A DNA stretch of 64,000 nucleotides from the NCBI RefSeq assembly GCF_003721515.1, contig NZ_RJJD01000004.1, positions 310,001 through 374,000 of the forward strand, read 5' to 3'. Shown here in pieces: positions 1-64,000 of the stretch. Under the pieces are notes generated by a model. It saw only the letters and a program-made list of their open reading frames with translations. It did no database searches and was not told the origin of the DNA. The translations under genes and the position numbers were made by a program. The stretch's first letter is position 1. Every line of letters starts with the position of its first letter. This stretch comes from Rufibacter latericius (GTDB lineage Bacteria; Bacteroidota; Bacteroidia; Cytophagales; Hymenobacteraceae).

Positions 1-1065
1 CAGACCACCACAAACTCCTTCAAAGAAAAGATAGACCGTCTGCTGCTTTTAAATGCAACCACTGCTACTCCACAAATGTTCAGATTAGGTACTCATGGGC
101 CCGATCTTCCAAAATGGGCAGAGTTGATGGACTATTTGCAAACGGCCTCTAAGGACAGGGTTTGGGTTCCTTCCTTGCAGGAGTTGATTGAGTATTTCGA
201 GGTGAAAAGATTGCTGGTCAGAACATCCACCTATGATGCTACGGCCAAAAAGTTGATCATTACTTTGAACTACTCGAAAATACCAGAGCACAACAGGTTC
301 AGAGATGTCTCGCTTTTGATTAAAGGAGCTAATGTCACTTCGGTGAGTGTTAAAAGTGGCAGCTTGGACAAGGTGTCTTTCAATTCATCTACCGGTTTGA
401 TCAATTTGTACAAGGTGAAAAAGACGTTTGCCAATCCAGCCTTAGATGTGCTTCCTCCAAAAATCGTGAGTGCTACCCTTACGGGTTCTAATAAAGTAAG
501 AGTTGTGTTTGACCGTTCGGTTTCTCTGACTAAAACAGGCTTCTCCATAAAATCGGGCGGGGTAGAGGTGCCGGTATCCGAGGTGATTGGTCAAGGAACT
601 GTGTGGGACTTGAAGGTGCTAAGTACTTACACTAGTTCAAGTGTGTTGTCTCTCTATTACCGCATGCAAAGGGGGGCCGCAGTGGATGCGAGTAATTCCA
701 CTTTCAAGGTGGGTAGCTATATTGGGAAAAAGATAGTAAACAAAATTGGCGCTGTAAGTACCTCTGGCATGCAATCTTTAGAGTTAGACAGTTTTGAGAC
801 AGATAGTTTGGTTGCTTCTGAGCATTCTTTGCAGGCTTATCCTAATCCAACTACGGGCAATGTGTACATTATTCCTGCTGCTCTTTCAGGGCAAGGAGCC
901 ATTACTGTCTATAATAGCAATGGTAAAATAGTCCTGCAGCAAAAGGTTCAGGTGGAGAAAGGCCAGCCTTTGCTCTTGAACCTGGATGAACAGGCAAGCG
1001 GTTTTTATACGCTGCGCCTAGAAACATCTACCGGAGCGCAGGTTTCAAGAATAGTAAAACTTTGA
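1..1065 (+). CDS. T9SS-sorted secreted protein, C-terminal part (possible polysaccharide deacetylase), cut by window start
   Basis: The reading frame is open from base 1 (in-frame codons precede the first ATG at 76), so the N-terminus lies outside the window. The first ~45 visible residues (LGTHGPDLPKW, then RVWVPSLQELIEYFEVKR) resemble the end of a NodB-type polysaccharide deacetylase domain as found in Bacteroidota. The catalytic motifs would be upstream and cannot be checked. A beta-rich stretch follows, and the last ~75 residues form a type A T9SS sorting domain (AYPNPTTGNVYI, GFYTLRLE, ending RIVKL). That domain directs export through the outer membrane and attachment at the cell surface or release. 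The 3' end and terminator resemble those of the next gene, suggesting paralogous duplication. The sorting domain is secure; the deacetylase call is tentative. Confidence 0.75.
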   Translation, partial: QTTTNSFKEKIDRLLLLNATTATPQMFRLGTHGPDLPKWAELMDYLQTASKDRVWVPSLQELIEYFEVKRLLVRTSTYDATAKKLIITLNYSKIPEHNRFRDVSLLIKGANVTSVSVKSGSLDKVSFNSSTGLINLYKVKKTFANPALDVLPPKIVSATLTGSNKVRVVFDRSVSLTKTGFSIKSGGVEVPVSEVIGQGTVWDLKVLSTYTSSSVLSLYYRMQRGAAVDASNSTFKVGSYIGKKIVNKIGAVSTSGMQSLELDSFETDSLVASEHSLQAYPNPTTGNVYIIPAALSGQGAITVYNSNGKIVLQQKVQVEKGQPLLLNLDEQASGFYTLRLETSTGAQVSRIVKL

Positions 1066-1090
1066 TTCTTAATCTAATTATCAGTTAAGT

Positions 1091-1130
1091 AAGAGACTGT
1101 CTGCACCCATAGACAGTCTCTTTTCTTTTT
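1091..1130 (+). terminator. Rho-independent terminator after first T9SS gene
   Basis: A perfect 12-bp stem (1091-1102 with 1111-1122), 8-nt loop, followed by a T-rich run. It lies 25 bp after the stop codon. Confidence 0.9.
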
Positions 1131-1717
1131 AGGCAAAAGGGTAGCTGGTGCCTTAAGCTTGTACATATTTTCTGTTTACAATGCAGAAAACGGTTAGATA
1201 ATAGACTGAGTTGCTTTTTCAAAGATTTTGTCTGGTCTCTTATAGTCCTTCTCTCTGCCTCCTTCCTGTTTTCATCTTTAAGTTGCGTCTTGGCCTTTAG
1301 CATTCCTTAATTGCTTAGAAGCAGATGCTATATTATAAAATCACTTTCTAAAAGCTGGCTTCCAGCTCAAGTTTAGTTTGGGCTTGCTATAAACATCCAA
1401 CAAAGCTGAACGCATGCTCCCTTAAGGTTTATGTTTGAAGGTAAAGTACTGCCTTTGTTGAAATTTGTTATATGATTTTTTCAATAAACTATTGAAATTA
1501 CTATAAATATACAAAGATATATTTGGGGTTTGCCTCAGTAACTGAAACAATTAAGGAATCTTTTTAAATAAAACAATTTTAGATGTTGTGCCTTTTGTTA
1601 GCCATTAAGCCTTTAAAAGTATATAATTTTATATAAATTTTATAATATTAAGTTAACTTAATTAAATCTAAATCGATTTTTGTAGCCCAGTTTATCATAA
1701 AGAACATCTATGGAATA
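1131..1717. other. AT-rich intergenic spacer
   Basis: No supportable gene on either strand. The stretch is very AT-rich, with poly-A/T tracts near 1450-1520 and 1620-1680. Its length (stop to next start 738 bp) closely matches the next spacer (724 bp), as if the gene-plus-spacer unit had been duplicated. Confidence 0.6.
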
Positions 1718-1745
1718 GATGAATTTTTTTGATCAAATTTGTGTA
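1718..1745 (+). promoter_or_regulatory. 28-bp shared upstream motif, copy 1
   Basis: The motif begins GATGAATT and contains TCAAATTTGTGTA. It matches 26 of 28 bases with the copy at 4749-4776. Both copies end exactly 58 nt before the ATG of a T9SS cargo gene. It probably holds the promoter -33 region or a regulator site; no perfect TAnnTTTG element follows. Confidence 0.6.
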
Positions 1746-1803
1746 CTTAATACAATGTGTTATTGGTTGCATTTTATTTTAAGTATAATAATATGATTTT
1801 TAT

Positions 1804-4110
1804 ATGAAAAAACTGTACGATAATTCCAAAGTTTTTTGTTTGATGCTATGTTTGCTCGCCATTCAAATGGCTGCGAATGCACAGGCGCTTTTGACATCAA
1901 CGGGTTATTCTGAAAATTTTGATGGAATAGGCAACAATACTAGTTGGGCAGATAATAATACTAATCATGTGTTAGGTTGGTACACCCGAATTGTGACAAA
2001 TAATGCACTCACTACTATGAAGGTGCTTGGCCCAACCACTGATAAATTAAATGGACCCGAACAATTGTTTATGGTAAACTTTGGTAGTTCCCCAGCGAGT
2101 CAAGACAGATCAATTGGATTTAGAGTGAATAAAAATAACAGACCTGTATATGCAATTCTGCGGCTAAGGAATACGACGGGTAAGGACTTAAATCAAATCA
2201 ATATTGAGTTTGATCTTAAAACTATTTACAATGGAACGGGGGACACACCGAATGGAATGGTAATGTCCTATAGGAAGGGGGCAAGTGGAGTGGAAGGTAC
2301 TTTTACCGGTACTACCGGCTGGACCCAAATTGAAAATGGAAAACTTTTTACTAATAATGCATTGCCAGGTACTACCGCTGGACTAGTTGCACCAGTAAAT
2401 CACAAAACTCTTATATCTAATATTTCGCTAGCAGATCAAGAAGAAATCTTTATCCGCTTTGTAGACTCCCATACAAACGGTAGTTCAGGATCCGAAGATG
2501 ATTTAGCAATAGATAATGTTAAGATTATTCCAGTAAGAAATTTCTATAATAAACCATTGGTTTCTTTTACTGAAGGAGATGTAACTACTTGGGCCATAAA
2601 TAGAAATGGTACTGGACAAACATCTTCAGATTTTACTAGTAATTGGCAGAGGTTTATTGTACAGCATGATATATCTCTAGAAGGCCCTTTAACTGTAAGT
2701 GGAGAAGGCTCCAAAATTATAGTTGAGACAGGAAAGACACTCACTTTAAATGGAGTTTTGACTGGGTCTATAGATTTAGAGGGAACAGCTAAGTTAATAA
2801 TCAATACAGGTACTTTGCCCACCTTTGGCACTCTCAGTCCAAGTAGTACTATTGTTTATAATGGGTTAAAGACAGCAGGGAACGAGTTTGGGGAATTTGA
2901 GAATTTGATTATTGATGGAAGGAATGAGGATGGGGTGAATAGGGAAATAGGGAGAGAGGTAACTGTAAAAGGAACTCTTTCTTTAATAAATAGAGGTAAG
3001 TTAGATTTAAAAAGCCACAATTTAACAGTAGTTGACCCAAATTTTATTTATGATTCAAACAGCTTCATCAAAACCACCGGAAAAGGTTCTGTAAGAATGA
3101 AATTGACAGCGGGAGGAAGTTCCATGATTCCAATTGGTGTTACTACTATTTCTCCTGTAAGGTTAACTCTTATAAACGGGAATGAGGATTATTTTAAAGT
3201 TCGTACTATAAATGAATTATGGAGCCATTATGATGCAAGTGGGAATCCCTCAGGAGTTAAATTTGATTCTAAGGCAGTCAATAAAACTTGGTTTGTTGAG
3301 GAGGAAAATCTAACAGATTCTGCGGAAAATGAAATGAAGGTTGCCCTTTACTGGACATCAACAGATGCTGCATTAGGGTTTGGCTCTGAACCTAACATAC
3401 ATTTGGGACAATATGTGAATCTGGCTTATTGGAGTCATGGCCCAACAATTCCTAAGCCAGTTGCTGTAAACAGTATCTTCTCTGTTGAAAGGCCTGGTTT
3501 GTCCTCCCTTTCGGTATTTGCTGTTTATTCTACTGCTTTAGCCTCTACTCCCGGAGTTCTTCCAGTTGAACTTACAACTTTCACAGGCAGTAGATCTGGG
3601 AATGTGGTGAATTTGGCTTGGTCCACCGCATCTGAGAAGGATAATGACTACTTCAAGGTAGAGCTCAGCCAAGACGGAAAATCTTTCCGGAGCCTTGGGC
3701 AAGTAAAGGGTAACGGGACAACCAACGTGGCGCAGGAATATAGCTTTACTGATGCCGCAGCCCCGGCCGGTACCGTCTACTATCGCTTGAAGCAGGTGGA
3801 CTTTGACGGCAAGTTCGAGTACTCCAAAGTGATTGCGGTGAAAGCAGCCGGAAGGGCGACAAGCCAGGCTTCGCTTGAGGCTTACCCTAACCCAACTTCA
3901 GACAAGGTGTACGTGACTTCCTCAAAATCGAGTGGGCAAGGAACCCTCACAGTCTATAATAGCAATGGCAAAACGGTGCTGCAGCAGAAGTTGCAGGTTG
4001 CTGGAGGACGAGCTTTGCTTTTGGACCTGAGTAGCCAGGTGAGTGGTTTTTACACGTTACGTCTGGAAAATGAAACTGGAACGGAGGTTATTAGAGTGGT
4101 CAAGCATTGA
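1804..4110 (+). CDS. T9SS type A sorted secreted protein, 768 aa
   Basis: A Sec signal peptide is visible (MKKLYDNSK, hydrophobic core, cleavage near ANAQA at ~26). The first ~250 residues look like a secreted beta-sandwich with short motifs (DNVKI near the end); I do not recognise a catalytic family. Residues ~595-690 form the fibronectin-like module common before sorting domains in this phylum (LPVELTTFTG, EYSFTDAAAPAGTVYYRLKQVDFDGKFEYSKV). The last ~75 residues are a T9SS type A sorting domain (EAYPNPTSDKVYV, ending VIRVVKH). Base composition changes inside the gene: the body is AT-rich, while the last ~170 codons are clearly more GC-rich and nearly match the equivalent part of the next gene. 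Transcribed alone, from a long spacer to its own terminator. Surface-exposed structural or adhesin role is inferred only. Confidence 0.85.
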   Translation: MKKLYDNSKVFCLMLCLLAIQMAANAQALLTSTGYSENFDGIGNNTSWADNNTNHVLGWYTRIVTNNALTTMKVLGPTTDKLNGPEQLFMVNFGSSPASQDRSIGFRVNKNNRPVYAILRLRNTTGKDLNQINIEFDLKTIYNGTGDTPNGMVMSYRKGASGVEGTFTGTTGWTQIENGKLFTNNALPGTTAGLVAPVNHKTLISNISLADQEEIFIRFVDSHTNGSSGSEDDLAIDNVKIIPVRNFYNKPLVSFTEGDVTTWAINRNGTGQTSSDFTSNWQRFIVQHDISLEGPLTVSGEGSKIIVETGKTLTLNGVLTGSIDLEGTAKLIINTGTLPTFGTLSPSSTIVYNGLKTAGNEFGEFENLIIDGRNEDGVNREIGREVTVKGTLSLINRGKLDLKSHNLTVVDPNFIYDSNSFIKTTGKGSVRMKLTAGGSSMIPIGVTTISPVRLTLINGNEDYFKVRTINELWSHYDASGNPSGVKFDSKAVNKTWFVEEENLTDSAENEMKVALYWTSTDAALGFGSEPNIHLGQYVNLAYWSHGPTIPKPVAVNSIFSVERPGLSSLSVFAVYSTALASTPGVLPVELTTFTGSRSGNVVNLAWSTASEKDNDYFKVELSQDGKSFRSLGQVKGNGTTNVAQEYSFTDAAAPAGTVYYRLKQVDFDGKFEYSKVIAVKAAGRATSQASLEAYPNPTSDKVYVTSSKSSGQGTLTVYNSNGKTVLQQKLQVAGGRALLLDLSSQVSGFYTLRLENETGTEVIRVVKH

Positions 4111-4134
4111 TTCTTATTCTAATTTCAAATTCAG

Positions 4135-4172
4135 AAGGAGACTGCCTACTCAAGAGGCAGTCTCTTTTCTTT
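4135..4172 (+). terminator. Rho-independent terminator after second T9SS gene
   Basis: Stem 4135-4147 with 4155-4167 (one G-T pair), 7-nt loop, then a T-rich run. Stem sequence and position mirror the terminator at 1091-1130, consistent with duplication of the 3' end. Confidence 0.9.
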
Positions 4173-4748
4173 TTTAGCAAAGAAGTAGCATAGGCGTGAA
4201 ATTCTTTTTTCTGAAGTGGAGAAAGCAACTGTATGACAGGTCCAATTAACTTGAAAAGCATTTTGCCAGTTCTGGTAAGTTCTTCTAGTCCATCTCTGCT
4301 TCGAGCCATATTCCATCTTGGAGGTACCCTGGCTCCCAACATTTATTAAGTAAAAAGCTTCAAATTTCATATGATAATAGGAGCATTAAGAGGCAAGTTC
4401 CCGGCAAAGCTAGGATTAGGCTTGCGGAGATGTAAGCAAAAGGCTTATTGATGTACTTTCAAACTTGTGGATGACTTACTCACTTTGGAGAAAGGTGTTG
4501 TATAAATTTTTAAATAATCTTATTAAATATATATGAAAATTTAAAGAAGTTTCTTTTGCTTCTTACTACTATCTTCTAGAGGTATGTGGCTTCTTTTATA
4601 GAACAATTCTAAAGGTAAAACCTTTCTTCTATCAATAAAATAAAGAAAATTGTAAATCAAAATTGGATAATATATATATAAATTAAACTTTAATTCATTT
4701 ATTGCTAACTTCTTGTATCATGAATGCATAAGCGAGATAGCTGGATTT
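4173..4748. other. AT-rich intergenic spacer
   Basis: No gene is supportable. It is AT-rich with TATATA tracts around 4520-4690, and comparable in length and character to 1131-1717. Confidence 0.6.
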
Positions 4749-4776
4749 GATGAATTATTTTGTTCAAATTTGTGTA
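4749..4776 (+). promoter_or_regulatory. 28-bp shared upstream motif, copy 2
   Basis: Matches 1718-1745 at 26 of 28 positions (differences are A/T swaps) and ends 58 nt before the ATG at 4835. The identical spacing supports both the motif and the choice of 4835 as start. Confidence 0.6.
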
Positions 4777-4834
4777 ATAAGTACAAGAAAATGTAGGTAC
4801 TGTTTAATAAATAAAAGTTTTATAAAAATTTGTT

Positions 4835-7198
4835 ATGAAGAATGTATACTTATTTAATGAAGGTGGTTTGGGTTCTAAATGCTTCTCAGAAAAGGAGGTA
4901 GTTTATTCCAGTAATCTTCGTGTAATCAGTAGGATTTTATGCGAAAATATTTTTATTAAAAATTCTTTTTATAAGAAGATTTCATTAGTAGTGCTACTTA
5001 TAACATTCTTGTCACTTGTTGGCACTTCTTTTGTTAAAGCACAAAATGTAACTTTTACTCCCGCAGGCTCCTTCTGTGTTGGTAGTTCAATCACAGTCAG
5101 TATAACCAATGCCCAAAGCGGTGAAAGGGTTCACACAGTTGAAGTTTATAGCGGGAATTCTCAAAATCCTCAGCGTCAATTTGTAGAGAGGTTGGGAACA
5201 ATCACAACTACCAATGCCTCTAATAATGCTGGAACTCGCACATTTATTTTAACAAGTGCCTCAATTGGGGGTGGAAGATTCATTAGAGTAGAGGCAGGTA
5301 ATAGAATTGCTTTTTCGGCAGCATCTTTTACTGTAAATCCTCCTGCTAATGCCCCATTAAACCCAGTTAATAAATCCTTTACATATGGTGATGATGAACC
5401 AGATAGAACTTTAAGTGTAACAGTTCCTTCAGGTCAAATCGTTAAATGGTATACTACCTCAACTGGTGGTACATCAATTACGACAGGTCTTTCGTATACG
5501 CCAACCACTCCAGTTGATTTCGGGACATATACTTACTATGCAGAGACGGAAAATTCTAATGGATGTGCCAGTGCCAGAACGCCAGTAATCCTAACTATAA
5601 GGCAAAAAAAGTTAACAATCATAAACGCGGTAGCAGCCAGCAAAACATATGATAAAACAGCAGCTACTACCATCACTGGCTCTTTGGATGGTATCGAATC
5701 TGGTGATGAAGGTAACGTTAGCCTTAGCGGCCTAGGAGTTTTTGCCGATGTAGTAGTTGGGTCAAATATTGCTGTCACATCTGAAAGTGTGTTGACTGGC
5801 CCAAGGGCATTTAATTATTTCATTGATCAACCTACGGGACTTACTGCTGCTATTACTCATAGACCATTAAATGTAGCGGCAGTTGGTGTAGACAAAGTGT
5901 ATAATGCTAATACTGATGCAACAGTTACGTATACATCAGATAAAATTATCTCAGACATAGTACAGCCTGCTTTTACTACGGCTACTTTTGTAGATAAAAA
6001 TGTTGGACCTAATAAGCGTATTACAGTTACCGGCATCACCATTGATGGAGCAGATGCAGGTAACTATACACTTGTCAATACCACAGCTGAGGCATTTGCT
6101 GAAATACGTGTCAGGTCTCTCCCGGTAACAGGTGTAACTATAGATAATAAGGTGTACGATGGAACAATCGTTGCCAACCCAGGAGGGGCTCCATCTGTTA
6201 GAAGTGGTGTCTTAGGGGAAGATGAAGTTACCTTAAACACTAATGCTGTTGTAGCAACATTTTTAAATAAAAATGTTGGTAATAATAAACCTGTCACTGT
6301 TGCTGGATACACAATTTCCGGTATTGATGCTCGTAATTATGACATTGCTCAACCCGTTAATCAGGTTGCTAATATTACAGAACTTGAAATTAAAGGCACA
6401 TTCAAGGCAGAGGATAAGATTGCAGATGGAACAAATACCGCCACAGTGGTAGAGAATTCACGTCAATTGATAGGGCACATTGTAACAGATGATGTATATC
6501 TTGTTGGTGGTACGGCAACTTTTGCAACTTCAGCGGCAGGAGAGCAAACTGTTACCTTAACTGGCGCAACACTTGCAGGCAATGATGCACCTAATTACAT
6601 CTTAGACCCTTTAATTCAAACTACTGCTTCCATTACTGGCCCATTGCCGGTAGTTCTTGTGTCTTTTACCGGAAAACAAACGTCAAACGCTTCTGTCCTT
6701 CTTTCTTGGGCTACGGCCTCAGAGAAAGACAATGACTTCTTCCAGGTTGAGCGAAGCCAAGACGGAAAATCTTTTGGAACCATCGGTAAAGTAGAGGGCA
6801 ATGGTACTACCAACGTGGTGCAGGAATATAGTTTCACCGATGCTTCTGCTCCGGCGGGTACTGTCTATTACCGACTGAAACAGGTAGACTTTGACAGCAA
6901 ATTCGAGTACTCTAAAGTGATTGCGGTGAAAGCATCAGAGAAAGCAGCAGATCAGGTTTCTTTAGAGGCTTATCCTAATCCAACTCTGGGTAAGGTGTAC
7001 GTAAGGTCTATGGAAGTCAATGGCCAAGCTGCCGTTATCCTAGTTCATAGCAGCGGAAAAGTTGTTTCAAGAACTCAAGTACAAGTAGAAGCAGGAAAGC
7101 CTATTACTCTTGATCTGGCAAATCACACTCCTGGGGTTTATTACCTGCAGGTTCAGACCAGCACAGGTAAATCTACCACCCGCATCGTGAAGCAATAA
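4835..7198 (+). CDS. T9SS-sorted surface protein with YDG/MBG-type repeats, 787 aa
   Basis: The N-terminus is unusually long: ~43 polar residues precede a classical Sec signal core (FYKKISLVVLLITFLSLVGTSFVKAQ, residues ~45-70). I keep the 4835 start because the conserved upstream motif sits at the same distance as in the previous gene. After a ~100-residue N-domain comes an Ig-like module (~170-255, ending VILTI). Four tandem ~80-residue YDG/MBG-type repeats follow (KTYDKT, KVYNANTDA, KVYDGT, KIADGT; each with an ADAGNYTL/DARNYDI/NDAPNYIL-like end), residues ~255-595. The fibronectin-like module (~595-700) and a T9SS type A sorting domain (EAYPNPTLGKVYV, TTRIVKQ) finish it. This is the architecture of a stalk-like adhesin or surface filament; no enzyme motif is visible. 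Confidence 0.85.
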   Translation: MKNVYLFNEGGLGSKCFSEKEVVYSSNLRVISRILCENIFIKNSFYKKISLVVLLITFLSLVGTSFVKAQNVTFTPAGSFCVGSSITVSITNAQSGERVHTVEVYSGNSQNPQRQFVERLGTITTTNASNNAGTRTFILTSASIGGGRFIRVEAGNRIAFSAASFTVNPPANAPLNPVNKSFTYGDDEPDRTLSVTVPSGQIVKWYTTSTGGTSITTGLSYTPTTPVDFGTYTYYAETENSNGCASARTPVILTIRQKKLTIINAVAASKTYDKTAATTITGSLDGIESGDEGNVSLSGLGVFADVVVGSNIAVTSESVLTGPRAFNYFIDQPTGLTAAITHRPLNVAAVGVDKVYNANTDATVTYTSDKIISDIVQPAFTTATFVDKNVGPNKRITVTGITIDGADAGNYTLVNTTAEAFAEIRVRSLPVTGVTIDNKVYDGTIVANPGGAPSVRSGVLGEDEVTLNTNAVVATFLNKNVGNNKPVTVAGYTISGIDARNYDIAQPVNQVANITELEIKGTFKAEDKIADGTNTATVVENSRQLIGHIVTDDVYLVGGTATFATSAAGEQTVTLTGATLAGNDAPNYILDPLIQTTASITGPLPVVLVSFTGKQTSNASVLLSWATASEKDNDFFQVERSQDGKSFGTIGKVEGNGTTNVVQEYSFTDASAPAGTVYYRLKQVDFDSKFEYSKVIAVKASEKAADQVSLEAYPNPTLGKVYVRSMEVNGQAAVILVHSSGKVVSRTQVQVEAGKPITLDLANHTPGVYYLQVQTSTGKSTTRIVKQ

Positions 7199-7215
7199 GT
7201 AAGCAGTTTAGTCGA

Positions 7216-7263
7216 ATACAAAGCAAAAGGCCACCTCTATAGAGGTGGCCTTTTGCTTTGTAT
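7216..7263. terminator. Long perfect palindromic terminator
   Basis: A 24-bp perfect inverted repeat centred at 7239/7240, starting 18 bp after the stop codon, with T-rich sequence in both directions. It would stop transcription of the T9SS array. Confidence 0.9.
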
Positions 7264-7299
7264 TGTTATTCTGAATAGGAAGCATTGATGCTAAAAAAG

Positions 7300-7335
7300 A
7301 TTTCGAGGCTTTTTTTCAGAAAGCAGGACCAAAGC
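7300..7335. repeat. Degenerate copy of the 36-bp palindromic element
   Basis: Matches the copy at 33071-33106 in about 22 of 36 positions, with the same length and the TTTC/GAAA core. It is the weakest copy I list; it may be coincidental. Confidence 0.35.
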
Positions 7336-7620
7336 ATAGATTAAAGAGCGCAAAGTGAACGTAGCCGGTTGGTTTTCTTTCTGCGTAAAAGCCGGGAAGG
7401 GAAAAAGTAGTACTTTTGCTGTGGTTATGGCAAATATGTTTGTGTTTAAAAGGCTCACTCCACCTTGATTTTCCACCTTCAGAAGTATCTATTCTCCCTA
7501 GGGCATATCTCCTAGTCCTTTCCAATCATTACCAATACTACATACGGCCTCTTTGCGTCCAACTAATTTTGGGTCTGTAGCGCAAGGGTGACGTGTTTTT
7601 ACATCTGTGAATACCTAAGA

Positions 7621-9162
7621 ATGAAGCTTTCCTTATCCTTGTTTGATTTCAGCCAAAAAGTAGACTATAAAAAAGAAGTATTGGCCGGGCTCACCGTAGC
7701 CATGACGATGATCCCGGAATCACTTTCCTTTGCCATTTTAGCGGGATTTCCGCCGCTGGTGGGGTTGTACGGGGCCTTTATCATGGGGCTGGTGACCGCT
7801 ATCTTCGGAGGACGGCCGGGCATGGTGTCTGGCGGGGCCGGGGCGACGGCAGTGGTTTTGATCGCCTTGATGCAGTCACATGGGCTGGAGTACGTGTTTG
7901 CGGCGGTAGCGCAGGCCGGTATCCTGCAAATCATGGTAGGGTTGTTGAAACTGGGGAAGTTTATAAGGTTGGTGCCGCAGCCGGTGATGTTCGGGTTTGT
8001 GAATGGGCTGGCGGTGATCATCTTCATGTCTCAGGTAGAGCAATTTAAGACGGGGGTGAACGGAGAGACTGCCTGGCTATCTGGAAGTGCTTTGTATACC
8101 ATGGCTGGTCTAGTGGCGCTAACCATCGGCATCATTCTCCTGTTACCGAGAATCACCAAGGCCGTGCCCCCTTCACTGGTAGCCATTTTGGTGGTGTTTG
8201 GAGTGGTGATGGGCTTTGGCATCGATACGAAGATGGTGAAAGACATTGCCTCAGTGAGCGGGGCGTTGCCTCCGTTCCATGTGCCTCAACTGCCGTTTAC
8301 CCTGGAAACCCTGCAAATCATTTTTCCTTATGCCCTCATTATGGCTGGGGTAGGCCTGACCGAGAGCCTGCTCACCCTGAACCTGGTGGACGAAATCACC
8401 GGAACCCGCGGGAACGGAAACCGAGAGTGTGTGGCGCAAGGCAGCGCGAACCTTCTAAACGGATTTTTCTTTGGAATGGGCGGTTGTGCCATGATCGCGC
8501 AGACGCTGGTGAATCTATCGGCTGGTGCGAGGGCCCGGCTGGCAGGGATTATCTCCTCGGTGACCATTCTGGTGATCATCCTGGTAGGGGCTCCCTTTAT
8601 TGAACGGGTACCTATGGCAGCGCTGGTAGGGGTGATGGTGATGGTCGCGATCGGTACGTTTGAGTGGATCAGCTTTAGGATCATCAACAAAATGCCCCGG
8701 CATGATGTGTTTGTGGGCATTCTGGTGGCCGTGATCACCATCTGGCTGCACAATTTGGCCTTGGCGGTGCTCATCGGGGTGATTATCTCGGCGCTGGTGT
8801 TTGCCTGGGAGAGCGCCAAGCGCATTAGGGCTAGAAAGTATGTAGATGAAACCGGAGCCAAGCACTATGAACTATACGGGCCTTTGTTCTTCGGATCTGT
8901 GGCGGCGTTCACCGAAAAGTTCGATGTAGCTGGTGATCCTGAGAAGGTAATCATTGATTTCAAAGACAGTCGCGTAGCCGATATGTCGGGCATTGAGGCG
9001 CTGAACAAACTGACCGAGCGCTACCACAAGGCGGGTAAGAAACTACATCTGCGGCACCTAAGCCCTGATTGCCGCCAACTGCTCAAAAACGCTGATGCCG
9101 TGATTGACGTCAACATCTTGGAAGACCCGCATTATGCTATTGTAACTGATAAGCTGAGCTAG
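7621..9162 (+). CDS. SulP family inorganic anion transporter with STAS domain
   Basis: An inner-membrane permease of the SulP/SLC26 family, moving sulfate, bicarbonate or another inorganic anion. The N-terminal ~400 residues hold about 10-12 hydrophobic segments with typical SulP sequence (AMTMIPESLSFAILAGFPPLVGLYGAF near the start; GGCAMIAQTLVNLSAGARARLAGI near residue 300). A C-terminal STAS domain begins near residue 405 (LYGPLFFGSVAAFTEKF) and carries VADMSGIEAL. The ATG at 7621 is preferred over an upstream GTG at 7588 because the extra 11 residues are not family-like; from 7621 the protein is 513 aa, normal for the family. No carbonic anhydrase lies beside it, so the substrate is open. 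A 36-bp element follows 18 bp after the stop. Confidence 0.93.
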   Translation: MKLSLSLFDFSQKVDYKKEVLAGLTVAMTMIPESLSFAILAGFPPLVGLYGAFIMGLVTAIFGGRPGMVSGGAGATAVVLIALMQSHGLEYVFAAVAQAGILQIMVGLLKLGKFIRLVPQPVMFGFVNGLAVIIFMSQVEQFKTGVNGETAWLSGSALYTMAGLVALTIGIILLLPRITKAVPPSLVAILVVFGVVMGFGIDTKMVKDIASVSGALPPFHVPQLPFTLETLQIIFPYALIMAGVGLTESLLTLNLVDEITGTRGNGNRECVAQGSANLLNGFFFGMGGCAMIAQTLVNLSAGARARLAGIISSVTILVIILVGAPFIERVPMAALVGVMVMVAIGTFEWISFRIINKMPRHDVFVGILVAVITIWLHNLALAVLIGVIISALVFAWESAKRIRARKYVDETGAKHYELYGPLFFGSVAAFTEKFDVAGDPEKVIIDFKDSRVADMSGIEALNKLTERYHKAGKKLHLRHLSPDCRQLLKNADAVIDVNILEDPHYAIVTDKLS

Positions 9163-9180
9163 GCAGTAGGAGTAAGTTGT

Positions 9181-9216
9181 GTTTTAAGCCTGTTTTCGAG
9201 AAAATAAGCTTGGAAC
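9181..9216. repeat. 36-bp palindromic element, copy a
   Basis: Starts GTTTTAAGCCTG and ends GCTTGGAAC; the two 17-base arms match at 13 positions. Located 18 bp after the SulP stop. Confidence 0.7.
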
Positions 9217-9238
9217 TCTCCTTTTGTAGGGAAGATTC

Positions 9239-9270
9239 CGCTGGCGCGAGCTTCCGGCTCGTGTCTGCGC
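9239..9270 (-). repeat. 32-bp repeat, copy A
   Basis: Read on the minus strand it contains CACGAG, a short spacer and AAGCTCGCGCCAGCG. It is related to 9460-9491 and 11136-11167, all 32 bp long. Confidence 0.55.
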
Positions 9271-9297
9271 GCATTTGTGAATCGCTCTCCTAACCCT

Positions 9298-9410
9298 CTC
9301 CTCATTGTCATCCTGAAAGGACCATGTGGGCGAACGGCAGTAGCGCTTACGACAAAGCCTGTCTTGTTCGCCCATAAGATCTTTCCAAGAGAACAAAATG
9401 GGAGAGAGGA
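9298..9410. repeat. MITE-like imperfect inverted repeat
   Basis: Two ~40-bp arms face each other: the inner part is perfect (TGGGCGAAC at 9327-9335 with GTTCGCCCA at 9366-9374), and the outer parts match loosely (TCCTGAAAGGACCATG against its counterpart at 9375-9400). The centre is ~30 bp. No coding capacity; it has the shape of a small non-autonomous palindromic element. Confidence 0.45.
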
Positions 9411-9459
9411 GTATGGTATCTCATTACTGAAAGCGAGAAGCAGGCATGCGCTGGAATGC

Positions 9460-9491
9460 GTGCGGTCACGAGGTAGAGGCCCGCGCCAGCA
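9460..9491 (+). repeat. 32-bp repeat, copy B
   Basis: Contains GCGGTCACGAG and CCCGCGCCAGC. Related to copies at 9239-9270 (opposite orientation) and 11136-11167. Confidence 0.55.
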
Positions 9492-9527
9492 GAAGGCACT
9501 AAACAATAGTGGGAAGCCAAAAGCAAT

Positions 9528-9573
9528 AAGGCGTTTCGGGGCAGATAATGACAAATCTGCCCCGAAACGCCTT
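9528..9573 (-). terminator. Perfect 19-bp hairpin downstream of the beta-CASP nuclease
   Basis: Arms 9528-9546 and 9555-9573 pair perfectly with an 8-nt loop. It lies 22 bp past the stop of the minus-strand nuclease gene. No clean U-run follows. The outer arm carries GTTTCGGGG, like some 36-bp elements, so it may be a relative of that family. Confidence 0.7.
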
Positions 9574-9594
9574 CTTGCTGAAATTAAGCGAAAC

Positions 9595-10962
9595 TTACAC
9601 CACGTAAGATAACCGGAACTCCGGAATCTCGATGTTCTGGTAGCCCAGTTCTGATAAGTCATCCTTTAGCTGGCCCATCACTGATTTTTCGCCGTGCACC
9701 AGGAAAATCCGCTGGATTTTCTCTTTGTCCTGGCAGTGCAGGAACTTGGCGATGTCACCGTAGTCAGCGTGGGCGCTGTATTCCTTCATGATCAGCATCT
9801 CAGCTTTCACCTCCACCTCATCGCCCATGATGTAGACTTTCTCGGCACCGTTCATCAATTTGCCGCCCAGAGTGGAAGGCTCGCAGTAGCCGGTAATGAG
9901 CACCGCGCTGTTAGGATCGGAGAGGTTGGTTTTCAGGTGGTGCTGGATGCGGCCGGCCTCCATCATGCCCGAGGAGGAGATGATCACGCAAGGTTCGTCT
10001 ATCTTGTTCAACTCTTTGGAGTCATCCACCTCGGTGATGTAGGTGAGCTGCGGGAACCCGAACGGATCTGGGTCATCCTTAAGGTACTCCTGCATAGAAT
10101 CCCGGAAGTACTGCGGATTTTCGCGCATAATGTCCGTGGCGTAGACTGAGAGCGGACTGTCCACAAACACCTTCACATCCGGCAGGCGACCTTCCTCGGC
10201 CAGGTAGTTCAGCGAGTAAATGAGTTCCTGCGTACGCCCGATGCTGAACGCCGGAATGAGCAGTTTGCCTTGCCGCACCACGCAGACTTCCTGCACAATC
10301 TTCTGCAGACGTTCCTCGGTGTTCTCCAGACTGTCATGCACGCGGTTGCCGTACGTAGACTCACAGATGATGATCTCGGCCTGCGGAAACGCCTGCGGCG
10401 GATTCAGAATCCGGTTGGCAAACCGCCCGATGTCCCCGCTGAAGCAAAGAGTGCGTTTCCGTCCTTCGTCCTGCAGTTTCAGGTTGATGGCGGCGCTGCC
10501 CAACACGTGACCGGTATCGGTGAAAAGCAGTTCGATGTCTTCGTCTATCTGGTAGGGCTCGTCATAGGGAACGGTCACAAACTGCTGCAGGGCCTGCTCG
10601 GCATCTTCCTCTGAGTAGAGCGGGGCGGTGCTGCCATTCCCGTTGCTACTCTGAATGCGGGCACTGTCGCGGAGGAGGAGCTGGCAGAGTTCCAGGGTAG
10701 GTGGGGTGCAATAGATAGGGCCGCTGTAGCCCTCGTGCACCAACAACGGAATGAGCCCGGAATGGTCAATGTGCGCGTGCGAGAGAATGAGGCAAGTCAG
10801 ATTTTCGGGCTCGAAGTCAAAGGAGCGGTTCCGTTCCTCGGTTTTGTCGCCCATGCCCTGGGTCATGCCACAGTCCAGCAAAATGCGTTTCCCGTTCTCT
10901 AAAGTAATGAGGTGTTTGCTGCCAGTCACGGTCTGCGCCGCCCCGTAAAAAGATATCGTCAT
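9595..10962 (-). CDS. Metallo-beta-lactamase/beta-CASP RNA-processing nuclease
   Basis: A cytoplasmic zinc-dependent ribonuclease of the beta-CASP group (CPSF73/Ysh1-like architecture), 455 aa, the usual length. The metallo-beta-lactamase motif HAHIDH sits at residues 62-67, followed by the expected HVLGSA histidine and FSGDIG aspartate. The beta-CASP part shows the ISSSGMMEAGR loop and the late histidine in YSAHADY; the C-terminus (LVHGE) is the RNA-specificity region. It likely acts in RNA maturation or decay. Monocistronic on the minus strand, framed by repeats on both sides and a hairpin at 9528-9573. Confidence 0.93.
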   Translation of the reverse strand: MTISFYGAAQTVTGSKHLITLENGKRILLDCGMTQGMGDKTEERNRSFDFEPENLTCLILSHAHIDHSGLIPLLVHEGYSGPIYCTPPTLELCQLLLRDSARIQSSNGNGSTAPLYSEEDAEQALQQFVTVPYDEPYQIDEDIELLFTDTGHVLGSAAINLKLQDEGRKRTLCFSGDIGRFANRILNPPQAFPQAEIIICESTYGNRVHDSLENTEERLQKIVQEVCVVRQGKLLIPAFSIGRTQELIYSLNYLAEEGRLPDVKVFVDSPLSVYATDIMRENPQYFRDSMQEYLKDDPDPFGFPQLTYITEVDDSKELNKIDEPCVIISSSGMMEAGRIQHHLKTNLSDPNSAVLITGYCEPSTLGGKLMNGAEKVYIMGDEVEVKAEMLIMKEYSAHADYGDIAKFLHCQDKEKIQRIFLVHGEKSVMGQLKDDLSELGYQNIEIPEFRLSYVV

Positions 10963-11027
10963 AGAAAAGTAAGTCTGAATAGGTGGGAGTTGTACGGGCA
11001 GCAGTCTATTCAGATGCGAAAAATGCT

Positions 11028-11063
11028 GTTTTGAGGCAGATTTCTGGAAAACGAGCTGTAAAA
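11028..11063. repeat. 36-bp palindromic element, copy c
   Basis: Starts GTTTTGAGGCAG, with the TTTC/GAAA core and ending GAGCTGTAAAA. This copy is 65 bp upstream of the nuclease start, an exception to the usual 3' location. Confidence 0.6.
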
Positions 11064-11135
11064 GATGCCAAATTTACTTGATGCAAGTAGGATGACAAAG
11101 GGAGGAGAAGCAGGAGGGCTTTTGATCAGGAACAC

Positions 11136-11167
11136 CTGCGGTCACGAGTTGTAAGCTCGCGCTAGCG
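11136..11167 (+). repeat. 32-bp repeat, copy C
   Basis: Contains GCGGTCACGAG and AAGCTCGCGCTAGCG; third member of the 32-bp family. Just beyond it, GTAGGGGCAATCCC at 11193-11206 recurs exactly at 31857-31870. Confidence 0.55.
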
Positions 11168-11248
11168 TTGAAAGCTTCCTTCGCAAATTAACGTAGGGGC
11201 AATCCCTTGTGGTTGCCCTTTCTTCATGTGCAATTTCCCCTTAAACAG

Positions 11249-11294
11249 AAAAGCAGAAGCACCTGAACGATGATCGCCAGGTGCTTCTGCTTTT
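11249..11294. terminator. Terminator of the symporter-galK-galT operon
   Basis: A perfect 17-bp stem (11249-11265 with 11278-11294), 12-nt loop, U-rich on both exits. It lies 54 bp past the galT stop on the minus strand. Confidence 0.85.
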
Positions 11295-11306
11295 TATTGG
11301 AAATGT

Positions 11307-11342
11307 ATTTTAAGCCTGATTTTCCAGAAACAGGCGTAAAAC
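11307..11342. repeat. 36-bp palindromic element, copy d
   Basis: Arms contain TTTTAAGCCTG and CAGGCGTAAAAC. It sits 5 bp past the galT stop codon, before the terminator hairpin. Confidence 0.75.
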
Positions 11343-11347
11343 CGAAA

Positions 11348-12370
11348 TTATAGCAATGCTCTCAATCGTTCGGCCGCGCTCTCTGGAGTGATGTCGCGCT
11401 GAGGATCTGCCATGAGCTCGTAGCCCACCATGAACTTCTTCACCGAAGCCGATCTAAGCAGCGGTGGGTAGAAGTGCATGTGCAGGTGCCAGCCGGGATA
11501 GTCTTTCCCGTCGGTGGGTGCCTGGTGGATTCCGGCCGAGTACGGGAAGGAGGTCTGGAAGAGTTTATCGTAAACGCTAGAGAGGCGTTTCATGACATTG
11601 GCGTAGCCCAGTTTCTCCTCTTCGGAAATCTGGCCCAGGTGCCCGAAGTGCCGACGCGGGAGGACGATGGTCTCGAAGGGCCACACGGCCCAGAAGGGCA
11701 CCAGTGCCACGAAGTGCTCGTTCTTAATTACAATTCGGGTGTTCTCCTCCAATTCCTGGGCTAGGTAATCAGAGAGAAGGCTGCGGCCGTGCTCAGCGAA
11801 GTAAGCTTCCTGTTGCTCTGTTTCCTTGGCCGGGTCGCCGGGCACCGAACTCTGCGCCCAGATTTGGCCGTGCGGGTGTGGGTTGCTGCTGCCCATCACG
11901 CTGCCCTTGTTCTCGAAAATCTGCACGTAGGAGATGTAGTCCAGGGCACCAAGTTCCAGGTACTGTGCCTGCCACAGGTCCACCACTTTCTTGATCTCAG
12001 TGGTCTCCATATCAGACAAGGTCAGGTCATGGCGGGGCGAGAAGCAGATGACCTTGCAGATGCCGCGCTCGCTCTCGGCCCGCAGTAAGCCCGAGGAAAG
12101 GGAACCCGAGGGGCTCTCGGCCTGTAGGGCGGCGAAGTCGTTGGTGAACACAAAGGTGGAGGGGTAGGCTGGGTTCGCCTCGCCGTTGGCGCGCACGTTG
12201 CCCGGGCACAGGTAGCAGGTGGGATCAAACTGCGGACGGGTGTCTTTCTCGGTAGACTCCTGCTGTCCCTGCCAAGGGCGCTTGGAGCGGTGCGGCGAGA
12301 CCAGCACCCACTTCCCCAGTAGCGGGTTGAAGCGGCGGTGCGAGTGCTCGGTGATATCGAATGTATTCAT
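11348..12370 (-). CDS. galT: Galactose-1-phosphate uridylyltransferase
   Basis: Leloir-pathway enzyme that swaps UMP between UDP-glucose and galactose-1-phosphate, giving UDP-galactose and glucose-1-phosphate in the cytoplasm. The catalytic HPH triad is at residues 165-167 ([10 protein letters not shown]), matching the family's His-Pro-His. Zinc-type cysteines are at 52 and 55 (CYLCPG). The length, 340 aa, is typical, and the start [20 protein letters not shown] is the usual N-terminus. It is the last gene of a minus-strand operon, 36 bp after galK; no galE is present in the window. The ATG is preceded by AGAAACT, the same bases that precede galK. Confidence 0.97.
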
Positions 12371-12406
12371 AGTTTCTTCTGTAAGGAATGAGGGTGGGTT
12401 GCAGGT

Positions 12407-13573
12407 CTATCTTTTGGAAAAATCAATCGGAACCAGGCTGCTTCCGTCCACGATCTCGGCCACGTAGGTTTTCAGGGTGATGTTGTATTCCTGCTGGTAG
12501 GCCTCGGTCATCTGGCGGGTGAACTCGTCTATTTTGTCCAGGCGCACCAGGTTGATGGTACAGCCTCCGAAGCCGCCGCCCATCATGCGGGCACCCAGCA
12601 CCGCATCAGATTCTTTGGCTTTATCGGCCAGGAAATCCAACTCGGGGCAACTCACCTCGTAGTCATGCTGCAAACCTTGGTGTGAGGCGAACATCTTCTG
12701 CCCGAAGGCTTCCAGGTCACCGCGTTCCAGGTCTTGGCAAGCTTCCTCCACCCTTAGGTTTTCCTGCACCACGTAGGTGCAGCGGCGGTACACCACAGGG
12801 TCAAACTCGGTCTGGTGCTGCGTCAGCATCTCGGGGGTAACATCGCGCAGGCTATGGATTTCAGGGTAGTGTTTCTGCAGTAAGGCCACCCCGGTTTCAC
12901 ACTCCTGCCGACGGGTATTGTACTCACTGGAGGCCAGGGAGTGCTTCACCTGCGTATCGCAGAGCACGATACGGTAATCGTCAATGTTGAACGGATAGTA
13001 CTGGTACTCCAGGGAGCGGCAGTCCAACTTCACCACATGGTTGTGCTTCCCGAACATGCTGGCGAACTGGTCCATGATGCCACACATCACCAGCGCGTAC
13101 TCATGCTCGGCCTTCTGGGCCATTTTTACCATGTCAAACCGCTCAATGCCGTAGCCATACAGATAGTTCAGGGCATAAGCCAAACCGCATTCCACCGCCG
13201 CCGAGGAAGAAAGTCCGGCCCCAATGGGAATGTTACCCCCAAACACCAGGTCAAAGCCTTTTACCTCGTAATTCGCTTTCTGCAACTGTGCTACCACCCC
13301 CAGCAGGTAATTGGCCCAGCCAATGTCAGAGCGCTGTACCTGGGTGAGGTCAAACTCAGCGCTTTCCTCCAAGTCAAAGGCGTGGGCCCGCATGGTTTGG
13401 GTGCCGTTTGGCGCAATAGCGAAATAGATTTCCTTGTTGATGGCCGCCGGCAGCACAAAGCCTTCGTTGTAATCGGTGTGCTCGCCAATGAGGTTCACCC
13501 GGCCGGGGGACCGCGCCACAACCGGTTCGGTTTTATATAACTCCCTGAATCTAGCTACAATGTCTTCTACCAT
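12407..13573 (-). CDS. galK: Galactokinase
   Basis: GHMP kinase that phosphorylates galactose at C1 with ATP, entry step of the Leloir pathway. Visible motifs: the galactokinase signature GRVNLIGEHTDYNEG near the N-terminus, the phosphate loop PIGAGLSSSAA, and MMGGGFGGCTI near the C-terminus. I choose the ATG at 13573 (388 aa). A GTG at 13600 extends the frame by 9 residues but lies inside a perfect hairpin (13591-13628), and the bases AGAAACT before 13573 also precede galT. It lies between the Na+/sugar symporter and galT on one strand, so import, phosphorylation and uridylyl transfer are co-transcribed. Confidence 0.97.
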   Translation of the reverse strand: MVEDIVARFRELYKTEPVVARSPGRVNLIGEHTDYNEGFVLPAAINKEIYFAIAPNGTQTMRAHAFDLEESAEFDLTQVQRSDIGWANYLLGVVAQLQKANYEVKGFDLVFGGNIPIGAGLSSSAAVECGLAYALNYLYGYGIERFDMVKMAQKAEHEYALVMCGIMDQFASMFGKHNHVVKLDCRSLEYQYYPFNIDDYRIVLCDTQVKHSLASSEYNTRRQECETGVALLQKHYPEIHSLRDVTPEMLTQHQTEFDPVVYRRCTYVVQENLRVEEACQDLERGDLEAFGQKMFASHQGLQHDYEVSCPELDFLADKAKESDAVLGARMMGGGFGGCTINLVRLDKIDEFTRQMTEAYQQEYNITLKTYVAEIVDGSSLVPIDFSKR

Positions 13574-13590
13574 AGTTTCTGTTTTAAGAA

Positions 13591-13628
13591 CTGAAGGCAC
13601 AACACTTTGGTAAATGCTGTGCCTTCAG
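13591..13628 (-). promoter_or_regulatory. Perfect hairpin before galK
   Basis: An 11-bp perfect stem (13591-13601 with 13618-13628) in the symporter-galK gap. No U-run follows on the minus strand, so it looks like an mRNA processing or stabilising structure rather than a terminator. Confidence 0.55.
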
Positions 13629-13667
13629 GGGTTAACGTATTAAAAAGTCTTTTGATTTAGGTGCCTT

Positions 13668-15305
13668 TTACCAGAAGATGATGTAAAGCGCTGCTAAAAT
13701 ACCGCAGATAAGAACCGATAATACCGCAAAGGTAGTGGTGGTCTTGAACATGGAAGAATCAATCTCCAGTCCTTTGGGGTTGTGCTTGCTTTTAGGATCC
13801 AGTAAGGTGATGAGAACCATCAAGATCACACAAACCACGAATACAATGCCCATCCGGTCCAGGAACGGAATTTCCGCGAACTGGAACTTAAGGAAGGTGG
13901 AAAGCGGGATAGTCAACACTGCCGCGGTTAAAGCCGCTGCTGAAGTGGTGCGTTTCCAGAAGAAGCCCAGGGCGAAGATGGCAAATACACCCGGAGAGAT
14001 AAAGCCGGTGTACTCCTGAATGTACTGGAACGCCTGGTCTAGGTTACGAAGGATAGGAGCTACCAAAATGGCGATGATAAAGGAAACCACTACGGTTATT
14101 TTACCGAAACCTACCAGTCTAGACTCAGAGGCGTTCTTGTTGAAGAACTTGCGGTAGATGTCCAGGGTAAAGATGGTAGAGATACTGTTTGCTTTACCGG
14201 CCAAGGAAGCCACAATAGCTGCGGTAAGAGCCGCAAAAGACAAGCCTTTCAATCCAACAGGCAACAGGTTCAGCAACACGGGGTAGGCGTGGTCTGGCTT
14301 TACGTGACCTAACTCGTTGGCCATCTCGGCCTGGAACAAACCGTTTTTGTGCAGTACGTACGCCGCAATACCTGGCAATACCACAATCACCGGCATCATC
14401 AGTTTCAGGAATGCCGCAAACAAAAGACCGCTACGGGCGGTGTTCAGGTCAGCACCCAAAGCGCGCTGCGTGATGTACTGGTTACAACCCCAGTAGTTCA
14501 GGTTCACAATCCACATACCGCCAATCAGGACAGAAAGACCAGGTAAGTCCATGTAGGCATCGCGGGTTCCACCCTCACCGTTCGGGATCATGATCTCACC
14601 CTCAGAAAGGATCATACTGAAGTGGTCAGCCGCTTCTTTGCGCAGGAATCCTAAACCATCCCAAGCGCCAGTTCCGCCCAATTGATCAGAAACCAGGTCT
14701 AAAGCAAGGTAGGTAGTAGCCAGACCACCCAGTACCAATACAAACACCTGAATAACGTCTGTGTACCCAATCACTTTCATACCACCCAGGGTGATGAAGA
14801 TCGCGAAGATGGCGCAACCATACATACAGTAGTAGAAGTCAATGCCGGTGATGGTTTCAATGGCCAACGCCCCCAGGTACAGGATAGAAGAAAGGTTCAC
14901 AAACACGTACACCAACAGCCAGAAAACCGCCATAATGGTACTCACCGCATCGTTGTACCGGTGCGAGAGAAACTGGGGCATGGTGTAGATCTTGTTCTTG
15001 AGGTAGATAGGAATGAAGAACACGGCCACTACAATCAGGGTAGCGGCGGCCATCCATTCATAGGTGGAGATGGCAAGCCCCATGGCGAAACCGGAACCGG
15101 ACATCCCGATAAACTGCTCTGCCGAGATGTTGGAAGCGATCAGGGAAGCCCCGATAGCCCACCAAGTAAGGGATCCTTCGGCCAGGAAGTAGTCCTTGGA
15201 ATCCATTTTTTCGTCTTTTTTCTGCCGATAGATCCAGTAGCCATACCCCGAGACGATGAAGAAGTAGACCAGGAAAACAATGTAATCAATGGTTTGTAAG
15301 CCCAT
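13668..15305 (-). CDS. Sodium:solute symporter (SGLT type), probable galactose/glucose importer
   Basis: An inner-membrane Na+-coupled sugar symporter of the SSS family, 545 aa with about 14 hydrophobic segments. Sequence typical of the vSGLT group is visible: DYFLAEGSLTWWAIGASLIASNISAEQFIGMSG near the N-terminus and NLNYWGCNQYITQRALGA around residue 275. It is the first gene of the operon with galK and galT, which makes galactose the likeliest substrate (vSGLT of Vibrio carries galactose). The promoter is probably in the 102-bp gap to lacI, where a perfect TATATTTG box lies on the minus strand. No copy of the LacI operator seen near 16460/16680 lies in this gap. Confidence 0.93.
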   Translation of the reverse strand: MGLQTIDYIVFLVYFFIVSGYGYWIYRQKKDEKMDSKDYFLAEGSLTWWAIGASLIASNISAEQFIGMSGSGFAMGLAISTYEWMAAATLIVVAVFFIPIYLKNKIYTMPQFLSHRYNDAVSTIMAVFWLLVYVFVNLSSILYLGALAIETITGIDFYYCMYGCAIFAIFITLGGMKVIGYTDVIQVFVLVLGGLATTYLALDLVSDQLGGTGAWDGLGFLRKEAADHFSMILSEGEIMIPNGEGGTRDAYMDLPGLSVLIGGMWIVNLNYWGCNQYITQRALGADLNTARSGLLFAAFLKLMMPVIVVLPGIAAYVLHKNGLFQAEMANELGHVKPDHAYPVLLNLLPVGLKGLSFAALTAAIVASLAGKANSISTIFTLDIYRKFFNKNASESRLVGFGKITVVVSFIIAILVAPILRNLDQAFQYIQEYTGFISPGVFAIFALGFFWKRTTSAAALTAAVLTIPLSTFLKFQFAEIPFLDRMGIVFVVCVILMVLITLLDPKSKHNPKGLEIDSSMFKTTTTFAVLSVLICGILAALYIIFW

Positions 15306-15391
15306 AAGGTGGAGTGTGTGAGAGTTGCTTGTTAGTTGAAGTGAATGGTTGGTTTGGTGAAGTTATCGTTTAAATAGTATCTATTGAAATC

Positions 15392-15399
15392 CAAATATA
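15392..15399 (-). promoter_or_regulatory. Candidate -7 box for the symporter-gal operon
   Basis: On the minus strand this reads TATATTTG, a perfect match to the Bacteroidota TAnnTTTG element, 87 bp before the symporter ATG. I see no good TTTG at -33. Confidence 0.5.
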
Positions 15400-15407
15400 A
15401 CATTTTG

Positions 15408-16454
15408 CTATTTCCCACCGTGATTGCTTTGGCTTTTCCTGCGCAGGGAGGACTGACGCACAATCAAAACGGGGTCCAGTACGATTTTCTGGGGAAACTC
15501 GGGAGGGTTCTCTTCTTCCTGGCGCAGGCTCATGAATATGTTGGCGGCCTCCTGTCCCATAAGAGCAGTTTGCTGGTCAACGGTGGTTAACCCCGGGGTG
15601 ATGTACGCACTGAACGCCTCGTTGGCAAACCCTACCAAACCAATCTGGCCGGGTTTGTTCCAGGGGGTTTCCTTGATGGCCTGCAGCGCTCCCAGAGCGG
15701 TAAAATCCTCTACCGCAAATATGGCATCTGGGCGCTGGGGTAAGTTTAGGAGCTGTTCTGTGCAAATTCGCCCCGAATCAATAGAGACTTTCCCGTACAT
15801 GATCAGGTCACCGTCCACTTTGTGGTGATGGGCTTTCAGGGCATCTACATACCCCCGCAGGCGCTCGTGAAAAATCTGGATGTGCTGCGGTCCCGAGATG
15901 TGGGCAATACGCTGAAATCCCTGTTGAATCAGGTGCTCCGTAGCAAGATAGGCGCCTTTGTAATCATCTATGACCACGGCCGGTACATCTAGCTCATCTA
16001 TGGCTCTGTCAAATAAAATAAGTGGGATTTTTCGCTTTTTGACTTCCAGGAAATGGTCATACCGAGTGGTTTCCTTGGAGATGGAGGCAATGATGCCGTC
16101 CACATTAGACTGCAGCAACGTCCTTATTCCCTGGGCCTCGTCTTCATAGGACTCATTAGTCTGGAATAAAAGCACATTGTAGCCCCGGCTTTTTGCCACT
16201 TTCTCAATTCCATGAATCACTGATCCGAAAAAGCTTATTTCTGCGCTGGGAATAATCACCCCAATCACGAATGTCTTGCCAGAGCGAAGGGAAGAAGCAG
16301 CCCGGTTCTGCTGATAGTTTAATTTCTGGGCCGCCCGCCGAACACTTTCCTTGGTAGCACTGCTGATGGAAGGGTGGTCGTTCAAGGCCCGCGAAACCGT
16401 TGCAGCAGTGGTGTTTAGCTCTTTAGCAATATCATGAATGGTGGTCCGGCTCAT
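15408..16454 (-). CDS. LacI family transcriptional regulator
   Basis: A sugar-responsive DNA-binding repressor/activator, 348 aa. The N-terminal LacI helix-turn-helix (TTIHDIAKELNTTAATVSRALNDHPSIS) is followed by a periplasmic-binding-protein-like sensor domain (SFFGSVIHGIEKVAKSRGYNVLLFQTNE; DGIIAS; the late segment FANEAFSAYITPGLTTVDQ). It is divergent from susC and upstream of the symporter-gal genes on the same strand. Palindromes with the core TAATCGATT lie 4 bp before its own ATG and in the susC leader, so it probably autoregulates and controls the PUL. It takes the place of the hybrid two-component or ECF regulators usual in such loci. Effector unknown; arabinose, galactose or an oligosaccharide are candidates. 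Confidence 0.92.
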   Translation of the reverse strand: MSRTTIHDIAKELNTTAATVSRALNDHPSISSATKESVRRAAQKLNYQQNRAASSLRSGKTFVIGVIIPSAEISFFGSVIHGIEKVAKSRGYNVLLFQTNESYEDEAQGIRTLLQSNVDGIIASISKETTRYDHFLEVKKRKIPLILFDRAIDELDVPAVVIDDYKGAYLATEHLIQQGFQRIAHISGPQHIQIFHERLRGYVDALKAHHHKVDGDLIMYGKVSIDSGRICTEQLLNLPQRPDAIFAVEDFTALGALQAIKETPWNKPGQIGLVGFANEAFSAYITPGLTTVDQQTALMGQEAANIFMSLRQEEENPPEFPQKIVLDPVLIVRQSSLRRKSQSNHGGK

Positions 16455-16457
16455 TTC

Positions 16458-16473
16458 ACGTAATCGATTGCGT
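16458..16473. promoter_or_regulatory. LacI-type operator at the regulator's own start
   Basis: ACGTAATCGATTGCGT is a near-perfect 16-bp palindrome with a central CG, 3 bases upstream of the lacI ATG. Bound repressor would block translation-start-proximal transcription, implying autoregulation. Shares TAATCGATT with 16677-16688. Confidence 0.7.
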
Positions 16474-16676
16474 AAATATATACGAATATTTATTAAATCC
16501 GCATTGGAGAGATTTGAGCCCGTTTTTATGAAAAAGCCATTTAAGTGTCTTTTTTACACTACGGTTTTTAATGATTAATATGTAAAGTCCCAATTTTGAT
16601 TAGAAATATTAAATAAATTAGTGTTTAGTAGAAGGAGTAGCTAGGATATTAAATTGCCAATTTGTAAATATGCGAT

Positions 16677-16688
16677 GTAATCGATTAC
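16677..16688. promoter_or_regulatory. LacI-type operator upstream of susC
   Basis: GTAATCGATTAC is a perfect 12-bp palindrome 104 bp before the susC ATG, in a 338-bp divergent spacer that is otherwise AT-rich and gene-free. TTTG at 16661-16664 and a TTAATTTG box at 16690-16697 flank it, so it probably lies inside the susC promoter. Confidence 0.7.
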
Positions 16689-16792
16689 GTTAATTTGTAA
16701 AATCCATAATATTCTTATTGTGGCCTATTTTTCATAAATCATATAGGTTTTTATCTGAAGTGGATTCCTTTTAAACTTTTAACTCTCATCAC

Positions 16793-19700
16793 ATGAAAAA
16801 AAAGTTACCAAAAGAAATTGGGTCAGGATATGGATCTCAGCGCCAAAGGCGAGGAGAAATCAGTCGTTGGCTTTTTTTGCTCTCGCTCTGTCTGCTGGTG
16901 AGTTCCCTAGCCTTTGAAGCCCATGCGCAGGGAAGAACCATTTCGGGAAGGGTGGTCAGTGCGCAGGGAGAAGGCTTGGCGGGGGTGACCGTGCTTGTAA
17001 AAGGAACCAGCAACGGCGTTTCTACAGATGCCTCGGGGAATTACTCCCTCTCCCTGGGAAGCGGACAGGAAAACGGCACCTTGGTGGTTTCCTACATTGG
17101 CTTTACTTCGCAAGAAGTGCCCATTGCGGGTCAGTCTACTTTGAACATTACCCTGCAGCCAGATGAGCAGACCTTGAACGAGGTAGTGGTAATTGGTTAC
17201 CAAACGGTAAGGAAGCGTGACTTAACCGGGGCGGTTTCTGTGGTGAATCCAGAGGAATCTAATAGGGTAGTGGCCAACTCAGTTGCGGAGTCCATCCAGG
17301 GGTTGACGCCAGGGGTTACGGTAAGAAACAGCGGTGCACCTGGGCAAGCCGCGGTGATAGAAATCAGGGGAGCGGCCAGCTTCACAGATACCAACCCTTT
17401 GTACGTGATTGACGGCATGCTGTCAGACGCAAACTCCACCATTAACACCAATGACATAGAGTCTATCCAGATTCTGAAAGATGCCTCCGCTGCTGCTATT
17501 TATGGATCTCGTGCCGCCAATGGAGTGGTCATCATCACTACCAAACAAGGACAGGCAGGGCCCGCCAGGTTAAATGTCACCGCTCGTTTTGGGGTGCAGC
17601 AGATCGCAAAACGCTGGGATATGATGAACAGCAGTGAATTTGCAGCCCTGCAAAGACAGCAGTTCGAGAACTCGAATAGGCCAGTTCCACCCAGTATTGT
17701 CAATCCGGTGCATGATACAGACTGGCAAGATGAGGTGATGCGAATTGGGAACACCCAGGATTACAATGCAACCCTTTCAGGAGGTTCTGAAAGTGGTACC
17801 TACCTGCTTTCTGGTAGCTATTTCACCAATAAAGGGGTTTTGAAAGGCTATGATTTCAACAGAGGGAGTTTCAGGGTAAACACCCGCGGCAAAAAAGGAC
17901 GGTTAACCTTTGGCGAAAACCTGTTGCTGACCAATACCAACAACGATGCTCCCGCCGAAGGAAACCCGTTCTATGACTTACCGCAAATGCTTCCGGTACT
18001 GCCAATACAGGGACCGGAGTTTGTGGACCCTATCTACAACCCAGAAGGGTGGGCAATAGGCACAAACGAAGCCCGTACCTATGCATGGAACGCCCTGGCC
18101 GTGAGCAACCTTTGGCAGCGCAACAGCAACTTTGCTAAGATGGTAGGAAACGCGTTTGTGGATCTGAAGTTAGCTGATTGGGTAAGCTATAAATTTGACG
18201 CCGGCCTTGAAGTAAGCTTTGATCATATTACCACCCTACGCAAAATAGGCCGCATCCAGTACCAGCGGCCAGATGTGCCCAGTAGCATTGGAGAAAACCG
18301 GTCAAGGTTCTTGAATACCAAGTTTGACCATACCGTTAACTTCAACAAAGACCTGGGTGTGCACCACATAGACGGTGTAGTGGGGTTCACCACGCAGCAT
18401 GTCACAAGGGAAGAAACCATAGCCAGCCGAGACACCCTGGCCTTTTATGATGGACAGTACTTCACCACCATTGGAGCCGCTACGGGTACCTCCAGCGCCG
18501 GTGGTGGTGTACCCTTTGAGTACAGAAATTATGGCTATCTGGGTCGGGTCAACTATGTGTACAATGACCGGTATCTCTTCACCTTTACCGGTAGGGTAGA
18601 CCAGGACTCCAGATTTGGCGAGGATTACAGAACCGGATTTTTCCCTTCCTTCTCCGCGGCCTGGAGAATAAGCGAGGAAGAATTCTTCCAGAACGACTGG
18701 GTGAATGACCTGAAGATCAATGCTTCCTACGGAGAACTGGGGATTGTTCCTTTCCTGACCTCCTGGGAGTTTGTGGGCTTTGCCAACACGGCGCCTAGAG
18801 CCATTTTCGGAACGGGCCAGACACCGGTTATCGGCGGGTACCGAGCTAGGTTGACCAACCCTGATATCAGGTGGGAAAACCGGATTGTAAAGAACATTGG
18901 TTTAGATGCCAGTTTCCTGAACAACCGAATAAGCTTGGAATTGAACTTCTACAATTCTTTGTCTAAAGACGCCTTGTTGGTAGACCTCCCGTTGGCCTAT
19001 TACCTAGGCAACTTAGCTGGGAACCCCGCAGTAAACGCTGGTTCTATCAGAAATACCGGGTTTGAGATTGGAGCCACGTACCGCAGCACAGAGCGTGATT
19101 TCAAGTGGGATGTATCAGCCAATGCCACAACTATCAACAATGAAGTGGAAAGCGTAGGAAACCGGGGTGAAGGCAGAAACTACATCCAGACGGGTATCAC
19201 CCGGACCCAGGTGGGGCGGTCCATAGGAGAGTGGTATGTGCTCAGAACCGACGGTATTTTCCAATCTCAGGAAGAGGTGAATGCGCACACCAATGCGGCC
19301 GGAGTAGTGATTCAGCCAAACTCCAGGCCAGGCGATATCAGGTTTAAAGATATCAATGGAGATGGGCAGATCTCTGATGCAGACAGAGACTTCGCGGGGT
19401 CACCATGGCCTACTTTACAAACTGGTGCACAATTTAATGCTTCCTATAAGGGCCTAACCTTCAATGCTCAATTAGTGGGTATTTTCGGGAACAAGCTCTT
19501 TAACGGGGTAAGGCAAGTTTTGGACAGCTATCAGAATACCAACTTCCGCAGCGATGTCAATCCCTGGAGACCAGACAATACCAACACCAGCGACCCAAGG
19601 ATTGGGGTGAGTGAAGGTAACCCTGCCTTAACCCAGAACAATGTGTTAGGCAGTGACCGTTGGCTTTCCAATGGTTCTTATGTGCGCCTCAGAAATATTG

Positions 19701-19936
19701 AAGTAGGGTATGCCCTTCCGCAGACGTTCAGCAGCCGTCTCAACGTGCAAAACGCCCGTGTATTTATTAGTGGACAGAATCTGCTCACCATTACAGATTA
19801 TGATGGTTTAGACCCAGACGTAGTCGGGAATCAGGATCCTAACAATAGCTCTTTGAGAATTCAGGAGCGGGGATTTGATGCCGGTAACTGGCCATCTAAC
19901 CGCATCTTCTCCTTTGGTGTTCAATTCGGATTTTAG
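16793..19936 (+). CDS. susC: SusC/RagA-type TonB-dependent outer-membrane transporter
   Basis: A 1047-aa outer-membrane beta-barrel that imports oligosaccharides with energy from TonB. The signal peptide ends at AHAQ (~46). A carboxypeptidase-regulatory-like domain follows (RTISGRVVSAQGEGLAGVTVLVKGT, ~47-130), then the SusC plug with its hallmark LYVIDGM and IESIQILKDASAAAIYGSRAANGVVIITTKQG (~200-260), then the barrel ending in FSFGVQFGF with terminal aromatic residue. It is the first gene of the plus-strand PUL, 21 bp before susD. The LacI-like palindrome in its leader is the probable control point. Substrate predicted from neighbours: arabinose/galactose-containing oligosaccharides. Confidence 0.96.
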   Translation: MKKKLPKEIGSGYGSQRQRRGEISRWLFLLSLCLLVSSLAFEAHAQGRTISGRVVSAQGEGLAGVTVLVKGTSNGVSTDASGNYSLSLGSGQENGTLVVSYIGFTSQEVPIAGQSTLNITLQPDEQTLNEVVVIGYQTVRKRDLTGAVSVVNPEESNRVVANSVAESIQGLTPGVTVRNSGAPGQAAVIEIRGAASFTDTNPLYVIDGMLSDANSTINTNDIESIQILKDASAAAIYGSRAANGVVIITTKQGQAGPARLNVTARFGVQQIAKRWDMMNSSEFAALQRQQFENSNRPVPPSIVNPVHDTDWQDEVMRIGNTQDYNATLSGGSESGTYLLSGSYFTNKGVLKGYDFNRGSFRVNTRGKKGRLTFGENLLLTNTNNDAPAEGNPFYDLPQMLPVLPIQGPEFVDPIYNPEGWAIGTNEARTYAWNALAVSNLWQRNSNFAKMVGNAFVDLKLADWVSYKFDAGLEVSFDHITTLRKIGRIQYQRPDVPSSIGENRSRFLNTKFDHTVNFNKDLGVHHIDGVVGFTTQHVTREETIASRDTLAFYDGQYFTTIGAATGTSSAGGGVPFEYRNYGYLGRVNYVYNDRYLFTFTGRVDQDSRFGEDYRTGFFPSFSAAWRISEEEFFQNDWVNDLKINASYGELGIVPFLTSWEFVGFANTAPRAIFGTGQTPVIGGYRARLTNPDIRWENRIVKNIGLDASFLNNRISLELNFYNSLSKDALLVDLPLAYYLGNLAGNPAVNAGSIRNTGFEIGATYRSTERDFKWDVSANATTINNEVESVGNRGEGRNYIQTGITRTQVGRSIGEWYVLRTDGIFQSQEEVNAHTNAAGVVIQPNSRPGDIRFKDINGDGQISDADRDFAGSPWPTLQTGAQFNASYKGLTFNAQLVGIFGNKLFNGVRQVLDSYQNTNFRSDVNPWRPDNTNTSDPRIGVSEGNPALTQNNVLGSDRWLSNGSYVRLRNIEVGYALPQTFSSRLNVQNARVFISGQNLLTITDYDGLDPDVVGNQDPNNSSLRIQERGFDAGNWPSNRIFSFGVQFGF

Positions 19937-19957
19937 TTTAAAGGTTAATTTAGAAAA

Positions 19958-21499
19958 ATGAGAAAGATACTTTTTTGCTCATTGATAGCAGCGAGTCTGG
20001 TGGCAAGTTCCTGCCAGGACGAGCTGGAGATAGAGAACCCCAATTCAGCCACCATAGAGTTCTTCTGGAAAACGAGCGACGATGCTCAAATGGGGGTCAA
20101 TGCAATTTACAGCACCTTGCACCGGTCCGGGCCTTCCAGGTGGCTTCCTTTCCTGACTATTATTAGATCAGATGAAGGGTTGAGCAACAGCCCGGCAGGC
20201 AATTTGAATAATGCCACCGATAAGTTTATCCAGCCAGATTATAACCTGGGGGAAGTAAGGGAAGTTTGGTCAGACATGTACGTGGGTATTAACCGGGCCA
20301 ACCAGGTATTAGACAATGTGCCCAGCATTACCATGGATGAAACCCTTAAACAAAGGTTAATAGGGGAAGCAAAGTTTTTGCGTGGCTTCTACTACTACCA
20401 CCTGGCGAGTTTATGGGGCAATGTGCCATTGATGCTTACTACTCCTCAGCTAACCGATGTGCCGGCTACTGCTCCCCAAGCTGAGGTGTGGGCTCAGGTA
20501 GTAAAAGACTTAACGGAGGCCGCGGCTGCCTTGCCCACCACCTACCCCAGCGCAGACTTGGGCCGGGCTACCAAAGGAGCCGCGTATGCCCTTTTAGCCA
20601 AGGCCCTGATGCAGCAAGGGAAATACAACGAAGCATTACCTCCCTTGCGTTGGTTGGTGGAAGAGGAAGGCCGGAACATCTATAACCTTATGCCTAACTA
20701 CCGTGATAATTTCCTTATCACCAGAGAAAATAACCAGGAGTCTGTGTTTGAGATCCAGTTTGCGGAAAACCCCACCGAAAACCACGACGATGACACCGAT
20801 CCTCGCACCGACCAGTTAAATTATGGAACCTCCATCGCGCAGTTCTTCGGCCCTCCCGGCATTGGCTGGACCGACGGCGAGGCCCACCGTTGGGTCACCC
20901 GTGAGTTCTTAAAGGAAACCACCACCGCCGGCACCAGAGACCCAAGACTAGAAGCCTCGTTCCTGTATGACTCCACAGATGTGAGAGGCCCGGCGTTTTC
21001 CATGATCTACGGGCAAACCATGGCAGACCGCTATCGCAACAACCCAGAGCACAGAAACCGGGTGTTCTTCCGCAAGTTCCAGAATGACCACTGGAAAAAT
21101 GTGGAAGGTTACCGTTCGCCTAACAACTGGCGCTTCATCCGGTACGCCGATGTGCTCCTGATGTATGCCGAAGCGATCAACGCCACGTCTGGTCCGGCCA
21201 ACGCTTACCAGTATGTAGACCGCGTAAGGCAAAGAGCCGGCTTGGCACCTCTGTCAACCGCCATGCCTAACCTAAGCCAGGCCCAGTTCCTAAACCAACT
21301 GAAGCACGAACGAATCACCGAGCTTTCTGGCGAAGGCCACCGCTGGAATGACCTGGCTCGTTGGGGCGATCTGGGGCCGCAATTAGCCCAGAGAGATCCG
21401 GCGTTTGCGAACTTCCAGGTAGGAAAACATGAGTTCCTGCCTATCCCGCAACTAGACTTAGACATCAACCCAAATCTGGTGCAAAACCCCAATTGGTAA
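19958..21499 (+). CDS. susD: SusD/RagB-type surface glycan-binding lipoprotein
   Basis: A 513-aa lipoprotein that forms the lid of the SusC transporter and binds glycan at the cell surface. The signal peptide ends in a lipobox with Cys at 19 (VASSCQDEL). The SusD-like N-terminal domain and the C-terminal RagB/SusD region (YADVLLMYAEAINA; ERITELSGEGHRWNDLARWG; FLPIPQLDLDINPNLVQNP) are both present and full length. Directly follows susC. A strong terminator just after it should make the downstream enzyme genes less expressed than susCD. Confidence 0.96.
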   Translation: MRKILFCSLIAASLVASSCQDELEIENPNSATIEFFWKTSDDAQMGVNAIYSTLHRSGPSRWLPFLTIIRSDEGLSNSPAGNLNNATDKFIQPDYNLGEVREVWSDMYVGINRANQVLDNVPSITMDETLKQRLIGEAKFLRGFYYYHLASLWGNVPLMLTTPQLTDVPATAPQAEVWAQVVKDLTEAAAALPTTYPSADLGRATKGAAYALLAKALMQQGKYNEALPPLRWLVEEEGRNIYNLMPNYRDNFLITRENNQESVFEIQFAENPTENHDDDTDPRTDQLNYGTSIAQFFGPPGIGWTDGEAHRWVTREFLKETTTAGTRDPRLEASFLYDSTDVRGPAFSMIYGQTMADRYRNNPEHRNRVFFRKFQNDHWKNVEGYRSPNNWRFIRYADVLLMYAEAINATSGPANAYQYVDRVRQRAGLAPLSTAMPNLSQAQFLNQLKHERITELSGEGHRWNDLARWGDLGPQLAQRDPAFANFQVGKHEFLPIPQLDLDINPNLVQNPNW

Positions 21500-21506
21500 T
21501 TGAATT

Positions 21507-21543
21507 AAGGCCGTGAAGCGCTTAGGTGCTTCACGGCCTTTTT
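21507..21543 (+). terminator. Terminator between susD and the FG-GAP gene
   Basis: A 13-bp perfect stem (21507-21519 with 21528-21540), 8-nt loop, T-run. It separates susCD from the rest of the PUL, so downstream genes depend on read-through or their own promoters. Confidence 0.85.
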
Positions 21544-21576
21544 ATACTCGTTTTCCTGAAACCTTAACTAAAACAT

Positions 21577-23391
21577 ATGAAAAAATATCTACCGTTTTTG
21601 TTTTGTCTGGGATTGTTAAGTCAGCAGGAGGAAGCTTCCGCCCAGAGCTTTACCATAAAAAACCTGAACTTCGGGGCGCAGCACGGCGAGGTGTCCGCCA
21701 TTGATATTGATCGTGACGGAGATATGGATTTGCTTATCATGGGGGAAACCTCGGCCACAGACCGTGTGGTTCAGCTGTTCCTCAATGACGGTGCCGGTAA
21801 CTTTACCAAAACCGCTTCTCCTTTCCTAGCGGGCGCGTTTTCCTCCATTGATTGGGGCGATGTGGACAACGATGGCAGGCTGGACCTACTGCAGTCGGGA
21901 TTCGGGGCTGCTGGTGCGTTTACGGCTTTGTTTAAGTCAAATGCCGCCGGTGTGTTCACCCAGGTAACCAACCCGGGGATTCAGCAGGTAAACCCGGGCA
22001 CGGGTATGGCCGACCTGAACAACGACGGGTATACAGACATTTACGCTTTCGGGAACGCGGACAATTCCCCCAATGACGCATCCCGCGCCAAGATTTACTT
22101 CAACAACAAAGCAGGCGGCTTCACAGAATCGGCGCAGTTCAACGACTATCAGTTTATTGACCCCGAGATCTCGGTGGTGGACTTTGACAAGGACGGTGAC
22201 CTGGATCTGTTTGTGAATGGTTTTGAAAAAGTGAGTGGCAGCCGTTTCTCTAAAATGTTCGTGAACACCGATGGCACCTTTGCCGTGCGCGACCTGGGCC
22301 TCATCCAAAAAGGATTCGGCGGGGCCGTCTGGGGCGACTATGATGCAGACGGCGACCTTGATTTGCTCCTGAACGGAGACGGCGGGGCCAACGGGGAAGC
22401 TTCCAATGACATTTACCGCCTGTATAAAAACACGGCCGGTGCCTTTGCTGAAGCCACCACTTTTTCCACCTTCCGGCAGATTGCCGTTGGTGACGGAAGC
22501 CGTTTTGCTGACTGGGACAATGACGGAGACCTGGATGTGATTGTTACCGGTTGGGACGACACGGCCAAAAGACAAGCGACCGCCATTTTTCTGAACAACG
22601 CAGGCACCTTCACGGCTATGGCAAACAATGACAAACTACCGGGCGTGTCAGAAAGCTCCATTGAAGTGGCCGACGTGGACGGGGACAGCGATCTTGATTT
22701 GATGTTGACTGGTTTCTCAGGCAATGAATTCAATGGGGCAGGGAGCGCTTATAATGACAAAGTATCTGTGGTGGTAGTGAACCCAACTACCATGGTGAAC
22801 GCAGCACCAGCTATGCCCGCCACGCTGCAGGCCACCATGGGTACTGGCGGAGCCGTTACCCTAACCTGGAGCCCCGCCACAGATGCCACTACCTCGGCAA
22901 ATTCCCTTTCCTACAACATCTTCCTGCAGGATGCCGCCGGCAAAACGTACATCCATCCCATGGCAGATACCACCACCGGCAAACTGATGGTGCAAAAAAT
23001 GGGCAACGTGCAGCTGAGTACTTCCTGGACCATTAAAGATCTGCCGCAGGGCAGATACCGCTACGGTGTGCAGGCCATTGACAATAGTTTCATGGGTTCT
23101 CCTTTCATGAAAACCAGCTTCACCATCACCAATGGCGTGCTCACCGGAATAGCAGATCATAAACTGGACCTGCAGATGGAAGTGTATCCTAATCCGGCTC
23201 CGGGAAAAATCAACGTGAAACTGGAGAAAGGCAGGAAATACCAGTTGAAGGTAAGCTCCCTGGATGGCCGTCTGGTCAAAGACCTGTCTGCTATGAACAG
23301 CGTGCAACTGAGCCTCAATCCTGGCATCTACATCTTACAGGTGAACGACGGCAAAGGTGGCTTGGAGACCCGCAAGATTGTAGTACAGTAA
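21577..23391 (+). CDS. FG-GAP/VCBS-repeat protein with T9SS sorting domain
   Basis: A 604-aa secreted protein. After a signal peptide (cleavage near EEASAQ) it has a beta-propeller of seven Ca2+-binding repeats with DxDxDG-type loops (DIDRDGDMD, DVDNDGRLD, DLNNDGYTD, DFDKDGDLD, DYDADGDLD, DWDNDGDLD, DVDGDSDLD) over residues ~30-390. A fibronectin-like module covers ~395-500, and the final ~75 residues are a T9SS sorting domain (EVYPNPAPGKINV, ending TRKIVVQ). It occupies the slot where PULs usually encode a SusE/SusF surface glycan-binding lipoprotein. I infer that it is a surface carbohydrate-binding protein exported by T9SS; no catalytic residues are visible. Followed by an elaborate 36-bp-type hairpin. 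Confidence 0.88.
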   Translation: MKKYLPFLFCLGLLSQQEEASAQSFTIKNLNFGAQHGEVSAIDIDRDGDMDLLIMGETSATDRVVQLFLNDGAGNFTKTASPFLAGAFSSIDWGDVDNDGRLDLLQSGFGAAGAFTALFKSNAAGVFTQVTNPGIQQVNPGTGMADLNNDGYTDIYAFGNADNSPNDASRAKIYFNNKAGGFTESAQFNDYQFIDPEISVVDFDKDGDLDLFVNGFEKVSGSRFSKMFVNTDGTFAVRDLGLIQKGFGGAVWGDYDADGDLDLLLNGDGGANGEASNDIYRLYKNTAGAFAEATTFSTFRQIAVGDGSRFADWDNDGDLDVIVTGWDDTAKRQATAIFLNNAGTFTAMANNDKLPGVSESSIEVADVDGDSDLDLMLTGFSGNEFNGAGSAYNDKVSVVVVNPTTMVNAAPAMPATLQATMGTGGAVTLTWSPATDATTSANSLSYNIFLQDAAGKTYIHPMADTTTGKLMVQKMGNVQLSTSWTIKDLPQGRYRYGVQAIDNSFMGSPFMKTSFTITNGVLTGIADHKLDLQMEVYPNPAPGKINVKLEKGRKYQLKVSSLDGRLVKDLSAMNSVQLSLNPGIYILQVNDGKGGLETRKIVVQ

Positions 23392-23433
23392 TCTTCTTTT
23401 GAGATCTGTTTAAGTATTTGAAGTGGGTGGACA

Positions 23434-23485
23434 GAAGCAGTGTTTTTAGGCTATTTTCTGAAAAGGAAGCCTGAAATACTGCTTC
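23434..23485. repeat. 36-bp palindromic element, copy e, with extended 8-bp flanking stem
   Basis: The 36-bp core is 23442-23477. Flanking GAAGCAGT and ACTGCTTC extend the hairpin perfectly at its base. Lies 42 bp after the FG-GAP stop. Confidence 0.75.
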
Positions 23486-23559
23486 AGTGCCCTCTTGTTT
23501 GGAGCCATTGAGCAATCCAAACAGAGGCAAGTAAGATGTTTTAAACCGAAACAAAACGA

Positions 23560-23676
23560 ATGTACACGTTAACCAATACAAAAATGCGGCGCGGGCTTAA
23601 CAAACCAAACCGGAAAAAGCAGGCATTCACCCTGTTGTTGCTGTTGGCTATCCTGTTTCTGGGGTCAATGGTTTAG
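23560..23676 (+). CDS. Possible 38-aa small membrane peptide
   Basis: The ATG at 23560 opens a 38-codon frame ending TAG. The peptide starts with a polar, Arg/Lys-rich half (MRRGLNKPNRKKQ) and ends with a strongly hydrophobic helix (FTLLLLLAILFLGSMV). That is the profile of a one-span small protein, or of a leftover signal peptide from a lost gene. It lies between the hairpin at 23434-23485 and the gene at 23765, on the PUL strand. No clear ribosome-binding site can be judged in this phylum. Coding status unproven. Confidence 0.3.
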   Translation: MYTLTNTKMRRGLNKPNRKKQAFTLLLLLAILFLGSMV

Positions 23677-23764
23677 GCAAGGTAGGTCCGGTAAAGTTTC
23701 CTCATCCGTTGAGAAGAGAAGAAAAAAGAGGAGAAGCAGCGGAAAGGTTTTAAAGAAATAGAAA

Positions 23765-24982
23765 ATGAAGTTCACTAAAATAAATATCTGGTGCCTGCTG
23801 GTTGGGGTGTTGTTTGCCTTTTCCTGCGAAAGCAAGAAGGAAGATCCACAGCCCGGTCCAGATCCCAATTCAGGAATACACGCCGATGATTTTCCGGGGG
23901 CAGACAATAGTTTCCCTTCGCTTAACATTACCTGGAACACCACGGCTACCAAATTGTCGCATGAGGTGTACTTTGCCGAGTATGGCCGGGTGCGTCGGGT
24001 AAAGGGAGATACGCTTTTGTTGACCTACCATTACGGCACCCCCGGGAACGAGTGGGACAACATTGCCATAAGGAGGAGCATTGACGACGGTGCCACCTGG
24101 TCTGCCCCGGAAACTATTATGGCTGACAACAACCCCAGCTATTACGGCTTCTCCAACCCAGACGTACTGGTGCTCCAGGACGGACGCGTGATCTTGGCCT
24201 ACACCGGCCGCGGCAACCCAGATGACAATGCCCACGCCAACATCCAGATCAGGATCAGCAATGACCGGGGCTGGACCTTTGGGCCGCCTATAATTGTGGC
24301 TTCGGGTAGGTCCTGGGAGCCTTCCATGTTGCAGTTGCCAGACGGCGAGATTGAGATTTTCTATTCCAGCGAAGCCCGTTGGTGGGCCGGGCCGGGGGCT
24401 ACCGCAGACCAGCAGGAGATTCTCATGGTGCGCTCCACCGACAACGGGGCCACCTGGAAAACGCCTAAGCAGGTGGCCTACACCACCGGAATGCGAGACG
24501 GCATGCCGGTTCCTTTGGTGCTGAGCAACAACAAAGGTATCGTCTTCCCCATTGAATCTGTGAAGAACTCTAAGTCGCCCTGGGTGGTGTGGTCTTCGCT
24601 GGAAGCCCGCTTCAATTACCAGGGACCGGGAATCGCCAGCAATGGCAGAAGATGGCTGGCAACCTCCGAGAACATCTGGGGCGGGGCACCCTATATGATA
24701 CAAGTCCCTTCCGGTGAAACCATTCTGTCTTGCCAGGATGCCGGTGGCCGCTCGGTGGGCGCAGACTGGAAGAAGAACACCATGCTGGTGCTGGTGGGCA
24801 ATAGTACGGCCCGGAATTTTATCAATATCAGCTACCCGTGGCCTAATCTGCCTACCAACGAGGGGGCCTACTACTCGTCTATGTTCCTGAAAGATGCCAA
24901 CACGGTGTGGCTTATCACCACCAGGAATTTCGGAGACGGGCACAGTGAAGTCTACCTCAAGGAAGGGCGCATCACGCGTTGA
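23765..24982 (+). CDS. BNR/Asp-box propeller glycosidase lipoprotein, GH93-like (exo-arabinanase) or sialidase-like
   Basis: A 405-aa lipoprotein (signal peptide then FSCESKK; Cys at ~21). The sequence is a six-bladed propeller with Asp boxes: SIDDGATWS, SNDRGWTF and STDNGATW. The segment GRSWEPSMLQLPDGEIEIFYSSE and later RDGMPVPLVLSNNKG look to me more like GH93 exo-1,5-alpha-L-arabinanases than GH33 sialidases; databases often label such proteins 'exo-alpha-sialidase'. Three GH43 genes in the same run support an arabinan substrate. Inference: removes arabinose or arabinobiose units from arabinan chain ends in the periplasm or at the outer membrane. Confidence 0.75.
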   Translation: MKFTKINIWCLLVGVLFAFSCESKKEDPQPGPDPNSGIHADDFPGADNSFPSLNITWNTTATKLSHEVYFAEYGRVRRVKGDTLLLTYHYGTPGNEWDNIAIRRSIDDGATWSAPETIMADNNPSYYGFSNPDVLVLQDGRVILAYTGRGNPDDNAHANIQIRISNDRGWTFGPPIIVASGRSWEPSMLQLPDGEIEIFYSSEARWWAGPGATADQQEILMVRSTDNGATWKTPKQVAYTTGMRDGMPVPLVLSNNKGIVFPIESVKNSKSPWVVWSSLEARFNYQGPGIASNGRRWLATSENIWGGAPYMIQVPSGETILSCQDAGGRSVGADWKKNTMLVLVGNSTARNFINISYPWPNLPTNEGAYYSSMFLKDANTVWLITTRNFGDGHSEVYLKEGRITR

Positions 24983-25050
24983 GCCACATTAAAATTTGAA
25001 GGGTAGGAGAGATGTTAGGAAAGATCGTTTACTGAGTTTATTTCCAATTT

Positions 25051-26121
25051 ATGCACCATTTCAGACGGCTGTTGTATGTTTCTTTTCTCTCCCTGACGCT
25101 TGCCGCTAGTTGCAAGAAGGATGCGGATGATGTACAGCAAAAGCCGGTTCCGGGCAGGCCAGGCACTTCCACCACGTTTACCAATCCCCTGCTGCCCAGC
25201 GGTCCAGATCCGTGGGTGTACCAGCAGAGCGATACCTATTATTACACGCACACTCTGGGGAACCGTATTGGTTTGATCAAGACGAAGGCCGTCTCCCAAC
25301 TGAGTAAAGAAACCTTTGCCACCGTTTGGACACCTCCCGGAGGAGAAGCTTATTCCCAGAACATCTGGGCCCCCGAGATTCATAAACTAAACGGGAAATG
25401 GTACATCTATTTTGCCGCCGATAACGGCGAAGATGTGAACCACCGCATGTACGTACTGGAAAACGACGCCACTGACCCCACCACCGGCACCTGGACCCTG
25501 AAAGGCAAACTGACTCCTACCACAGACAGATGGGCCATAGACGGATCTGTGTTTGAGCACAGCGGCCAACTATACTTCATCTGGTCGGGGTGGGTGGGTA
25601 ATAATGACCCGGGCATCCAGCAGATCTACATCGCCAAGATGACGAATCCCTGGACTATAGAAGGAGACCGTGTCATGATCACTAGACCTACCTTCAACTG
25701 GGAAATGAACGGCCTAGTTAACGAGGGGCCCGAGGTGATTAAGAATGCCGCCGGGAAAGTTTTCATGGTGTATTCGGCCAGTGGCTGCTGGACCGATAGT
25801 TACTCTCTGGGCCGGCTCACCCTGCGTGACAACGGCAATCCCATGAACCCCGATGACTGGATGAAGTCACCTACGCCGGTGCTGGCTACCAAGGCGCAGA
25901 ACAATGCCTTCGGGCCGGGGCACAACGGGTTCTTTAAATCGCCGGACGGCACCGAGGACTGGATCATCTACCACGCCAACTCTTTCGCGGAGCAGGGTTG
26001 CGGCAATACCAGGAGCCCGCGCATCCAGAAATTCACCTGGAACGCAGACGGAACGCCCAACTTCGGAGAGCCAGTGATCATCAATACCCCGCTTCCCAGA
26101 CCATCGGGAGAAGTGAAATGA
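25051..26121 (+). CDS. GH43 family glycosidase lipoprotein (arabinanase/arabinofuranosidase type), first copy
   Basis: A 356-aa five-bladed propeller glycosidase. The lipobox (TLAASC) puts the lipid-modified Cys at 21. The GH43 triad is visible: general base Asp53 (GPDPWVY), the pKa-modulating Asp165 (RWAIDGSVF) and acid Glu226 (VNEGPEV). IWAPEIHKLNGKWYIYFAA (~106-124) is characteristic. Known activities in GH43 are on alpha-L-arabinofuranosides, arabinan, xylosides and galactans, with inversion. It is about the same length as the gene at 28922 and clearly paralogous to it. Located 68 bp after the GH93-like gene. Exact linkage specificity cannot be read from the sequence. Confidence 0.9.
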   Translation: MHHFRRLLYVSFLSLTLAASCKKDADDVQQKPVPGRPGTSTTFTNPLLPSGPDPWVYQQSDTYYYTHTLGNRIGLIKTKAVSQLSKETFATVWTPPGGEAYSQNIWAPEIHKLNGKWYIYFAADNGEDVNHRMYVLENDATDPTTGTWTLKGKLTPTTDRWAIDGSVFEHSGQLYFIWSGWVGNNDPGIQQIYIAKMTNPWTIEGDRVMITRPTFNWEMNGLVNEGPEVIKNAAGKVFMVYSASGCWTDSYSLGRLTLRDNGNPMNPDDWMKSPTPVLATKAQNNAFGPGHNGFFKSPDGTEDWIIYHANSFAEQGCGNTRSPRIQKFTWNADGTPNFGEPVIINTPLPRPSGEVK

Positions 26122-26151
26122 ACTAACCCTAAGGAAAAGAAGAGTGGCTAG

Positions 26152-26187
26152 GTTTAGAGCCTGTTTTTAGAAAATCAGACCGTAAAC
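26152..26187. repeat. 36-bp palindromic element, copy f
   Basis: Starts GTTTAGAGCCTG, ends CAGACCGTAAAC; 30 bp after the GH43 stop. Confidence 0.8.
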
Positions 26188-26306
26188 GCGGACCTCGCTC
26201 CAAGTAAAAAGAAAGAACTAAAGTTACTGCCCTTGGAAAGACGTTGGGCAGCTAAATCAATCCGCCTGAAGTAAGTACCTCTTGATGTAAAACTAACCAG
26301 ACTTTG

Positions 26307-27455
26307 ATGAGACCACTACTTTCACTGTTCGCTATTCTTTGTTTAAGCTTTGGTGCTTTCGCGCAGCGTTCCGGCAATTTCAACGGCCTGGAAATGAACC
26401 TGGGAAACCTTTACCGCACTTCCAACGCTGAGACCAGATCCATCAGCCCCGAGAATATCACTGGAGAGAAAGGGAAAGGCGGCATGACCCCTTTAGACAA
26501 AGGTGTGCATGGGCGCCAGGCCCGGGAGCTGGGCGTGGGCTGGAAAGTAAACCCCTTTGTCTGGATTGAGGGCGGCAAAACCATCACCTTAGCCGAGATT
26601 GACGGCTCCGGCGCCATTCAGCACATCTGGATGACCCCCACCGGCAACTGGCGTTACTCTATCTTGAGGATTTACTGGGACGATGAAAAAGAGCCTTCTA
26701 TTGAGGTGCCCGTGGGTGATTTCTTCGGGATGGGCTGGGGTGAGTACGCGCCGCTGAACTCCCTGGCGGTGACTGTGAACCCAGGCAGCGCCTTCAACTC
26801 ATATTGGGTCATGCCCTTCCGGAAGAAGTGCCGCATCACCATGGAAAACACCCACTCTGAGCGCATGAACCTGTTCTACCAGATAGATTACACCCTCACC
26901 GATATTCCCAGTGATGCCGCCTATTTCCACGCGCAGTTCCGGCGCAACAATCCAACCAAAGGCTCTTTGTACACCCTGGTGGATGGCATCAAGGGAAAAG
27001 GGCAGTACGTGGGCACCTACATGGCCTGGGGCGTTAACAATAACGGCTGGTGGGGCGAAGGCGAGATCAAATTCTACATGGACGGCGACAAGGACTTCCC
27101 TACCATCAACGGCACCGGGGCCGAGGATTATTTCTGCGGTTCCTACAACTTCGAGAACAAAAAGACGCGCCAGTATGAGCCGTATTCCACCGCCTACGCC
27201 GGACTGCACCAGGTCATCAGACCAGATGGGTTGTACAATGCCCAGCAACGGTTTGGCATGTACCGCTGGCATATTGTAGACCCCGTGCGGTTCAACAAAG
27301 ACCTGCGCATCACCATCCAGGACTTAGGCTGGCGCAGTGAGGATCGGTACTTGCCGCAGCAGTCAGACATCAGTTCGGTGGTGTATTGGTACCAAACCGA
27401 GCCACACGCCCCGTTCCCCAAACTTCCGTCTAAAAACGATCTGGAGGTGAATTAA
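26307..27455 (+). CDS. DUF2961 / GH172 family protein, secreted
   Basis: A 382-aa protein with a Sec signal peptide (MRPLLSLFAILCLSFGAFAQ). I start at the ATG at 26307, because the frame's first usable codon at 26304 is a TTG directly before it. The body matches DUF2961, now GH172: two jelly-roll-like halves with IDGSGAIQHIWMTPTG, WDDEKEPSIEVPVGDFFGMG, GTGAEDYF and the late GMYRWHIVDPVRF. Characterised GH172 members act on alpha-D-fructofuranosides or alpha-D-arabinofuranosides with conserved glutamates; the Glu in GTGAEDYF is a likely catalytic residue. In a locus otherwise suited to L-arabinan this is a notable member, since D-furanosides are a different stereochemical class. It may trim a side group or handle a distinct substrate. 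Confidence 0.9.
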   Translation: MRPLLSLFAILCLSFGAFAQRSGNFNGLEMNLGNLYRTSNAETRSISPENITGEKGKGGMTPLDKGVHGRQARELGVGWKVNPFVWIEGGKTITLAEIDGSGAIQHIWMTPTGNWRYSILRIYWDDEKEPSIEVPVGDFFGMGWGEYAPLNSLAVTVNPGSAFNSYWVMPFRKKCRITMENTHSERMNLFYQIDYTLTDIPSDAAYFHAQFRRNNPTKGSLYTLVDGIKGKGQYVGTYMAWGVNNNGWWGEGEIKFYMDGDKDFPTINGTGAEDYFCGSYNFENKKTRQYEPYSTAYAGLHQVIRPDGLYNAQQRFGMYRWHIVDPVRFNKDLRITIQDLGWRSEDRYLPQQSDISSVVYWYQTEPHAPFPKLPSKNDLEVN

Positions 27456-27515
27456 CCAAACCTGTTCCAGATCAGAGGGGGAGGCCATCTGTTTTCCCGC
27501 TCCTCCTACGTTCCC

Positions 27516-27551
27516 GTTTTGGCCTAGATTTTTGAAAAACAAGAGGAAAAC
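27516..27551. repeat. 36-bp palindromic element, copy g
   Basis: Starts GTTTTGGCCTAG, ends AAGAGGAAAAC; 60 bp after the GH172 stop. Confidence 0.7.
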
Positions 27552-27618
27552 GCCAAAGGCAAATTGCCCAGGCAGGAAGTTCAATACCACAGGTCTTTCC
27601 TGATGCACAGATTAAACC

Positions 27619-28803
27619 ATGAAAGAAACAGCTACGATCTCTATGAAACGAAATAGTCTTTACCTGCTGGTCCTGTTTTGCTGCCTGTTTACCCAAAGCT
27701 GCACCAGAACAGGAACAGAGTCGGCCTCGGGGAAGCCTAGGGAAGTTTGGTCTAAAAAGCAGGCCCACGCCTGGTATGACAAGCAAGGTTTCCTCATCGG
27801 GCCGAACTTCTCTCCCAGCACTGCTATAAACCAATTGGAGATGTGGCAGGCTGAAACATTTGACACCGCCACCATCAACCGGGAATTGGGCTGGGCGCAG
27901 GCCATCGGGATGAACACGGCGCGGGTGTACCTCCATGATTTATTGTATGTGCAGGATTCAACCGGGTTCCTGAACCGAATAGATACGTTCCTGAACATCG
28001 CTGCCCGGCATAACATCAAACCCATGCTGGTGATCTTTGACTCGGTCTGGGACCCACATCCTAAACTGGGGAAACAACGCGAGCCCCGGCCGCACGTGCA
28101 CAACTCTGGGTGGGTGCAGAGCCCGGGGTATGAGGCCCTGCAGGATTCCACCCAATATCCCCGGCTGGAAAGATACGTGAAAGGCGTGATCCGAAGGTTC
28201 GGGAAAGACCAGCGGGTGCTGGCCTGGGACATCTGGAACGAACCCTACAACATCAACGAGGGCGCAGCCTACGGCAAACAGGAGTTGCCCAACAAACTGA
28301 CCTATGTGTTGCCCTTGATCAAGAAAAGCTTTGTCTGGGCGCGGTCGGTGAACCCTGATCAGCCGGTGACGGCAGCAGTCTGGGCAGGCGACTGGTCTAC
28401 CCACGAAGGACTGAATCCTATCCAGAAGGTGATGATTGAGGAATCAGACATTATCACCTTCCATAACTATGACAACCCGCAGGAACTGGAGAAACGCATC
28501 AACTGGCTACAGCGCTACGGCAAACCCATGATCTGCACCGAGTACATGGCCCGGCCAAACGGAAGCACCTTCCAGAGCTCTCTGCCCATTGCCAAGAAAT
28601 ACAACGTAGGCATGATCAACTGGGGATTTGTCTCAGGGAAAACCCAAACCATTTACCCTTGGGATAGCTGGGAAAAGCAGTACACCGCAGAGCCCCCCGT
28701 CTGGTTCCATGACATTTTCAGGCCAGACGGCACACCTTACAACCAGGCTGAAGTAGATCTGATTAAAAGCATGACCAAGGAAAAGGCCACGGTAACGAAT
28801 TAA
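27619..28803 (+). CDS. Clan GH-A (GH5/cellulase-like) glycosidase lipoprotein
   Basis: A 394-aa TIM-barrel glycosidase. The N-terminus is hydrophobic with a probable lipid-modified Cys at 28 (LFTQSC; slightly atypical lipobox). An internal ATG at 27643 gives a more compact signal peptide and may be the true start. Clan A residues are visible: acid/base Glu208 in DIWNEPYN and nucleophile Glu308 in ICTEYMAR. The substrate is unclear: such proteins are often named cellulase-family or 1,4-beta-xylanase, but the family is poorly characterised. Within this arabinose/galactose locus an endo-acting enzyme on the backbone is a reasonable inference. Confidence 0.85.
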   Translation: MKETATISMKRNSLYLLVLFCCLFTQSCTRTGTESASGKPREVWSKKQAHAWYDKQGFLIGPNFSPSTAINQLEMWQAETFDTATINRELGWAQAIGMNTARVYLHDLLYVQDSTGFLNRIDTFLNIAARHNIKPMLVIFDSVWDPHPKLGKQREPRPHVHNSGWVQSPGYEALQDSTQYPRLERYVKGVIRRFGKDQRVLAWDIWNEPYNINEGAAYGKQELPNKLTYVLPLIKKSFVWARSVNPDQPVTAAVWAGDWSTHEGLNPIQKVMIEESDIITFHNYDNPQELEKRINWLQRYGKPMICTEYMARPNGSTFQSSLPIAKKYNVGMINWGFVSGKTQTIYPWDSWEKQYTAEPPVWFHDIFRPDGTPYNQAEVDLIKSMTKEKATVTN

Positions 28804-28822
28804 ATACAATTTTAGGGTTTCT

Positions 28823-28858
28823 GTTTTAGGACGGTTTTCTTTAAATCAGGCTCTAAAC
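28823..28858. repeat. 36-bp palindromic element, copy h
   Basis: Starts GTTTTAGGACGG, ends CAGGCTCTAAAC; 19 bp after the clan-A glycosidase stop. Confidence 0.8.
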
Positions 28859-28921
28859 AGAATCGCAATAACTCAACCCTCAAGTGTTCCCGACTCTTAG
28901 ATAGGTCGTTTTAACCGAAGA

Positions 28922-30013
28922 ATGAACCATTACCGAAGAAAAATAAGTGTTGTCGTAATTGCTCAGACTCTATGGCTGCTGGGGTGTAAATCCAGTGCCG
29001 TGTTGGAGGCTCCGGCAGATACCCAGGCCCGGAAAGCCGATGCCGTCCAGTACTTCACCAACCCCATCATGGACGGGGCCGATCCTTGGGTTCTGAAAAA
29101 AGACAGTGTGTATTATTCCTGCGCCTCCAATAACGGAAGCATCTACGTCTCGCAATCCAGGAAACTGACCAAGTTAGGTGAACGGGTGCCGGTCTGGAAA
29201 GCGCCTGCCACAGGGTGGAATGCCCACAATCTCTGGGCCCCCGAGATCCACTACCTGCAAGGCAAATGGTACATCTATTACGCCGCCGGCAAAAAGTCTG
29301 GTGGGCCGTTCATCCACCAGCGTTCCGGGGTACTGGAATCTACTACTGATAGCCCCTTTGGCCCCTACCAGGACAAAGGCATGCTGTACACCGGAGACAG
29401 CCTGCAGCATCCGGGAACTGGGAAGTGGGCCATTGATTTATCGCCGTTTTACTTAAACGGGCAGTTATACGCCGTGTGGTCGGGCTGGGAACAGAACGCC
29501 GCCACGGATCGGACGAAACAGCACCTCTACCTCGCTAAAATGACCAATCCCTGGACCATCGGCTCCAACCGGGTGAAGATTTCATCTCCCACCGAGGCTT
29601 GGGAAACGGGCGGAGAACTGGACCTGAACGAGGGACCTGAACTGCTGAAGAAAAACGAAAAAGCGTTCCTGATCTACTCCTGCCGCGAATCATGGCTGAA
29701 GGAATATCGGTTGGGCCAGTTGATGCTCTCAGATACATTGGCAGACCCCATGCAGGCCAGCAACTGGACTAAATCCAGCGGACCCGTTTTCCAGAGCACG
29801 GCAGACGTTTTGGGCGTGGGGCACTGCAGTTTCACCACCTCCCCGGATAACACCGAAGACTGGATTCTGTACCATGCAAAGAAATCGGCGAAGCCAGGCT
29901 GGCAGCGCGACATCCGGATGCAGAAATTCACCTGGACGACAGATGGATTTCCGATGTTCGGGGAGCCGGTCTCTTCGGGAGTGCCCATTCCGGTGCCTTC
30001 CGGTGAAAAATAA
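28922..30013 (+). CDS. GH43 family glycosidase lipoprotein, second copy
   Basis: A 363-aa lipoprotein (Cys22 in WLLGC) of the same type as the gene at 25051. The triad is Asp54 (DGADPWVL), Asp172 (WAIDLSPF) and Glu237 (NEGPELL). LWAPEIHYLQGKWYIYYAAG is conserved with its paralogue, as is the motif after the acid residue (FLIYSCRESW against FMVYSASGCW). The end of the catalytic domain (EDWILYHAK, MQKFTWTTDGFPMFGEP) is complete. Two close GH43 copies with different loops suggest complementary linkage specificities on one polymer. Confidence 0.9.
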   Translation: MNHYRRKISVVVIAQTLWLLGCKSSAVLEAPADTQARKADAVQYFTNPIMDGADPWVLKKDSVYYSCASNNGSIYVSQSRKLTKLGERVPVWKAPATGWNAHNLWAPEIHYLQGKWYIYYAAGKKSGGPFIHQRSGVLESTTDSPFGPYQDKGMLYTGDSLQHPGTGKWAIDLSPFYLNGQLYAVWSGWEQNAATDRTKQHLYLAKMTNPWTIGSNRVKISSPTEAWETGGELDLNEGPELLKKNEKAFLIYSCRESWLKEYRLGQLMLSDTLADPMQASNWTKSSGPVFQSTADVLGVGHCSFTTSPDNTEDWILYHAKKSAKPGWQRDIRMQKFTWTTDGFPMFGEPVSSGVPIPVPSGEK

Positions 30014-30086
30014 ACTGCCGGAAAAACGTACCTCTTTCCAAAACTTAGTAATGCACCTTTAACGCGAACGAACCTTGCTATATCCT

Positions 30087-31703
30087 ATGAAAAAATACCT
30101 TCTCTCGATCTCTGCGGTGGTGATGGGTCTTCTGACCTTCTCCTGCAATAAAAACCAGAGTGCTACCTCTCAGTCCCCGAGTTCTTCCCCATCTCCAGTG
30201 GCTTCTACCCAGGCGGTGACCTACAGCAACCCCGTACTGCCCGGCGACTACGCCGATCCATCGGTGGTGCGGGTGGGCGATGATTACTGGGCCACGGCCA
30301 CTTCCTCGGAGTGGGCGCCCTTGTACCCCATCCTGCACTCCAAAAACCTGGTAGACTGGGAGACCGTGGGCCACGTCTTCCCAGACAAACTCCCCGGTTG
30401 GGCCGAGGCGCACTTCTGGGCCCCCGAGATCACTTATGACAATGGCAAGTACTACATCTACTATACCGCCAAAAAGAAAGGCGGGAACCTTTGCGTAGGC
30501 GTGGCCAGCGCCACCAAAGCCACTGGCCCCTACACCGATCTGGGCCCCTTGGTGTGCCAGGAAGTGGGTTCTATTGACGGCTTCCCCATCAGGGATGAAA
30601 AAGGCGAATTGTACCTTATCTGGAAAGAAGACGGCAACAGCGTGGGCAAACCCACTCCGCTCTGGGGCCAGCGCATGAACGAGGAACGGACTGCCCTTAC
30701 CGGCGAAAAGTTTGAGTTGTTCCGGAATGAGAAAGGCACCTGGGAAGGCGGTCTGGTGGAAGGCCCGGCCTTGATCAAACGCAACGGCTACTACTATATG
30801 TTTTACGCAGGGGATGCCTGTTGCGGCCGCGCCTGCACTTACGGCGTGGGCGTGGCCCGGGCGAAGGATTTAAGGGGCCCTTGGGAAAAATACGCCGGAA
30901 ACCCCATCATGAAGAAAAACGAAAAATGGACCTGCCCCGGCCACGGCACCGTGGTCTCTGACGAAAAAGGCCGCGACTACTTTTTGTACCACGCCTACAG
31001 CGCTAACAACACCGTGTACCCTGGTAGGCAAGGATTGCTGGATGAAATCACCTGGGGTGGTGACGGCTGGCCGAAGTTTGAGAACAGTTCTCCTTCGTTA
31101 ACCGCTGTGGCCCCTTATAACACCAATGCCCAAGATGAACTGAACATTCAGGACGAGTTCACGGCCACCAAACTGGCTCCGTCTTGGCAGTGGTTTGTGG
31201 AGCAGACTCCTAAATACAGCGTGCAGACAAGCCAGGGCGGAAGGCTGCTGTTGCAGGCCTCGCCTGACAAAGTAGGCAGCGTGTTAAGCAAACGCACCGT
31301 AGAGGGAGATTACACGGCCACCGCCGCTATCAACCAGCGTCAATTAACCAAAGGAGTAGCCGCCGGATTGGCAGCCTTGGGAGATCCGCAGAACGCCATA
31401 GGGGTATCGGTGCAGAACGGGGAGATCTCGCTGTGGACGGTGAAAGAAAACAAAGAAACGGTGCACGCGAAGGTGCCTGCGCCCGCTTCTGACTTGATCC
31501 AGTTCAGACTCACCGCCGCCAAAGGCGACCAACTGCAGTTTGCCTGGAGCACCGACGGCACCTCCTGGAATGCCCTGAACGAAGGCAAACCCATCAACGG
31601 CGATTTCCTTCCTCCTTGGGACCGTGGGGTACGAATTGGGCTTACCGCTAAAGGACCAGCCGGTGCGACTGCCGCCTATGAATGGTACCGCTTGGTGCAT
31701 TGA
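30087..31703 (+). CDS. GH43 family beta-xylosidase/arabinofuranosidase-type lipoprotein with C-terminal beta-sandwich
   Basis: A two-domain GH43 enzyme, 538 aa from the ATG at 30087; the upstream TTG at 30075 adds four residues that do not fit a signal peptide. Lipobox TFSC. Counting from 30075, the catalytic residues are Asp61 (YADPSVV), Asp168 (GSIDGFP) and Glu229 (LVEGPAL). GDACCGRACTYGVGVARA near 265 is characteristic of a longer-loop subgroup. The C-terminal ~190 residues (QDEFTATKLAPSWQWFVEQTP to YEWYRLVH) form a concanavalin-like sandwich as in GH43 beta-xylosidases, which usually shapes the active site for exo action. It is the last gene of the PUL; a perfect 36-bp-family hairpin follows 48 bp later. 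Confidence 0.92.
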   Translation: MKKYLLSISAVVMGLLTFSCNKNQSATSQSPSSSPSPVASTQAVTYSNPVLPGDYADPSVVRVGDDYWATATSSEWAPLYPILHSKNLVDWETVGHVFPDKLPGWAEAHFWAPEITYDNGKYYIYYTAKKKGGNLCVGVASATKATGPYTDLGPLVCQEVGSIDGFPIRDEKGELYLIWKEDGNSVGKPTPLWGQRMNEERTALTGEKFELFRNEKGTWEGGLVEGPALIKRNGYYYMFYAGDACCGRACTYGVGVARAKDLRGPWEKYAGNPIMKKNEKWTCPGHGTVVSDEKGRDYFLYHAYSANNTVYPGRQGLLDEITWGGDGWPKFENSSPSLTAVAPYNTNAQDELNIQDEFTATKLAPSWQWFVEQTPKYSVQTSQGGRLLLQASPDKVGSVLSKRTVEGDYTATAAINQRQLTKGVAAGLAALGDPQNAIGVSVQNGEISLWTVKENKETVHAKVPAPASDLIQFRLTAAKGDQLQFAWSTDGTSWNALNEGKPINGDFLPPWDRGVRIGLTAKGPAGATAAYEWYRLVH

Positions 31704-31750
31704 GTAATGGTTTGCCGAAGGAATCTCAACTAGCTCCTGATTTTCTTATT

Positions 31751-31796
31751 AGGGTGTTTAGGGCCTGTTTTTACAAAAACAGGCCCTAAACACCCT
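31751..31796. repeat. 36-bp palindromic element, copy i: perfect 22-bp stem closing the PUL
   Basis: The 36-bp core (31756-31791) starts GTTTAGGGCCTG and ends CAGGCCCTAAAC. Five flanking bases on each side extend it to a 22-bp perfect stem with a 2-nt centre, followed by a pyrimidine-rich run. It very likely terminates the PUL transcript. Confidence 0.9.
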
Positions 31797-31900
31797 TTCT
31801 TTTCCCCAAGTAAGTTGGTCAGCTTAGCCTCCTAAGTTCTGAATGGGCTGGCAGAAGTAGGGGCAATCCCAAAGTTTGGCTCACCCATGCCCCATCTTCT

Positions 31901-31936
31901 GTTTTAAGGCCGTTTTATGGAAATTGGGCCCGAAGC
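31901..31936. repeat. 36-bp palindromic element, copy j
   Basis: Starts GTTTTAAGGCCG, ends GGGCCCGAAGC; the second copy in the 338-bp spacer after the PUL. GTAGGGGCAATCCC at 31857-31870 just before it is identical to 11193-11206. No gene is seen in this spacer. Confidence 0.7.
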
Positions 31937-32041
31937 GGTTTTCCTTTCCGTAACTATTTCTCTGAAAGAGAACGAGGTAAGAGCAACCAAAAGCTTGGTT
32001 CAGGGTACTACCTAACATTGACGTCTCTTACTTACCTGAGC

Positions 32042-32515
32042 ATGGATAAGGATATTAAACTGGCCGAGGACTTTTATGAGTTCCAGCGGAAAGAGTGGCT
32101 GGTGTCCCGCATATTCTGGATTGCCATGGGCTTTGTGCTGGCGGCGGCTACGCTGGGGCTTTTCGGGAAGGGCGTGCTCAGTGATAGGACGGTAACTGCC
32201 CAAGGAATCCGGTTTGAGTTTAACAAATTCATGCGGGTGGAGAAACCCACTGAACTCCGGATTCATGTAGCCTCGGGCGGCAAGAATGTACAGGTGAGTT
32301 TCAACAATGACTACATCAGGAAAGTAAAGATCGACCAGATTATCCCGGAGCCTGTCTCGGTGGAGGTAAAAGACCATCGGCTCATTTACACCTTCAGCTC
32401 CGTGCAGAACGGGTTTGTGACCTTTTTCCTGGTGCCGTATAAAATAGGCAGCCAGCCGCTGGAAGTCACCGTGGGCGATGCCCGGATGGGCGTTGACCAA
32501 TTCGTCTATTTCTAA
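32042..32515 (+). CDS. Small membrane-anchored protein of unknown function, 157 aa
   Basis: The start is taken at the ATG at 32042 (MDKDIKLAEDF); a TTG at 32018 would add eight residues. One transmembrane helix is visible at ~25-45 (FWIAMGFVLAAATLGLFG), and the remaining ~110 residues are a beta-rich domain facing outside the cytoplasm. It lies 21 bp before a DUF421 gene on the same strand, so the two probably form a pair. I do not recognise the family and assign no function. Confidence 0.8.
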   Translation: MDKDIKLAEDFYEFQRKEWLVSRIFWIAMGFVLAAATLGLFGKGVLSDRTVTAQGIRFEFNKFMRVEKPTELRIHVASGGKNVQVSFNNDYIRKVKIDQIIPEPVSVEVKDHRLIYTFSSVQNGFVTFFLVPYKIGSQPLEVTVGDARMGVDQFVYF

Positions 32516-32536
32516 CGTTCAAACCAATCTGCCGCT

Positions 32537-33025
32537 ATGGAATCAATCGTTTTACGGGCCCTTGTCGTGTACATTCTGGTATTCATCATTCTGCGCATGG
32601 CCGGCAAGCGGACCTTGGGCGAAATGACCGCTTTTGACCTGGTTCTGCTTTTGATTATCAGCGAGGCCGTGCAGAATGCCCTAGTAGATGACGACAAATC
32701 CATCACGGGTAGTATGCTGGTGATCCTGACCATGGTGTTCGCCGATATCATGGTCTCGCTGGCCACCAACAGGTTCCGGTTTCTGGACAGTGTCATCAAT
32801 GGGATTCCGCTCATTATCCTGGAAAACGGAAAGCCGCTGCTGGACCGCATGAACAAGGCCCGGCTGCAGGAAGACGACATTCTGGAAGCCGCCCGCAAAA
32901 CGCAAGGCCTAGAGAACATGGATCAGATAAAGTACGCTGTGCTGGAAAAAGACGGTTCCATCAGCATCATCCCGTTTCACCTGAATGAAAACGGCATCAA
33001 GCCCGATATTATCAAAGAGTCTTAG
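32537..33025 (+). CDS. DUF421 (YetF-type) membrane protein
   Basis: A 162-aa protein with three predicted N-terminal membrane helices (IVLRALVVYILVFIILRMAG and onward) and a small cytoplasmic domain. The DUF421 hallmarks KRTLGEMTAFDLVLLLIISEAVQNAL and PLIILENGKPL are present. The function of the family is not established; members are linked to stress and spore-envelope roles elsewhere. Its partner upstream is the 157-aa membrane protein. Transcription ends at the hairpin between it and the convergent RDD gene. Confidence 0.9.
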   Translation: MESIVLRALVVYILVFIILRMAGKRTLGEMTAFDLVLLLIISEAVQNALVDDDKSITGSMLVILTMVFADIMVSLATNRFRFLDSVINGIPLIILENGKPLLDRMNKARLQEDDILEAARKTQGLENMDQIKYAVLEKDGSISIIPFHLNENGIKPDIIKES

Positions 33026-33061
33026 CGGAAAAGGCTAAGCTGCCAAATCGATTCTAAAAGG

Positions 33062-33115
33062 ACGAGCGGCGTTTCGGGCTTGTTTTCTCAGAAACAGGCC
33101 CGAAACACCGCTCGT
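33062..33115. repeat. 36-bp palindromic element, copy k: bidirectional terminator between convergent genes
   Basis: The core (33071-33106) starts GTTTCGGGCTTG and ends CAGGCCCGAAAC. Flanking ACGAGCGG/CCGCTCGT arms extend it with one mismatch. It separates DUF421 (+) and RDD (-), serving both. Confidence 0.85.
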
Positions 33116-33146
33116 TTTATCTTATGGGGTGAACGGCTGGGAATGT

Positions 33147-33878
33147 TTATGCCTCCAGGTTGGCCGTGAGATGGTGGTAGTCTTTGATGACGGTTTTCAG
33201 GAACTCGCGGTCAGTGAGGTTGGGTTGCACGCCCATGACTTCTTTGGCGCGGGTTGCGATGCGGGAGAGGAGTTCCTCGTTTCGGTGCTCAATGGCTTTG
33301 GCCAGCAGCTTCCTGATCAAGGCCATGTCTTTGTCTGAGAGCACGGCTGCCTCAGGGAAAACCACCTGGTAATTTTCTTCCAGTTGCACCTGGAACGGGT
33401 TCCGTTTTCTGATGGCCGTGGTTTTGATGACGCTGGTGCCCGCCGCCAGATCGCCCAGGCGCTGGCCTTTGCCGGTGATCACGATGGTGCAGATGGCCAC
33501 AATGCCGTAGAACCAGATGTCCAGCGTCCGGAAAACCCAGCGCAGCAGGTAATCTCCCACGCCCGGCGTCTGTCCGTTCAACTTGATCACTTTGATGTCT
33601 TTGGCGCGTTTGCCCAGGCTTTGCCCGTTCATGAAAATCTCGCAGAGCAGGTGGTAGAACGTGAACGGAAGCATGGCAACCACCACTACCACCACTATGG
33701 CTGCGGTAGAAGGTTGGCCGCCCTGGGCCGCCAGAAAGAAAAAGACCAAGGCGCAGATGGTCATCCACCCGAAACCAACCACGCAGTCAATCAAATACGC
33801 CAGAATTCTGTCTCCCACGCTGGCAATCTCATACTCAACCTCCACGTTCTGGGTGGTCCTGATCTTAAGGGTCTCCAT
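33147..33878 (-). CDS. RDD family membrane protein
   Basis: A 243-aa membrane protein. The RDD signature occurs at the first helix (GDRILAYLIDCVVGFGWM) with further helices at ~38-75 and ~115-135, and the family motif MNGQSLGKRAKDIKVIKLNG near 90. The C-terminal ~80 residues are charged and cytoplasmic. RDD proteins are membrane transport-like proteins of uncertain role. It is divergent from the SpoIIM-like gene, and this RDD/SpoIIM/DUF4129/DUF4350/MoxR/DUF58 neighbourhood recurs across Bacteroidota. Confidence 0.92.
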   Translation of the reverse strand: METLKIRTTQNVEVEYEIASVGDRILAYLIDCVVGFGWMTICALVFFFLAAQGGQPSTAAIVVVVVVAMLPFTFYHLLCEIFMNGQSLGKRAKDIKVIKLNGQTPGVGDYLLRWVFRTLDIWFYGIVAICTIVITGKGQRLGDLAAGTSVIKTTAIRKRNPFQVQLEENYQVVFPEAAVLSDKDMALIRKLLAKAIEHRNEELLSRIATRAKEVMGVQPNLTDREFLKTVIKDYHHLTANLEA

Positions 33879-33917
33879 TTACTTACGCCACTGCTTTAAT
33901 AAATAGCCTAAGTTAGA

Positions 33918-33925
33918 TATATTTG
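33918..33925 (+). promoter_or_regulatory. Promoter -7 box for the SpoIIM-DUF58 operon
   Basis: TATATTTG, a perfect TAnnTTTG match, 22 bp before the ATG at 33948. The -33 region is only weakly TTTG-like (TTTA near 33894). Confidence 0.6.
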
Positions 33926-33947
33926 GAAGGAAACAAAAGGACAGGGC

Positions 33948-34910
33948 ATGCGCGAGGCCGCTTTCATCAAACAGAATTCAGCAAAATGGAAACGGTATGC
34001 CTCAGAGCCTACGGCCAACCCAGATGAGTTGGCCGATCGGTTCATTGAACTCACCGATGATCTTTCCTTCGCCCGCACTTTCTACCCAGACTCAGACAAC
34101 ACCCAATACCTGAACAGCCTCACCGGCAAGGTGCACCAATCCATCTATCGGAACAAAAAGGAAAAGAGTAATCGCTTTGTTCTGTTCTGGAAACAGGAGT
34201 TGCCCCTGCTGATGGGGCAGTACCACCGGCAGTTGTTCTATGCGTTCCTCATCTTTGCGGCGGCTTGTTTCATTGGGGCGCTTTCCGCCGCCTATGATGA
34301 TACCTTCGTGCGCCTCATCCTGGGCGACCAATACGTGAACCAGACCCTGGCCAACATTAAAAAGGGTGATCCCATGGCCGTCTACAAGAAGACCGATGAA
34401 GCCAGCATGTTCCTGCTCATCACCTACAACAACATCAAGGTGGCGTTCACCGCCTTTGTCATGGGGGCTTTGCTTTCGGTGGGTACTTTCTGGATTCTGC
34501 TCCAAAACGGCATCATGCTGGGTGCCTTCCAGTACTTTTTCTACAAACAGGGCCTGCTGCTCAGCTCGGTGCTCACCATCTGGATTCACGGCACGTTGGA
34601 GATTTCGGCCATTATCATTGCGGGTTGCGCGGGGTTTGTCATGGGCAACAGCCTGCTTTTTCCGGGTACGTTTTCCCGCATGGAGTCTTTCCGGCGCGGA
34701 GCCAAAGACGGCCTGAAGATAGTGGTAGGGCTGGTGCCCATTTTCATCATGGCCGGTTTCCTGGAAGGCTTTGTGACCCGCCACACCGACATGCCGCTGT
34801 TCGCCAGCCTGCTCATCATCGGGGGCTCGGCGGCGTTGATCGTGTTTTACTTCTTGTTATATCCTTATTGGCTCAAAGCCAGACTTTCAGATGAAAGATC
34901 CCTTGATTGA
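33948..34910 (+). CDS. Stage II sporulation protein M-like (SpoIIM/DUF95) membrane protein
   Basis: A 320-aa protein with a cytoplasmic N-terminal ~95 residues (MREAAFIKQNSAKWKRYASE) and about five membrane helices. GALLSVGTFWILLQNGIMLGAFQYFFYKQG and IWIHGTLEISAIIIAGCAGFVMG are typical of the SpoIIM/DUF95 group. Bacteroidota do not sporulate; family members there always travel with MoxR/DUF58 genes. First gene of a tightly packed operon: its stop overlaps the next start by 20 bp. Confidence 0.92.
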   Translation: MREAAFIKQNSAKWKRYASEPTANPDELADRFIELTDDLSFARTFYPDSDNTQYLNSLTGKVHQSIYRNKKEKSNRFVLFWKQELPLLMGQYHRQLFYAFLIFAAACFIGALSAAYDDTFVRLILGDQYVNQTLANIKKGDPMAVYKKTDEASMFLLITYNNIKVAFTAFVMGALLSVGTFWILLQNGIMLGAFQYFFYKQGLLLSSVLTIWIHGTLEISAIIIAGCAGFVMGNSLLFPGTFSRMESFRRGAKDGLKIVVGLVPIFIMAGFLEGFVTRHTDMPLFASLLIIGGSAALIVFYFLLYPYWLKARLSDERSLD

Positions 34911-35778
34911 ATTTAGGCTGGAGCGCGATGCCAGGCAGAAAATGAATGCCACTCTGGGGTTTCTTCGGCAGAACTTCAAGCCGCTTTTCCGGTGCGTGGT
35001 GATGTATGTGGTGCCGTTTGCGCTGCTGGCCGGCATTTTCTCCGGCATTTACCAAAACTCCCTTCTTAAGGAGTTGTCTGGGGCGGTGCAATATGGTGGT
35101 TCTATGGGCGCTTACTCCTTTGCCCAAAATGTAAAGTCTCTGCATTACTGGGTGAGCCTGTTTTTCTCGCTGGTGAGTTTTGTGTTATTGGGCCTCACCA
35201 TCTATTCGTATATGCAGCAGTACCGGCAGAACGATGGGCGGGTAGAGCAGGCGGAGGTCTGGGAAAGCATCAAAAGGAACTTCATCTCGGTGCTTTATTC
35301 CGGCGTGGGCGTGGTGCTGATGGTAGGTCTGGCGACCCTGTTGCTGGTGCTGCCGGGTATCTACGTGGCCGTGGCGATGTGTCTTTTCGTCATGGTGATG
35401 CTGGAGGAGGAAGTGGGTTTTCTGGATGCCGTGGAGCGATGCTTTTTCCTGATCAAAGGGCATTGGTGGTCGAGTTTCGGGTTTTTACTTTTAGCGCTTC
35501 TGATCCAGGGCATCATTGGCTTTGTGGCCTCTGTGCCCTCCATGACCATCTACGTTCTCCGGATTCTGAAATTGCCCGGCACTGAGAGTGATATGCTGCT
35601 GATTGCGGCTACGTCTTTTTCCACGTTTATCGGGTTGCTGCTGTATGCCTTCTCCATCACGGCCATCGGTTTTCTGTATTTTGATCTGGTGGAGAAAAAA
35701 GAGGGAGTAGGTTTGCTGGAACAAGTAAATCAGATCGGGGCTCAACCTAAGACTTTGGTAGAAATAGATGCCTTTTAA
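34891..35778 (+). CDS. Polytopic inner-membrane protein, operon partner of SpoIIM-like gene
   Basis: A 295-aa protein with about six hydrophobic segments (starting near 35, 90, 145, 170, 195, 235). The cytoplasmic N-terminus begins MKDPLIEFRLERD. Overlaps the upstream gene by 20 bp and the downstream one by 11 bp, implying translational coupling. I do not recognise a named family; position is that of the conserved membrane protein between SpoIIM and DUF4129 in this cluster. Confidence 0.85.
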   Translation: MKDPLIEFRLERDARQKMNATLGFLRQNFKPLFRCVVMYVVPFALLAGIFSGIYQNSLLKELSGAVQYGGSMGAYSFAQNVKSLHYWVSLFFSLVSFVLLGLTIYSYMQQYRQNDGRVEQAEVWESIKRNFISVLYSGVGVVLMVGLATLLLVLPGIYVAVAMCLFVMVMLEEEVGFLDAVERCFFLIKGHWWSSFGFLLLALLIQGIIGFVASVPSMTIYVLRILKLPGTESDMLLIAATSFSTFIGLLLYAFSITAIGFLYFDLVEKKEGVGLLEQVNQIGAQPKTLVEIDAF

Positions 35779-36508
35779 CTTCATGCCGGTGCGTTTCTGT
35801 CTACTGCTAGGGTTTCTGCTGTTCTGGGGCGGCGGCTTGAGGGCCGATTCTCTCCAGACCAAGCCTGCCGCGACTACAGTATCTCCCCTAAAACTCCGGT
35901 ACCCAGACCCGCAGAAGCTGCAGGCGTACCGGGAAAGCAAGGATTTTCAGTATGGCCAAGACATCCGGCCCGACATGTCTTTCTGGGAGCGTTTCTGGCG
36001 GAAGGTGGGCGACTACCTGTCTGAACTGTTGAGCGGCACTTCCTATGACGGTTTCTGGAAATACGTCATGTACGCCATTGCCATTGGTACCACCGTGTTT
36101 GTGGTGTTGAAGCTGTTGCAGGTAGATTTCGTGGGGCTGTTCTCCCGAAAATCAGCCTCGGCGGCTATTGCCTATGAAACCTACCGCGAGAACATCCACG
36201 AGATAGACTTTGAGGTCCTTCTATCCGAAGCCGAAGCGCAGGGCGATTACCGGCGGGCCATCCGGCTGTACTACCTCCAGACCCTCAAGATTCTGACCGA
36301 TGGTGGCCTGATTGACTGGAAGCCAGGCAAAACCAACCGGAGTTACGTAAACGAGCTTAAAAGTGCAACTCTGCAAAAGCCCTTTGAACGCGTGACCCAA
36401 CTGTTTGAGTACGTCTGGTACGGCGGCTCTGCCTTGGACTTACAAAAGTTTGAGACGGTGCGGCAATCGTTCAGGGAGTTTCACGCGTTTTTTGCGAAAA
36501 CGGCATGA
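35768..36508 (+). CDS. DUF4129 domain-containing membrane protein
   Basis: A 246-aa protein with an N-terminal hydrophobic/signal segment, a central membrane helix (~100-118, FWKYVMYAIAIGTTVFVVLKLL) and a C-terminal DUF4129 domain (LSEAEAQGDYRRAIRLYYLQTLKILTDGGLIDW, then the tail with FEYVWYGG). Another ATG at 35783 could be used. Overlaps neighbours on both sides, in an ATGA arrangement with the next gene. DUF4129 proteins elsewhere are fused to transglutaminase-like domains; here it is free-standing. Confidence 0.9.
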   Translation: MPFNFMPVRFCLLLGFLLFWGGGLRADSLQTKPAATTVSPLKLRYPDPQKLQAYRESKDFQYGQDIRPDMSFWERFWRKVGDYLSELLSGTSYDGFWKYVMYAIAIGTTVFVVLKLLQVDFVGLFSRKSASAAIAYETYRENIHEIDFEVLLSEAEAQGDYRRAIRLYYLQTLKILTDGGLIDWKPGKTNRSYVNELKSATLQKPFERVTQLFEYVWYGGSALDLQKFETVRQSFREFHAFFAKTA

Positions 36509-37701
36509 AAAACAACCGACTATACGCCTTAGGGCTAGGGGTACTGTTTGCCGTTTTTGTGGTAGTGGAATACTACCGCCCCAAACCCATTGACTGGACC
36601 CAGACCTTTTCCAACAAAGACAAGATCCCGTATGGCACCTTCGTGCTGTTTGACCTGCTCCCTGATCTTTTCCCAGACCAACCCGTCACCTCGGTGCGGT
36701 TGCCAGTGGTGAACCAAGTGGAGGAACAGCCCACGCAGGAAGATAGTACCTTAGTTGCGGTAAATTACCTGTTTGTGAACTCGTTTACCCAGTTAGATCA
36801 ACTGGAAACCCAGACTTTGTTGCAATTTGTGGAGGAGGGAAACAACGTTTTCATCAGTTCTCACAAATTTTCTACTTTACTGCAAGACACCCTGGGCTTT
36901 AAGGCCGATGACTCTAAAAAAGCAAAGCAGGATTCTCTGGGGCTGGTGTTCACGCATCCGTCTCTGCAGAAAAACAAGCCGGTGCGCTACGCCTGGGAAA
37001 AGGTCAACCGCATTCTAACCTTGGAGTCTTCCCGCAAAGTCACCGTGTTGGGCAAGAACACCGTGGGTGAGGCTACCTATGTGCAGATTCCGTTCGGGAA
37101 GGGCAGTTTCTACCTGAGTTCAGTGCCGCTGGCGTTTACCAATTACAATGTCCTGGCTTCAGGGAAAAGTCACTATGCCGCCGTAGCGTTGTCGCACTTG
37201 CCCGTACGGCCCGTTTGGTGGGATGAGTACCAGAAACAAGGCGCGGTGGGGAGTGCCTCGGTGTTCAGGGTGCTGCTCAGCCATGAAGCGCTGGCCTGGG
37301 CCTATTACCTTACGTTGGGTAGCCTCTTGCTTTTTGTGCTGTTTGAAAGCAAGCGCACGCAACGCATCATTCCGGTTATGGAGAAACCCAGAAACACCAC
37401 CCTGGAATTTGTGCGGGTCATCGGGAGCCTGTACTTCAACCACCGCGACCACCATGTGATTGCCGAAAAGAAGATCACCTATTTCCTGGAATACCTGCGC
37501 CTGCATTTCTATGAAAGCACCACCGTGCTGGACAAAGAACTGCAGGATCGGATTGTGAAAAAATCTGGCGTGCCCGCAGTAGACGTGACCGAGGTTTTCC
37601 GCCTGATCCAGTACGTACGCACCACCAATGCCCTGGAAGAGCACAACCTGTGGCAACTCAACAAACAACTAGAAAGCTTTTATCGGCAAGCCAGCCGTTA
37701 A
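36505..37701 (+). CDS. DUF4350 domain-containing protein
   Basis: A 398-aa protein with an N-terminal membrane helix (~5-22) followed by an extracytoplasmic DUF4350 domain (IDWTQTFSNKDKIPYGTFVLFDLLPDLFP; LLQFVEEGNNVFISSHKF). A second helix at ~260-280 (ALAWAYYLTLGSLLLFVLFE) leads to a C-terminal cytoplasmic part. The domain resembles the glutamine-amidotransferase-like fold of GATase-related membrane proteins, with no catalytic role shown. Start overlaps the DUF4129 stop (ATGA) and the MoxR gene follows after 9 bp. Confidence 0.92.
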   Translation: MKNNRLYALGLGVLFAVFVVVEYYRPKPIDWTQTFSNKDKIPYGTFVLFDLLPDLFPDQPVTSVRLPVVNQVEEQPTQEDSTLVAVNYLFVNSFTQLDQLETQTLLQFVEEGNNVFISSHKFSTLLQDTLGFKADDSKKAKQDSLGLVFTHPSLQKNKPVRYAWEKVNRILTLESSRKVTVLGKNTVGEATYVQIPFGKGSFYLSSVPLAFTNYNVLASGKSHYAAVALSHLPVRPVWWDEYQKQGAVGSASVFRVLLSHEALAWAYYLTLGSLLLFVLFESKRTQRIIPVMEKPRNTTLEFVRVIGSLYFNHRDHHVIAEKKITYFLEYLRLHFYESTTVLDKELQDRIVKKSGVPAVDVTEVFRLIQYVRTTNALEEHNLWQLNKQLESFYRQASR

Positions 37702-37710
37702 TTTAATATC

Positions 37711-38706
37711 ATGGACCCACTAGAAGAAGCCGCTTTAGACCTCGCCCCCAGAACAGATTTCACCGACCTGCAGACAGCTGTAGGTCGCATCAAGGAAGAA
37801 CTCCGCAAGCGAATCATTGGGCAGGAAGCCTTTATTGACCTGTTGCTAGTCGCTATTTTAGCCGATGGGCACGTGCTCATTGAAGGCGTACCGGGCATTG
37901 CCAAGACCCTGACCGCCAAATTGCTGGCCCGCACCATTGACGTGGGTTTCAACCGCATCCAGTTCACGCCAGACCTGATGCCTTCCGATGTGCTGGGCAC
38001 CTCGGTGTTCCATCCGGGTACAGGAACGTTCCAGTTCAAACAGGGGCCGGTTTTCTCGAACATCGTGCTGATTGACGAGATCAACCGGGCTCCGGCTAAA
38101 ACCCAGGCTTCTTTGTTTGAGGTCATGGAAGAGCAGCAGATCACGCATGACGGCGTGCAATACGCCATGGCAGATCCGTTCATTGTGCTGGCTACCCAGA
38201 ACCCCATTGAGCAGGAGGGAACCTACCGCCTGCCCGAGGCGCAACTAGACCGGTTCATGTTCAAGATTTTGGTGCAGTACCCTACCTTGGAGGAAGAAGT
38301 GGCCATTCTGGGCGTACACCATAACCGACCGACCCTGCAACGCGACCTGGAGGAGATACAGCCGGTACTTACCGCCCAGAAAGTCTCTGCTTTGCGCCGG
38401 CAGGTGCAGGAGGTTCACGTAGACGCCAAGGTACTGGAGTACATTGCCGCTCTAGTGGTGCAGACCCGAGCCAATAAAGCCTTGTACCTGGGTGCCTCGC
38501 CAAGGGCCTCGCTGGCCCTGCTGACCAGCGCCAAAGCCTTAGCGGCCATCCGGAACCGTTCTTTCGTGACGCCGGAGGATGTGCAGGAACTGGCCCCCTC
38601 GGTACTGCGGCACCGGATTCAGCTTACGCCGGAGCGCGAGATGGAAGGTGGCACGCCAGATGACGTGATCAGGCAAATCATCCAGAAAACTGAAGTTCCC
38701 CGCTAG
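37711..38706 (+). CDS. MoxR family AAA+ ATPase
   Basis: A 331-aa chaperone-like AAA+ ATPase. Walker A is seen as GVPGIAKTLTAK near residue 70, Walker B as VLIDEINRAPAKTQ near 120, sensor 1 as ATQNPIEQEGTYRLPEAQLDRF, and the C-terminal lid (TPEDVQELAPSVLRHRI). MoxR proteins remodel or insert metal cofactors into partner complexes, usually with von Willebrand-type proteins such as the DUF58 protein encoded next. The membrane proteins upstream are the presumed clients or anchor. Confidence 0.96.
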   Translation: MDPLEEAALDLAPRTDFTDLQTAVGRIKEELRKRIIGQEAFIDLLLVAILADGHVLIEGVPGIAKTLTAKLLARTIDVGFNRIQFTPDLMPSDVLGTSVFHPGTGTFQFKQGPVFSNIVLIDEINRAPAKTQASLFEVMEEQQITHDGVQYAMADPFIVLATQNPIEQEGTYRLPEAQLDRFMFKILVQYPTLEEEVAILGVHHNRPTLQRDLEEIQPVLTAQKVSALRRQVQEVHVDAKVLEYIAALVVQTRANKALYLGASPRASLALLTSAKALAAIRNRSFVTPEDVQELAPSVLRHRIQLTPEREMEGGTPDDVIRQIIQKTEVPR

Positions 38707-38722
38707 CAGGTAGGGATCTCCT

Positions 38723-38758
38723 GTTTTAGCCTTATTTTCAGTAAACTACCCCTAAATC
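38723..38758. repeat. 36-bp palindromic element, copy l, between moxR and DUF58 gene
   Basis: Starts GTTTTAGCCTTA, ends ACCCCTAAATC. It lies 16 bp after the moxR stop and ends 9 bp before the likely DUF58 start, inside an otherwise continuous operon. Confidence 0.65.
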
Positions 38759-38767
38759 AACGTTCTC

Positions 38768-40111
38768 CTGAAAGCGCTACTTTCTTTCTATAACCGCCTT
38801 TACTTCACCAGGTATTTCTACTACGCCGCAGCCGCGGGGGTGGGGTTGTTTGTGCTGGCGTTCTTTTTCCCGGCCTTTCTGTTTCTGGTCAAGATTCTGC
38901 TGGGCGTGCTGGTGCTGTTTGTGGCAGTGGATATAGCGGCGCTGTTTCGGCCAGCGGAAGGCGTGATGGCTTCGCGCAGCATGCAGGAAAAGCTGTCCAA
39001 TGGAAGCGAGAACCCAGTGTACCTGTACGTGGAGAACCGGTATCCTTTTTCGGTGCGGTTGGAGGTGCTGGAGGAATTGGCGTTCCAGTTCCAGAAGCGG
39101 GACAGTAGTTTTCAGGTGCAGGTGCCCAAAGGCGAGACGCACGTGATTGAATACCAATTGCGGCCGGTACAACGCGGCGTGTACTCGTTTGGGGCAACCA
39201 ACGTGTTTGTAAACGGCCCGTTGCAGTTGGTGCGTCGGCGCTATCGTTTTGGGCAGGGACAGCAGGTGCCGGTGTACCCGTCGTTCATTCAGATGCGGCA
39301 GTATGAGTTGTTGGCCGCCTCGCAGCACCTCTCGGCTCTGGGTATCAAGAAAGTCAGGAAGATGGGGCATAGCGCCGAGTTTGAGCAGATCAGGTCGTAC
39401 GTGGCCGGCGATGACCAGCGTACCATCAACTGGAAAGCCTCGGCCCGCAAAGCCGAACTGATGGTGAACCACTACCAGGAGGAGAAGTCACAGCAGGTAT
39501 ATTGCCTCATTGACAAAGGCCGCGTCATGGAAATGCCCTTTGCCGGATTGAGCCTGTTGGATTACGCCATCAATGCCTCTCTGGTGTTGTCAAACGTAGC
39601 GCTACGCAAAGAAGACAAAGCCGGCCTTATCACCTTCTCAGACCAGATTGGGTCCATGCTGCCCGCCGAGCGCCGGGCCTCGCAGTTGCAGAAGATTCTG
39701 GAGGTGTTATACAACCAGACCACTAGGTTCCAGGAAACCGATTTTCAGCGGCTGTACGTGACCGTCCGGACCAAGATCAAGCAGCGGAGCCTGCTGTTGC
39801 TGTTCACCAACTTTGAGACCCTGAACGGCGCCAAACGCCAACTGCCGTACCTGCGCAAACTGGCCAAACACCACCTGGTGCTGGTGGTGTTTTTCGAGAA
39901 CACTGAAACACGCGAACTTTTGGAAAAACCGGCCCAAAACATGGAGGAAATCTATCTGAAAGCTATCGCCGAGAAGTTTGCCTATGAGAAGCGGCAGATT
40001 GTAAAGGAATTCACCCTGCACGGCATCCATTCTGTGTTGACCCCACCCGACCAACTCACCGTGAACACCATCAACAAATACCTGGAGTTTAAGTCCCGCG
40101 GATTGCTGTAA
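38768..40111 (+). CDS. DUF58 domain-containing protein (vWA-like), likely non-ATG start
   Basis: Partner of MoxR. The first conventional start codon in frame is a GTG at 38840, but the frame stays open upstream to a stop at 38753 and the upstream residues (LKALLSFYNRLYFTRYFYYAAAAG) look like the normal N-terminus of DUF58 proteins in this phylum, including the first part of the membrane segment. I therefore place the start at CTG 38768 (447 aa), acknowledging that CTG is rare. Two membrane helices (~25-65) precede a beta-domain and the DUF58 core (EFEQIRSYVAGDDQRTINWKASARKAELMVNHYQEEKSQQVYCLIDKGR), followed by a von Willebrand-like Rossmann part. The 36-bp element directly upstream may have displaced the original start region. 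Confidence 0.85.
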   Translation: MKALLSFYNRLYFTRYFYYAAAAGVGLFVLAFFFPAFLFLVKILLGVLVLFVAVDIAALFRPAEGVMASRSMQEKLSNGSENPVYLYVENRYPFSVRLEVLEELAFQFQKRDSSFQVQVPKGETHVIEYQLRPVQRGVYSFGATNVFVNGPLQLVRRRYRFGQGQQVPVYPSFIQMRQYELLAASQHLSALGIKKVRKMGHSAEFEQIRSYVAGDDQRTINWKASARKAELMVNHYQEEKSQQVYCLIDKGRVMEMPFAGLSLLDYAINASLVLSNVALRKEDKAGLITFSDQIGSMLPAERRASQLQKILEVLYNQTTRFQETDFQRLYVTVRTKIKQRSLLLLFTNFETLNGAKRQLPYLRKLAKHHLVLVVFFENTETRELLEKPAQNMEEIYLKAIAEKFAYEKRQIVKEFTLHGIHSVLTPPDQLTVNTINKYLEFKSRGLL

Positions 40112-40140
40112 ATAACCAGCTCTCAAGGGAGAATGCCTGC

Positions 40141-40176
40141 CTTTTTAACCTGTTTTCAGGAAAAGATCCTTAAAGC
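40141..40176. repeat. 36-bp palindromic element, copy m
   Basis: Starts CTTTTTAACCTG, ends GATCCTTAAAGC; 29 bp after the DUF58 stop. Arms are shorter and more diverged than in copies i and k. Confidence 0.6.
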
Positions 40177-40800
40177 GGAAGGCCTTGGTAGCTGACAGCG
40201 CAAGCATTCAATCTAGTCGAATGCGCGGGCATACTGCGAGTCCTCGGAAGAGGAATGGGTTTTCGGTTTCAGTTTGATCTTGCGACGGTACGTGTTCCCG
40301 GTTTTGGTAATCTTCTATTTTCTTCTCTACCCCCTTTAAAGGGCAAGCAGGAGAAGGCCTTTCATCATGTCCCTCCGTGTAGAAAAGTCTATGACGAATT
40401 GCAATATTTGAGGAAATTTTTTATATTAACCTGTGTGCTTGCTTGCACTTAAAATTTCTCCTCAGAAATTATCCGCACCTCTGCCAAATGTTAACCTTCA
40501 GCGGAATGCAATGCTCCGTGAGGTTTTGGAAAATGGTTAGAAGAAGTTATTCTCTTTTAGCCCGATTTTGGAATTGACTGGTAAAGCAGTAGGACTGCTT
40601 TTGCCTTCAGATTTTGATTAAGGTCACCTTTCGAATTTTATTTCTTAAAAAAAGTAGCCAAAAGATAACCTGTTGAAAACAAGCCCGTAAAACCCTCTTA
40701 ATTACTTTTTATTATTTCAAACCCGTTCACCTCTATACGCGTGCGCTCTGGAGAGACAAGTTTGAAACTACTTTGGGTTAACACCCCCAATAGTTCCCTA
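40177..40800. other. Noncoding stretch, possible small-RNA gene at its right end
   Basis: I see no protein gene in this stretch. A weak 36-bp-like sequence lies at 40552-40587. The last ~120 bases before the hairpin at 40805 could be a small RNA, because that terminator is almost 700 bp from the nearest plus-strand stop codon. A promoter is not evident: TTG at 40673 and TACTTTTT at 40703 are poorly spaced. Confidence 0.35.
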
Positions 40801-40804
40801 AGTG

Positions 40805-40842
40805 AAAAAGCCGCCCACCTTCAGCAGGTGAGCGGCTTTTTT
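40805..40842. terminator. Strong hairpin terminator, U-rich on both sides
   Basis: Stem 40805-40820 with 40826-40842 (GCCGC/GCGGC core, one mismatch), 5-nt loop, T-run on the right and A-run on the left, so it can work in both directions. It may end the minus-strand Xus-like operon and a plus-strand transcript of unknown origin. Confidence 0.8.
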
Positions 40843-40860
40843 GGTTTATGGCCGAGCTAT

Positions 40861-40896
40861 GAAATTGACCTGTTTTTGAGAAAAGCCTCTTAAATC
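40861..40896. repeat. 36-bp palindromic element, copy o
   Basis: Contains GACCTGTTTTTGAG and ends CTCTTAAATC; degenerate but of the right length, 62 bp past the PepSY gene stop (minus strand). Confidence 0.5.
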
Positions 40897-40957
40897 GGTT
40901 CTCCTTTTTGCTGAGAATGGAATAAAGAAGGAAGGTATAAAGTATAGCCAAATAGCC

Positions 40958-42193
40958 TTAAACCGTGGTAACGCCTGAATTCTTAGGGATGATATTTTTT
41001 GTATTTTCAGGAGAGATCGCCTTTTTCTTAGGTTTCTTCTTTTTGTTCCACCACACCAGAAATCCGGTAATGGGCAGGCTGGCGCAGATCAGACTGATAC
41101 AAAAAGCGAGAATCTTGCCCGGTAATCCCCAGACTGCTCCAATGTGAATGTCATAGTTGAGCAAGGATAATTTATCGGCGAAGCCTGCTTCTTCGTACCG
41201 GTCGCCTTGTACCCTGAAAAGCTCCAGCGTGTACTGGTCGTAGTAATACTCGTTGCGGTTATACCAGGAGCCATGGTCTTGGTAGGCAATAACCTCAAGG
41301 GCATCATCTTTGTCTTCCAGGATTGGGGTCATGTAGAAGCCCTGAGCTTCTGGTTCTACGGCTATGGTTTTGTACCAGGCTCGGTCTAACGCAGAAACGG
41401 TAGTATTGGCCAATAAAGCCGCTTTGGTGGTATCAGAGTGCGGATGGTGGTGACCCGGCATCTCTTTTCCGCCTGAGGTTACGTAGTACAAGCCTTCTTC
41501 GAACCATTTGAAGCTCCAGACCAATCCGGTAATTCCCAGGGCCAGGGCCAGGAGCAGGCTGTAAAAGCCAAGCACGTTGTGCAAATCGTAGTTGACCCGC
41601 TTAAAACTAGCTTTCCATTTAATCTTGAAGCTTTTGTCGCGGTTAGATTTGTTCCATCTTTTGGGCCACCACATCACAAGGCCGGTAACAAGCAGTACCA
41701 GAAAAATGAGCGTACAAACCCCTACAATAGGGCGGCCAATGTTGTAAGGAAGCCAAAGCGCCCGGTGTCCGTCTATGATGAACCTGAAAAAGTCAAATTC
41801 CCCTTTGCCTATGGATTTTTGTTTTTGCAGGAACTCGCCGGTATACGGGTTCAGGAAAATGGCCGTAAAACTACGTTCCCCTTTCTCAAAGCTGCTGAAC
41901 CCTACCGCTGCCGCCCCCTCGCGGTTGCTGTAGGTGAGGCCGGTAGGCTTTACCCCGGGCATGTACGCCAGCGCGGTATCCAGTAGTTGGCTGGGAGGCA
42001 CGAAGGGCTTCTCCTGGGCTTCCACAAAACGCCAAGGCTCTATCGCATCTTTGATCTCCTGCTGAAAAGCGTAAAAACAACCCGTAATACTGACCACAAA
42101 CACCACAATACCGGAGACCAGGCCCAGCCAGAGGTGGAGCCAATCGTTGAAGCGTCTAAAGAAACTGGGGTTGTTTGATTTTTTGCTTTTCAT
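40958..42193 (-). CDS. PepSY-associated transmembrane protein (XusC-like, PiuB type)
   Basis: A 411-aa inner-membrane protein with four membrane helices in the PepSY_TM arrangement: ~18-40 (WLHLWLGLVSGIVVFVVSITGCFYAFQQEI), ~165-185, ~212-235 and ~360-385. The typical motifs HLWLGLVSG, FIIDGHRALWLP and LHNVLGFYSLLLALALGITGLVWSF are visible; paired histidines in such proteins can bind haem and the family includes ferric-siderophore reductases. Third gene of a minus-strand operon after a TonB receptor and a DUF4374 lipoprotein, the same order as xusABC of Bacteroides. Inferred role: reductive iron release in the periplasm or inner membrane. A hairpin precedes it, so its level may differ from the receptor's. 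Confidence 0.92.
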   Translation of the reverse strand: MKSKKSNNPSFFRRFNDWLHLWLGLVSGIVVFVVSITGCFYAFQQEIKDAIEPWRFVEAQEKPFVPPSQLLDTALAYMPGVKPTGLTYSNREGAAAVGFSSFEKGERSFTAIFLNPYTGEFLQKQKSIGKGEFDFFRFIIDGHRALWLPYNIGRPIVGVCTLIFLVLLVTGLVMWWPKRWNKSNRDKSFKIKWKASFKRVNYDLHNVLGFYSLLLALALGITGLVWSFKWFEEGLYYVTSGGKEMPGHHHPHSDTTKAALLANTTVSALDRAWYKTIAVEPEAQGFYMTPILEDKDDALEVIAYQDHGSWYNRNEYYYDQYTLELFRVQGDRYEEAGFADKLSLLNYDIHIGAVWGLPGKILAFCISLICASLPITGFLVWWNKKKKPKKKAISPENTKNIIPKNSGVTTV

Positions 42194-42221
42194 GCTGAAT
42201 AGGGGACTTAATACTTGAGAA

Positions 42222-42258
42222 AATACCCGCCTCAGCGGTACAGGCTGAGGCGGGTATT
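42222..42258 (-). terminator. Perfect hairpin between the DUF4374 and PepSY genes
   Basis: A 15-bp perfect stem (42222-42236 with 42244-42258), 7-nt loop, with U-rich exit on the minus strand. It sits inside the operon and would lower expression of the PepSY gene. Confidence 0.8.
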
Positions 42259-42266
42259 AGGTGTTG

Positions 42267-43505
42267 TTATTTCAATCTTGCAATACCGCCCAGGAATGAG
42301 CCTTCAATCACAGCACCTTTCGTGGCCGTTGCGGTGGCAACATCGGTACGGTAGATATTCACTACTCCGTTAGACTTGATAGCGCTGTATACCTTTCCTT
42401 CATCTAGCAAAGCCGCGAAACTTCTGCCGCCTTCGCCCTTGAATTGTGGTGCGTTGGCTACCTTGGTAATGGTTTTAGCCGCAAGATCCACAATAGCTAG
42501 TTGCAGGTTATTGTCAGTCCAGAGGTCGGCCGGGGTAGGGGGTACTGCGGTGATGGCCGCAAACAACTTGTTGTTGCCAATGTAGATCGCGTGCGCAATT
42601 TTGCCTCCGTTAGGGGCCGTGTCTGTATTGAAGAAGTAGTTTTGGTCAAATTCGGTGGCACCGGCAGCAATCTTCAGAATACCAGCGGGTTTGGTGGACT
42701 GGCTGTAGCCGTTGGAGTAACTGGTGTTGGAAACAGTATAGAGGTCGCCGTTCTCGGTCTTGAAAAGTCCTGAACGGGTATTGAACGCTCCGGCCGGACC
42801 AGTACGGGTATCTTTAATGACTTTCTGCAGAGCAAACCCTGGGTAGCTGTAGATGGCCACGTAGCAAGTATCTGTGTTGGTGGTGGCGTAGGTGGTATAG
42901 TTCACCGGGTAAAATGCCTGGAACAGTTGGTTGCCCCTTACCTGCATTCCGGTATGGAATAACCAGTCTCGGTTGCTGGGGTGAATGCTGTTCATGGGCA
43001 CATTCGCCCGGCTGGCAATGGTGTTGGAAGCAATGTCAACCGTGTAGAAGTTGGCGTTCAGGCCGGCAGTAGGACTGGCGGGCATGGAAACCCCCACCAT
43101 GGTGGTACCGGTGCCGGTAGCGTCTATGAACTCGTTATTGGCTTGTTCAAAGGTAAGCCCCGTCTTGGTGGCCAGTTGATTAGAGGCATTCAAACTGATG
43201 GTATTCACATCTGTGATGCCTAGGCCGCCAATGCTGTAGAAGTTACCTCCGCCAAACGCATAGTCCCGGTAACCCGTCTGCAAGATGCCGTTTCCGGTTA
43301 GGGAAATAGTGCCGTTCATCAGGTCACTGCTCTGCACCACATAGTTGGTGGTGGCCGTAGACGTGGTCACGCCAATGCCCAAGGCAAATACCTTGTCAGA
43401 CTCGGCTATCGGGGTGGGGTCATCGTTATCGCTACAGGAAAAGGCAGTAAAAGCTACTCCCGCTAAAAAGCTGAATTTGGCTAGTTGTTTGACTGTGTAC
43501 TTCAT
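42267..43505 (-). CDS. DUF4374 family lipoprotein (XusB-like)
   Basis: A 412-aa lipoprotein: signal peptide then FSCSDNDDPTP (Cys near 24). The rest reads as a beta-propeller with repeated short blades (FALGIGVTTSTATTNYVVQSSDLMNGTISLTGNGI; NKLFAAITAVPP; EGGRSFAALLDEGKVYSAIKSNG), matching DUF4374. In Bacteroides thetaiotaomicron the equivalent protein XusB binds ferric siderophores made by other bacteria, at the cell surface. Located between the TonB receptor (25 bp) and PepSY gene on one strand, so the same function is inferred here. Confidence 0.88.
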   Translation of the reverse strand: MKYTVKQLAKFSFLAGVAFTAFSCSDNDDPTPIAESDKVFALGIGVTTSTATTNYVVQSSDLMNGTISLTGNGILQTGYRDYAFGGGNFYSIGGLGITDVNTISLNASNQLATKTGLTFEQANNEFIDATGTGTTMVGVSMPASPTAGLNANFYTVDIASNTIASRANVPMNSIHPSNRDWLFHTGMQVRGNQLFQAFYPVNYTTYATTNTDTCYVAIYSYPGFALQKVIKDTRTGPAGAFNTRSGLFKTENGDLYTVSNTSYSNGYSQSTKPAGILKIAAGATEFDQNYFFNTDTAPNGGKIAHAIYIGNNKLFAAITAVPPTPADLWTDNNLQLAIVDLAAKTITKVANAPQFKGEGGRSFAALLDEGKVYSAIKSNGVVNIYRTDVATATATKGAVIEGSFLGGIARLK

Positions 43506-43529
43506 TTAGGTAATTATTGGTGGTTGATT

Positions 43530-45959
43530 TTATTTATTGATAAAGTATCTGGCCCTCAGGAAAAAGGAGCGGCCTGGCTTCTGAAGCATGAAGTTGTCAT
43601 AGAGTCTGCTGTCCGTTAGGTTGCGGCATTCCAGCGACAAGCCGTATTTGCCGTTTTGCAACGTGTAGTTGACCATGGCATTTTGGGCTAACTGACGCGG
43701 AATCACATCGTCATTGTTAAAGCCCAGGTGATGCGGGGTGAAGTAGTATTCCTCCACAAAATTCAAGCTGTAGTTCAGGGTGAGCACGTTGTCCTTGGCC
43801 CCTAGATCCGGGAAGGAGTAGCCTACTTCAGCATTCCCAAACAGGTAGGGCGTGTTAGGAATAGGGTAGTCATACCCCCAGTTTTTATTGATTTCAGTAC
43901 CCGTGAATTCCTTTTCAATGACGAAGAACTCCTCTTTGTCTATGATGTTCTGGTAGGTGAGGTTTAAGCCCATCTGGAACCTGTTTTTCCAGGCATAGCT
44001 GAGGCTACCTTCTACCCCGTTGGTGATCACGTTGCCGAAGTTGGAGTATTGCCGGGCGACAGGTTGGTTTTGTTGCTGGAACTGACGGATATAGTCACCC
44101 GAGTTGCGGTATAGGTAACTGGCTTCTACGCCGAATTGGTGATCCCTGCGGAGGGTGAAGGAATAATTGGCTCCTACGTTAATATTATCACTGCTCTCTG
44201 GTATAAGCAAAGAGTTGCCGATGACAAACAGCCCGTCTCCCAGTAGTTCAATAGCCTCTGGCAGGCGGTAGGCATGTTCATAAGAGGCTTTTAACTGCAG
44301 TTGGGGTAAGATAAACCCGGCCAGGGCGGCGCCATAACCCACGTACTGGTTTTGGGTTTCCACTGCCTGGTAAGAAGTAGTGTTGTTGGTCTTGTCGGTG
44401 CGTCCTTCAAACGAATGGGCGTCCAGCAGGTAGAGCTTGGAGAAAGCTGTGGCGTTAAACCGTTTCTTTTTCATTTGCCAGGCAAGGCCCAGAACTTGCT
44501 TCTTCAGGGATTGGGGATATTGGAACGTCACGTTCTGCGGATCTTCCACATCGCTTGATTTCCTTCCGAAATCAGATAACACATAGTTTAAGGAGAGAGA
44601 ATGGTCGGGCAAGATGGCGTAGTTCAGGTTAGCGGTTACCAAGCCTTCGTTGTCACGGTTCTTCAATTGTGTCCGGGTTGTTTCAGCCGCATCGGTTTGC
44701 TTTGTTTCCTGGTTCCAGTTGTATTTCAGGCGGGTAGTGTCTACCAGCCTGAACTGGGTCATGTTATAGGCGCTGTACAGGCTCACGTCCAGCCCTTTGA
44801 TCAAAAAGTCTGTTTTCCGATACTTCAGGGTAGGAATCACGGATGAGGAGCGGGAAGTCCTGGCCCCAAACACTTGTTCCATGGTGACGCCGGTCTGGAT
44901 TTCTTTATCGTTGCCAGAGGCAATGAGCCCTACTAAAAAAAGGTCTGCGTACTTTTTTCCGGTAACGCCTCCTTCCAATTGCAGGGTCCCGGATTTATAG
45001 GCGTCATGGAACCGCTCCACTTCCTTTGCCTCTTCCTTTTGGCTCGTGACTAGATTGATCGGGTTTACCAGTACCTTGTAATTGTTGTCTGAATAGTTAT
45101 AGAAAGCGTTTGCCCGGAACGTAAGTCCGTTTATGGGATTGGTAAAGGCACCGTTTATAGAGGCTTTGTGCGTATTGAAAGAGCCAGCGCCATAGGAAAG
45201 GTCCAGGAAATTGGGGTTAGACCGCGTCACGATGTTCACCGCACCGCCCAAAGCATCTGCCCCCAAATGGATAGGGAGTACGCCCTTGTAGACTTCTACC
45301 CGCTCCGCCATGGTCACCGGCAGGTTGTTGAGCGTGAGGGAAGACCCGAAGTTATCCATGGGAATGCCGTCCAGGAAGAATTTGACCTGTTTTCCGGAAA
45401 ACCCGTTCAAAGAGAAACTGAAGTCTGAGCCCACACCGCCTTCCTCCCGGATTCGGATTCCGGTGGTTCTGTTCAAGGCTTGGTTAAGATCAGCGGAAGT
45501 GCTGTACAGCTTTTTGGCATCCAGAACGGTGACATTGAAGCCCTCTTCCTTTACCATGGTATTCTGCGTTTTTCCGGTGACCAGAACCTCTTCCATGTCC
45601 AGGGTTCCTGACAAAACAATTGCCCCCAGATTGGTGGTGCGGCCTGCTGCTATCTGTATTAGGGCCGTTTTGGTAGAATACCCTACAAACGAAATAACCA
45701 GATCATAATCGCCCTCTGGAGCGGAAAGGGAGAAGTACCCCTCTGCATTGGTCTGGGCTACGGCTTCGGTACCTTTGATAAAAACGTTTGCAAACTCTAT
45801 AGCCTTGCTCCCAGAATCGGTCACTCTCCCTGAGACTGCTCCCGTATTTTGGGCATTTCCGGTAAAAGGAATGGAAAACAGGAAGAAAAAGAACAGAAAA
45901 AGTCTCTTTTCAAAGGAAGGAATAGGTTTTATAGAATGCCACCCTAGTAGTTCTCTCAT
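43530..45959 (-). CDS. TonB-dependent siderophore-type receptor (XusA-like)
   Basis: An outer-membrane receptor of 809 aa from the ATG at 45959; a TTG four codons upstream also keeps frame. The signal peptide (FLFFFFLFSIPFTGNAQ) is followed by a carboxypeptidase-regulatory-like domain (AVSGRVTDSGSKAIEFANVFIKG, ~40-120), a plug (EEVLVTGKTQNTMVKEEGFNV; GADALGGAVNIVTRSNP) and the barrel ending FFLRARYFINK. The plug is of the siderophore/cobalamin class, not the SusC class, and no SusD partner follows. Two inverted repeats with TTAGAAT half-sites lie upstream, as expected for Fur control. The gene order receptor-DUF4374-PepSY fits uptake of foreign siderophores. Confidence 0.93.
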   Translation of the reverse strand: MRELLGWHSIKPIPSFEKRLFLFFFFLFSIPFTGNAQNTGAVSGRVTDSGSKAIEFANVFIKGTEAVAQTNAEGYFSLSAPEGDYDLVISFVGYSTKTALIQIAAGRTTNLGAIVLSGTLDMEEVLVTGKTQNTMVKEEGFNVTVLDAKKLYSTSADLNQALNRTTGIRIREEGGVGSDFSFSLNGFSGKQVKFFLDGIPMDNFGSSLTLNNLPVTMAERVEVYKGVLPIHLGADALGGAVNIVTRSNPNFLDLSYGAGSFNTHKASINGAFTNPINGLTFRANAFYNYSDNNYKVLVNPINLVTSQKEEAKEVERFHDAYKSGTLQLEGGVTGKKYADLFLVGLIASGNDKEIQTGVTMEQVFGARTSRSSSVIPTLKYRKTDFLIKGLDVSLYSAYNMTQFRLVDTTRLKYNWNQETKQTDAAETTRTQLKNRDNEGLVTANLNYAILPDHSLSLNYVLSDFGRKSSDVEDPQNVTFQYPQSLKKQVLGLAWQMKKKRFNATAFSKLYLLDAHSFEGRTDKTNNTTSYQAVETQNQYVGYGAALAGFILPQLQLKASYEHAYRLPEAIELLGDGLFVIGNSLLIPESSDNINVGANYSFTLRRDHQFGVEASYLYRNSGDYIRQFQQQNQPVARQYSNFGNVITNGVEGSLSYAWKNRFQMGLNLTYQNIIDKEEFFVIEKEFTGTEINKNWGYDYPIPNTPYLFGNAEVGYSFPDLGAKDNVLTLNYSLNFVEEYYFTPHHLGFNNDDVIPRQLAQNAMVNYTLQNGKYGLSLECRNLTDSRLYDNFMLQKPGRSFFLRARYFINK

Positions 45960-45987
45960 ATTGGCAAACAAGCCTTAAACTTGTTAA

Positions 45988-46002
45988 TTAGACTTATTCT
46001 AA
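45988..46002. promoter_or_regulatory. Fur-like box 1
   Basis: TTAGACTTATTCTAA, a 7-1-7 inverted repeat with one mismatch, 28 bp before the receptor ATG (minus strand). Its half-site TTAGAAT is shared with 46048-46062. Confidence 0.6.
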
Positions 46003-46047
46003 ATAATAGCTCAATATTAAGGCTTACTCTTTACATTCCAAAGTTAT

Positions 46048-46062
46048 TTAGAATGATTCTAT
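46048..46062. promoter_or_regulatory. Fur-like box 2
   Basis: TTAGAATGATTCTAT; the inner 13 bases (46049-46061) are a perfect 6-1-6 palindrome. Centre-to-centre distance from box 1 is 60 bp. Confidence 0.65.
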
Positions 46063-46202
46063 AGAATTTGTCTTTCCCGTAAAGAGTGAAAGCATATACA
46101 AGAGGGAGGCAGATGTGAGGCCGTGTCAAGTTGGCATCAAAACCTATTCAGGCTTTGGTAAATACATTAAAAAGAAGGGCTTTTTAGAACAAAACGTGGG
46201 TA

Positions 46203-46236
46203 TTTGCAGATTAGAATTGGTTTCTATTGTACTTTG
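46203..46236 (+). promoter_or_regulatory. Candidate promoter of the GH53 gene
   Basis: TTTG at 46203-46206 and TACTTTG at 46230-46236, 23 bp apart; a near match to the Bacteroidota pattern. It covers an in-frame TTG at 46227, which supports starting the protein at 46278 instead. Confidence 0.35.
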
Positions 46237-46277
46237 TAGGACGGAAAGCTTTACTACTTAATATAAAAGGATTGACA

Positions 46278-47318
46278 ATGAGGAAAACATCAACCTACCT
46301 GTGGCTTTTGCTGATCATCATTTCCTGTGGATGCAGTGTGGTGGAGCCAGGCATGAAGAAAAGCGGAGGGTTCGCCAAAGGGGCCGATATCGGTTGGCTG
46401 CAGCAGATGGAAGCGACGGGGTACAAGTTCTACGGGGACAATGGCAAGGAGCAGGACTGTTTCAAAATCCTGAAAGACCATGGCATCAATACCATCCGGC
46501 TGAGAACCTGGGTGAATCCCTCCAATGACCGGGCCAGCGGCCATAACAGCAAGGAGGAAACGGTGGCCATGGCGGTGCGGGCCCAGAAATGGGGCATGCG
46601 GGTCATGATCAACTTCCATTACAGCGACAGTTGGGCAGATCCCGGAAAACAGAAAAAGCCCGCCGCCTGGGAGGGCCATGATTTCCCGCAGCTCCTGAAA
46701 GATGTCTATGACTATACTTATGACGTGATGAGCGACCTGAAGAAAGCCGGGGTAACGCCCGAGTGGGTACAGGTGGGCAATGAAACCCCGAGTGGGATGA
46801 TCTACCCCGAGGGGAGCGTCTCCAACTGGCCGCAACTGGCCCAACTCATCAATAAAGGGTATGATGCGATCAAAGCGGTAAGCCCGAGCTCTAAGGTTAT
46901 CCTCCACGTGGACCAAGGCAACAACAATCAGCGGTTCAGGGCCTGGTTCGATAACGCACAGGCGCACGGAGCCAAATACGACGTGATCGGGCTGTCTTAT
47001 TATCCCTACTGGTTGCAGGGAAATCCGGATTACACCCTTTCCATAGATGATCTCGGGGATAACCTGAATGACATGGCCTCCAGGTACGGCAAAGAGGTAA
47101 TGGTGGTAGAGGTTGGCGGAGAAGACAACAAGCCCCAGAACACTTATGACATGCTCGTGGCCGTTCAGCAGAAAGTGAAAGCGGTGCCGAATGGGAAAGG
47201 ACTGGGCGTCATTTACTGGGAGCCACAGGGAGCCAGGAGCTGGAGCAAGTATCCGCTCAGCGCCTGGGGGGCAGATGGTCGGCCCACGAAAGCAATGGAT
47301 GCCTTTCTTGTAAAATAG
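46278..47318 (+). CDS. GH53 arabinogalactan endo-beta-1,4-galactanase lipoprotein
   Basis: A 346-aa lipoprotein (lipobox IISCGC) with a GH53 TIM barrel. It cleaves internal beta-1,4-galactosyl bonds in type I galactan and pectic arabinogalactan. Family motifs: FAKGADIGWLQQME near the mature N-terminus, TIRLRTWVNP at ~72, INFHYSDSWADPGKQ at ~111, acid/base Glu169 in QVGNET and nucleophile Glu278 in MVVEVGG. Length matches the family. It is immediately upstream of a secreted beta-galactosidase (359-bp gap), which would finish the oligosaccharides; galactose could then feed the symporter-galK-galT operon 30 kb away. Confidence 0.95.
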   Translation: MRKTSTYLWLLLIIISCGCSVVEPGMKKSGGFAKGADIGWLQQMEATGYKFYGDNGKEQDCFKILKDHGINTIRLRTWVNPSNDRASGHNSKEETVAMAVRAQKWGMRVMINFHYSDSWADPGKQKKPAAWEGHDFPQLLKDVYDYTYDVMSDLKKAGVTPEWVQVGNETPSGMIYPEGSVSNWPQLAQLINKGYDAIKAVSPSSKVILHVDQGNNNQRFRAWFDNAQAHGAKYDVIGLSYYPYWLQGNPDYTLSIDDLGDNLNDMASRYGKEVMVVEVGGEDNKPQNTYDMLVAVQQKVKAVPNGKGLGVIYWEPQGARSWSKYPLSAWGADGRPTKAMDAFLVK

Positions 47319-47677
47319 CCTCAAAACGGAAGCCGTGGCAATCACAACAGGGGCGAATACCCGAACCAGCCTTTAAGGGAATGCCCCCGGACCTAACCCT
47401 GTTTCAGAGGTGAAAAACCAAAACAGGTGCAAACGAAAGGCCAGGCAGCAACGGAGGAAAAGCCCATAAAGGGATTTGCTTTCTGTTTAAAAGCTGCTGA
47501 TTTGAACAACCCTACTTACTTATACAACCTGTTTCCTTGGTTTACAGGGCTAACGGCGCGTAGTTTCGCCCTATCTTTATAGCGATTATGGGTTAACACA
47601 GGACGAGCTTCCCCTCAAAAGGAAACGGATGTGTTCTTGAATAGAATTTTATTTTTCGGCTTATTTCATAAAAAGGC
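47319..47677. other. Spacer between GH53 and GH2 genes with candidate promoter
   Basis: No gene visible. TTG at 47537-47539 and TAGTTTCG at 47561-47568 are separated by 21 bp and resemble the phylum's promoter pattern, suggesting that the beta-galactosidase gene has its own start point. Confidence 0.4.
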
Positions 47678-50104
47678 ATGATAAACAGGTGGTTAGTTTC
47701 ATTGTTGCTGTTGGTTTCCCAGATCTCCTTTGCGCAAGTGCGGGAAGTGACGGAGTTAACAGATAACTGGAAATTCAGAAAAGGGAAGAATGAGCAAGCC
47801 TTCCAGGTCAACTTCAATGACAAAGGCTGGCAAAAAGTAACCGTCCCGCACGACTGGGCCATCTATGGTCCTTTTGACAAGGAAGTAGACAAGCAGGTGG
47901 TGGCTATTGAGCAGAACGGGGAAAAAGTGCCTTCGGAGAAAACCGGCCGGACCGGCGCTTTGCCCTACATCGGAGAGGCGTGGTACCGGAACGAGTTTAC
48001 GCTGCCGAATTACAAAAAGGGGCAAAAAGTACTCATCGTCTTTGAAGGCGCCATGAGCGAGCCCAAGGTGTTCCTGAACGGGCAGAAAGTAGGCGAGTGG
48101 GCTTACGGCTACAGCTATTTCTACTTTGATATCACCAATCAAGTGCAGGAGGGGAAGAAGAACACATTGGCCGTTCAGCTGAGCAACCAGGGCCAATCCT
48201 CGCGTTGGTACCCGGGCGCCGGGTTGTACCGCAAGGTGCAAATTATCGTGAAGAACCCGGAGAGCATCGATCAGTGGGGAACGTTCGTGACCACCCCGTT
48301 TATCTCTAACGAGTTGGCCAAGGTGAACATTAAGACCAAGGTGTCTGGGAAGAACGTGCGGATGGTGACCCAGGTGCTGGACGCTAAAGGCAACACTGTG
48401 GCCACCGACACGACCGGGAAACTCTTCGGGAACCAGTTTGAGCAGAACCTGGCCGTGCCTAACCCGCAGCTGTGGAGCCCAGAGACACCTTACCTCTACA
48501 CCGCCGTCACTAAACTGTATGCAGGCAATGTGCTCAAAGACGAGGTTTCTACCCGCTTCGGGATACGCGAGATCAGCTACAAGCCTACCGTAGGGTTCAG
48601 CCTGAACGGCAAGGTGCGCAAGTTCAAGGGCGTCTGCCTGCACCATGACCTGGGTCCCTTGGGTGCCGCGGTGAACAAGGCCGCCCTGCGCCGGCAACTG
48701 CAGATCCTGAAAGACATGGGCTGCGATGCCATCCGAAGCTCGCACAACATGCCATCCATAGAGCAGCTGGAACTAGCCGATGAAATGGGCTTCATGTTCC
48801 TGGCCGAGAGCTTTGACGAGTGGGCCAAGCCAAAGGTGAAGAATGGTTATAACCGCTTTTTCGAGGAGTACGCCGAGAAAGACATTGTGAACCTGGTGCA
48901 CGCCACCCGAAACCACCCCTCCATTGTGATGTGGAGCTCCGGCAACGAGGTGCCTGACCAGTGGGGTGCCGAAGGGGTGAAGCGCGCGAAACTCCTGCAG
49001 GACATCTTCCACCGCGAAGATCCTACCCGTCCGGTGACCGTGGGCATGGACCAGGTGAAAGCCACCATGGCCTCGGGTTTTGGGGCTCTTTTGGATATTC
49101 CGGGCTTAAACTACCGGGTGCACCTGTATGAAGAAGCATTCAAGGCTTTCCCGCAAGGGTTTATTCTTGGCTCTGAAACGGCTTCTACTGTGAGCTCACG
49201 GGGCATCTATAAATTCCCGGTAGAGAAGGCGGTGGAAAAGCAGTACCCTGATTTTCAGAGCTCTTCCTATGACCTGGAGTACTGCTCTTGGTCGAACCTG
49301 CCCGACGATGATTTCGTGCTGCAGGACGATAAGCCCTGGGTAATAGGCGAGTTTGTGTGGACAGGTTTTGATTATTTAGGCGAGCCCACCCCGTATGACG
49401 ACAAATGGCCATCGCGCAGCTCCTACTTCGGGATCAACGATTTGGCAGGGTTGCCGAAGGACCGGTTTTACCTGTACCGCAGCCGCTGGAACAAGGAGGC
49501 TGAGACCCTGCACATTCTTCCGCACTGGAACTGGGAAGGCCGGGAGGGGCAGACCACGCCGGTGTTCGTGTACACCAACTACGACAGCGCCGAGTTGTTC
49601 GTGAACGGCAAGAGCATGGGCATTCAGAAGAAGCATGCCGCCACCCCGCAGAACCGGTACCGCCTTATGTGGATGGACGTGAAATACGAGCCCGGCACGG
49701 TGAAAGTAGTCGCCTTCGGGAAAGACGGCAAGCCCGTGGCAGAGCGGGAAGTGAAGACCGCCGGAAAGCCGCACAGGATCGTGCTGCAGCCTGACCGGAA
49801 AGAGATCTCCGCTGATGGAAAGGATATCTCCTTCGTGACCGTATCTGTCGTGGACAAAGACGGAAACCTGTGCCCTACGGCCACAAACCAGCTCACCTTC
49901 GGCGTGAAAGGAAAAGGCAGTTACCGTGCTGCTTCCAACGGAGACCCAACCTCACTGGAGCAGTTCCATCTGCCTACCATGAAGCTGTTCAGCGGCAAGT
50001 TGGTGGTGTTGGTTCAGTCCACAAACGAGGTGGGAGACATGGAACTGACTGTGAAAGGGAAAGGACTACAGACCGGTAAGGTGAACCTGAAGTCTACCCT
50101 TTAA
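47678..50104 (+). CDS. GH2 family beta-galactosidase, secreted
   Basis: An 808-aa retaining glycosidase. Signal peptide MINRWLVSLLLLVSQISFAQ. GH2 domains in order: sugar-binding jelly roll (~25-195, with VPHDWAIYGPF), Ig-like (~200-300), TIM barrel (~305-600), DUF4982-type module (~620-700) and a final Ig-like C-domain. Catalytic residues are acid/base Glu424 (WSSGNEVPD) and nucleophile Glu500 (LGSETAST). FKGVCLHHDLGPLGAAVN and IRSSHNMPS are typical. It probably cleaves terminal galactose from oligosaccharides released by the upstream GH53 enzyme in the periplasm. Followed by a strong terminator. Confidence 0.95.
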   Translation: MINRWLVSLLLLVSQISFAQVREVTELTDNWKFRKGKNEQAFQVNFNDKGWQKVTVPHDWAIYGPFDKEVDKQVVAIEQNGEKVPSEKTGRTGALPYIGEAWYRNEFTLPNYKKGQKVLIVFEGAMSEPKVFLNGQKVGEWAYGYSYFYFDITNQVQEGKKNTLAVQLSNQGQSSRWYPGAGLYRKVQIIVKNPESIDQWGTFVTTPFISNELAKVNIKTKVSGKNVRMVTQVLDAKGNTVATDTTGKLFGNQFEQNLAVPNPQLWSPETPYLYTAVTKLYAGNVLKDEVSTRFGIREISYKPTVGFSLNGKVRKFKGVCLHHDLGPLGAAVNKAALRRQLQILKDMGCDAIRSSHNMPSIEQLELADEMGFMFLAESFDEWAKPKVKNGYNRFFEEYAEKDIVNLVHATRNHPSIVMWSSGNEVPDQWGAEGVKRAKLLQDIFHREDPTRPVTVGMDQVKATMASGFGALLDIPGLNYRVHLYEEAFKAFPQGFILGSETASTVSSRGIYKFPVEKAVEKQYPDFQSSSYDLEYCSWSNLPDDDFVLQDDKPWVIGEFVWTGFDYLGEPTPYDDKWPSRSSYFGINDLAGLPKDRFYLYRSRWNKEAETLHILPHWNWEGREGQTTPVFVYTNYDSAELFVNGKSMGIQKKHAATPQNRYRLMWMDVKYEPGTVKVVAFGKDGKPVAEREVKTAGKPHRIVLQPDRKEISADGKDISFVTVSVVDKDGNLCPTATNQLTFGVKGKGSYRAASNGDPTSLEQFHLPTMKLFSGKLVVLVQSTNEVGDMELTVKGKGLQTGKVNLKSTL

Positions 50105-50200
50105 AATGGAAACATCCATTTTCGCCAGGATGGTAGATTAATAGCGAAAACTTGGTTATATTAAGCATGCTCCTGCCTCTGACAGGAACATGAAAATAGG

Positions 50201-50248
50201 TGTCATTCACCCATGCCTTAGAGGAAAGGCATGGGTGAATGACATTTT
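50201..50248 (+). terminator. Terminator after beta-galactosidase gene
   Basis: A perfect 19-bp stem (50201-50219 with 50226-50244) with 6-nt loop, then a short T-run. About 96 bp past the stop. Confidence 0.85.
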
Positions 50249-50361
50249 CTGCCCCAATGCCAGGCATTACAAGCATCTGCGGGGATGTACCTCAGCAAGG
50301 ACCCGAAAATTAGAGTGATGAACATGCGATAAAACCCAGCCGGACCTTATCCCTTTTACCC

Positions 50362-52293
50362 ATGCGCCAACTTGCTGCCATAATGTTTTCAGACATGGTT
50401 GGTTTTACTGCGCTAATGCAGGAAAACGAACAAGCGGCAAAAGAGAAGCGCCGAAGGCTGAAGGAAGTGTTGGAAGCCTCGGTATCGGAGTATCACGGGA
50501 GAATTCTCCAGTACTATGGAGACGGGGCTTTGAGTATTTTCGGGAGCGCCATTGACGGGGTTACGTGTGCGGTGGAGATTCAGAAAACCCTGCTGCAGGA
50601 ACCCAAAGTAGATCTGCGGATAGGCCTCCATTCCGGCGATATCTCCATTGAAGAGGAGACTATTTACGGCGACGGTGTGAACCTTGCCTCCAGGGTAGAA
50701 TCCTTGGCCGTCCCGGGTTCGGTTTTCATTTCGGAGAAGGTTTTCGATGAGATAAGAAACCAGGAAAACCTCACCGCCCGGGAGATGGGTTATTTTGAAC
50801 TGAAGAACGTGATAAGGCCTCTCCGCATCTTTGCCATTGACAACAAAGGCCTGGTGGTCCCTACCCGCGAGGAACTGAGGGGGAAAACCAAACAACCCAC
50901 CAACCGTCTGGCCGTGCTGCCTTTCGTTAACATGAGCGCCGATGCCGAAAACGAATACTTCAGTGACGGTATCACCGAGGAACTGCTAAACGCCCTCACC
51001 AAAGTAAATGGCCTGCAGGTAACCTCCAGAACTTCGGCCTTCGCCTTCAAAGGGAAGAATACCGATATCCGCGAGATTGGCATCCAGCTAAACGTAGACC
51101 GGATATTGGAAGGGAGCGTACGCAAAGCCGGGAACCGGGTGCGTATTTCGGCGCAGTTGATCAATGCCGCCGACGGCTACCATATCTGGAGCGAGAACTA
51201 TGACCGAAACCTCACCGATATCTTTGACGTGCAGGATGAGATAAGCGGTATCATCGCCAACAAACTGCGGGGAAATCTGGCGGAAGGTGAGCATGGAGAA
51301 CCGTTGGTAGAAGTACCCACCCAAAACCTGGAGGCGTATACCCATTTCTTGAAAGGCCTGCACTTCCATAACAAGATAACCCCCAAAGATGTCAGAAAAG
51401 CGATAGCCTGTTTTGAAAAAGCCATCAGCCTTGAACCTGATTATGCCCGTGCCTATGCTTTGGCGGCCGAAGGGTATGCTTTCCTGGGGGCCACCGGACA
51501 AATGCACCCCTCCGAAGCCTTTGCCACCGTGCACAGGTACAGCGACAAGGCCTTGCAAATAGATGCTTCCCTAGCCGAAGGATATTCGGCCAAGGGATCT
51601 GCTTACTTGCTCTACGACTGGAAATGGAATCAGGCCCAGGAGTCGTTGCTGAAAGCCATAGAGCTAAACCCAGCCTCTATTGGGGCTTACCAGCTGCTTT
51701 CGTTCTATTACCTGAGCACCGGGCGGAAGCAGGAAGCGGTTGATACCATGGAAAAGGCCTTGGAGATAGACCCCTTGTCCCCAATCGTAAACCAGTACCT
51801 GGCAGAGGCTTATTTTAATGCTGGAAATACAGAAAAAGCCTTAAAACAGATAGAATCCTTATTAGACATGCATCCGCAGATGCGTATAGCTTTGGAGCTG
51901 AGGGGCTGGTGCATGGGTGTTAAAGGCGACTGGAGCAGGGCCGCAGAAATATTTGAAGAAGTCCAAAGATCCATAAACCATCCCTTGAAAGGACTCACGC
52001 CTTTGGGGTGTGCCTATGCTAAATTAGGGGAAGCCGAAAAGGCTTTTGCGTGTATTCAGAAGATAGAGCAACGGCAAGCCGAGGAACCGGGGGTAGTGCT
52101 GGACATAGACTTAGCCATGATTTGGTGGGTCCTAGGAGATAGTGACAAAGCCTTTCATTATTTGTTCCAATGCATTGAGAAAAGGATGGGGCCGGTAGCT
52201 ATTCTTATTGATCACCCATTGTTCAAGGAAATACCCGATGACCCAAGATACCGGCTTCTGAAGGAGAAGCTGAACCTGGTTGGAAGCGTTTAA
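50362..52293 (+). CDS. Class III adenylate/guanylate cyclase with TolB-like and TPR domains
   Basis: A 643-aa soluble protein. The cyclase domain occupies ~1-165: metal-binding Asp11 (FSDMVGFT) and Asp54 (YYGDGALSIF) are both present, as are LRIGLHSGD and GDGVNLASRVE. A TolB/FlgO-like domain (~185-310, LAVLPFVNMSADAENEYFSDGITEELLNAL, HIWSENYDRNLTDIFDVQDEI) and at least six tetratricopeptide repeats (~325-620) follow. It likely makes a cyclic nucleotide and binds partner proteins through the TPR part. The lack of a signal peptide or membrane helix argues for a cytoplasmic role. No regulator lies beside it. Confidence 0.92.
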   Translation: MRQLAAIMFSDMVGFTALMQENEQAAKEKRRRLKEVLEASVSEYHGRILQYYGDGALSIFGSAIDGVTCAVEIQKTLLQEPKVDLRIGLHSGDISIEEETIYGDGVNLASRVESLAVPGSVFISEKVFDEIRNQENLTAREMGYFELKNVIRPLRIFAIDNKGLVVPTREELRGKTKQPTNRLAVLPFVNMSADAENEYFSDGITEELLNALTKVNGLQVTSRTSAFAFKGKNTDIREIGIQLNVDRILEGSVRKAGNRVRISAQLINAADGYHIWSENYDRNLTDIFDVQDEISGIIANKLRGNLAEGEHGEPLVEVPTQNLEAYTHFLKGLHFHNKITPKDVRKAIACFEKAISLEPDYARAYALAAEGYAFLGATGQMHPSEAFATVHRYSDKALQIDASLAEGYSAKGSAYLLYDWKWNQAQESLLKAIELNPASIGAYQLLSFYYLSTGRKQEAVDTMEKALEIDPLSPIVNQYLAEAYFNAGNTEKALKQIESLLDMHPQMRIALELRGWCMGVKGDWSRAAEIFEEVQRSINHPLKGLTPLGCAYAKLGEAEKAFACIQKIEQRQAEEPGVVLDIDLAMIWWVLGDSDKAFHYLFQCIEKRMGPVAILIDHPLFKEIPDDPRYRLLKEKLNLVGSV

Positions 52294-52395
52294 GCCATTG
52301 GCCTTTCCCGTAAAACCATAGAGTCTCTAGCCCATGGATTCTGTCTTTCCAGGGCATACTTGATCAACAAAGTAGAAGGACAAAATATGCCTGGG

Positions 52396-53205
52396 TTATT
52401 TGGTGCCAGCCACTGATTTAGCCTGTTTTACATCGGCCCGCTGGTAGGTCACGCCCCATTCATGCGCTTTGCCATCTGCTGCGGTAATGGTAGTGCCTTT
52501 CAGCACAAGTTTATCTCCTTCTACTTTGGCGGTGATATCCAGCTTATCCTTCTCGTTCATCATGGGAGGCGCCAGGATAAACTTAGGCAGGAGTTTATCG
52601 CCGGAGAGGGTGTAGGAGCCAAGAGCCACCGTCTTAGGTTTCTCCCCGTTCCTTTCAACCCACATAAAGTGCGTAGGGGTAATGAGCTGGAATTCTTTAG
52701 CGGTTGTGTCGGTCACTTTTTTCCCGTCGGCCATGTAATTGGAGGAAATTAGATTCCAGGCTCCCACCAAGGACTTATTAGAGTTAGGGTTTCCGTTTAC
52801 CTTCCTGTATACCTCGTGGAGCTCCACCTTTTTGCCATCTGGGAAAATGATGTGTCCGTCTTGGTAGAGTTTATCCCCCTCCACTTTCACGGTGAAGTCC
52901 GTAGTGGCCGCATCGCTCAGTTTCTCAACGTACTTATTGCCCGTTAGGGTGTAGGTGCCATGGCCTCCATGCATCCGCAGGGTGTCGCGTATCATTCCTT
53001 TGACAATGTACATCCAGTGGGTGGGCGTAATGACCTTGTATTGCTTCACGGTGGTTACATCACGGGTAATAGGCCCTCCGTCTTCATTGGTTCCGGCCAT
53101 AGAGACCATTTCCCAGGTACCCACAATGGCAGGGGAAGTTTGGGCTTGCAACTGTGCTACCATAACACAGAGCAATACCAGAATGAGAATGGTTGCTTTT
53201 TTCAT
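52396..53205 (-). CDS. Secreted protein with two tandem ~110-aa lipocalin-like (DUF4488-type) domains
   Basis: A 269-aa protein with a Sec signal peptide (MKKATILILVLLCVMVAQLQAQ). The mature part is an internal duplication: VGTWEMVSMAGTNEDGG...ITPTHWMYIVKG...GHGTYTLTGNKYVEKL against VGAWNLISSNYMADGKK...ITPTHFMWVERN...ALGSYTLSGDKLLPKF. This resembles DUF4488/lipocalin-like beta-barrel proteins of Bacteroidota, probably binding a small hydrophobic ligand in the periplasm. Function unknown. Its leader carries a perfect 65-bp tandem duplication starting 11 bp before the ATG. Confidence 0.8.
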   Translation of the reverse strand: MKKATILILVLLCVMVAQLQAQTSPAIVGTWEMVSMAGTNEDGGPITRDVTTVKQYKVITPTHWMYIVKGMIRDTLRMHGGHGTYTLTGNKYVEKLSDAATTDFTVKVEGDKLYQDGHIIFPDGKKVELHEVYRKVNGNPNSNKSLVGAWNLISSNYMADGKKVTDTTAKEFQLITPTHFMWVERNGEKPKTVALGSYTLSGDKLLPKFILAPPMMNEKDKLDITAKVEGDKLVLKGTTITAADGKAHEWGVTYQRADVKQAKSVAGTK

Positions 53206-53215
53206 GATACTAGTT

Positions 53216-53345
53216 TTTAAAACTGTGAATAGATTCTTTTATCTCTTAGAATTTGGCTGATAAAAGATGATTTCAAGGTATTTAAAACTGTGAATAGATT
53301 CTTTTATCTCTTAGAATTTGGCTGATAAAAGATGATTTCAAGGTA
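53216..53345. repeat. Perfect 65-bp tandem duplication
   Basis: 53216-53280 and 53281-53345 are identical (unit begins TTTAAAACTGTGAATAGATT). It is the leader of the minus-strand gene at 53205. The absence of any mismatch suggests a recent event; it may duplicate a promoter or a regulator site. Confidence 0.9.
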
Positions 53346-53879
53346 TTGTGATCGAGAGTCAACAAGTAGCGCAAGGAAGTTCTTGTGGAAGGGGCGGCTT
53401 TCAATGTGAATAGAAGCGACGGATTGAATTTCCGCAAGGGAGGATTTCTGTTTTGGAGAGCATGTAGCGTTCTGAAATGCTTCTACTCAGGTAAGGAGTA
53501 TTTCAGAAGAAAATGAAAGCAGGCCGGGCGGTTGTTGCTGCCAGGCAAAGGCTCTCATACAAAAAGTCGAGAAGATGAACCCAAACAGAGGAATGGCACA
53601 GGCATCGGAACCGTTGGCCTGCAGCACGGCACCATTGGAAGTGCCCATGGGAGGAAAGAGTCTACCGAATTTACAAAATCCTTTATACAGCTGGAAGATT
53701 AATCTTGCCTTTTTCAGGCCTAGTTTTAGTAGAAGACTATTTTTCTAAGCTTGCGTTTAGAAAGTAGAGTGGAAAAAGCTTCTCTTAGTAAAGGCAGGAA
53801 CAAATATTTCCAGAAGCTTTCTTATTCCTTGGAAATGCCTGTAGGTGAGATTAAGTTAAAGGATGTGTGTAATTAAAAA
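53346..53879. other. Noncoding spacer left of the tRNA-Asn fragment
   Basis: No gene that I can support. It holds an inverted repeat, TTCTGAAAT at 53470-53478 and ATTTCAGAA at 53500-53508, and nothing else recognisable. Confidence 0.5.
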
Positions 53880-53911
53880 AGCCACTTACAAGTTTTACCT
53901 CGTAAGTGGCT
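53872..53911 (-). terminator. Terminator of the former tRNA-Asn gene
   Basis: A 10-bp stem (53880-53889 with 53902-53911), U-run on the minus strand. It lies just past the tRNA 3' end, as expected for the ancestral tRNA transcription unit. Confidence 0.7.
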
Positions 53912-53921
53912 GATTTAGAAG

Positions 53922-53968
53922 CTCCCCCTCTTGGGCTCGAACCAAGGACCCCATGATTAACAGTCATG
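53922..53968 (-). pseudogene. 3' fragment of tRNA-Asn(GTT), probable attachment site
   Basis: Read on the minus strand: a 5-bp anticodon stem CATGA/TCATG closes CTGTTAA (anticodon GTT), then a variable loop, then a complete T arm (CTTGG TTCGAGC CCAAG) and acceptor strand AGGGGGA. The D arm and the 5' acceptor strand are absent: the sequence right of 53968 does not pair. Such a fragment is what remains at one end of an element integrated into a tRNA gene; the intact tRNA should lie at the other end. Confidence 0.8.
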
Positions 53969-54079
53969 TTAATAGTAGTTTTGGTTGGTTGCAATTATTT
54001 GTAAAAACCGCTTGTTTTAGCGTAGAGGCTGTTTTATGATCATGTTTAATCATAGGTATCTGTAGGTTTTTTGATGAAA

Positions 54080-54101
54080 TGTATGCAAATTGTATGCAAA
54101 T
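54080..54101. repeat. Tandem 11-bp direct repeat before the integrase
   Basis: Two perfect copies of TGTATGCAAAT (54080-54090, 54091-54101), 17 bp before the integrase start; possible integrase arm-type or promoter-region binding site. Confidence 0.5.
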
Positions 54102-54118
54102 AATAATCTTATAACAGC

Positions 54119-55348
54119 GTGGCTAACGTACTAACCCAAATCATTCTTGATACCAGAAGGTCGTTGAAGGATAGCACCTTTCCTGTCAAGCTAAGGCTGA
54201 CCTATAACCGCAAGCAGAAATACTACCCCACAGCTTACAGCTTTACAGAAGAGGATTACGAGAAAGTGATACTCTCAAAACCTAAAGGGGCTTATAAAGA
54301 TGCCCAGTTTGAGCTAAAGGAAATAGAGAAGAGGGCTAGAGCAATTATCAAGGATATGGCTGTATTTACATTTGACCTATTTGAGAAAAAGTTTGTAGAT
54401 ACATCTCCTAAAGGAGATGTGTTTATAGCTTTTAGCCAGCATATAGCAAAACTAAAAAGGGAGGCTAGCATAACCACAGCGGAAAGCTATACGTCGGCCC
54501 TAAACTCACTGAAAGCCTTTACTGGGAAAACAGTCCTGCCTTTTGTAAACGTAACTCCTGACTACCTTTCTAGTTATGAGCAGTGGATGCTCAGTAAGAA
54601 TAAGTCTCTTACGACAGTGGGTATTTATCTGCGCTATCTAAGGGCATTGTTTAACGAGGCAATAGAAGCTGGAGACGTAGAGCAGAGGCAATATCCTTTT
54701 GGTAAGAGAAAGTACCAGATACCAGCAGGCCGCAATGTGAAAAAGGCCCTCACTATAGCAGACATTGAGAAAATAGTTACTTATGCTCCTAAAAGTGATA
54801 GTGAAGCAAAAGCTAGAGATTTATGGCTGTTTTCTTATCTGTGCAGTGGTATAAATGTAAAGGATATTGCACTACTTAAGTACAAGAACATAGACTCTGC
54901 TACCATTACCTTTGTGCGTGCTAAAACTGCAAAGTCTACTCGCCAGAATACTAAGTCAATAATAGTGTCCCTCTTGCCAGAAGCTGAGCATATTATAATG
55001 AGGTGGGGTAACAAGCCAGTTATTCCGAATTGGTATGTGTTTCCTATACTTTCTGAGGGGCTTACCCCAGAAAAGGAGTTGGCTAAGATTAAGCAAGCAA
55101 CGAAGTCAATAAATACCTATATGAAGCGTATAGCTTCATCTTTAGGCATAGAGAAAGAGGTTACCACATACACAGCACGCCACTCTTATTCTACAGTTTT
55201 AAAGCGCTCTGGTGCCCCAATAGAGTTTATAAGTGAGTCTTTAGGGCATACCGACATACGTACTACCAGAAGTTATCTAGATAGCTTTGAGGATGACGCA
55301 AAGCGTGGGTATGTCTCTGCGCTTACAGCTTTTCCTAAGAAAGATTAG
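54119..55348 (+). CDS. Tyrosine recombinase (integrase) of Bacteroidota mobile-element type
   Basis: A 409-aa site-specific integrase. It uses a GTG start; stop codons (TAA TAA) lie five codons upstream. The N-terminal arm-binding domain (MANVLTQIILDTRRSLKDSTFPVKLRLTYN) and SAM-like core-binding domain (~100-190) precede the catalytic domain. Catalytic residues visible: Arg354-His355 (TARHSYST), His377 (LGHTDIRTT) and nucleophile Tyr386 (RSYL). At the usual first-Arg position the sequence reads SGINVKD (Asn246), a substitution also known in the Bacteroides conjugative-transposon integrase IntDOT. Adjacent to the tRNA-Asn fragment, which is probably its target. Confidence 0.94.
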   Translation: MANVLTQIILDTRRSLKDSTFPVKLRLTYNRKQKYYPTAYSFTEEDYEKVILSKPKGAYKDAQFELKEIEKRARAIIKDMAVFTFDLFEKKFVDTSPKGDVFIAFSQHIAKLKREASITTAESYTSALNSLKAFTGKTVLPFVNVTPDYLSSYEQWMLSKNKSLTTVGIYLRYLRALFNEAIEAGDVEQRQYPFGKRKYQIPAGRNVKKALTIADIEKIVTYAPKSDSEAKARDLWLFSYLCSGINVKDIALLKYKNIDSATITFVRAKTAKSTRQNTKSIIVSLLPEAEHIIMRWGNKPVIPNWYVFPILSEGLTPEKELAKIKQATKSINTYMKRIASSLGIEKEVTTYTARHSYSTVLKRSGAPIEFISESLGHTDIRTTRSYLDSFEDDAKRGYVSALTAFPKKD

Positions 55349-55410
55349 GAGTAAGTCAAGCTAGGTGTGAGCCATTAAGAGATTATAGAGGCGAAACTGG
55401 GGGCGGGATA

Positions 55411-55590
55411 AACGTCACTACGTATTCGGCCCAACACTCCTCCTCCGCCGTGCTGAAGCGGGCGGGGGTATCCACAGCCGCCATTTCCGAGGCGTTGAGG
55501 CACTCCTCCGAGCGGACCACCCAGAGCTATCTGGACAGCTTCGAGGACGAGGTGAAGCATCGGATCGCCTCTCACCTGACGGATTTCTGA
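55411..55590 (+). pseudogene. C-terminal fragment of a second tyrosine recombinase
   Basis: The frame from 55411 to the stop at 55590 encodes 59 residues (VTTYSAQHSSSAVLKRAG, RHSSERTTQSYLDSFEDEV) aligning with the end of the intact integrase (VTTYTARHSYSTVLKRSG, GHTDIRTTRSYLDSFEDDA). The catalytic Arg is Gln (AQH), and the rest of the gene is missing. It is strikingly GC-rich, unlike the intact integrase 60 bp upstream but like the genes downstream. It looks like the original integrase of the GC-rich module, mostly deleted. Confidence 0.85.
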
Positions 55591-55638
55591 CCATTATTAT
55601 TTTATTCATACTTCTGCTAGTTTTTGCTTACAAAGCTC

Positions 55639-55646
55639 TATATTTG
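55639..55646 (+). promoter_or_regulatory. Candidate -7 promoter box
   Basis: TATATTTG, a perfect TAnnTTTG match 63 bp before the ATG at 55710. A second similar box (CATATTTG) follows shortly after. Confidence 0.45.
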
Positions 55647-55709
55647 TAACTATTCATATTTGGATTATAATAAAACAAATGTGAATCGGTAGGAATATAA
55701 ATGTGAACT

Positions 55710-56315
55710 ATGAAAGATGCAGAAGAAGAAGAAAAAGAGAAATTGCCTGGTGATGGAGGAGAAGACTTCCCTGTTGACTTGGATAATCTTAAAGATTTGT
55801 TCTTTTACCTTGAGGCAATTGCAGAGTTAGGGGGGTACCAATGCTGCTACGACAGTCCTGAGGTCTTCAAGAAAATACCAGGGCGGGGTAAGGGACTTTT
55901 CCTTCGGGACCTTGCTCCCGTCATGCTCTCCCGATTGGCTTGGATGAAGGCAATTCTTGTAAAAGATGAGAAAGCCGAAAAAGTAAAGGCTGGCTTAATG
56001 GCGATCTGCGTCCAGGAGCCGGAAGCATTCGTGCTGGCTCTATGCCTTCACTATCTCCAGAAGGCTAAGATCATAGATCATTTTACTGGGGGAGGGACAT
56101 TGAAGGAAATAGAGGCCATATTGTTAATGTGCCCGCACCTCAAGAACCCAAGGCATTTCCTTAAGCATTACCGCAGTATTCCAGATAACCCAGAGGCCTT
56201 TATCGAGTTTGTTTCACTCGAAAGACTAGAGGCGGTCAAGAATTTGTTGTGGGAATTTCCTGATGCTCAATCAATTGCAAGAATTGATTTTCTGAAGAAG
56301 TTGGGCAGGGGTTAA
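55710..56315 (+). CDS. Hypothetical 201-aa element protein
   Basis: No family recognised. The N-terminus is strongly acidic (KDAEEEEKEKLPGDGGED) and the rest reads as an alpha-helical globular protein with a central part rich in hydrophobic helices (DLAPVMLSRLAWMKAILVKDEK; AFVLALCLHYLQKAKIIDHF) and a basic end (ARIDFLKKLGRG). No membrane helix or signal peptide. It is the first of three plus-strand genes leading to the RepA-like ATPase and is likely part of the element's maintenance module. Confidence 0.7.
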   Translation: MKDAEEEEKEKLPGDGGEDFPVDLDNLKDLFFYLEAIAELGGYQCCYDSPEVFKKIPGRGKGLFLRDLAPVMLSRLAWMKAILVKDEKAEKVKAGLMAICVQEPEAFVLALCLHYLQKAKIIDHFTGGGTLKEIEAILLMCPHLKNPRHFLKHYRSIPDNPEAFIEFVSLERLEAVKNLLWEFPDAQSIARIDFLKKLGRG

Positions 56316-56365
56316 GGGCAGGGGCTATCGAGAGAACTGCAAAAAGTTTGCCGTAGAATTGCGGC

Positions 56366-56722
56366 ATGTTGAACACGAGAAAGGCGACGGAAAATCCATT
56401 CGCCGCAATAGATGAGAGGCTCAGCGGTCTGGAAAGGATCTCGCTGGAGCTATGCAAATTGTTCCACGCCCAAACCGGGGGAAGCCCTGACGCCGAGCGG
56501 CCGCTCAGCGCCCAGGAAGCCTCCGAGTTCCTAGGCATCCCCAAGAATACCCTCTACGCGCTGACAAGCCGCCGGGAGATCCCCTTCTGCAAGCGGGGGA
56601 AACAGCTGTTCTTCTTCCGGAAGGACCTGCTGGGGTGGCTCGACGGGGGGCGCCAGAGGACAGCCGCCGAGGTGCGGGCAGGCGCGATCGGATCGTTGGG
56701 CACCAAAAGGGGGAGGGCGTAA
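56366..56722 (+). CDS. Excisionase-like helix-turn-helix DNA-binding protein
   Basis: A 118-aa protein. The C-terminal ~65 residues are a MerR/excisionase-type winged helix (PLSAQEASEFLGIPKNTLYALTSRREIPFCKRGKQLFFFRKDLLGWLDG). The N-terminal ~50 residues form an amphipathic helix typical of this group. Such proteins in Bacteroidota elements bind att or origin DNA and steer excision or control. It ends 3 bp before the RepA-like gene, so they are co-translated; the GC content is much higher than that of the integrase. Confidence 0.88.
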   Translation: MLNTRKATENPFAAIDERLSGLERISLELCKLFHAQTGGSPDAERPLSAQEASEFLGIPKNTLYALTSRREIPFCKRGKQLFFFRKDLLGWLDGGRQRTAAEVRAGAIGSLGTKRGRA

Positions 56723-56725
56723 GCG

Positions 56726-57991
56726 ATGGCGAACGACCTTTACCCAGACGGTGGAACCCAGGGTGAGACCCGGGGCCGGATCCAGAGCGCACGGGCCCAA
56801 TCCTCAAGGGCGTACAACGCCAGGGACGGCCCAGTCGAACCGGGCTTATACCGCCGATACGCCACGGAAGCCCAAGAGGGTTTCGTGAATGGCTCAACCG
56901 GTGAACTCCTTCTCCCCTTCGGGGGAGGAGGAATACCGGAGCCTTCCTTAACTTCCTTGAGGATACATGAGATGGCGGAGCGGGCGTTGATCGACCTTGA
57001 CCAAGTACAACCCGAGCCGGAGAGGTTCCTCACCCTTGCCCAAGCAGGGGAAACCTTCACCCTCGGCACCGCCGGCAACTTCTCCCTGGTGACAGGCAAG
57101 GCCAAGAGCCGGAAAACCTTCTTCACCACCATGCTCATCGCCTCGGCCCTGGCTGGAGAGACTGCGGAGGGTGTGATCCGCGGGTGCCTGCCCTATGGAA
57201 AAGAGGGAGTGTTGCTCTTCGACACCGAGCAGGGGCACCATCACGTCCAGATGGCAGCCAGGAGAGCCGTAACCTTGGCTGGGCCTGAGGCGATCGGCTG
57301 GTTGGAAACCTACAGCCTCCGCGCCTATAGCCCGGTCGACCGGCTGGCCGTGATCGAGTACCTTCTGTTAAGTACCCCAGGGGTGGGCTTGGTGGTCATT
57401 GACGGTATCCGCGACCTTGTGACCTCTATCAACGACGAGGAGCAGGCCAGCATGCTCATGGGCAAGCTCCTGAGGTGGTCAAAAGAACTGGGTATCCACA
57501 TCGTGGTTGTCCTGCACCAGAACAAGGGGGACAGCAACGCCCGCGGGCATCTCGGCACAGAGGCGAACAACAAGGCCGAGATCGTTATCTCCGTCACCCT
57601 GGATAAGAACAAAGGCTCCTCATCCGCTAAGGTGGAGTGCTCCCGGGAGTTGGGGTTCAGCCCCTTCTCCTTCACCGTCAACGAGGAGGGCCTCCCGATG
57701 ATCGTTGAGAGGGACGAGTCAGCGGAGGGTAAACCCGCTAAAAGGGGAAAACGGGAGATTCCGCCCGAGACCATGCGGGGCATGCTGGACCGGATCTTCG
57801 ACCTGCATCCTAACCCGAAGTACGGTGAGTTGGCCAAATATCTGATGGAACAGGCTGCCGGGGAGGATTACCCGATCACACTGACTAAGGCCAAGACCCT
57901 GGTCTCGGACCTCAAGGCTAAGGGGGAGATAAGGGTCGAAGGCAAGGAAGGGACCAGGTACTCCTACTACGTGCTGGAGTTACCGTTCTAG
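56726..57991 (+). CDS. RepA-like AAA ATPase (RecA-fold replication protein)
   Basis: A 421-aa protein with an AAA_25/RepA-type RecA fold. Walker A is atypical: TGKAKSRKT (residues 123-131) has Arg where the consensus Gly-Lys-Thr has Gly, a variant I have seen in Bacteroidota mobile elements. Walker B is GLVVIDGIRDL (~221-231); VLHQNKGDSNARGHLGTEANNKAEIVISV (~263-292) is the sensor/hexamer-type region. The C-terminal ~90 residues are helical and may be a winged-helix (YPITLTKAKTLVSDLKAKGEIRVEG). Inferred role: replicative helicase-like protein for a circular intermediate of the element. No primase or relaxase is seen nearby. Confidence 0.85.
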   Translation: MANDLYPDGGTQGETRGRIQSARAQSSRAYNARDGPVEPGLYRRYATEAQEGFVNGSTGELLLPFGGGGIPEPSLTSLRIHEMAERALIDLDQVQPEPERFLTLAQAGETFTLGTAGNFSLVTGKAKSRKTFFTTMLIASALAGETAEGVIRGCLPYGKEGVLLFDTEQGHHHVQMAARRAVTLAGPEAIGWLETYSLRAYSPVDRLAVIEYLLLSTPGVGLVVIDGIRDLVTSINDEEQASMLMGKLLRWSKELGIHIVVVLHQNKGDSNARGHLGTEANNKAEIVISVTLDKNKGSSSAKVECSRELGFSPFSFTVNEEGLPMIVERDESAEGKPAKRGKREIPPETMRGMLDRIFDLHPNPKYGELAKYLMEQAAGEDYPITLTKAKTLVSDLKAKGEIRVEGKEGTRYSYYVLELPF

Positions 57992-58674
57992 TTTTACTGT
58001 AGCTGGCCCCTTTTATATATAGGGGCCTGCACAGTAAACCAGTAACCGGTAACCTCGGGCAGCTCAGTGCGAGGGTGTATCGGCATGGGAAAAAGAAGGA
58101 TGATGACAGAAGACGCAGTCTGCAGTTTTGTAATTTTATTTGATGGGTGCCGATATAATCCCTGGGAAAGAACCCTGGAGCCGACACCCCGTGGAGGCGA
58201 CTCAACAACGGAGTTGTTGATTCGGCAGAGCAATGTCCATTTCATTCCCATTCTCTGCCACCGGTTCTCTTGTGGGGTAAAATATCGGCACAACACAAGT
58301 TGGAATAAATGACAGAGTGATATGCTGTATAATATTAGGATTAGGCTGAAAACCCAATAAGTACCTAATGATCCAGTAAAGCTTTATGCCGACACTAAAC
58401 GCTAGACGAAACCGCTGCTGAAACTCACCTAGGACCCACCTTAACTGCGAAAAGACTGCTAATTAGCGAAAAGCGCCCTTGGCGGAGCCATGCCTGAGCG
58501 GAAATGGCTATCAATGCAACAGGTGCAAACATCCTGATAAGAAATGCTACAATATGGATATGACTTGGGGAGGCATTTAGCCGCCCCGGGCATGGGCAGG
58601 GCACCGCCATGCTCTGACTTACCTAAAAGTAACACTTAACAAGAATAACTTAGCTTTTAACAAAATCCATAAAC
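57992..58674. other. Structured noncoding region after the RepA-like gene
   Basis: No protein gene fits this 683-bp stretch. Hairpins are visible: 57996-58035 (imperfect, GGCCCC/GGGGCC core), 58203-58219 (CAACAAC/GTTGTTG) and 58588-58615 (GGGCATGG with CCATGCTC). This could be the element's replication or transfer origin, or a structured RNA. I found no hammerhead or group II intron core. Confidence 0.45.
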
Positions 58675-59256
58675 ATGGAAAAAAATACAGAAAACGAGCA
58701 GCAGTGGGATGAAGATGAATCTCACGAACTGATGGACCAGAAGATGAGAGAAGAGGAAGCCCACCTCGCAGAGGTGATGTTTGTAACCAGGATGTCCGTC
58801 CGGGTGGTTCAGAGACAACTTTTTTACTACGAAATTGACTCGGATTACCAGGAGCAGACAGACCCTGGCCGCGCTGACTCCGTGGAGACGGAGCAAAGCG
58901 TAGAACTGGAGCAATACGAAGAGCTGCTGTCCCTGGTTAGAAGACTGGAGGCGGCCCGCGCTAAAGGGACCATGACAAACGAAAGCCTGAAAGACCCTAA
59001 TGGTTCGGTTAACAAGAGGATTCATGATGAGATGGGGCAGTATGGGAACGTGTTCCAGGTGGCGCAGGAGGTCCTTGAGATGGCAAAGCACGAACTGGAC
59101 ATGTCGTATGGGGATATCTCGGACATGCGTTCTATGAGGGCGCGGAATAAACCCGGTTTCATGCAGCAGGATTTCCTTGCAACGCTGGATTGGAATGAAA
59201 GCCTACAGGTACTCATTGGGAAACTGCAGGAAATTCAAAAGAAGGGCTATCTTTAA
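58675..59256 (+). CDS. Hypothetical 193-aa acidic helical protein
   Basis: No family recognised. The N-terminal third is strongly acidic (ENEQQWDEDESHELMDQKMREEEAH), then an amphipathic region (VTRMSVRVVQRQLFYYEID), then heptad-like stretches suggesting coiled coil (~75-95 ELEQYEELLSLVRRLEAARAK; ~128-145). No signal peptide or membrane helix. It lies behind the structured region and before two terminator-like hairpins, so it is probably a single-gene unit. The cargo gene of the element is a possibility. Confidence 0.65.
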   Translation: MEKNTENEQQWDEDESHELMDQKMREEEAHLAEVMFVTRMSVRVVQRQLFYYEIDSDYQEQTDPGRADSVETEQSVELEQYEELLSLVRRLEAARAKGTMTNESLKDPNGSVNKRIHDEMGQYGNVFQVAQEVLEMAKHELDMSYGDISDMRSMRARNKPGFMQQDFLATLDWNESLQVLIGKLQEIQKKGYL

Positions 59257-59279
59257 GACCTACTTGTAAAGGTTGTAAT

Positions 59280-59314
59280 ACATGGCTTGGGTGCTTATGG
59301 TGCCCAAGCCATGT
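59280..59314 (+). terminator. Hairpin after the 193-aa gene
   Basis: A perfect 12-bp stem (59280-59291 with 59303-59314) 23 bp past the stop, without a U-run. Confidence 0.6.
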
Positions 59315-59373
59315 CCCTCCGGTACGTATCCGAAAAGGGGTGCTACTCCCTACGCGACCACAGTTATAATTAC

Positions 59374-59406
59374 AAAAGCCTGTAAGCTAACCGCTTACAG
59401 GCTTTT
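59374..59406. terminator. Rho-independent terminator
   Basis: A 14-bp perfect stem (59374-59387 with 59393-59406), 5-nt loop, T-run on the plus strand and A-run to the left. Confidence 0.85.
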
Positions 59407-59576
59407 TCTTTTCTATGCGTACACATATATGGACAACTTCTGAATACCTGCTGCCTTATATCTCTTAGAGAGACCTGTATTAAGGTGCGTAATTTTCTGC
59501 GAATCTCCCCTTTTTACCCACCAAAGAGCCAAGAAAAAGTAGCTTGTACAAGGGAGACCTTTGTGTTTTCACCTTT

Positions 59577-59612
59577 GATTTACGGCCGATTTTCTGAAAA
59601 TGCCTCCAAAAC
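59577..59612. repeat. 36-bp palindromic element, copy q
   Basis: Starts GATTTACGGCCG, has the TTTTCTGAAAA core and ends CCTCCAAAAC; 113 bp past the GH97 stop (minus strand). Its presence marks a return to the ancestral chromosome right of the mobile element. The rest of 59407-59725 holds no gene. Confidence 0.65.
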
Positions 59613-59725
59613 GCAAAGTAGATTTGGCAAGGGAAAAGCAGCAGCGGGCCTTTGCAACAGAAACGGGTTGGCCGGAAAACCCGCCAACCCGTTTTGGTCT
59701 TTTGTGAAGAAATTAGAACCTGAAA

Positions 59726-61915
<2,190 letters not shown>

Positions 61916-61975
61916 TCAGTTTTGAAGGATAAATGGGGGTGAGATGTTATTATTTTAGAAGCAACACCTGATCTT

Positions 61976-64000
61976 CTATTTAGTGATGTTGACTTCTTGA
62001 GCCTTCCCAGAATCTGGCAATTTGACGTAAATAATATTACTTTCCTTATCCCAAGACCAAGCAGCTTTGAAGTCATTTTCTAAGCCTTCTTGCAGGGACT
62101 TCAGTTTGCCTTTTTTCACCTTAGTTGAGCCAAGGGTAACAGATTTAGGTTCTTGGCTTGCGTGCAGCTTGATCACCAGATTGCGGGGCTTCGTGGAAGT
62201 GTACCCTTTCTCTTCGCGCTCGTTCACGCGCACGGTCCAGTTATGTTTACTGGTGATGCTGGTAAATTTGGTCTTCGCGTAGATGTTTCTCAGGTAATTG
62301 TTCGTTTCGCCGTCATCTTCATACAATTCAAAAGATGCGGATTGGCCCTCGCTGGCAGGAAACACCTCTAACATGATGGGGTAAGTGGGTTTCTCATGTA
62401 GGTACTGCATCAAGGGCATCATGGGAATGATAGAGCCTTTCTTCACGAAGACCGGGGTTACGTCCAGGGGGGCATCATAGGTGATCCATTGGGAACCGTT
62501 GTAAACGGTTTTCCCATCCTTGAAATCTATCCATTGCCCTTCGGGCAGGTACACTTTCTTAGTGACGGCGCCTTTCTCTACTACCGGGGCCACCAAGAGT
62601 TCTTTCCCGAACATGAACTGGGTATCGGCTTTGAACGTCTCCACATCATTGGGGAACTCCAGTAGCAGAGCCCGCATGAGCGGGACACCGGTGTCATGCG
62701 CCTCTCGTCCGTAGGTGTAAATGTATGGGAATAGCTTGTATTTTAACTCAATAGCCTCTTTCGATCTCCTTTCGGCATCCGGGCCGAATAGCCATGGCTC
62801 CACGGCAGTGTTTCCTTCGTGGTGGGCGCGGCTCAATGGATTGAATACGCCAAACTGCATCCAGCGGGTATAAAACTCGGCCATGGCCGGATAATCCTTG
62901 ATATCCCCGCAATAGCCCGAAATATCACAGGCCCAGAATGGAATCAACCCCATGCCCGCAGATAAACTCATAGGAATCTGGTTCGCTAATTGCCCCCAAC
63001 CCTCCAGCACATCACTGCCGTTACCAGAGTCCCCGGACCATCCGAAGGTGTAGCGCTGCAGACCTGCGTATGCGGCCCTAGTCATCTGGAATATTCGCTG
63101 ATTGGGATTGTGCTTCTCGAACTGTTCTTTTACTACTTTGTCCCAGGTGAGGCCGTACACATTGTGGATTTCCTCGTGCATTCCCAAGTGGTGTCTCATG
63201 TTAAGGCGGTCCACAGCATCTTCATTGCTCCAAGCAGGTTCACCCATGTCCGTCCAGAAGCCTTTCACCCCGTCGGCCAGCGGTTTTTGCTGGTAGGTAC
63301 CCCACCAATCGGCCACGCCGGGTTTGGTGAAATCCACCACGCCGCAGTTACCACCCCACGGCCAAGGCATGTCATAGGATTTCCCGGTGCGGATATCGGT
63401 GGCGAAATAACCCAAAGAATCAGCCTCGCTCCATTGCTTCTTGTTTGCTTGGGAAATCACCGGATCTTGGGAGACAATCATCTTGAACCCATCGGCGGCC
63501 AAGTCTTTCAACATCTGTTTCGGATTCTGGTAACCGCGTCCCCACTCAAAATCCTGCAGGTTCTTGGTCCAGCCTATGTCCTGATACATGATGTCGATGG
63601 GAATCTTGCGGGCGCGGTATTCTTTGGCTATGTCACGGGTCATGTCTTCGCGGGTCATAAGCCCCCGGCTCTGCGAGAACCCAAACGCCCACTTAGGCGG
63701 CATAATAGGCTTGCCTGTCAATTGGGTATAGCCCTCAATTATTTGCTTATAGTTATTACCGAAGATGAAGTAATACAGCATCTCGCCACCGGGTGCCTCA
63801 AAAGAGAAGTAGTCATTGGATTCGCTGCCCAGCTTAAACTCTGTCTTATGCGTGTTGTCAAAGAAGATTCCATATTTGTAGCTGCTCATGAAAAACGGAA
63901 TACTTTTGTAGAGTGGGTCTTGGGTGGGACTGTAGCATGGTTGGTCGCTATTCCACATTTTGTAGGTCAGTCCACGTTTGTTTAATGGACCCGATTTCTC
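61976..64000 (-). CDS. GH31 family alpha-glycosidase, N-terminus beyond window
   Basis: The frame runs open through base 64000; the residues before the first in-window Met (EKSGPLNKRGLTYKMWN) are typical GH31 sequence, so the N-terminus and signal peptide lie outside. The catalytic barrel is present: PIDIMYQDIGW, nucleophile Asp in GFWTDMGEP, acid/base Asp in GWSGDSGNGSD and WACDISGYCGD. The proximal and distal C-terminal beta-domains follow, with a final tail ending in AQEVNITK. GH31 includes alpha-glucosidases and alpha-xylosidases; FWACDISGY fits both. First gene of a minus-strand pair with GH97. Confidence 0.93.
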   Translation of the reverse strand, partial: EKSGPLNKRGLTYKMWNSDQPCYSPTQDPLYKSIPFFMSSYKYGIFFDNTHKTEFKLGSESNDYFSFEAPGGEMLYYFIFGNNYKQIIEGYTQLTGKPIMPPKWAFGFSQSRGLMTREDMTRDIAKEYRARKIPIDIMYQDIGWTKNLQDFEWGRGYQNPKQMLKDLAADGFKMIVSQDPVISQANKKQWSEADSLGYFATDIRTGKSYDMPWPWGGNCGVVDFTKPGVADWWGTYQQKPLADGVKGFWTDMGEPAWSNEDAVDRLNMRHHLGMHEEIHNVYGLTWDKVVKEQFEKHNPNQRIFQMTRAAYAGLQRYTFGWSGDSGNGSDVLEGWGQLANQIPMSLSAGMGLIPFWACDISGYCGDIKDYPAMAEFYTRWMQFGVFNPLSRAHHEGNTAVEPWLFGPDAERRSKEAIELKYKLFPYIYTYGREAHDTGVPLMRALLLEFPNDVETFKADTQFMFGKELLVAPVVEKGAVTKKVYLPEGQWIDFKDGKTVYNGSQWITYDAPLDVTPVFVKKGSIIPMMPLMQYLHEKPTYPIMLEVFPASEGQSASFELYEDDGETNNYLRNIYAKTKFTSITSKHNWTVRVNEREEKGYTSTKPRNLVIKLHASQEPKSVTLGSTKVKKGKLKSLQEGLENDFKAAWSWDKESNIIYVKLPDSGKAQEVNITK

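What the first reader, a model, noticed from the sequence alone, without database searches (positions are those of the whole stretch)
9181..59612. Dispersed 36-bp palindromic 3'-end element, about 15 copies
Seen directly: copies of constant 36-bp length at 9181, 11028, 11307, 23442, 26152, 27516, 28823, 31756, 31901, 33071, 38723, 40141, 40861 and 59577, with a doubtful one at 7300. The left half is like GTTTTAGGCCTG, the centre like TTTTCTGGAAAA, the right half like CAGGCCCTAAAC. Copies diverge in sequence but keep arm pairing and length. Most lie 5-115 bp past a stop codon, on either strand; two (31756, 33071) extend into long hairpins that look like terminators. None lie in genes or in the mobile element. 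The pattern suggests a selected 3'-UTR/terminator family or a REP-like element.
Basis: seen in the sequence. Interest (0 to 1): 0.72.

Follow-up and report, generated by a model that had tools for sequence, protein, structure and literature searches.

The report
Rufibacter's dialect-shifting 36-bp dyad mark
Bacteria of the genus Rufibacter carry thousands of copies of a fixed-length, mirror-symmetric DNA signal, mostly outside genes and often just after them, that stays in the same places while its spelling changes between species, as if one unknown protein reads them all.

Summary
The repeats are real and far more numerous than reported: 537 sites in 800 kb of the same genome against 25 in a reversed control, roughly 3,400 per genome by extrapolation. 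Length is rigid: altering the spacing removes over 90% of hits. So this is not an RNA-hairpin or REP family but a dyad of two largely independent half-sites with four T/A tracts. Sites crowd gene ends, most of all convergent ones. As far as searched, only Rufibacter (with Sabulibacter) has them. Sites keep the same intergenic places across species, yet R. immobilis and species G012 write them in sharp, different dialects of about 50 bits. Between dialects, orthologous sites are no more alike than random ones. I read this as the target of an unidentified genus-specific dimeric DNA-binding protein co-evolving with its sites; chromosome organisation at gene ends is my first choice, an uptake-signal-like self mark the main rival. 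No reader protein was found, and eight literature searches found no paper on it.

The parts
9181..9216 (.). dyad site, 32.5 bits, 18 bp after a gene end
11028..11063 (.). dyad site, 30.0 bits, in the gap between two minus-strand genes
11307..11342 (.). dyad site, 34.6 bits, 5 bp after the stop of the minus-strand gene 11348-12370
23442..23477 (.). dyad site, 32.9 bits
26152..26187 (.). dyad site, 33.9 bits; site in the same gap in G003 and G398
27516..27551 (.). dyad site, 26.8 bits
28823..28858 (.). dyad site, 32.3 bits; site in the same gap in G003 and G398
31756..31791 (.). dyad site, 37.9 bits, 16 of 16 arm pairs; part of a longer hairpin
31901..31936 (.). dyad site, 33.7 bits
33071..33106 (.). 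dyad site, 33.8 bits, 14 of 16 arm pairs, in a longer hairpin between convergent genes; site in the same gap in G398
38723..38758 (.). dyad site, 29.9 bits; site in the same gap in G003 and G398
40141..40176 (.). dyad site, 32.5 bits
40861..40896 (.). listed copy, weak (16.0 bits)
45378..45413 (.). site inside a called gene, 23.0 bits
59577..59612 (.). dyad site, 31.7 bits

Best explanation
The element is a double-stranded DNA recognition site with two inverted half-sites (GTTTT-7 bp-TTTT, then 4 central bases, then the mirror image), read by one dimeric sequence-specific protein special to Rufibacter. Each subunit reads one half: shown only indirectly, by rigid dyad spacing, scarcity of lone halves, near-independence of the halves and dependence of positions within a half. 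The sites are kept at gene ends in orthologous places (shown). The most likely job (inferred) is chromosome organisation or insulation at the ends of transcription units by the bound protein. Roughly 0.75 for 'dimeric protein target', about 0.55 for the architectural role given that.
For: Matrix from 537 sites: tract positions up to 96% conserved, arms weak. Between-tract positions of the halves independent in G000. In sites of 45 bits or more, mean linkage of non-symmetric positions across halves is near zero (z 0.66 in G012, 0.33 in G004) against 4.92 and 2.63 within a half. Strong halves without a partner: 4 of 331 (G012) and 16 of 295 (G004), and many of the 16 have an old-type partner. 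Rigid spacing. Convergent gaps of 80-299 bp hold a site of 15 bits or more in 41 of 46, codirectional 107 of 174, divergent 22 of 53. 29 of 200 codirectional sites start within 10 bp of the stop against 10.2 expected. Presence shared at orthologous gaps (stratified z 2.6-9.1 in 6 species pairs) and same place within 3 bp in 27-74% against 6-12% shuffled. Dialects. Tract-core change 9.6% against 17.1% for other intergenic A/T. Coding sites avoid the neighbourhood of intergenic ones (26 of 125 within 500 bp against 40.2 +- 5.1).
Against: No reader protein identified; PF00216 and PF18291 (HU families) show no genus-wide expansion. Information in the sharp dialects (49-53 bits) far exceeds the about 11 bits needed to find the sites, odd for an architectural protein. 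Site-bearing gaps are hardly more evenly spread than label permutation gives (CV P 0.41; gaps over 4 kb P 0.01). The halves are not fully independent: slightly more alike than chance in G000 (11.41 differences against 11.78 +- 0.08), G003 and G004, less alike in G012, with symmetric coupling at positions 0, 6, 9, 10, 13 in G012 and in the flanks in G004. G012 and G004 hold more identical whole 36-mers than re-paired halves give (37 against 13.6; 34 against 25.8). The outer tract bases 2, 5, 32, 35 and bases 13, 24 do not change more slowly than background (0.209). Free 3' space alone could produce the gene-end bias.
Confidence: 0.42

Rival explanations
1. Uptake-signal-like self mark: the dyad is preferred by a DNA-uptake receptor, accumulates by biased transformation (molecular drive), and dialects shift when the receptor changes, as for DUS in Neisseriaceae.
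For: Thousands of copies, genus restriction, dialects, near-perfect copies with far more information than needed. Passages of PMC3630211 report 1294 occurrences of DUS in dyad symmetry in Simonsiella muelleri, with a suggested dimer-based recognition, and inverted DUS pairs at terminators. ComEC is in 9 of 9 genomes. Natural competence and a preference for own DNA are reported for Riemerella columbina, another Bacteroidota (PMC7965970, passages).
Against: No type IV pilus/T2SS ATPase (PF00437) over its cut-off in 4 of 4 Rufibacter genomes searched, while 13 of 14 control genomes have one. 36-46 bp with an obligatory dyad is much longer than DUS/USS (recalled). Coding sites are rare in the sharp dialects (4 of 179, 6 of 190). 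ComEC is equally present in sister genera without sites. I ran no search for reports of transformation in Rufibacter.
Confidence: 0.3
2. REP/MITE-type mobile repeats copied by a RAYT-like transposase, with species-specific waves.
For: Genus-restricted high copy number; near-identical copies in G004 and G012; more identical whole 36-mers than re-paired halves give (37 against 13.6 in G012, 34 against 25.8 in G004); Y1_Tnp proteins in 4 of 4 Rufibacter genomes, one in G012 flanked by sites.
Against: Little linkage between halves beyond symmetric positions and the centre; no flank homology among identical copies (0.250 against 0.256; 0.249 against 0.251); orthologous positions across deep divergence; hybrid sites with one old and one new half; GTAG or CGTC rare near the ends; Y1_Tnp also in 4 of 5 sister-genus genomes without sites.
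Confidence: 0.1
3. Transcription terminators, intrinsic or by a protein roadblock.
For: Location after stops and in convergent gaps; 44 of 179 R. immobilis sites sit in flank-extended hairpins against 6.4 expected, and of 41 of these next to a gene end 12 have a T-rich tail. In an unmasked scan terminator-like hairpins not overlapping the site make up 51 of 117 site-bearing convergent gaps, against 17 of 21 gaps without a site.
Against: Arms do not co-vary in most copies. The T-tracts lie in the 5' arm and A-tracts end the 3' arm on either strand (sequence). With sites masked (and 36 random bases masked in site-free gaps) hairpins remain in 65 of 117 convergent gaps with a site and 5 of 21 without, codirectional 65 of 349 and 17 of 214: sites accompany terminators rather than replace them, though the random mask may break terminators in short gaps. 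Sites also occur in coding sequence in degenerate dialects.
Confidence: 0.08

Closest known systems
DNA uptake sequence dialects of Neisseriaceae (DUS) and Pasteurellaceae USS
   Same: Many copies per genome, restricted taxon, species dialects, some dyad arrangements and association with terminators (PMC3630211, passages)
   Different: Here 36-46 bp with rigid dyad and few lone halves, T/A tracts, almost purely intergenic in the sharp dialects, and no type IV pilus ATPase detected
REP/BIME/REPIN elements with RAYT transposases
   Same: Extragenic, palindromic consensus, high copy number
   Different: No end tag, nearly independent halves, little copying signature, orthologous positions, in-place dialect change
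Sequence-specific nucleoid or chromosome-organising sites (matS, parS, IHF/HU sites; recalled)
   Same: Dyad or A-tract sites dispersed on the chromosome and read by a dimer
   Different: Far more copies and information per site, genus-restricted and changing between species; HU families not expanded
Intrinsic terminators
   Same: 3' position; a minority sit in longer hairpins
   Different: No arm covariation in most copies, and separate terminator-like hairpins nearby

Membership tests
DNA uptake sequences (DUS/USS) | Highly over-represented motif with species dialects | tested here: met
DNA uptake sequences (DUS/USS) | Type IV pilus-type uptake machine in the host | tested here: not met
   PF00437: no match over cut-off in G000, G003, G004, G012; one family only was searched
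DNA uptake sequences (DUS/USS) | Enhances uptake or transformation | not testable with these tools
   needs a transformation assay
REP elements / REPINs | Terminal GTAG or CGTC tag (PMC3733652, passages) | tested here: not met
   GTAG near an end in 18 of 484 and CGTC in 13 of 484 sites of G000, 2-9 of 179-221 in the others (no chance expectation was computed)
REP elements / REPINs | Stem-loop with complementary arms | tested here: not met
   arms pair hardly better than re-paired halves; 14 of 537 pair at all seven middle positions against 1.2 expected
REP elements / REPINs | Associated RAYT transposase | tested here: inconclusive
   Y1_Tnp in 4 of 4 Rufibacter and 4 of 5 sister-genus genomes; one in G012 has sites on both sides, as many genes do
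Intrinsic terminators | Covarying stem followed by a T-run | tested here: not met
   met by a minority only
HU/IHF-family target sites | Genus-specific HU-like reader | tested here: not met
   PF00216 and PF18291: 1-2 matches per genome, the same in sister genera, except one strong PF18291 protein in G012 alone

The most novel reading that the evidence does not exclude
Rufibacter marks a large share of its transcription-unit ends with a 36-46 bp dyad read by a genus-specific dimeric protein, and that protein's specificity has changed repeatedly, dragging thousands of orthologous sites with it half-site by half-site: a bacterial case of genome-wide concerted co-evolution between one protein and its chromosomal mark, outside transformation.
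Probability: 0.35. Interest if true: 0.9.

Novelty: new variant of a known kind. Interest (0 to 1): 0.72.

Why it matters
Thousands of sites that stay put while their sequence changes together between species of one genus pose a direct question: what rewrites some 2,000 sites in place? (0.46-0.49 sites per kb in R. immobilis and G012, times genomes of 4.7-4.8 Mb.) Either answer is useful: an uptake-like self mark in Bacteroidota, which I do not know to be described (recalled, not established by a search), or a chromosome-organising system whose reader and sites evolve together.

Tried and rejected
RNA-hairpin and REP readings: disfavoured by near-independent halves and missing tags. Rfam scan of the window: 0 families at gathering score. 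Plasmid and phage collections: only weak matches (E 1 to 4) to one site with flanks (a short query, so a weak test). HU, HU-HIG, Y1_Tnp, T2SSE and ComEC families gave no genus-specific reader. Evenness of spacing: an apparent strong effect (CV 0.95 against 1.19 +- 0.05) nearly vanished with a gap-matched null (P 0.41). G008 has few, weak sites (167 pattern hits; about 5 distinct in its sample), perhaps decaying; not pursued. In the half-site scan of G000 (threshold 11 bits) 321 of 1066 halves had no partner, but the reversed control gave 320 hits, so that scan says nothing on lone halves there. Gene calls come from my own script (582 genes, coding fraction 0.80 in 800 kb) and miss genes, for example window ORFs 1804-4110 and 4835-7198, so 'intergenic' is over-counted. 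Literature: eight searches listed no paper on these repeats; the library holds open-licence PMC papers only. Papers seen as passages only: PMC3630211, PMC7965970, PMC3733652; all others as search listings.

Full report
What is there. The window lies on contig C19 of a 5.67-Mb genome. The organism is therefore taken to be a Rufibacter (Bacteroidota, Hymenobacteraceae). All 14 listed copies are present.

Number and shape. A symmetric weight matrix seeded with the 14 window copies was run on 800 kb of contig C23: 491 sites against 22 in the reversed sequence in the first round, 537 against 25 after iteration. At 14 bits there are 483 sites, about 3,400 per genome by extrapolation. The most conserved columns are in T-tracts at 2-5 and 13-16 and A-tracts at 21-24 and 32-35, with G and C at the two ends; the seven bases between outer and inner tracts are weak. 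Inserting or removing bases at the dyad or in the arms cuts hits of 13 bits or more from 501 to 5-34. The 34 belong to a one-base-shorter dyad and may include real 35-bp variants.

Not a hairpin in most copies. Across 537 sites, Watson-Crick matches between the arms equal those of re-paired halves at the between-tract positions (for example 0.425 against 0.414 at pair 11/26). The exact centre pairs less than chance (0.201 against 0.268) and the three flanking bases more (z 3.6-5.0). 14 sites pair at all seven middle positions, against 1.2 expected: a terminator-like minority. Over 23 positions the two halves of one site are slightly more alike than halves of different sites in G000, G398, G003 and G004 (for example 11.41 against 11.78 +- 0.08 differences in G000) and less alike in G012 (7.18 against 6.77 +- 0.11). 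In the 14 listed copies the pairing excess disappears without the two hairpins. In sharp-dialect sites of 45 bits or more (150 in G012, 116 in G004), positions within a half depend on each other (mean z 4.92, 2.63), while non-symmetric positions across halves on average do not (0.66, 0.33). Symmetric positions 0, 6, 9, 10 and 13 in G012, the flanks in G004 and the centre in both do show coupling, which tells against full independence there.

Where. Of sites at 25 bits or more, 83% are wholly outside called genes (263 of 317). Convergent gaps of 80-149 and 150-299 bp carry a site of 15 bits or more in 20 of 23 and 21 of 23; codirectional 32 of 68 and 75 of 106; divergent 1 of 9 and 21 of 44. 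In codirectional gaps 29 of 200 sites start within 10 bp of the stop against 10.2 expected, and only 15 of 200 end within 40 bp of the next start against 41.4. Weaker sites in coding sequence exceed altered-spacing controls (122 against 2-14) and avoid the 500 bp around intergenic sites (26 of 125 against 40.2 +- 5.1). Evenness of spacing beyond gene layout is weak. Terminator-like hairpins: in an unmasked scan of five genomes 82 of 117 convergent gaps with a site and 17 of 21 without have one; 31 of the 82 overlap the site, and the reversed control gives 26 of 117 and 0 of 21. With sites masked (36 random bases masked in site-free gaps) the figures are 65 of 117 and 5 of 21, controls 10 and 1. 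So gene ends with a site usually seem to have a terminator of their own, but the scan is crude.

Who has it. The core pattern TTTT-N8-TTT-N4-AAA-N8-AAAA gives 73-1476 hits in 13 of 13 genus members searched first, with 1-6 for the reversed pattern. In 72 genomes of five other genera of the family it gives 0-5 (control 0-7). The other 311 genomes of the order are mostly near their reversed controls; exceptions such as G073 (223 against 116), G122 (37 against 7) and G147 (34 against 3) were not studied further.

Dialects. Some are small (5-11 sites in G007, G008, G006 and R. glacialis), and those taken from pattern-matched loci are biased in density. Sharpness varies from 22 to 53 bits over 46 bp. 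Most read like GTTTT.GG.CTGTTTT. R. immobilis reads GTTTAGGGGCTGTTTTTC; G012 reads TTTCC-GTTTTCGGGCTCATTTCC. On a tree from five window proteins the two are apart: G012 next to R. ruber (support 0.34), R. immobilis near G008 and G397. In R. immobilis half-sites fall into two classes, new and old: of 186 sites 104 have both halves new, 38 are mixed, 8 have both old and 36 have at least one ambiguous half; the frequencies fit independent halves (97 both-new expected). The three diagnostic bases change together (237 halves with all three against 161 expected, 44 with none against 5). Mixed sites carry one full new half and one old-type half of 17 or 18 bases.

Same places, different words. Orthologous intergenic gaps share presence or absence: G003/G398 88 both, 6 discordant of 136; G003/G012 37 both, 7 discordant of 63. 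Stratified by gap class z is 2.6-9.1 in six pairs, and single sites lie at the same distance (within 3 bp) from a flanking gene in 27-74% (of 15-58 pairs) against 6-12% for shuffled pairs. Within one dialect (G003/G398) orthologous sites are more alike than random ones (0.78 against 0.59). Between dialects they are not (0.64/0.63, 0.62/0.62, 0.65/0.64, 0.65/0.64, 0.61/0.61). In 83 G003/G398 site alignments the tract core changes at 9.6%, the other tract bases at 20.9%, other intergenic A/T at 17.1%, between-tract bases at 25.2%, and deleted bases are fewer in sites (2.2% against 4.9%): only the tract core is visibly held.

Reading. A dimeric protein that reads two half-sites explains the rigid dyad, the nearly independent halves, the scarcity of lone halves (4 of 331, 16 of 295) and the within-half dependence. 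A change of its preference explains in-place dialect change. I did not find it: HU families are not expanded, and a genome-wide profile was out of reach. The information content (49-53 bits against about 11 needed) is the strongest hint that something beyond plain binding, such as biased transformation, drives the sharp dialects. The uptake rival stays open, although PF00437 is missing, while ComEC is present in all nine genomes. Mobile copying is disfavoured, although G012 and G004 have more identical whole 36-mers than re-paired halves give (37 against 13.6, 34 against 25.8).

Known or not. Eight literature searches listed nothing on such repeats in Rufibacter or its family; the library holds open-licence PMC papers only. 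The nearest description I saw is DUS dialects, with dyad-arranged DUS in Simonsiella (PMC3630211, passages).

Noticed in passing
   Followed up: partly
G012:C1 about 2556780-2594225 (37 kb): Site-free island, G+C 0.42 against 0.51 in the whole stretch, 3 of 19 called genes with orthologues in the other held stretches: probably imported DNA.
   Followed up: no
window 9533-9568: A palindrome with well paired arms but without the inner T/A tracts (19.4 bits), 26 bp from a gene end: perhaps an ordinary terminator-like hairpin.
   Followed up: no
   Followed up: partly
G147, G122, G073 (other genera of the order): Raised counts of the core pattern; the listed G147 hits are near-identical copies of another sequence (34 against 3 in control).
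   Followed up: no
L216 (Pontibacter harenae, 4953-bp contig): One exact pattern match on a tiny contig; may be cross-contamination from a Rufibacter.
   Followed up: no
R. immobilis (G004) sites: 44 of 179 sites have at least 6 of 8 flanking bases complementary, so they lie at the centre of longer inverted repeats made of non-repeated flanking sequence.
   Followed up: partly
G012:C1:1936694-1937047: A strong HU-HIG (PF18291) protein seen in G012 but not in the four other Rufibacter genomes searched; G012 is one of the two species with a sharp dialect.
   Followed up: no
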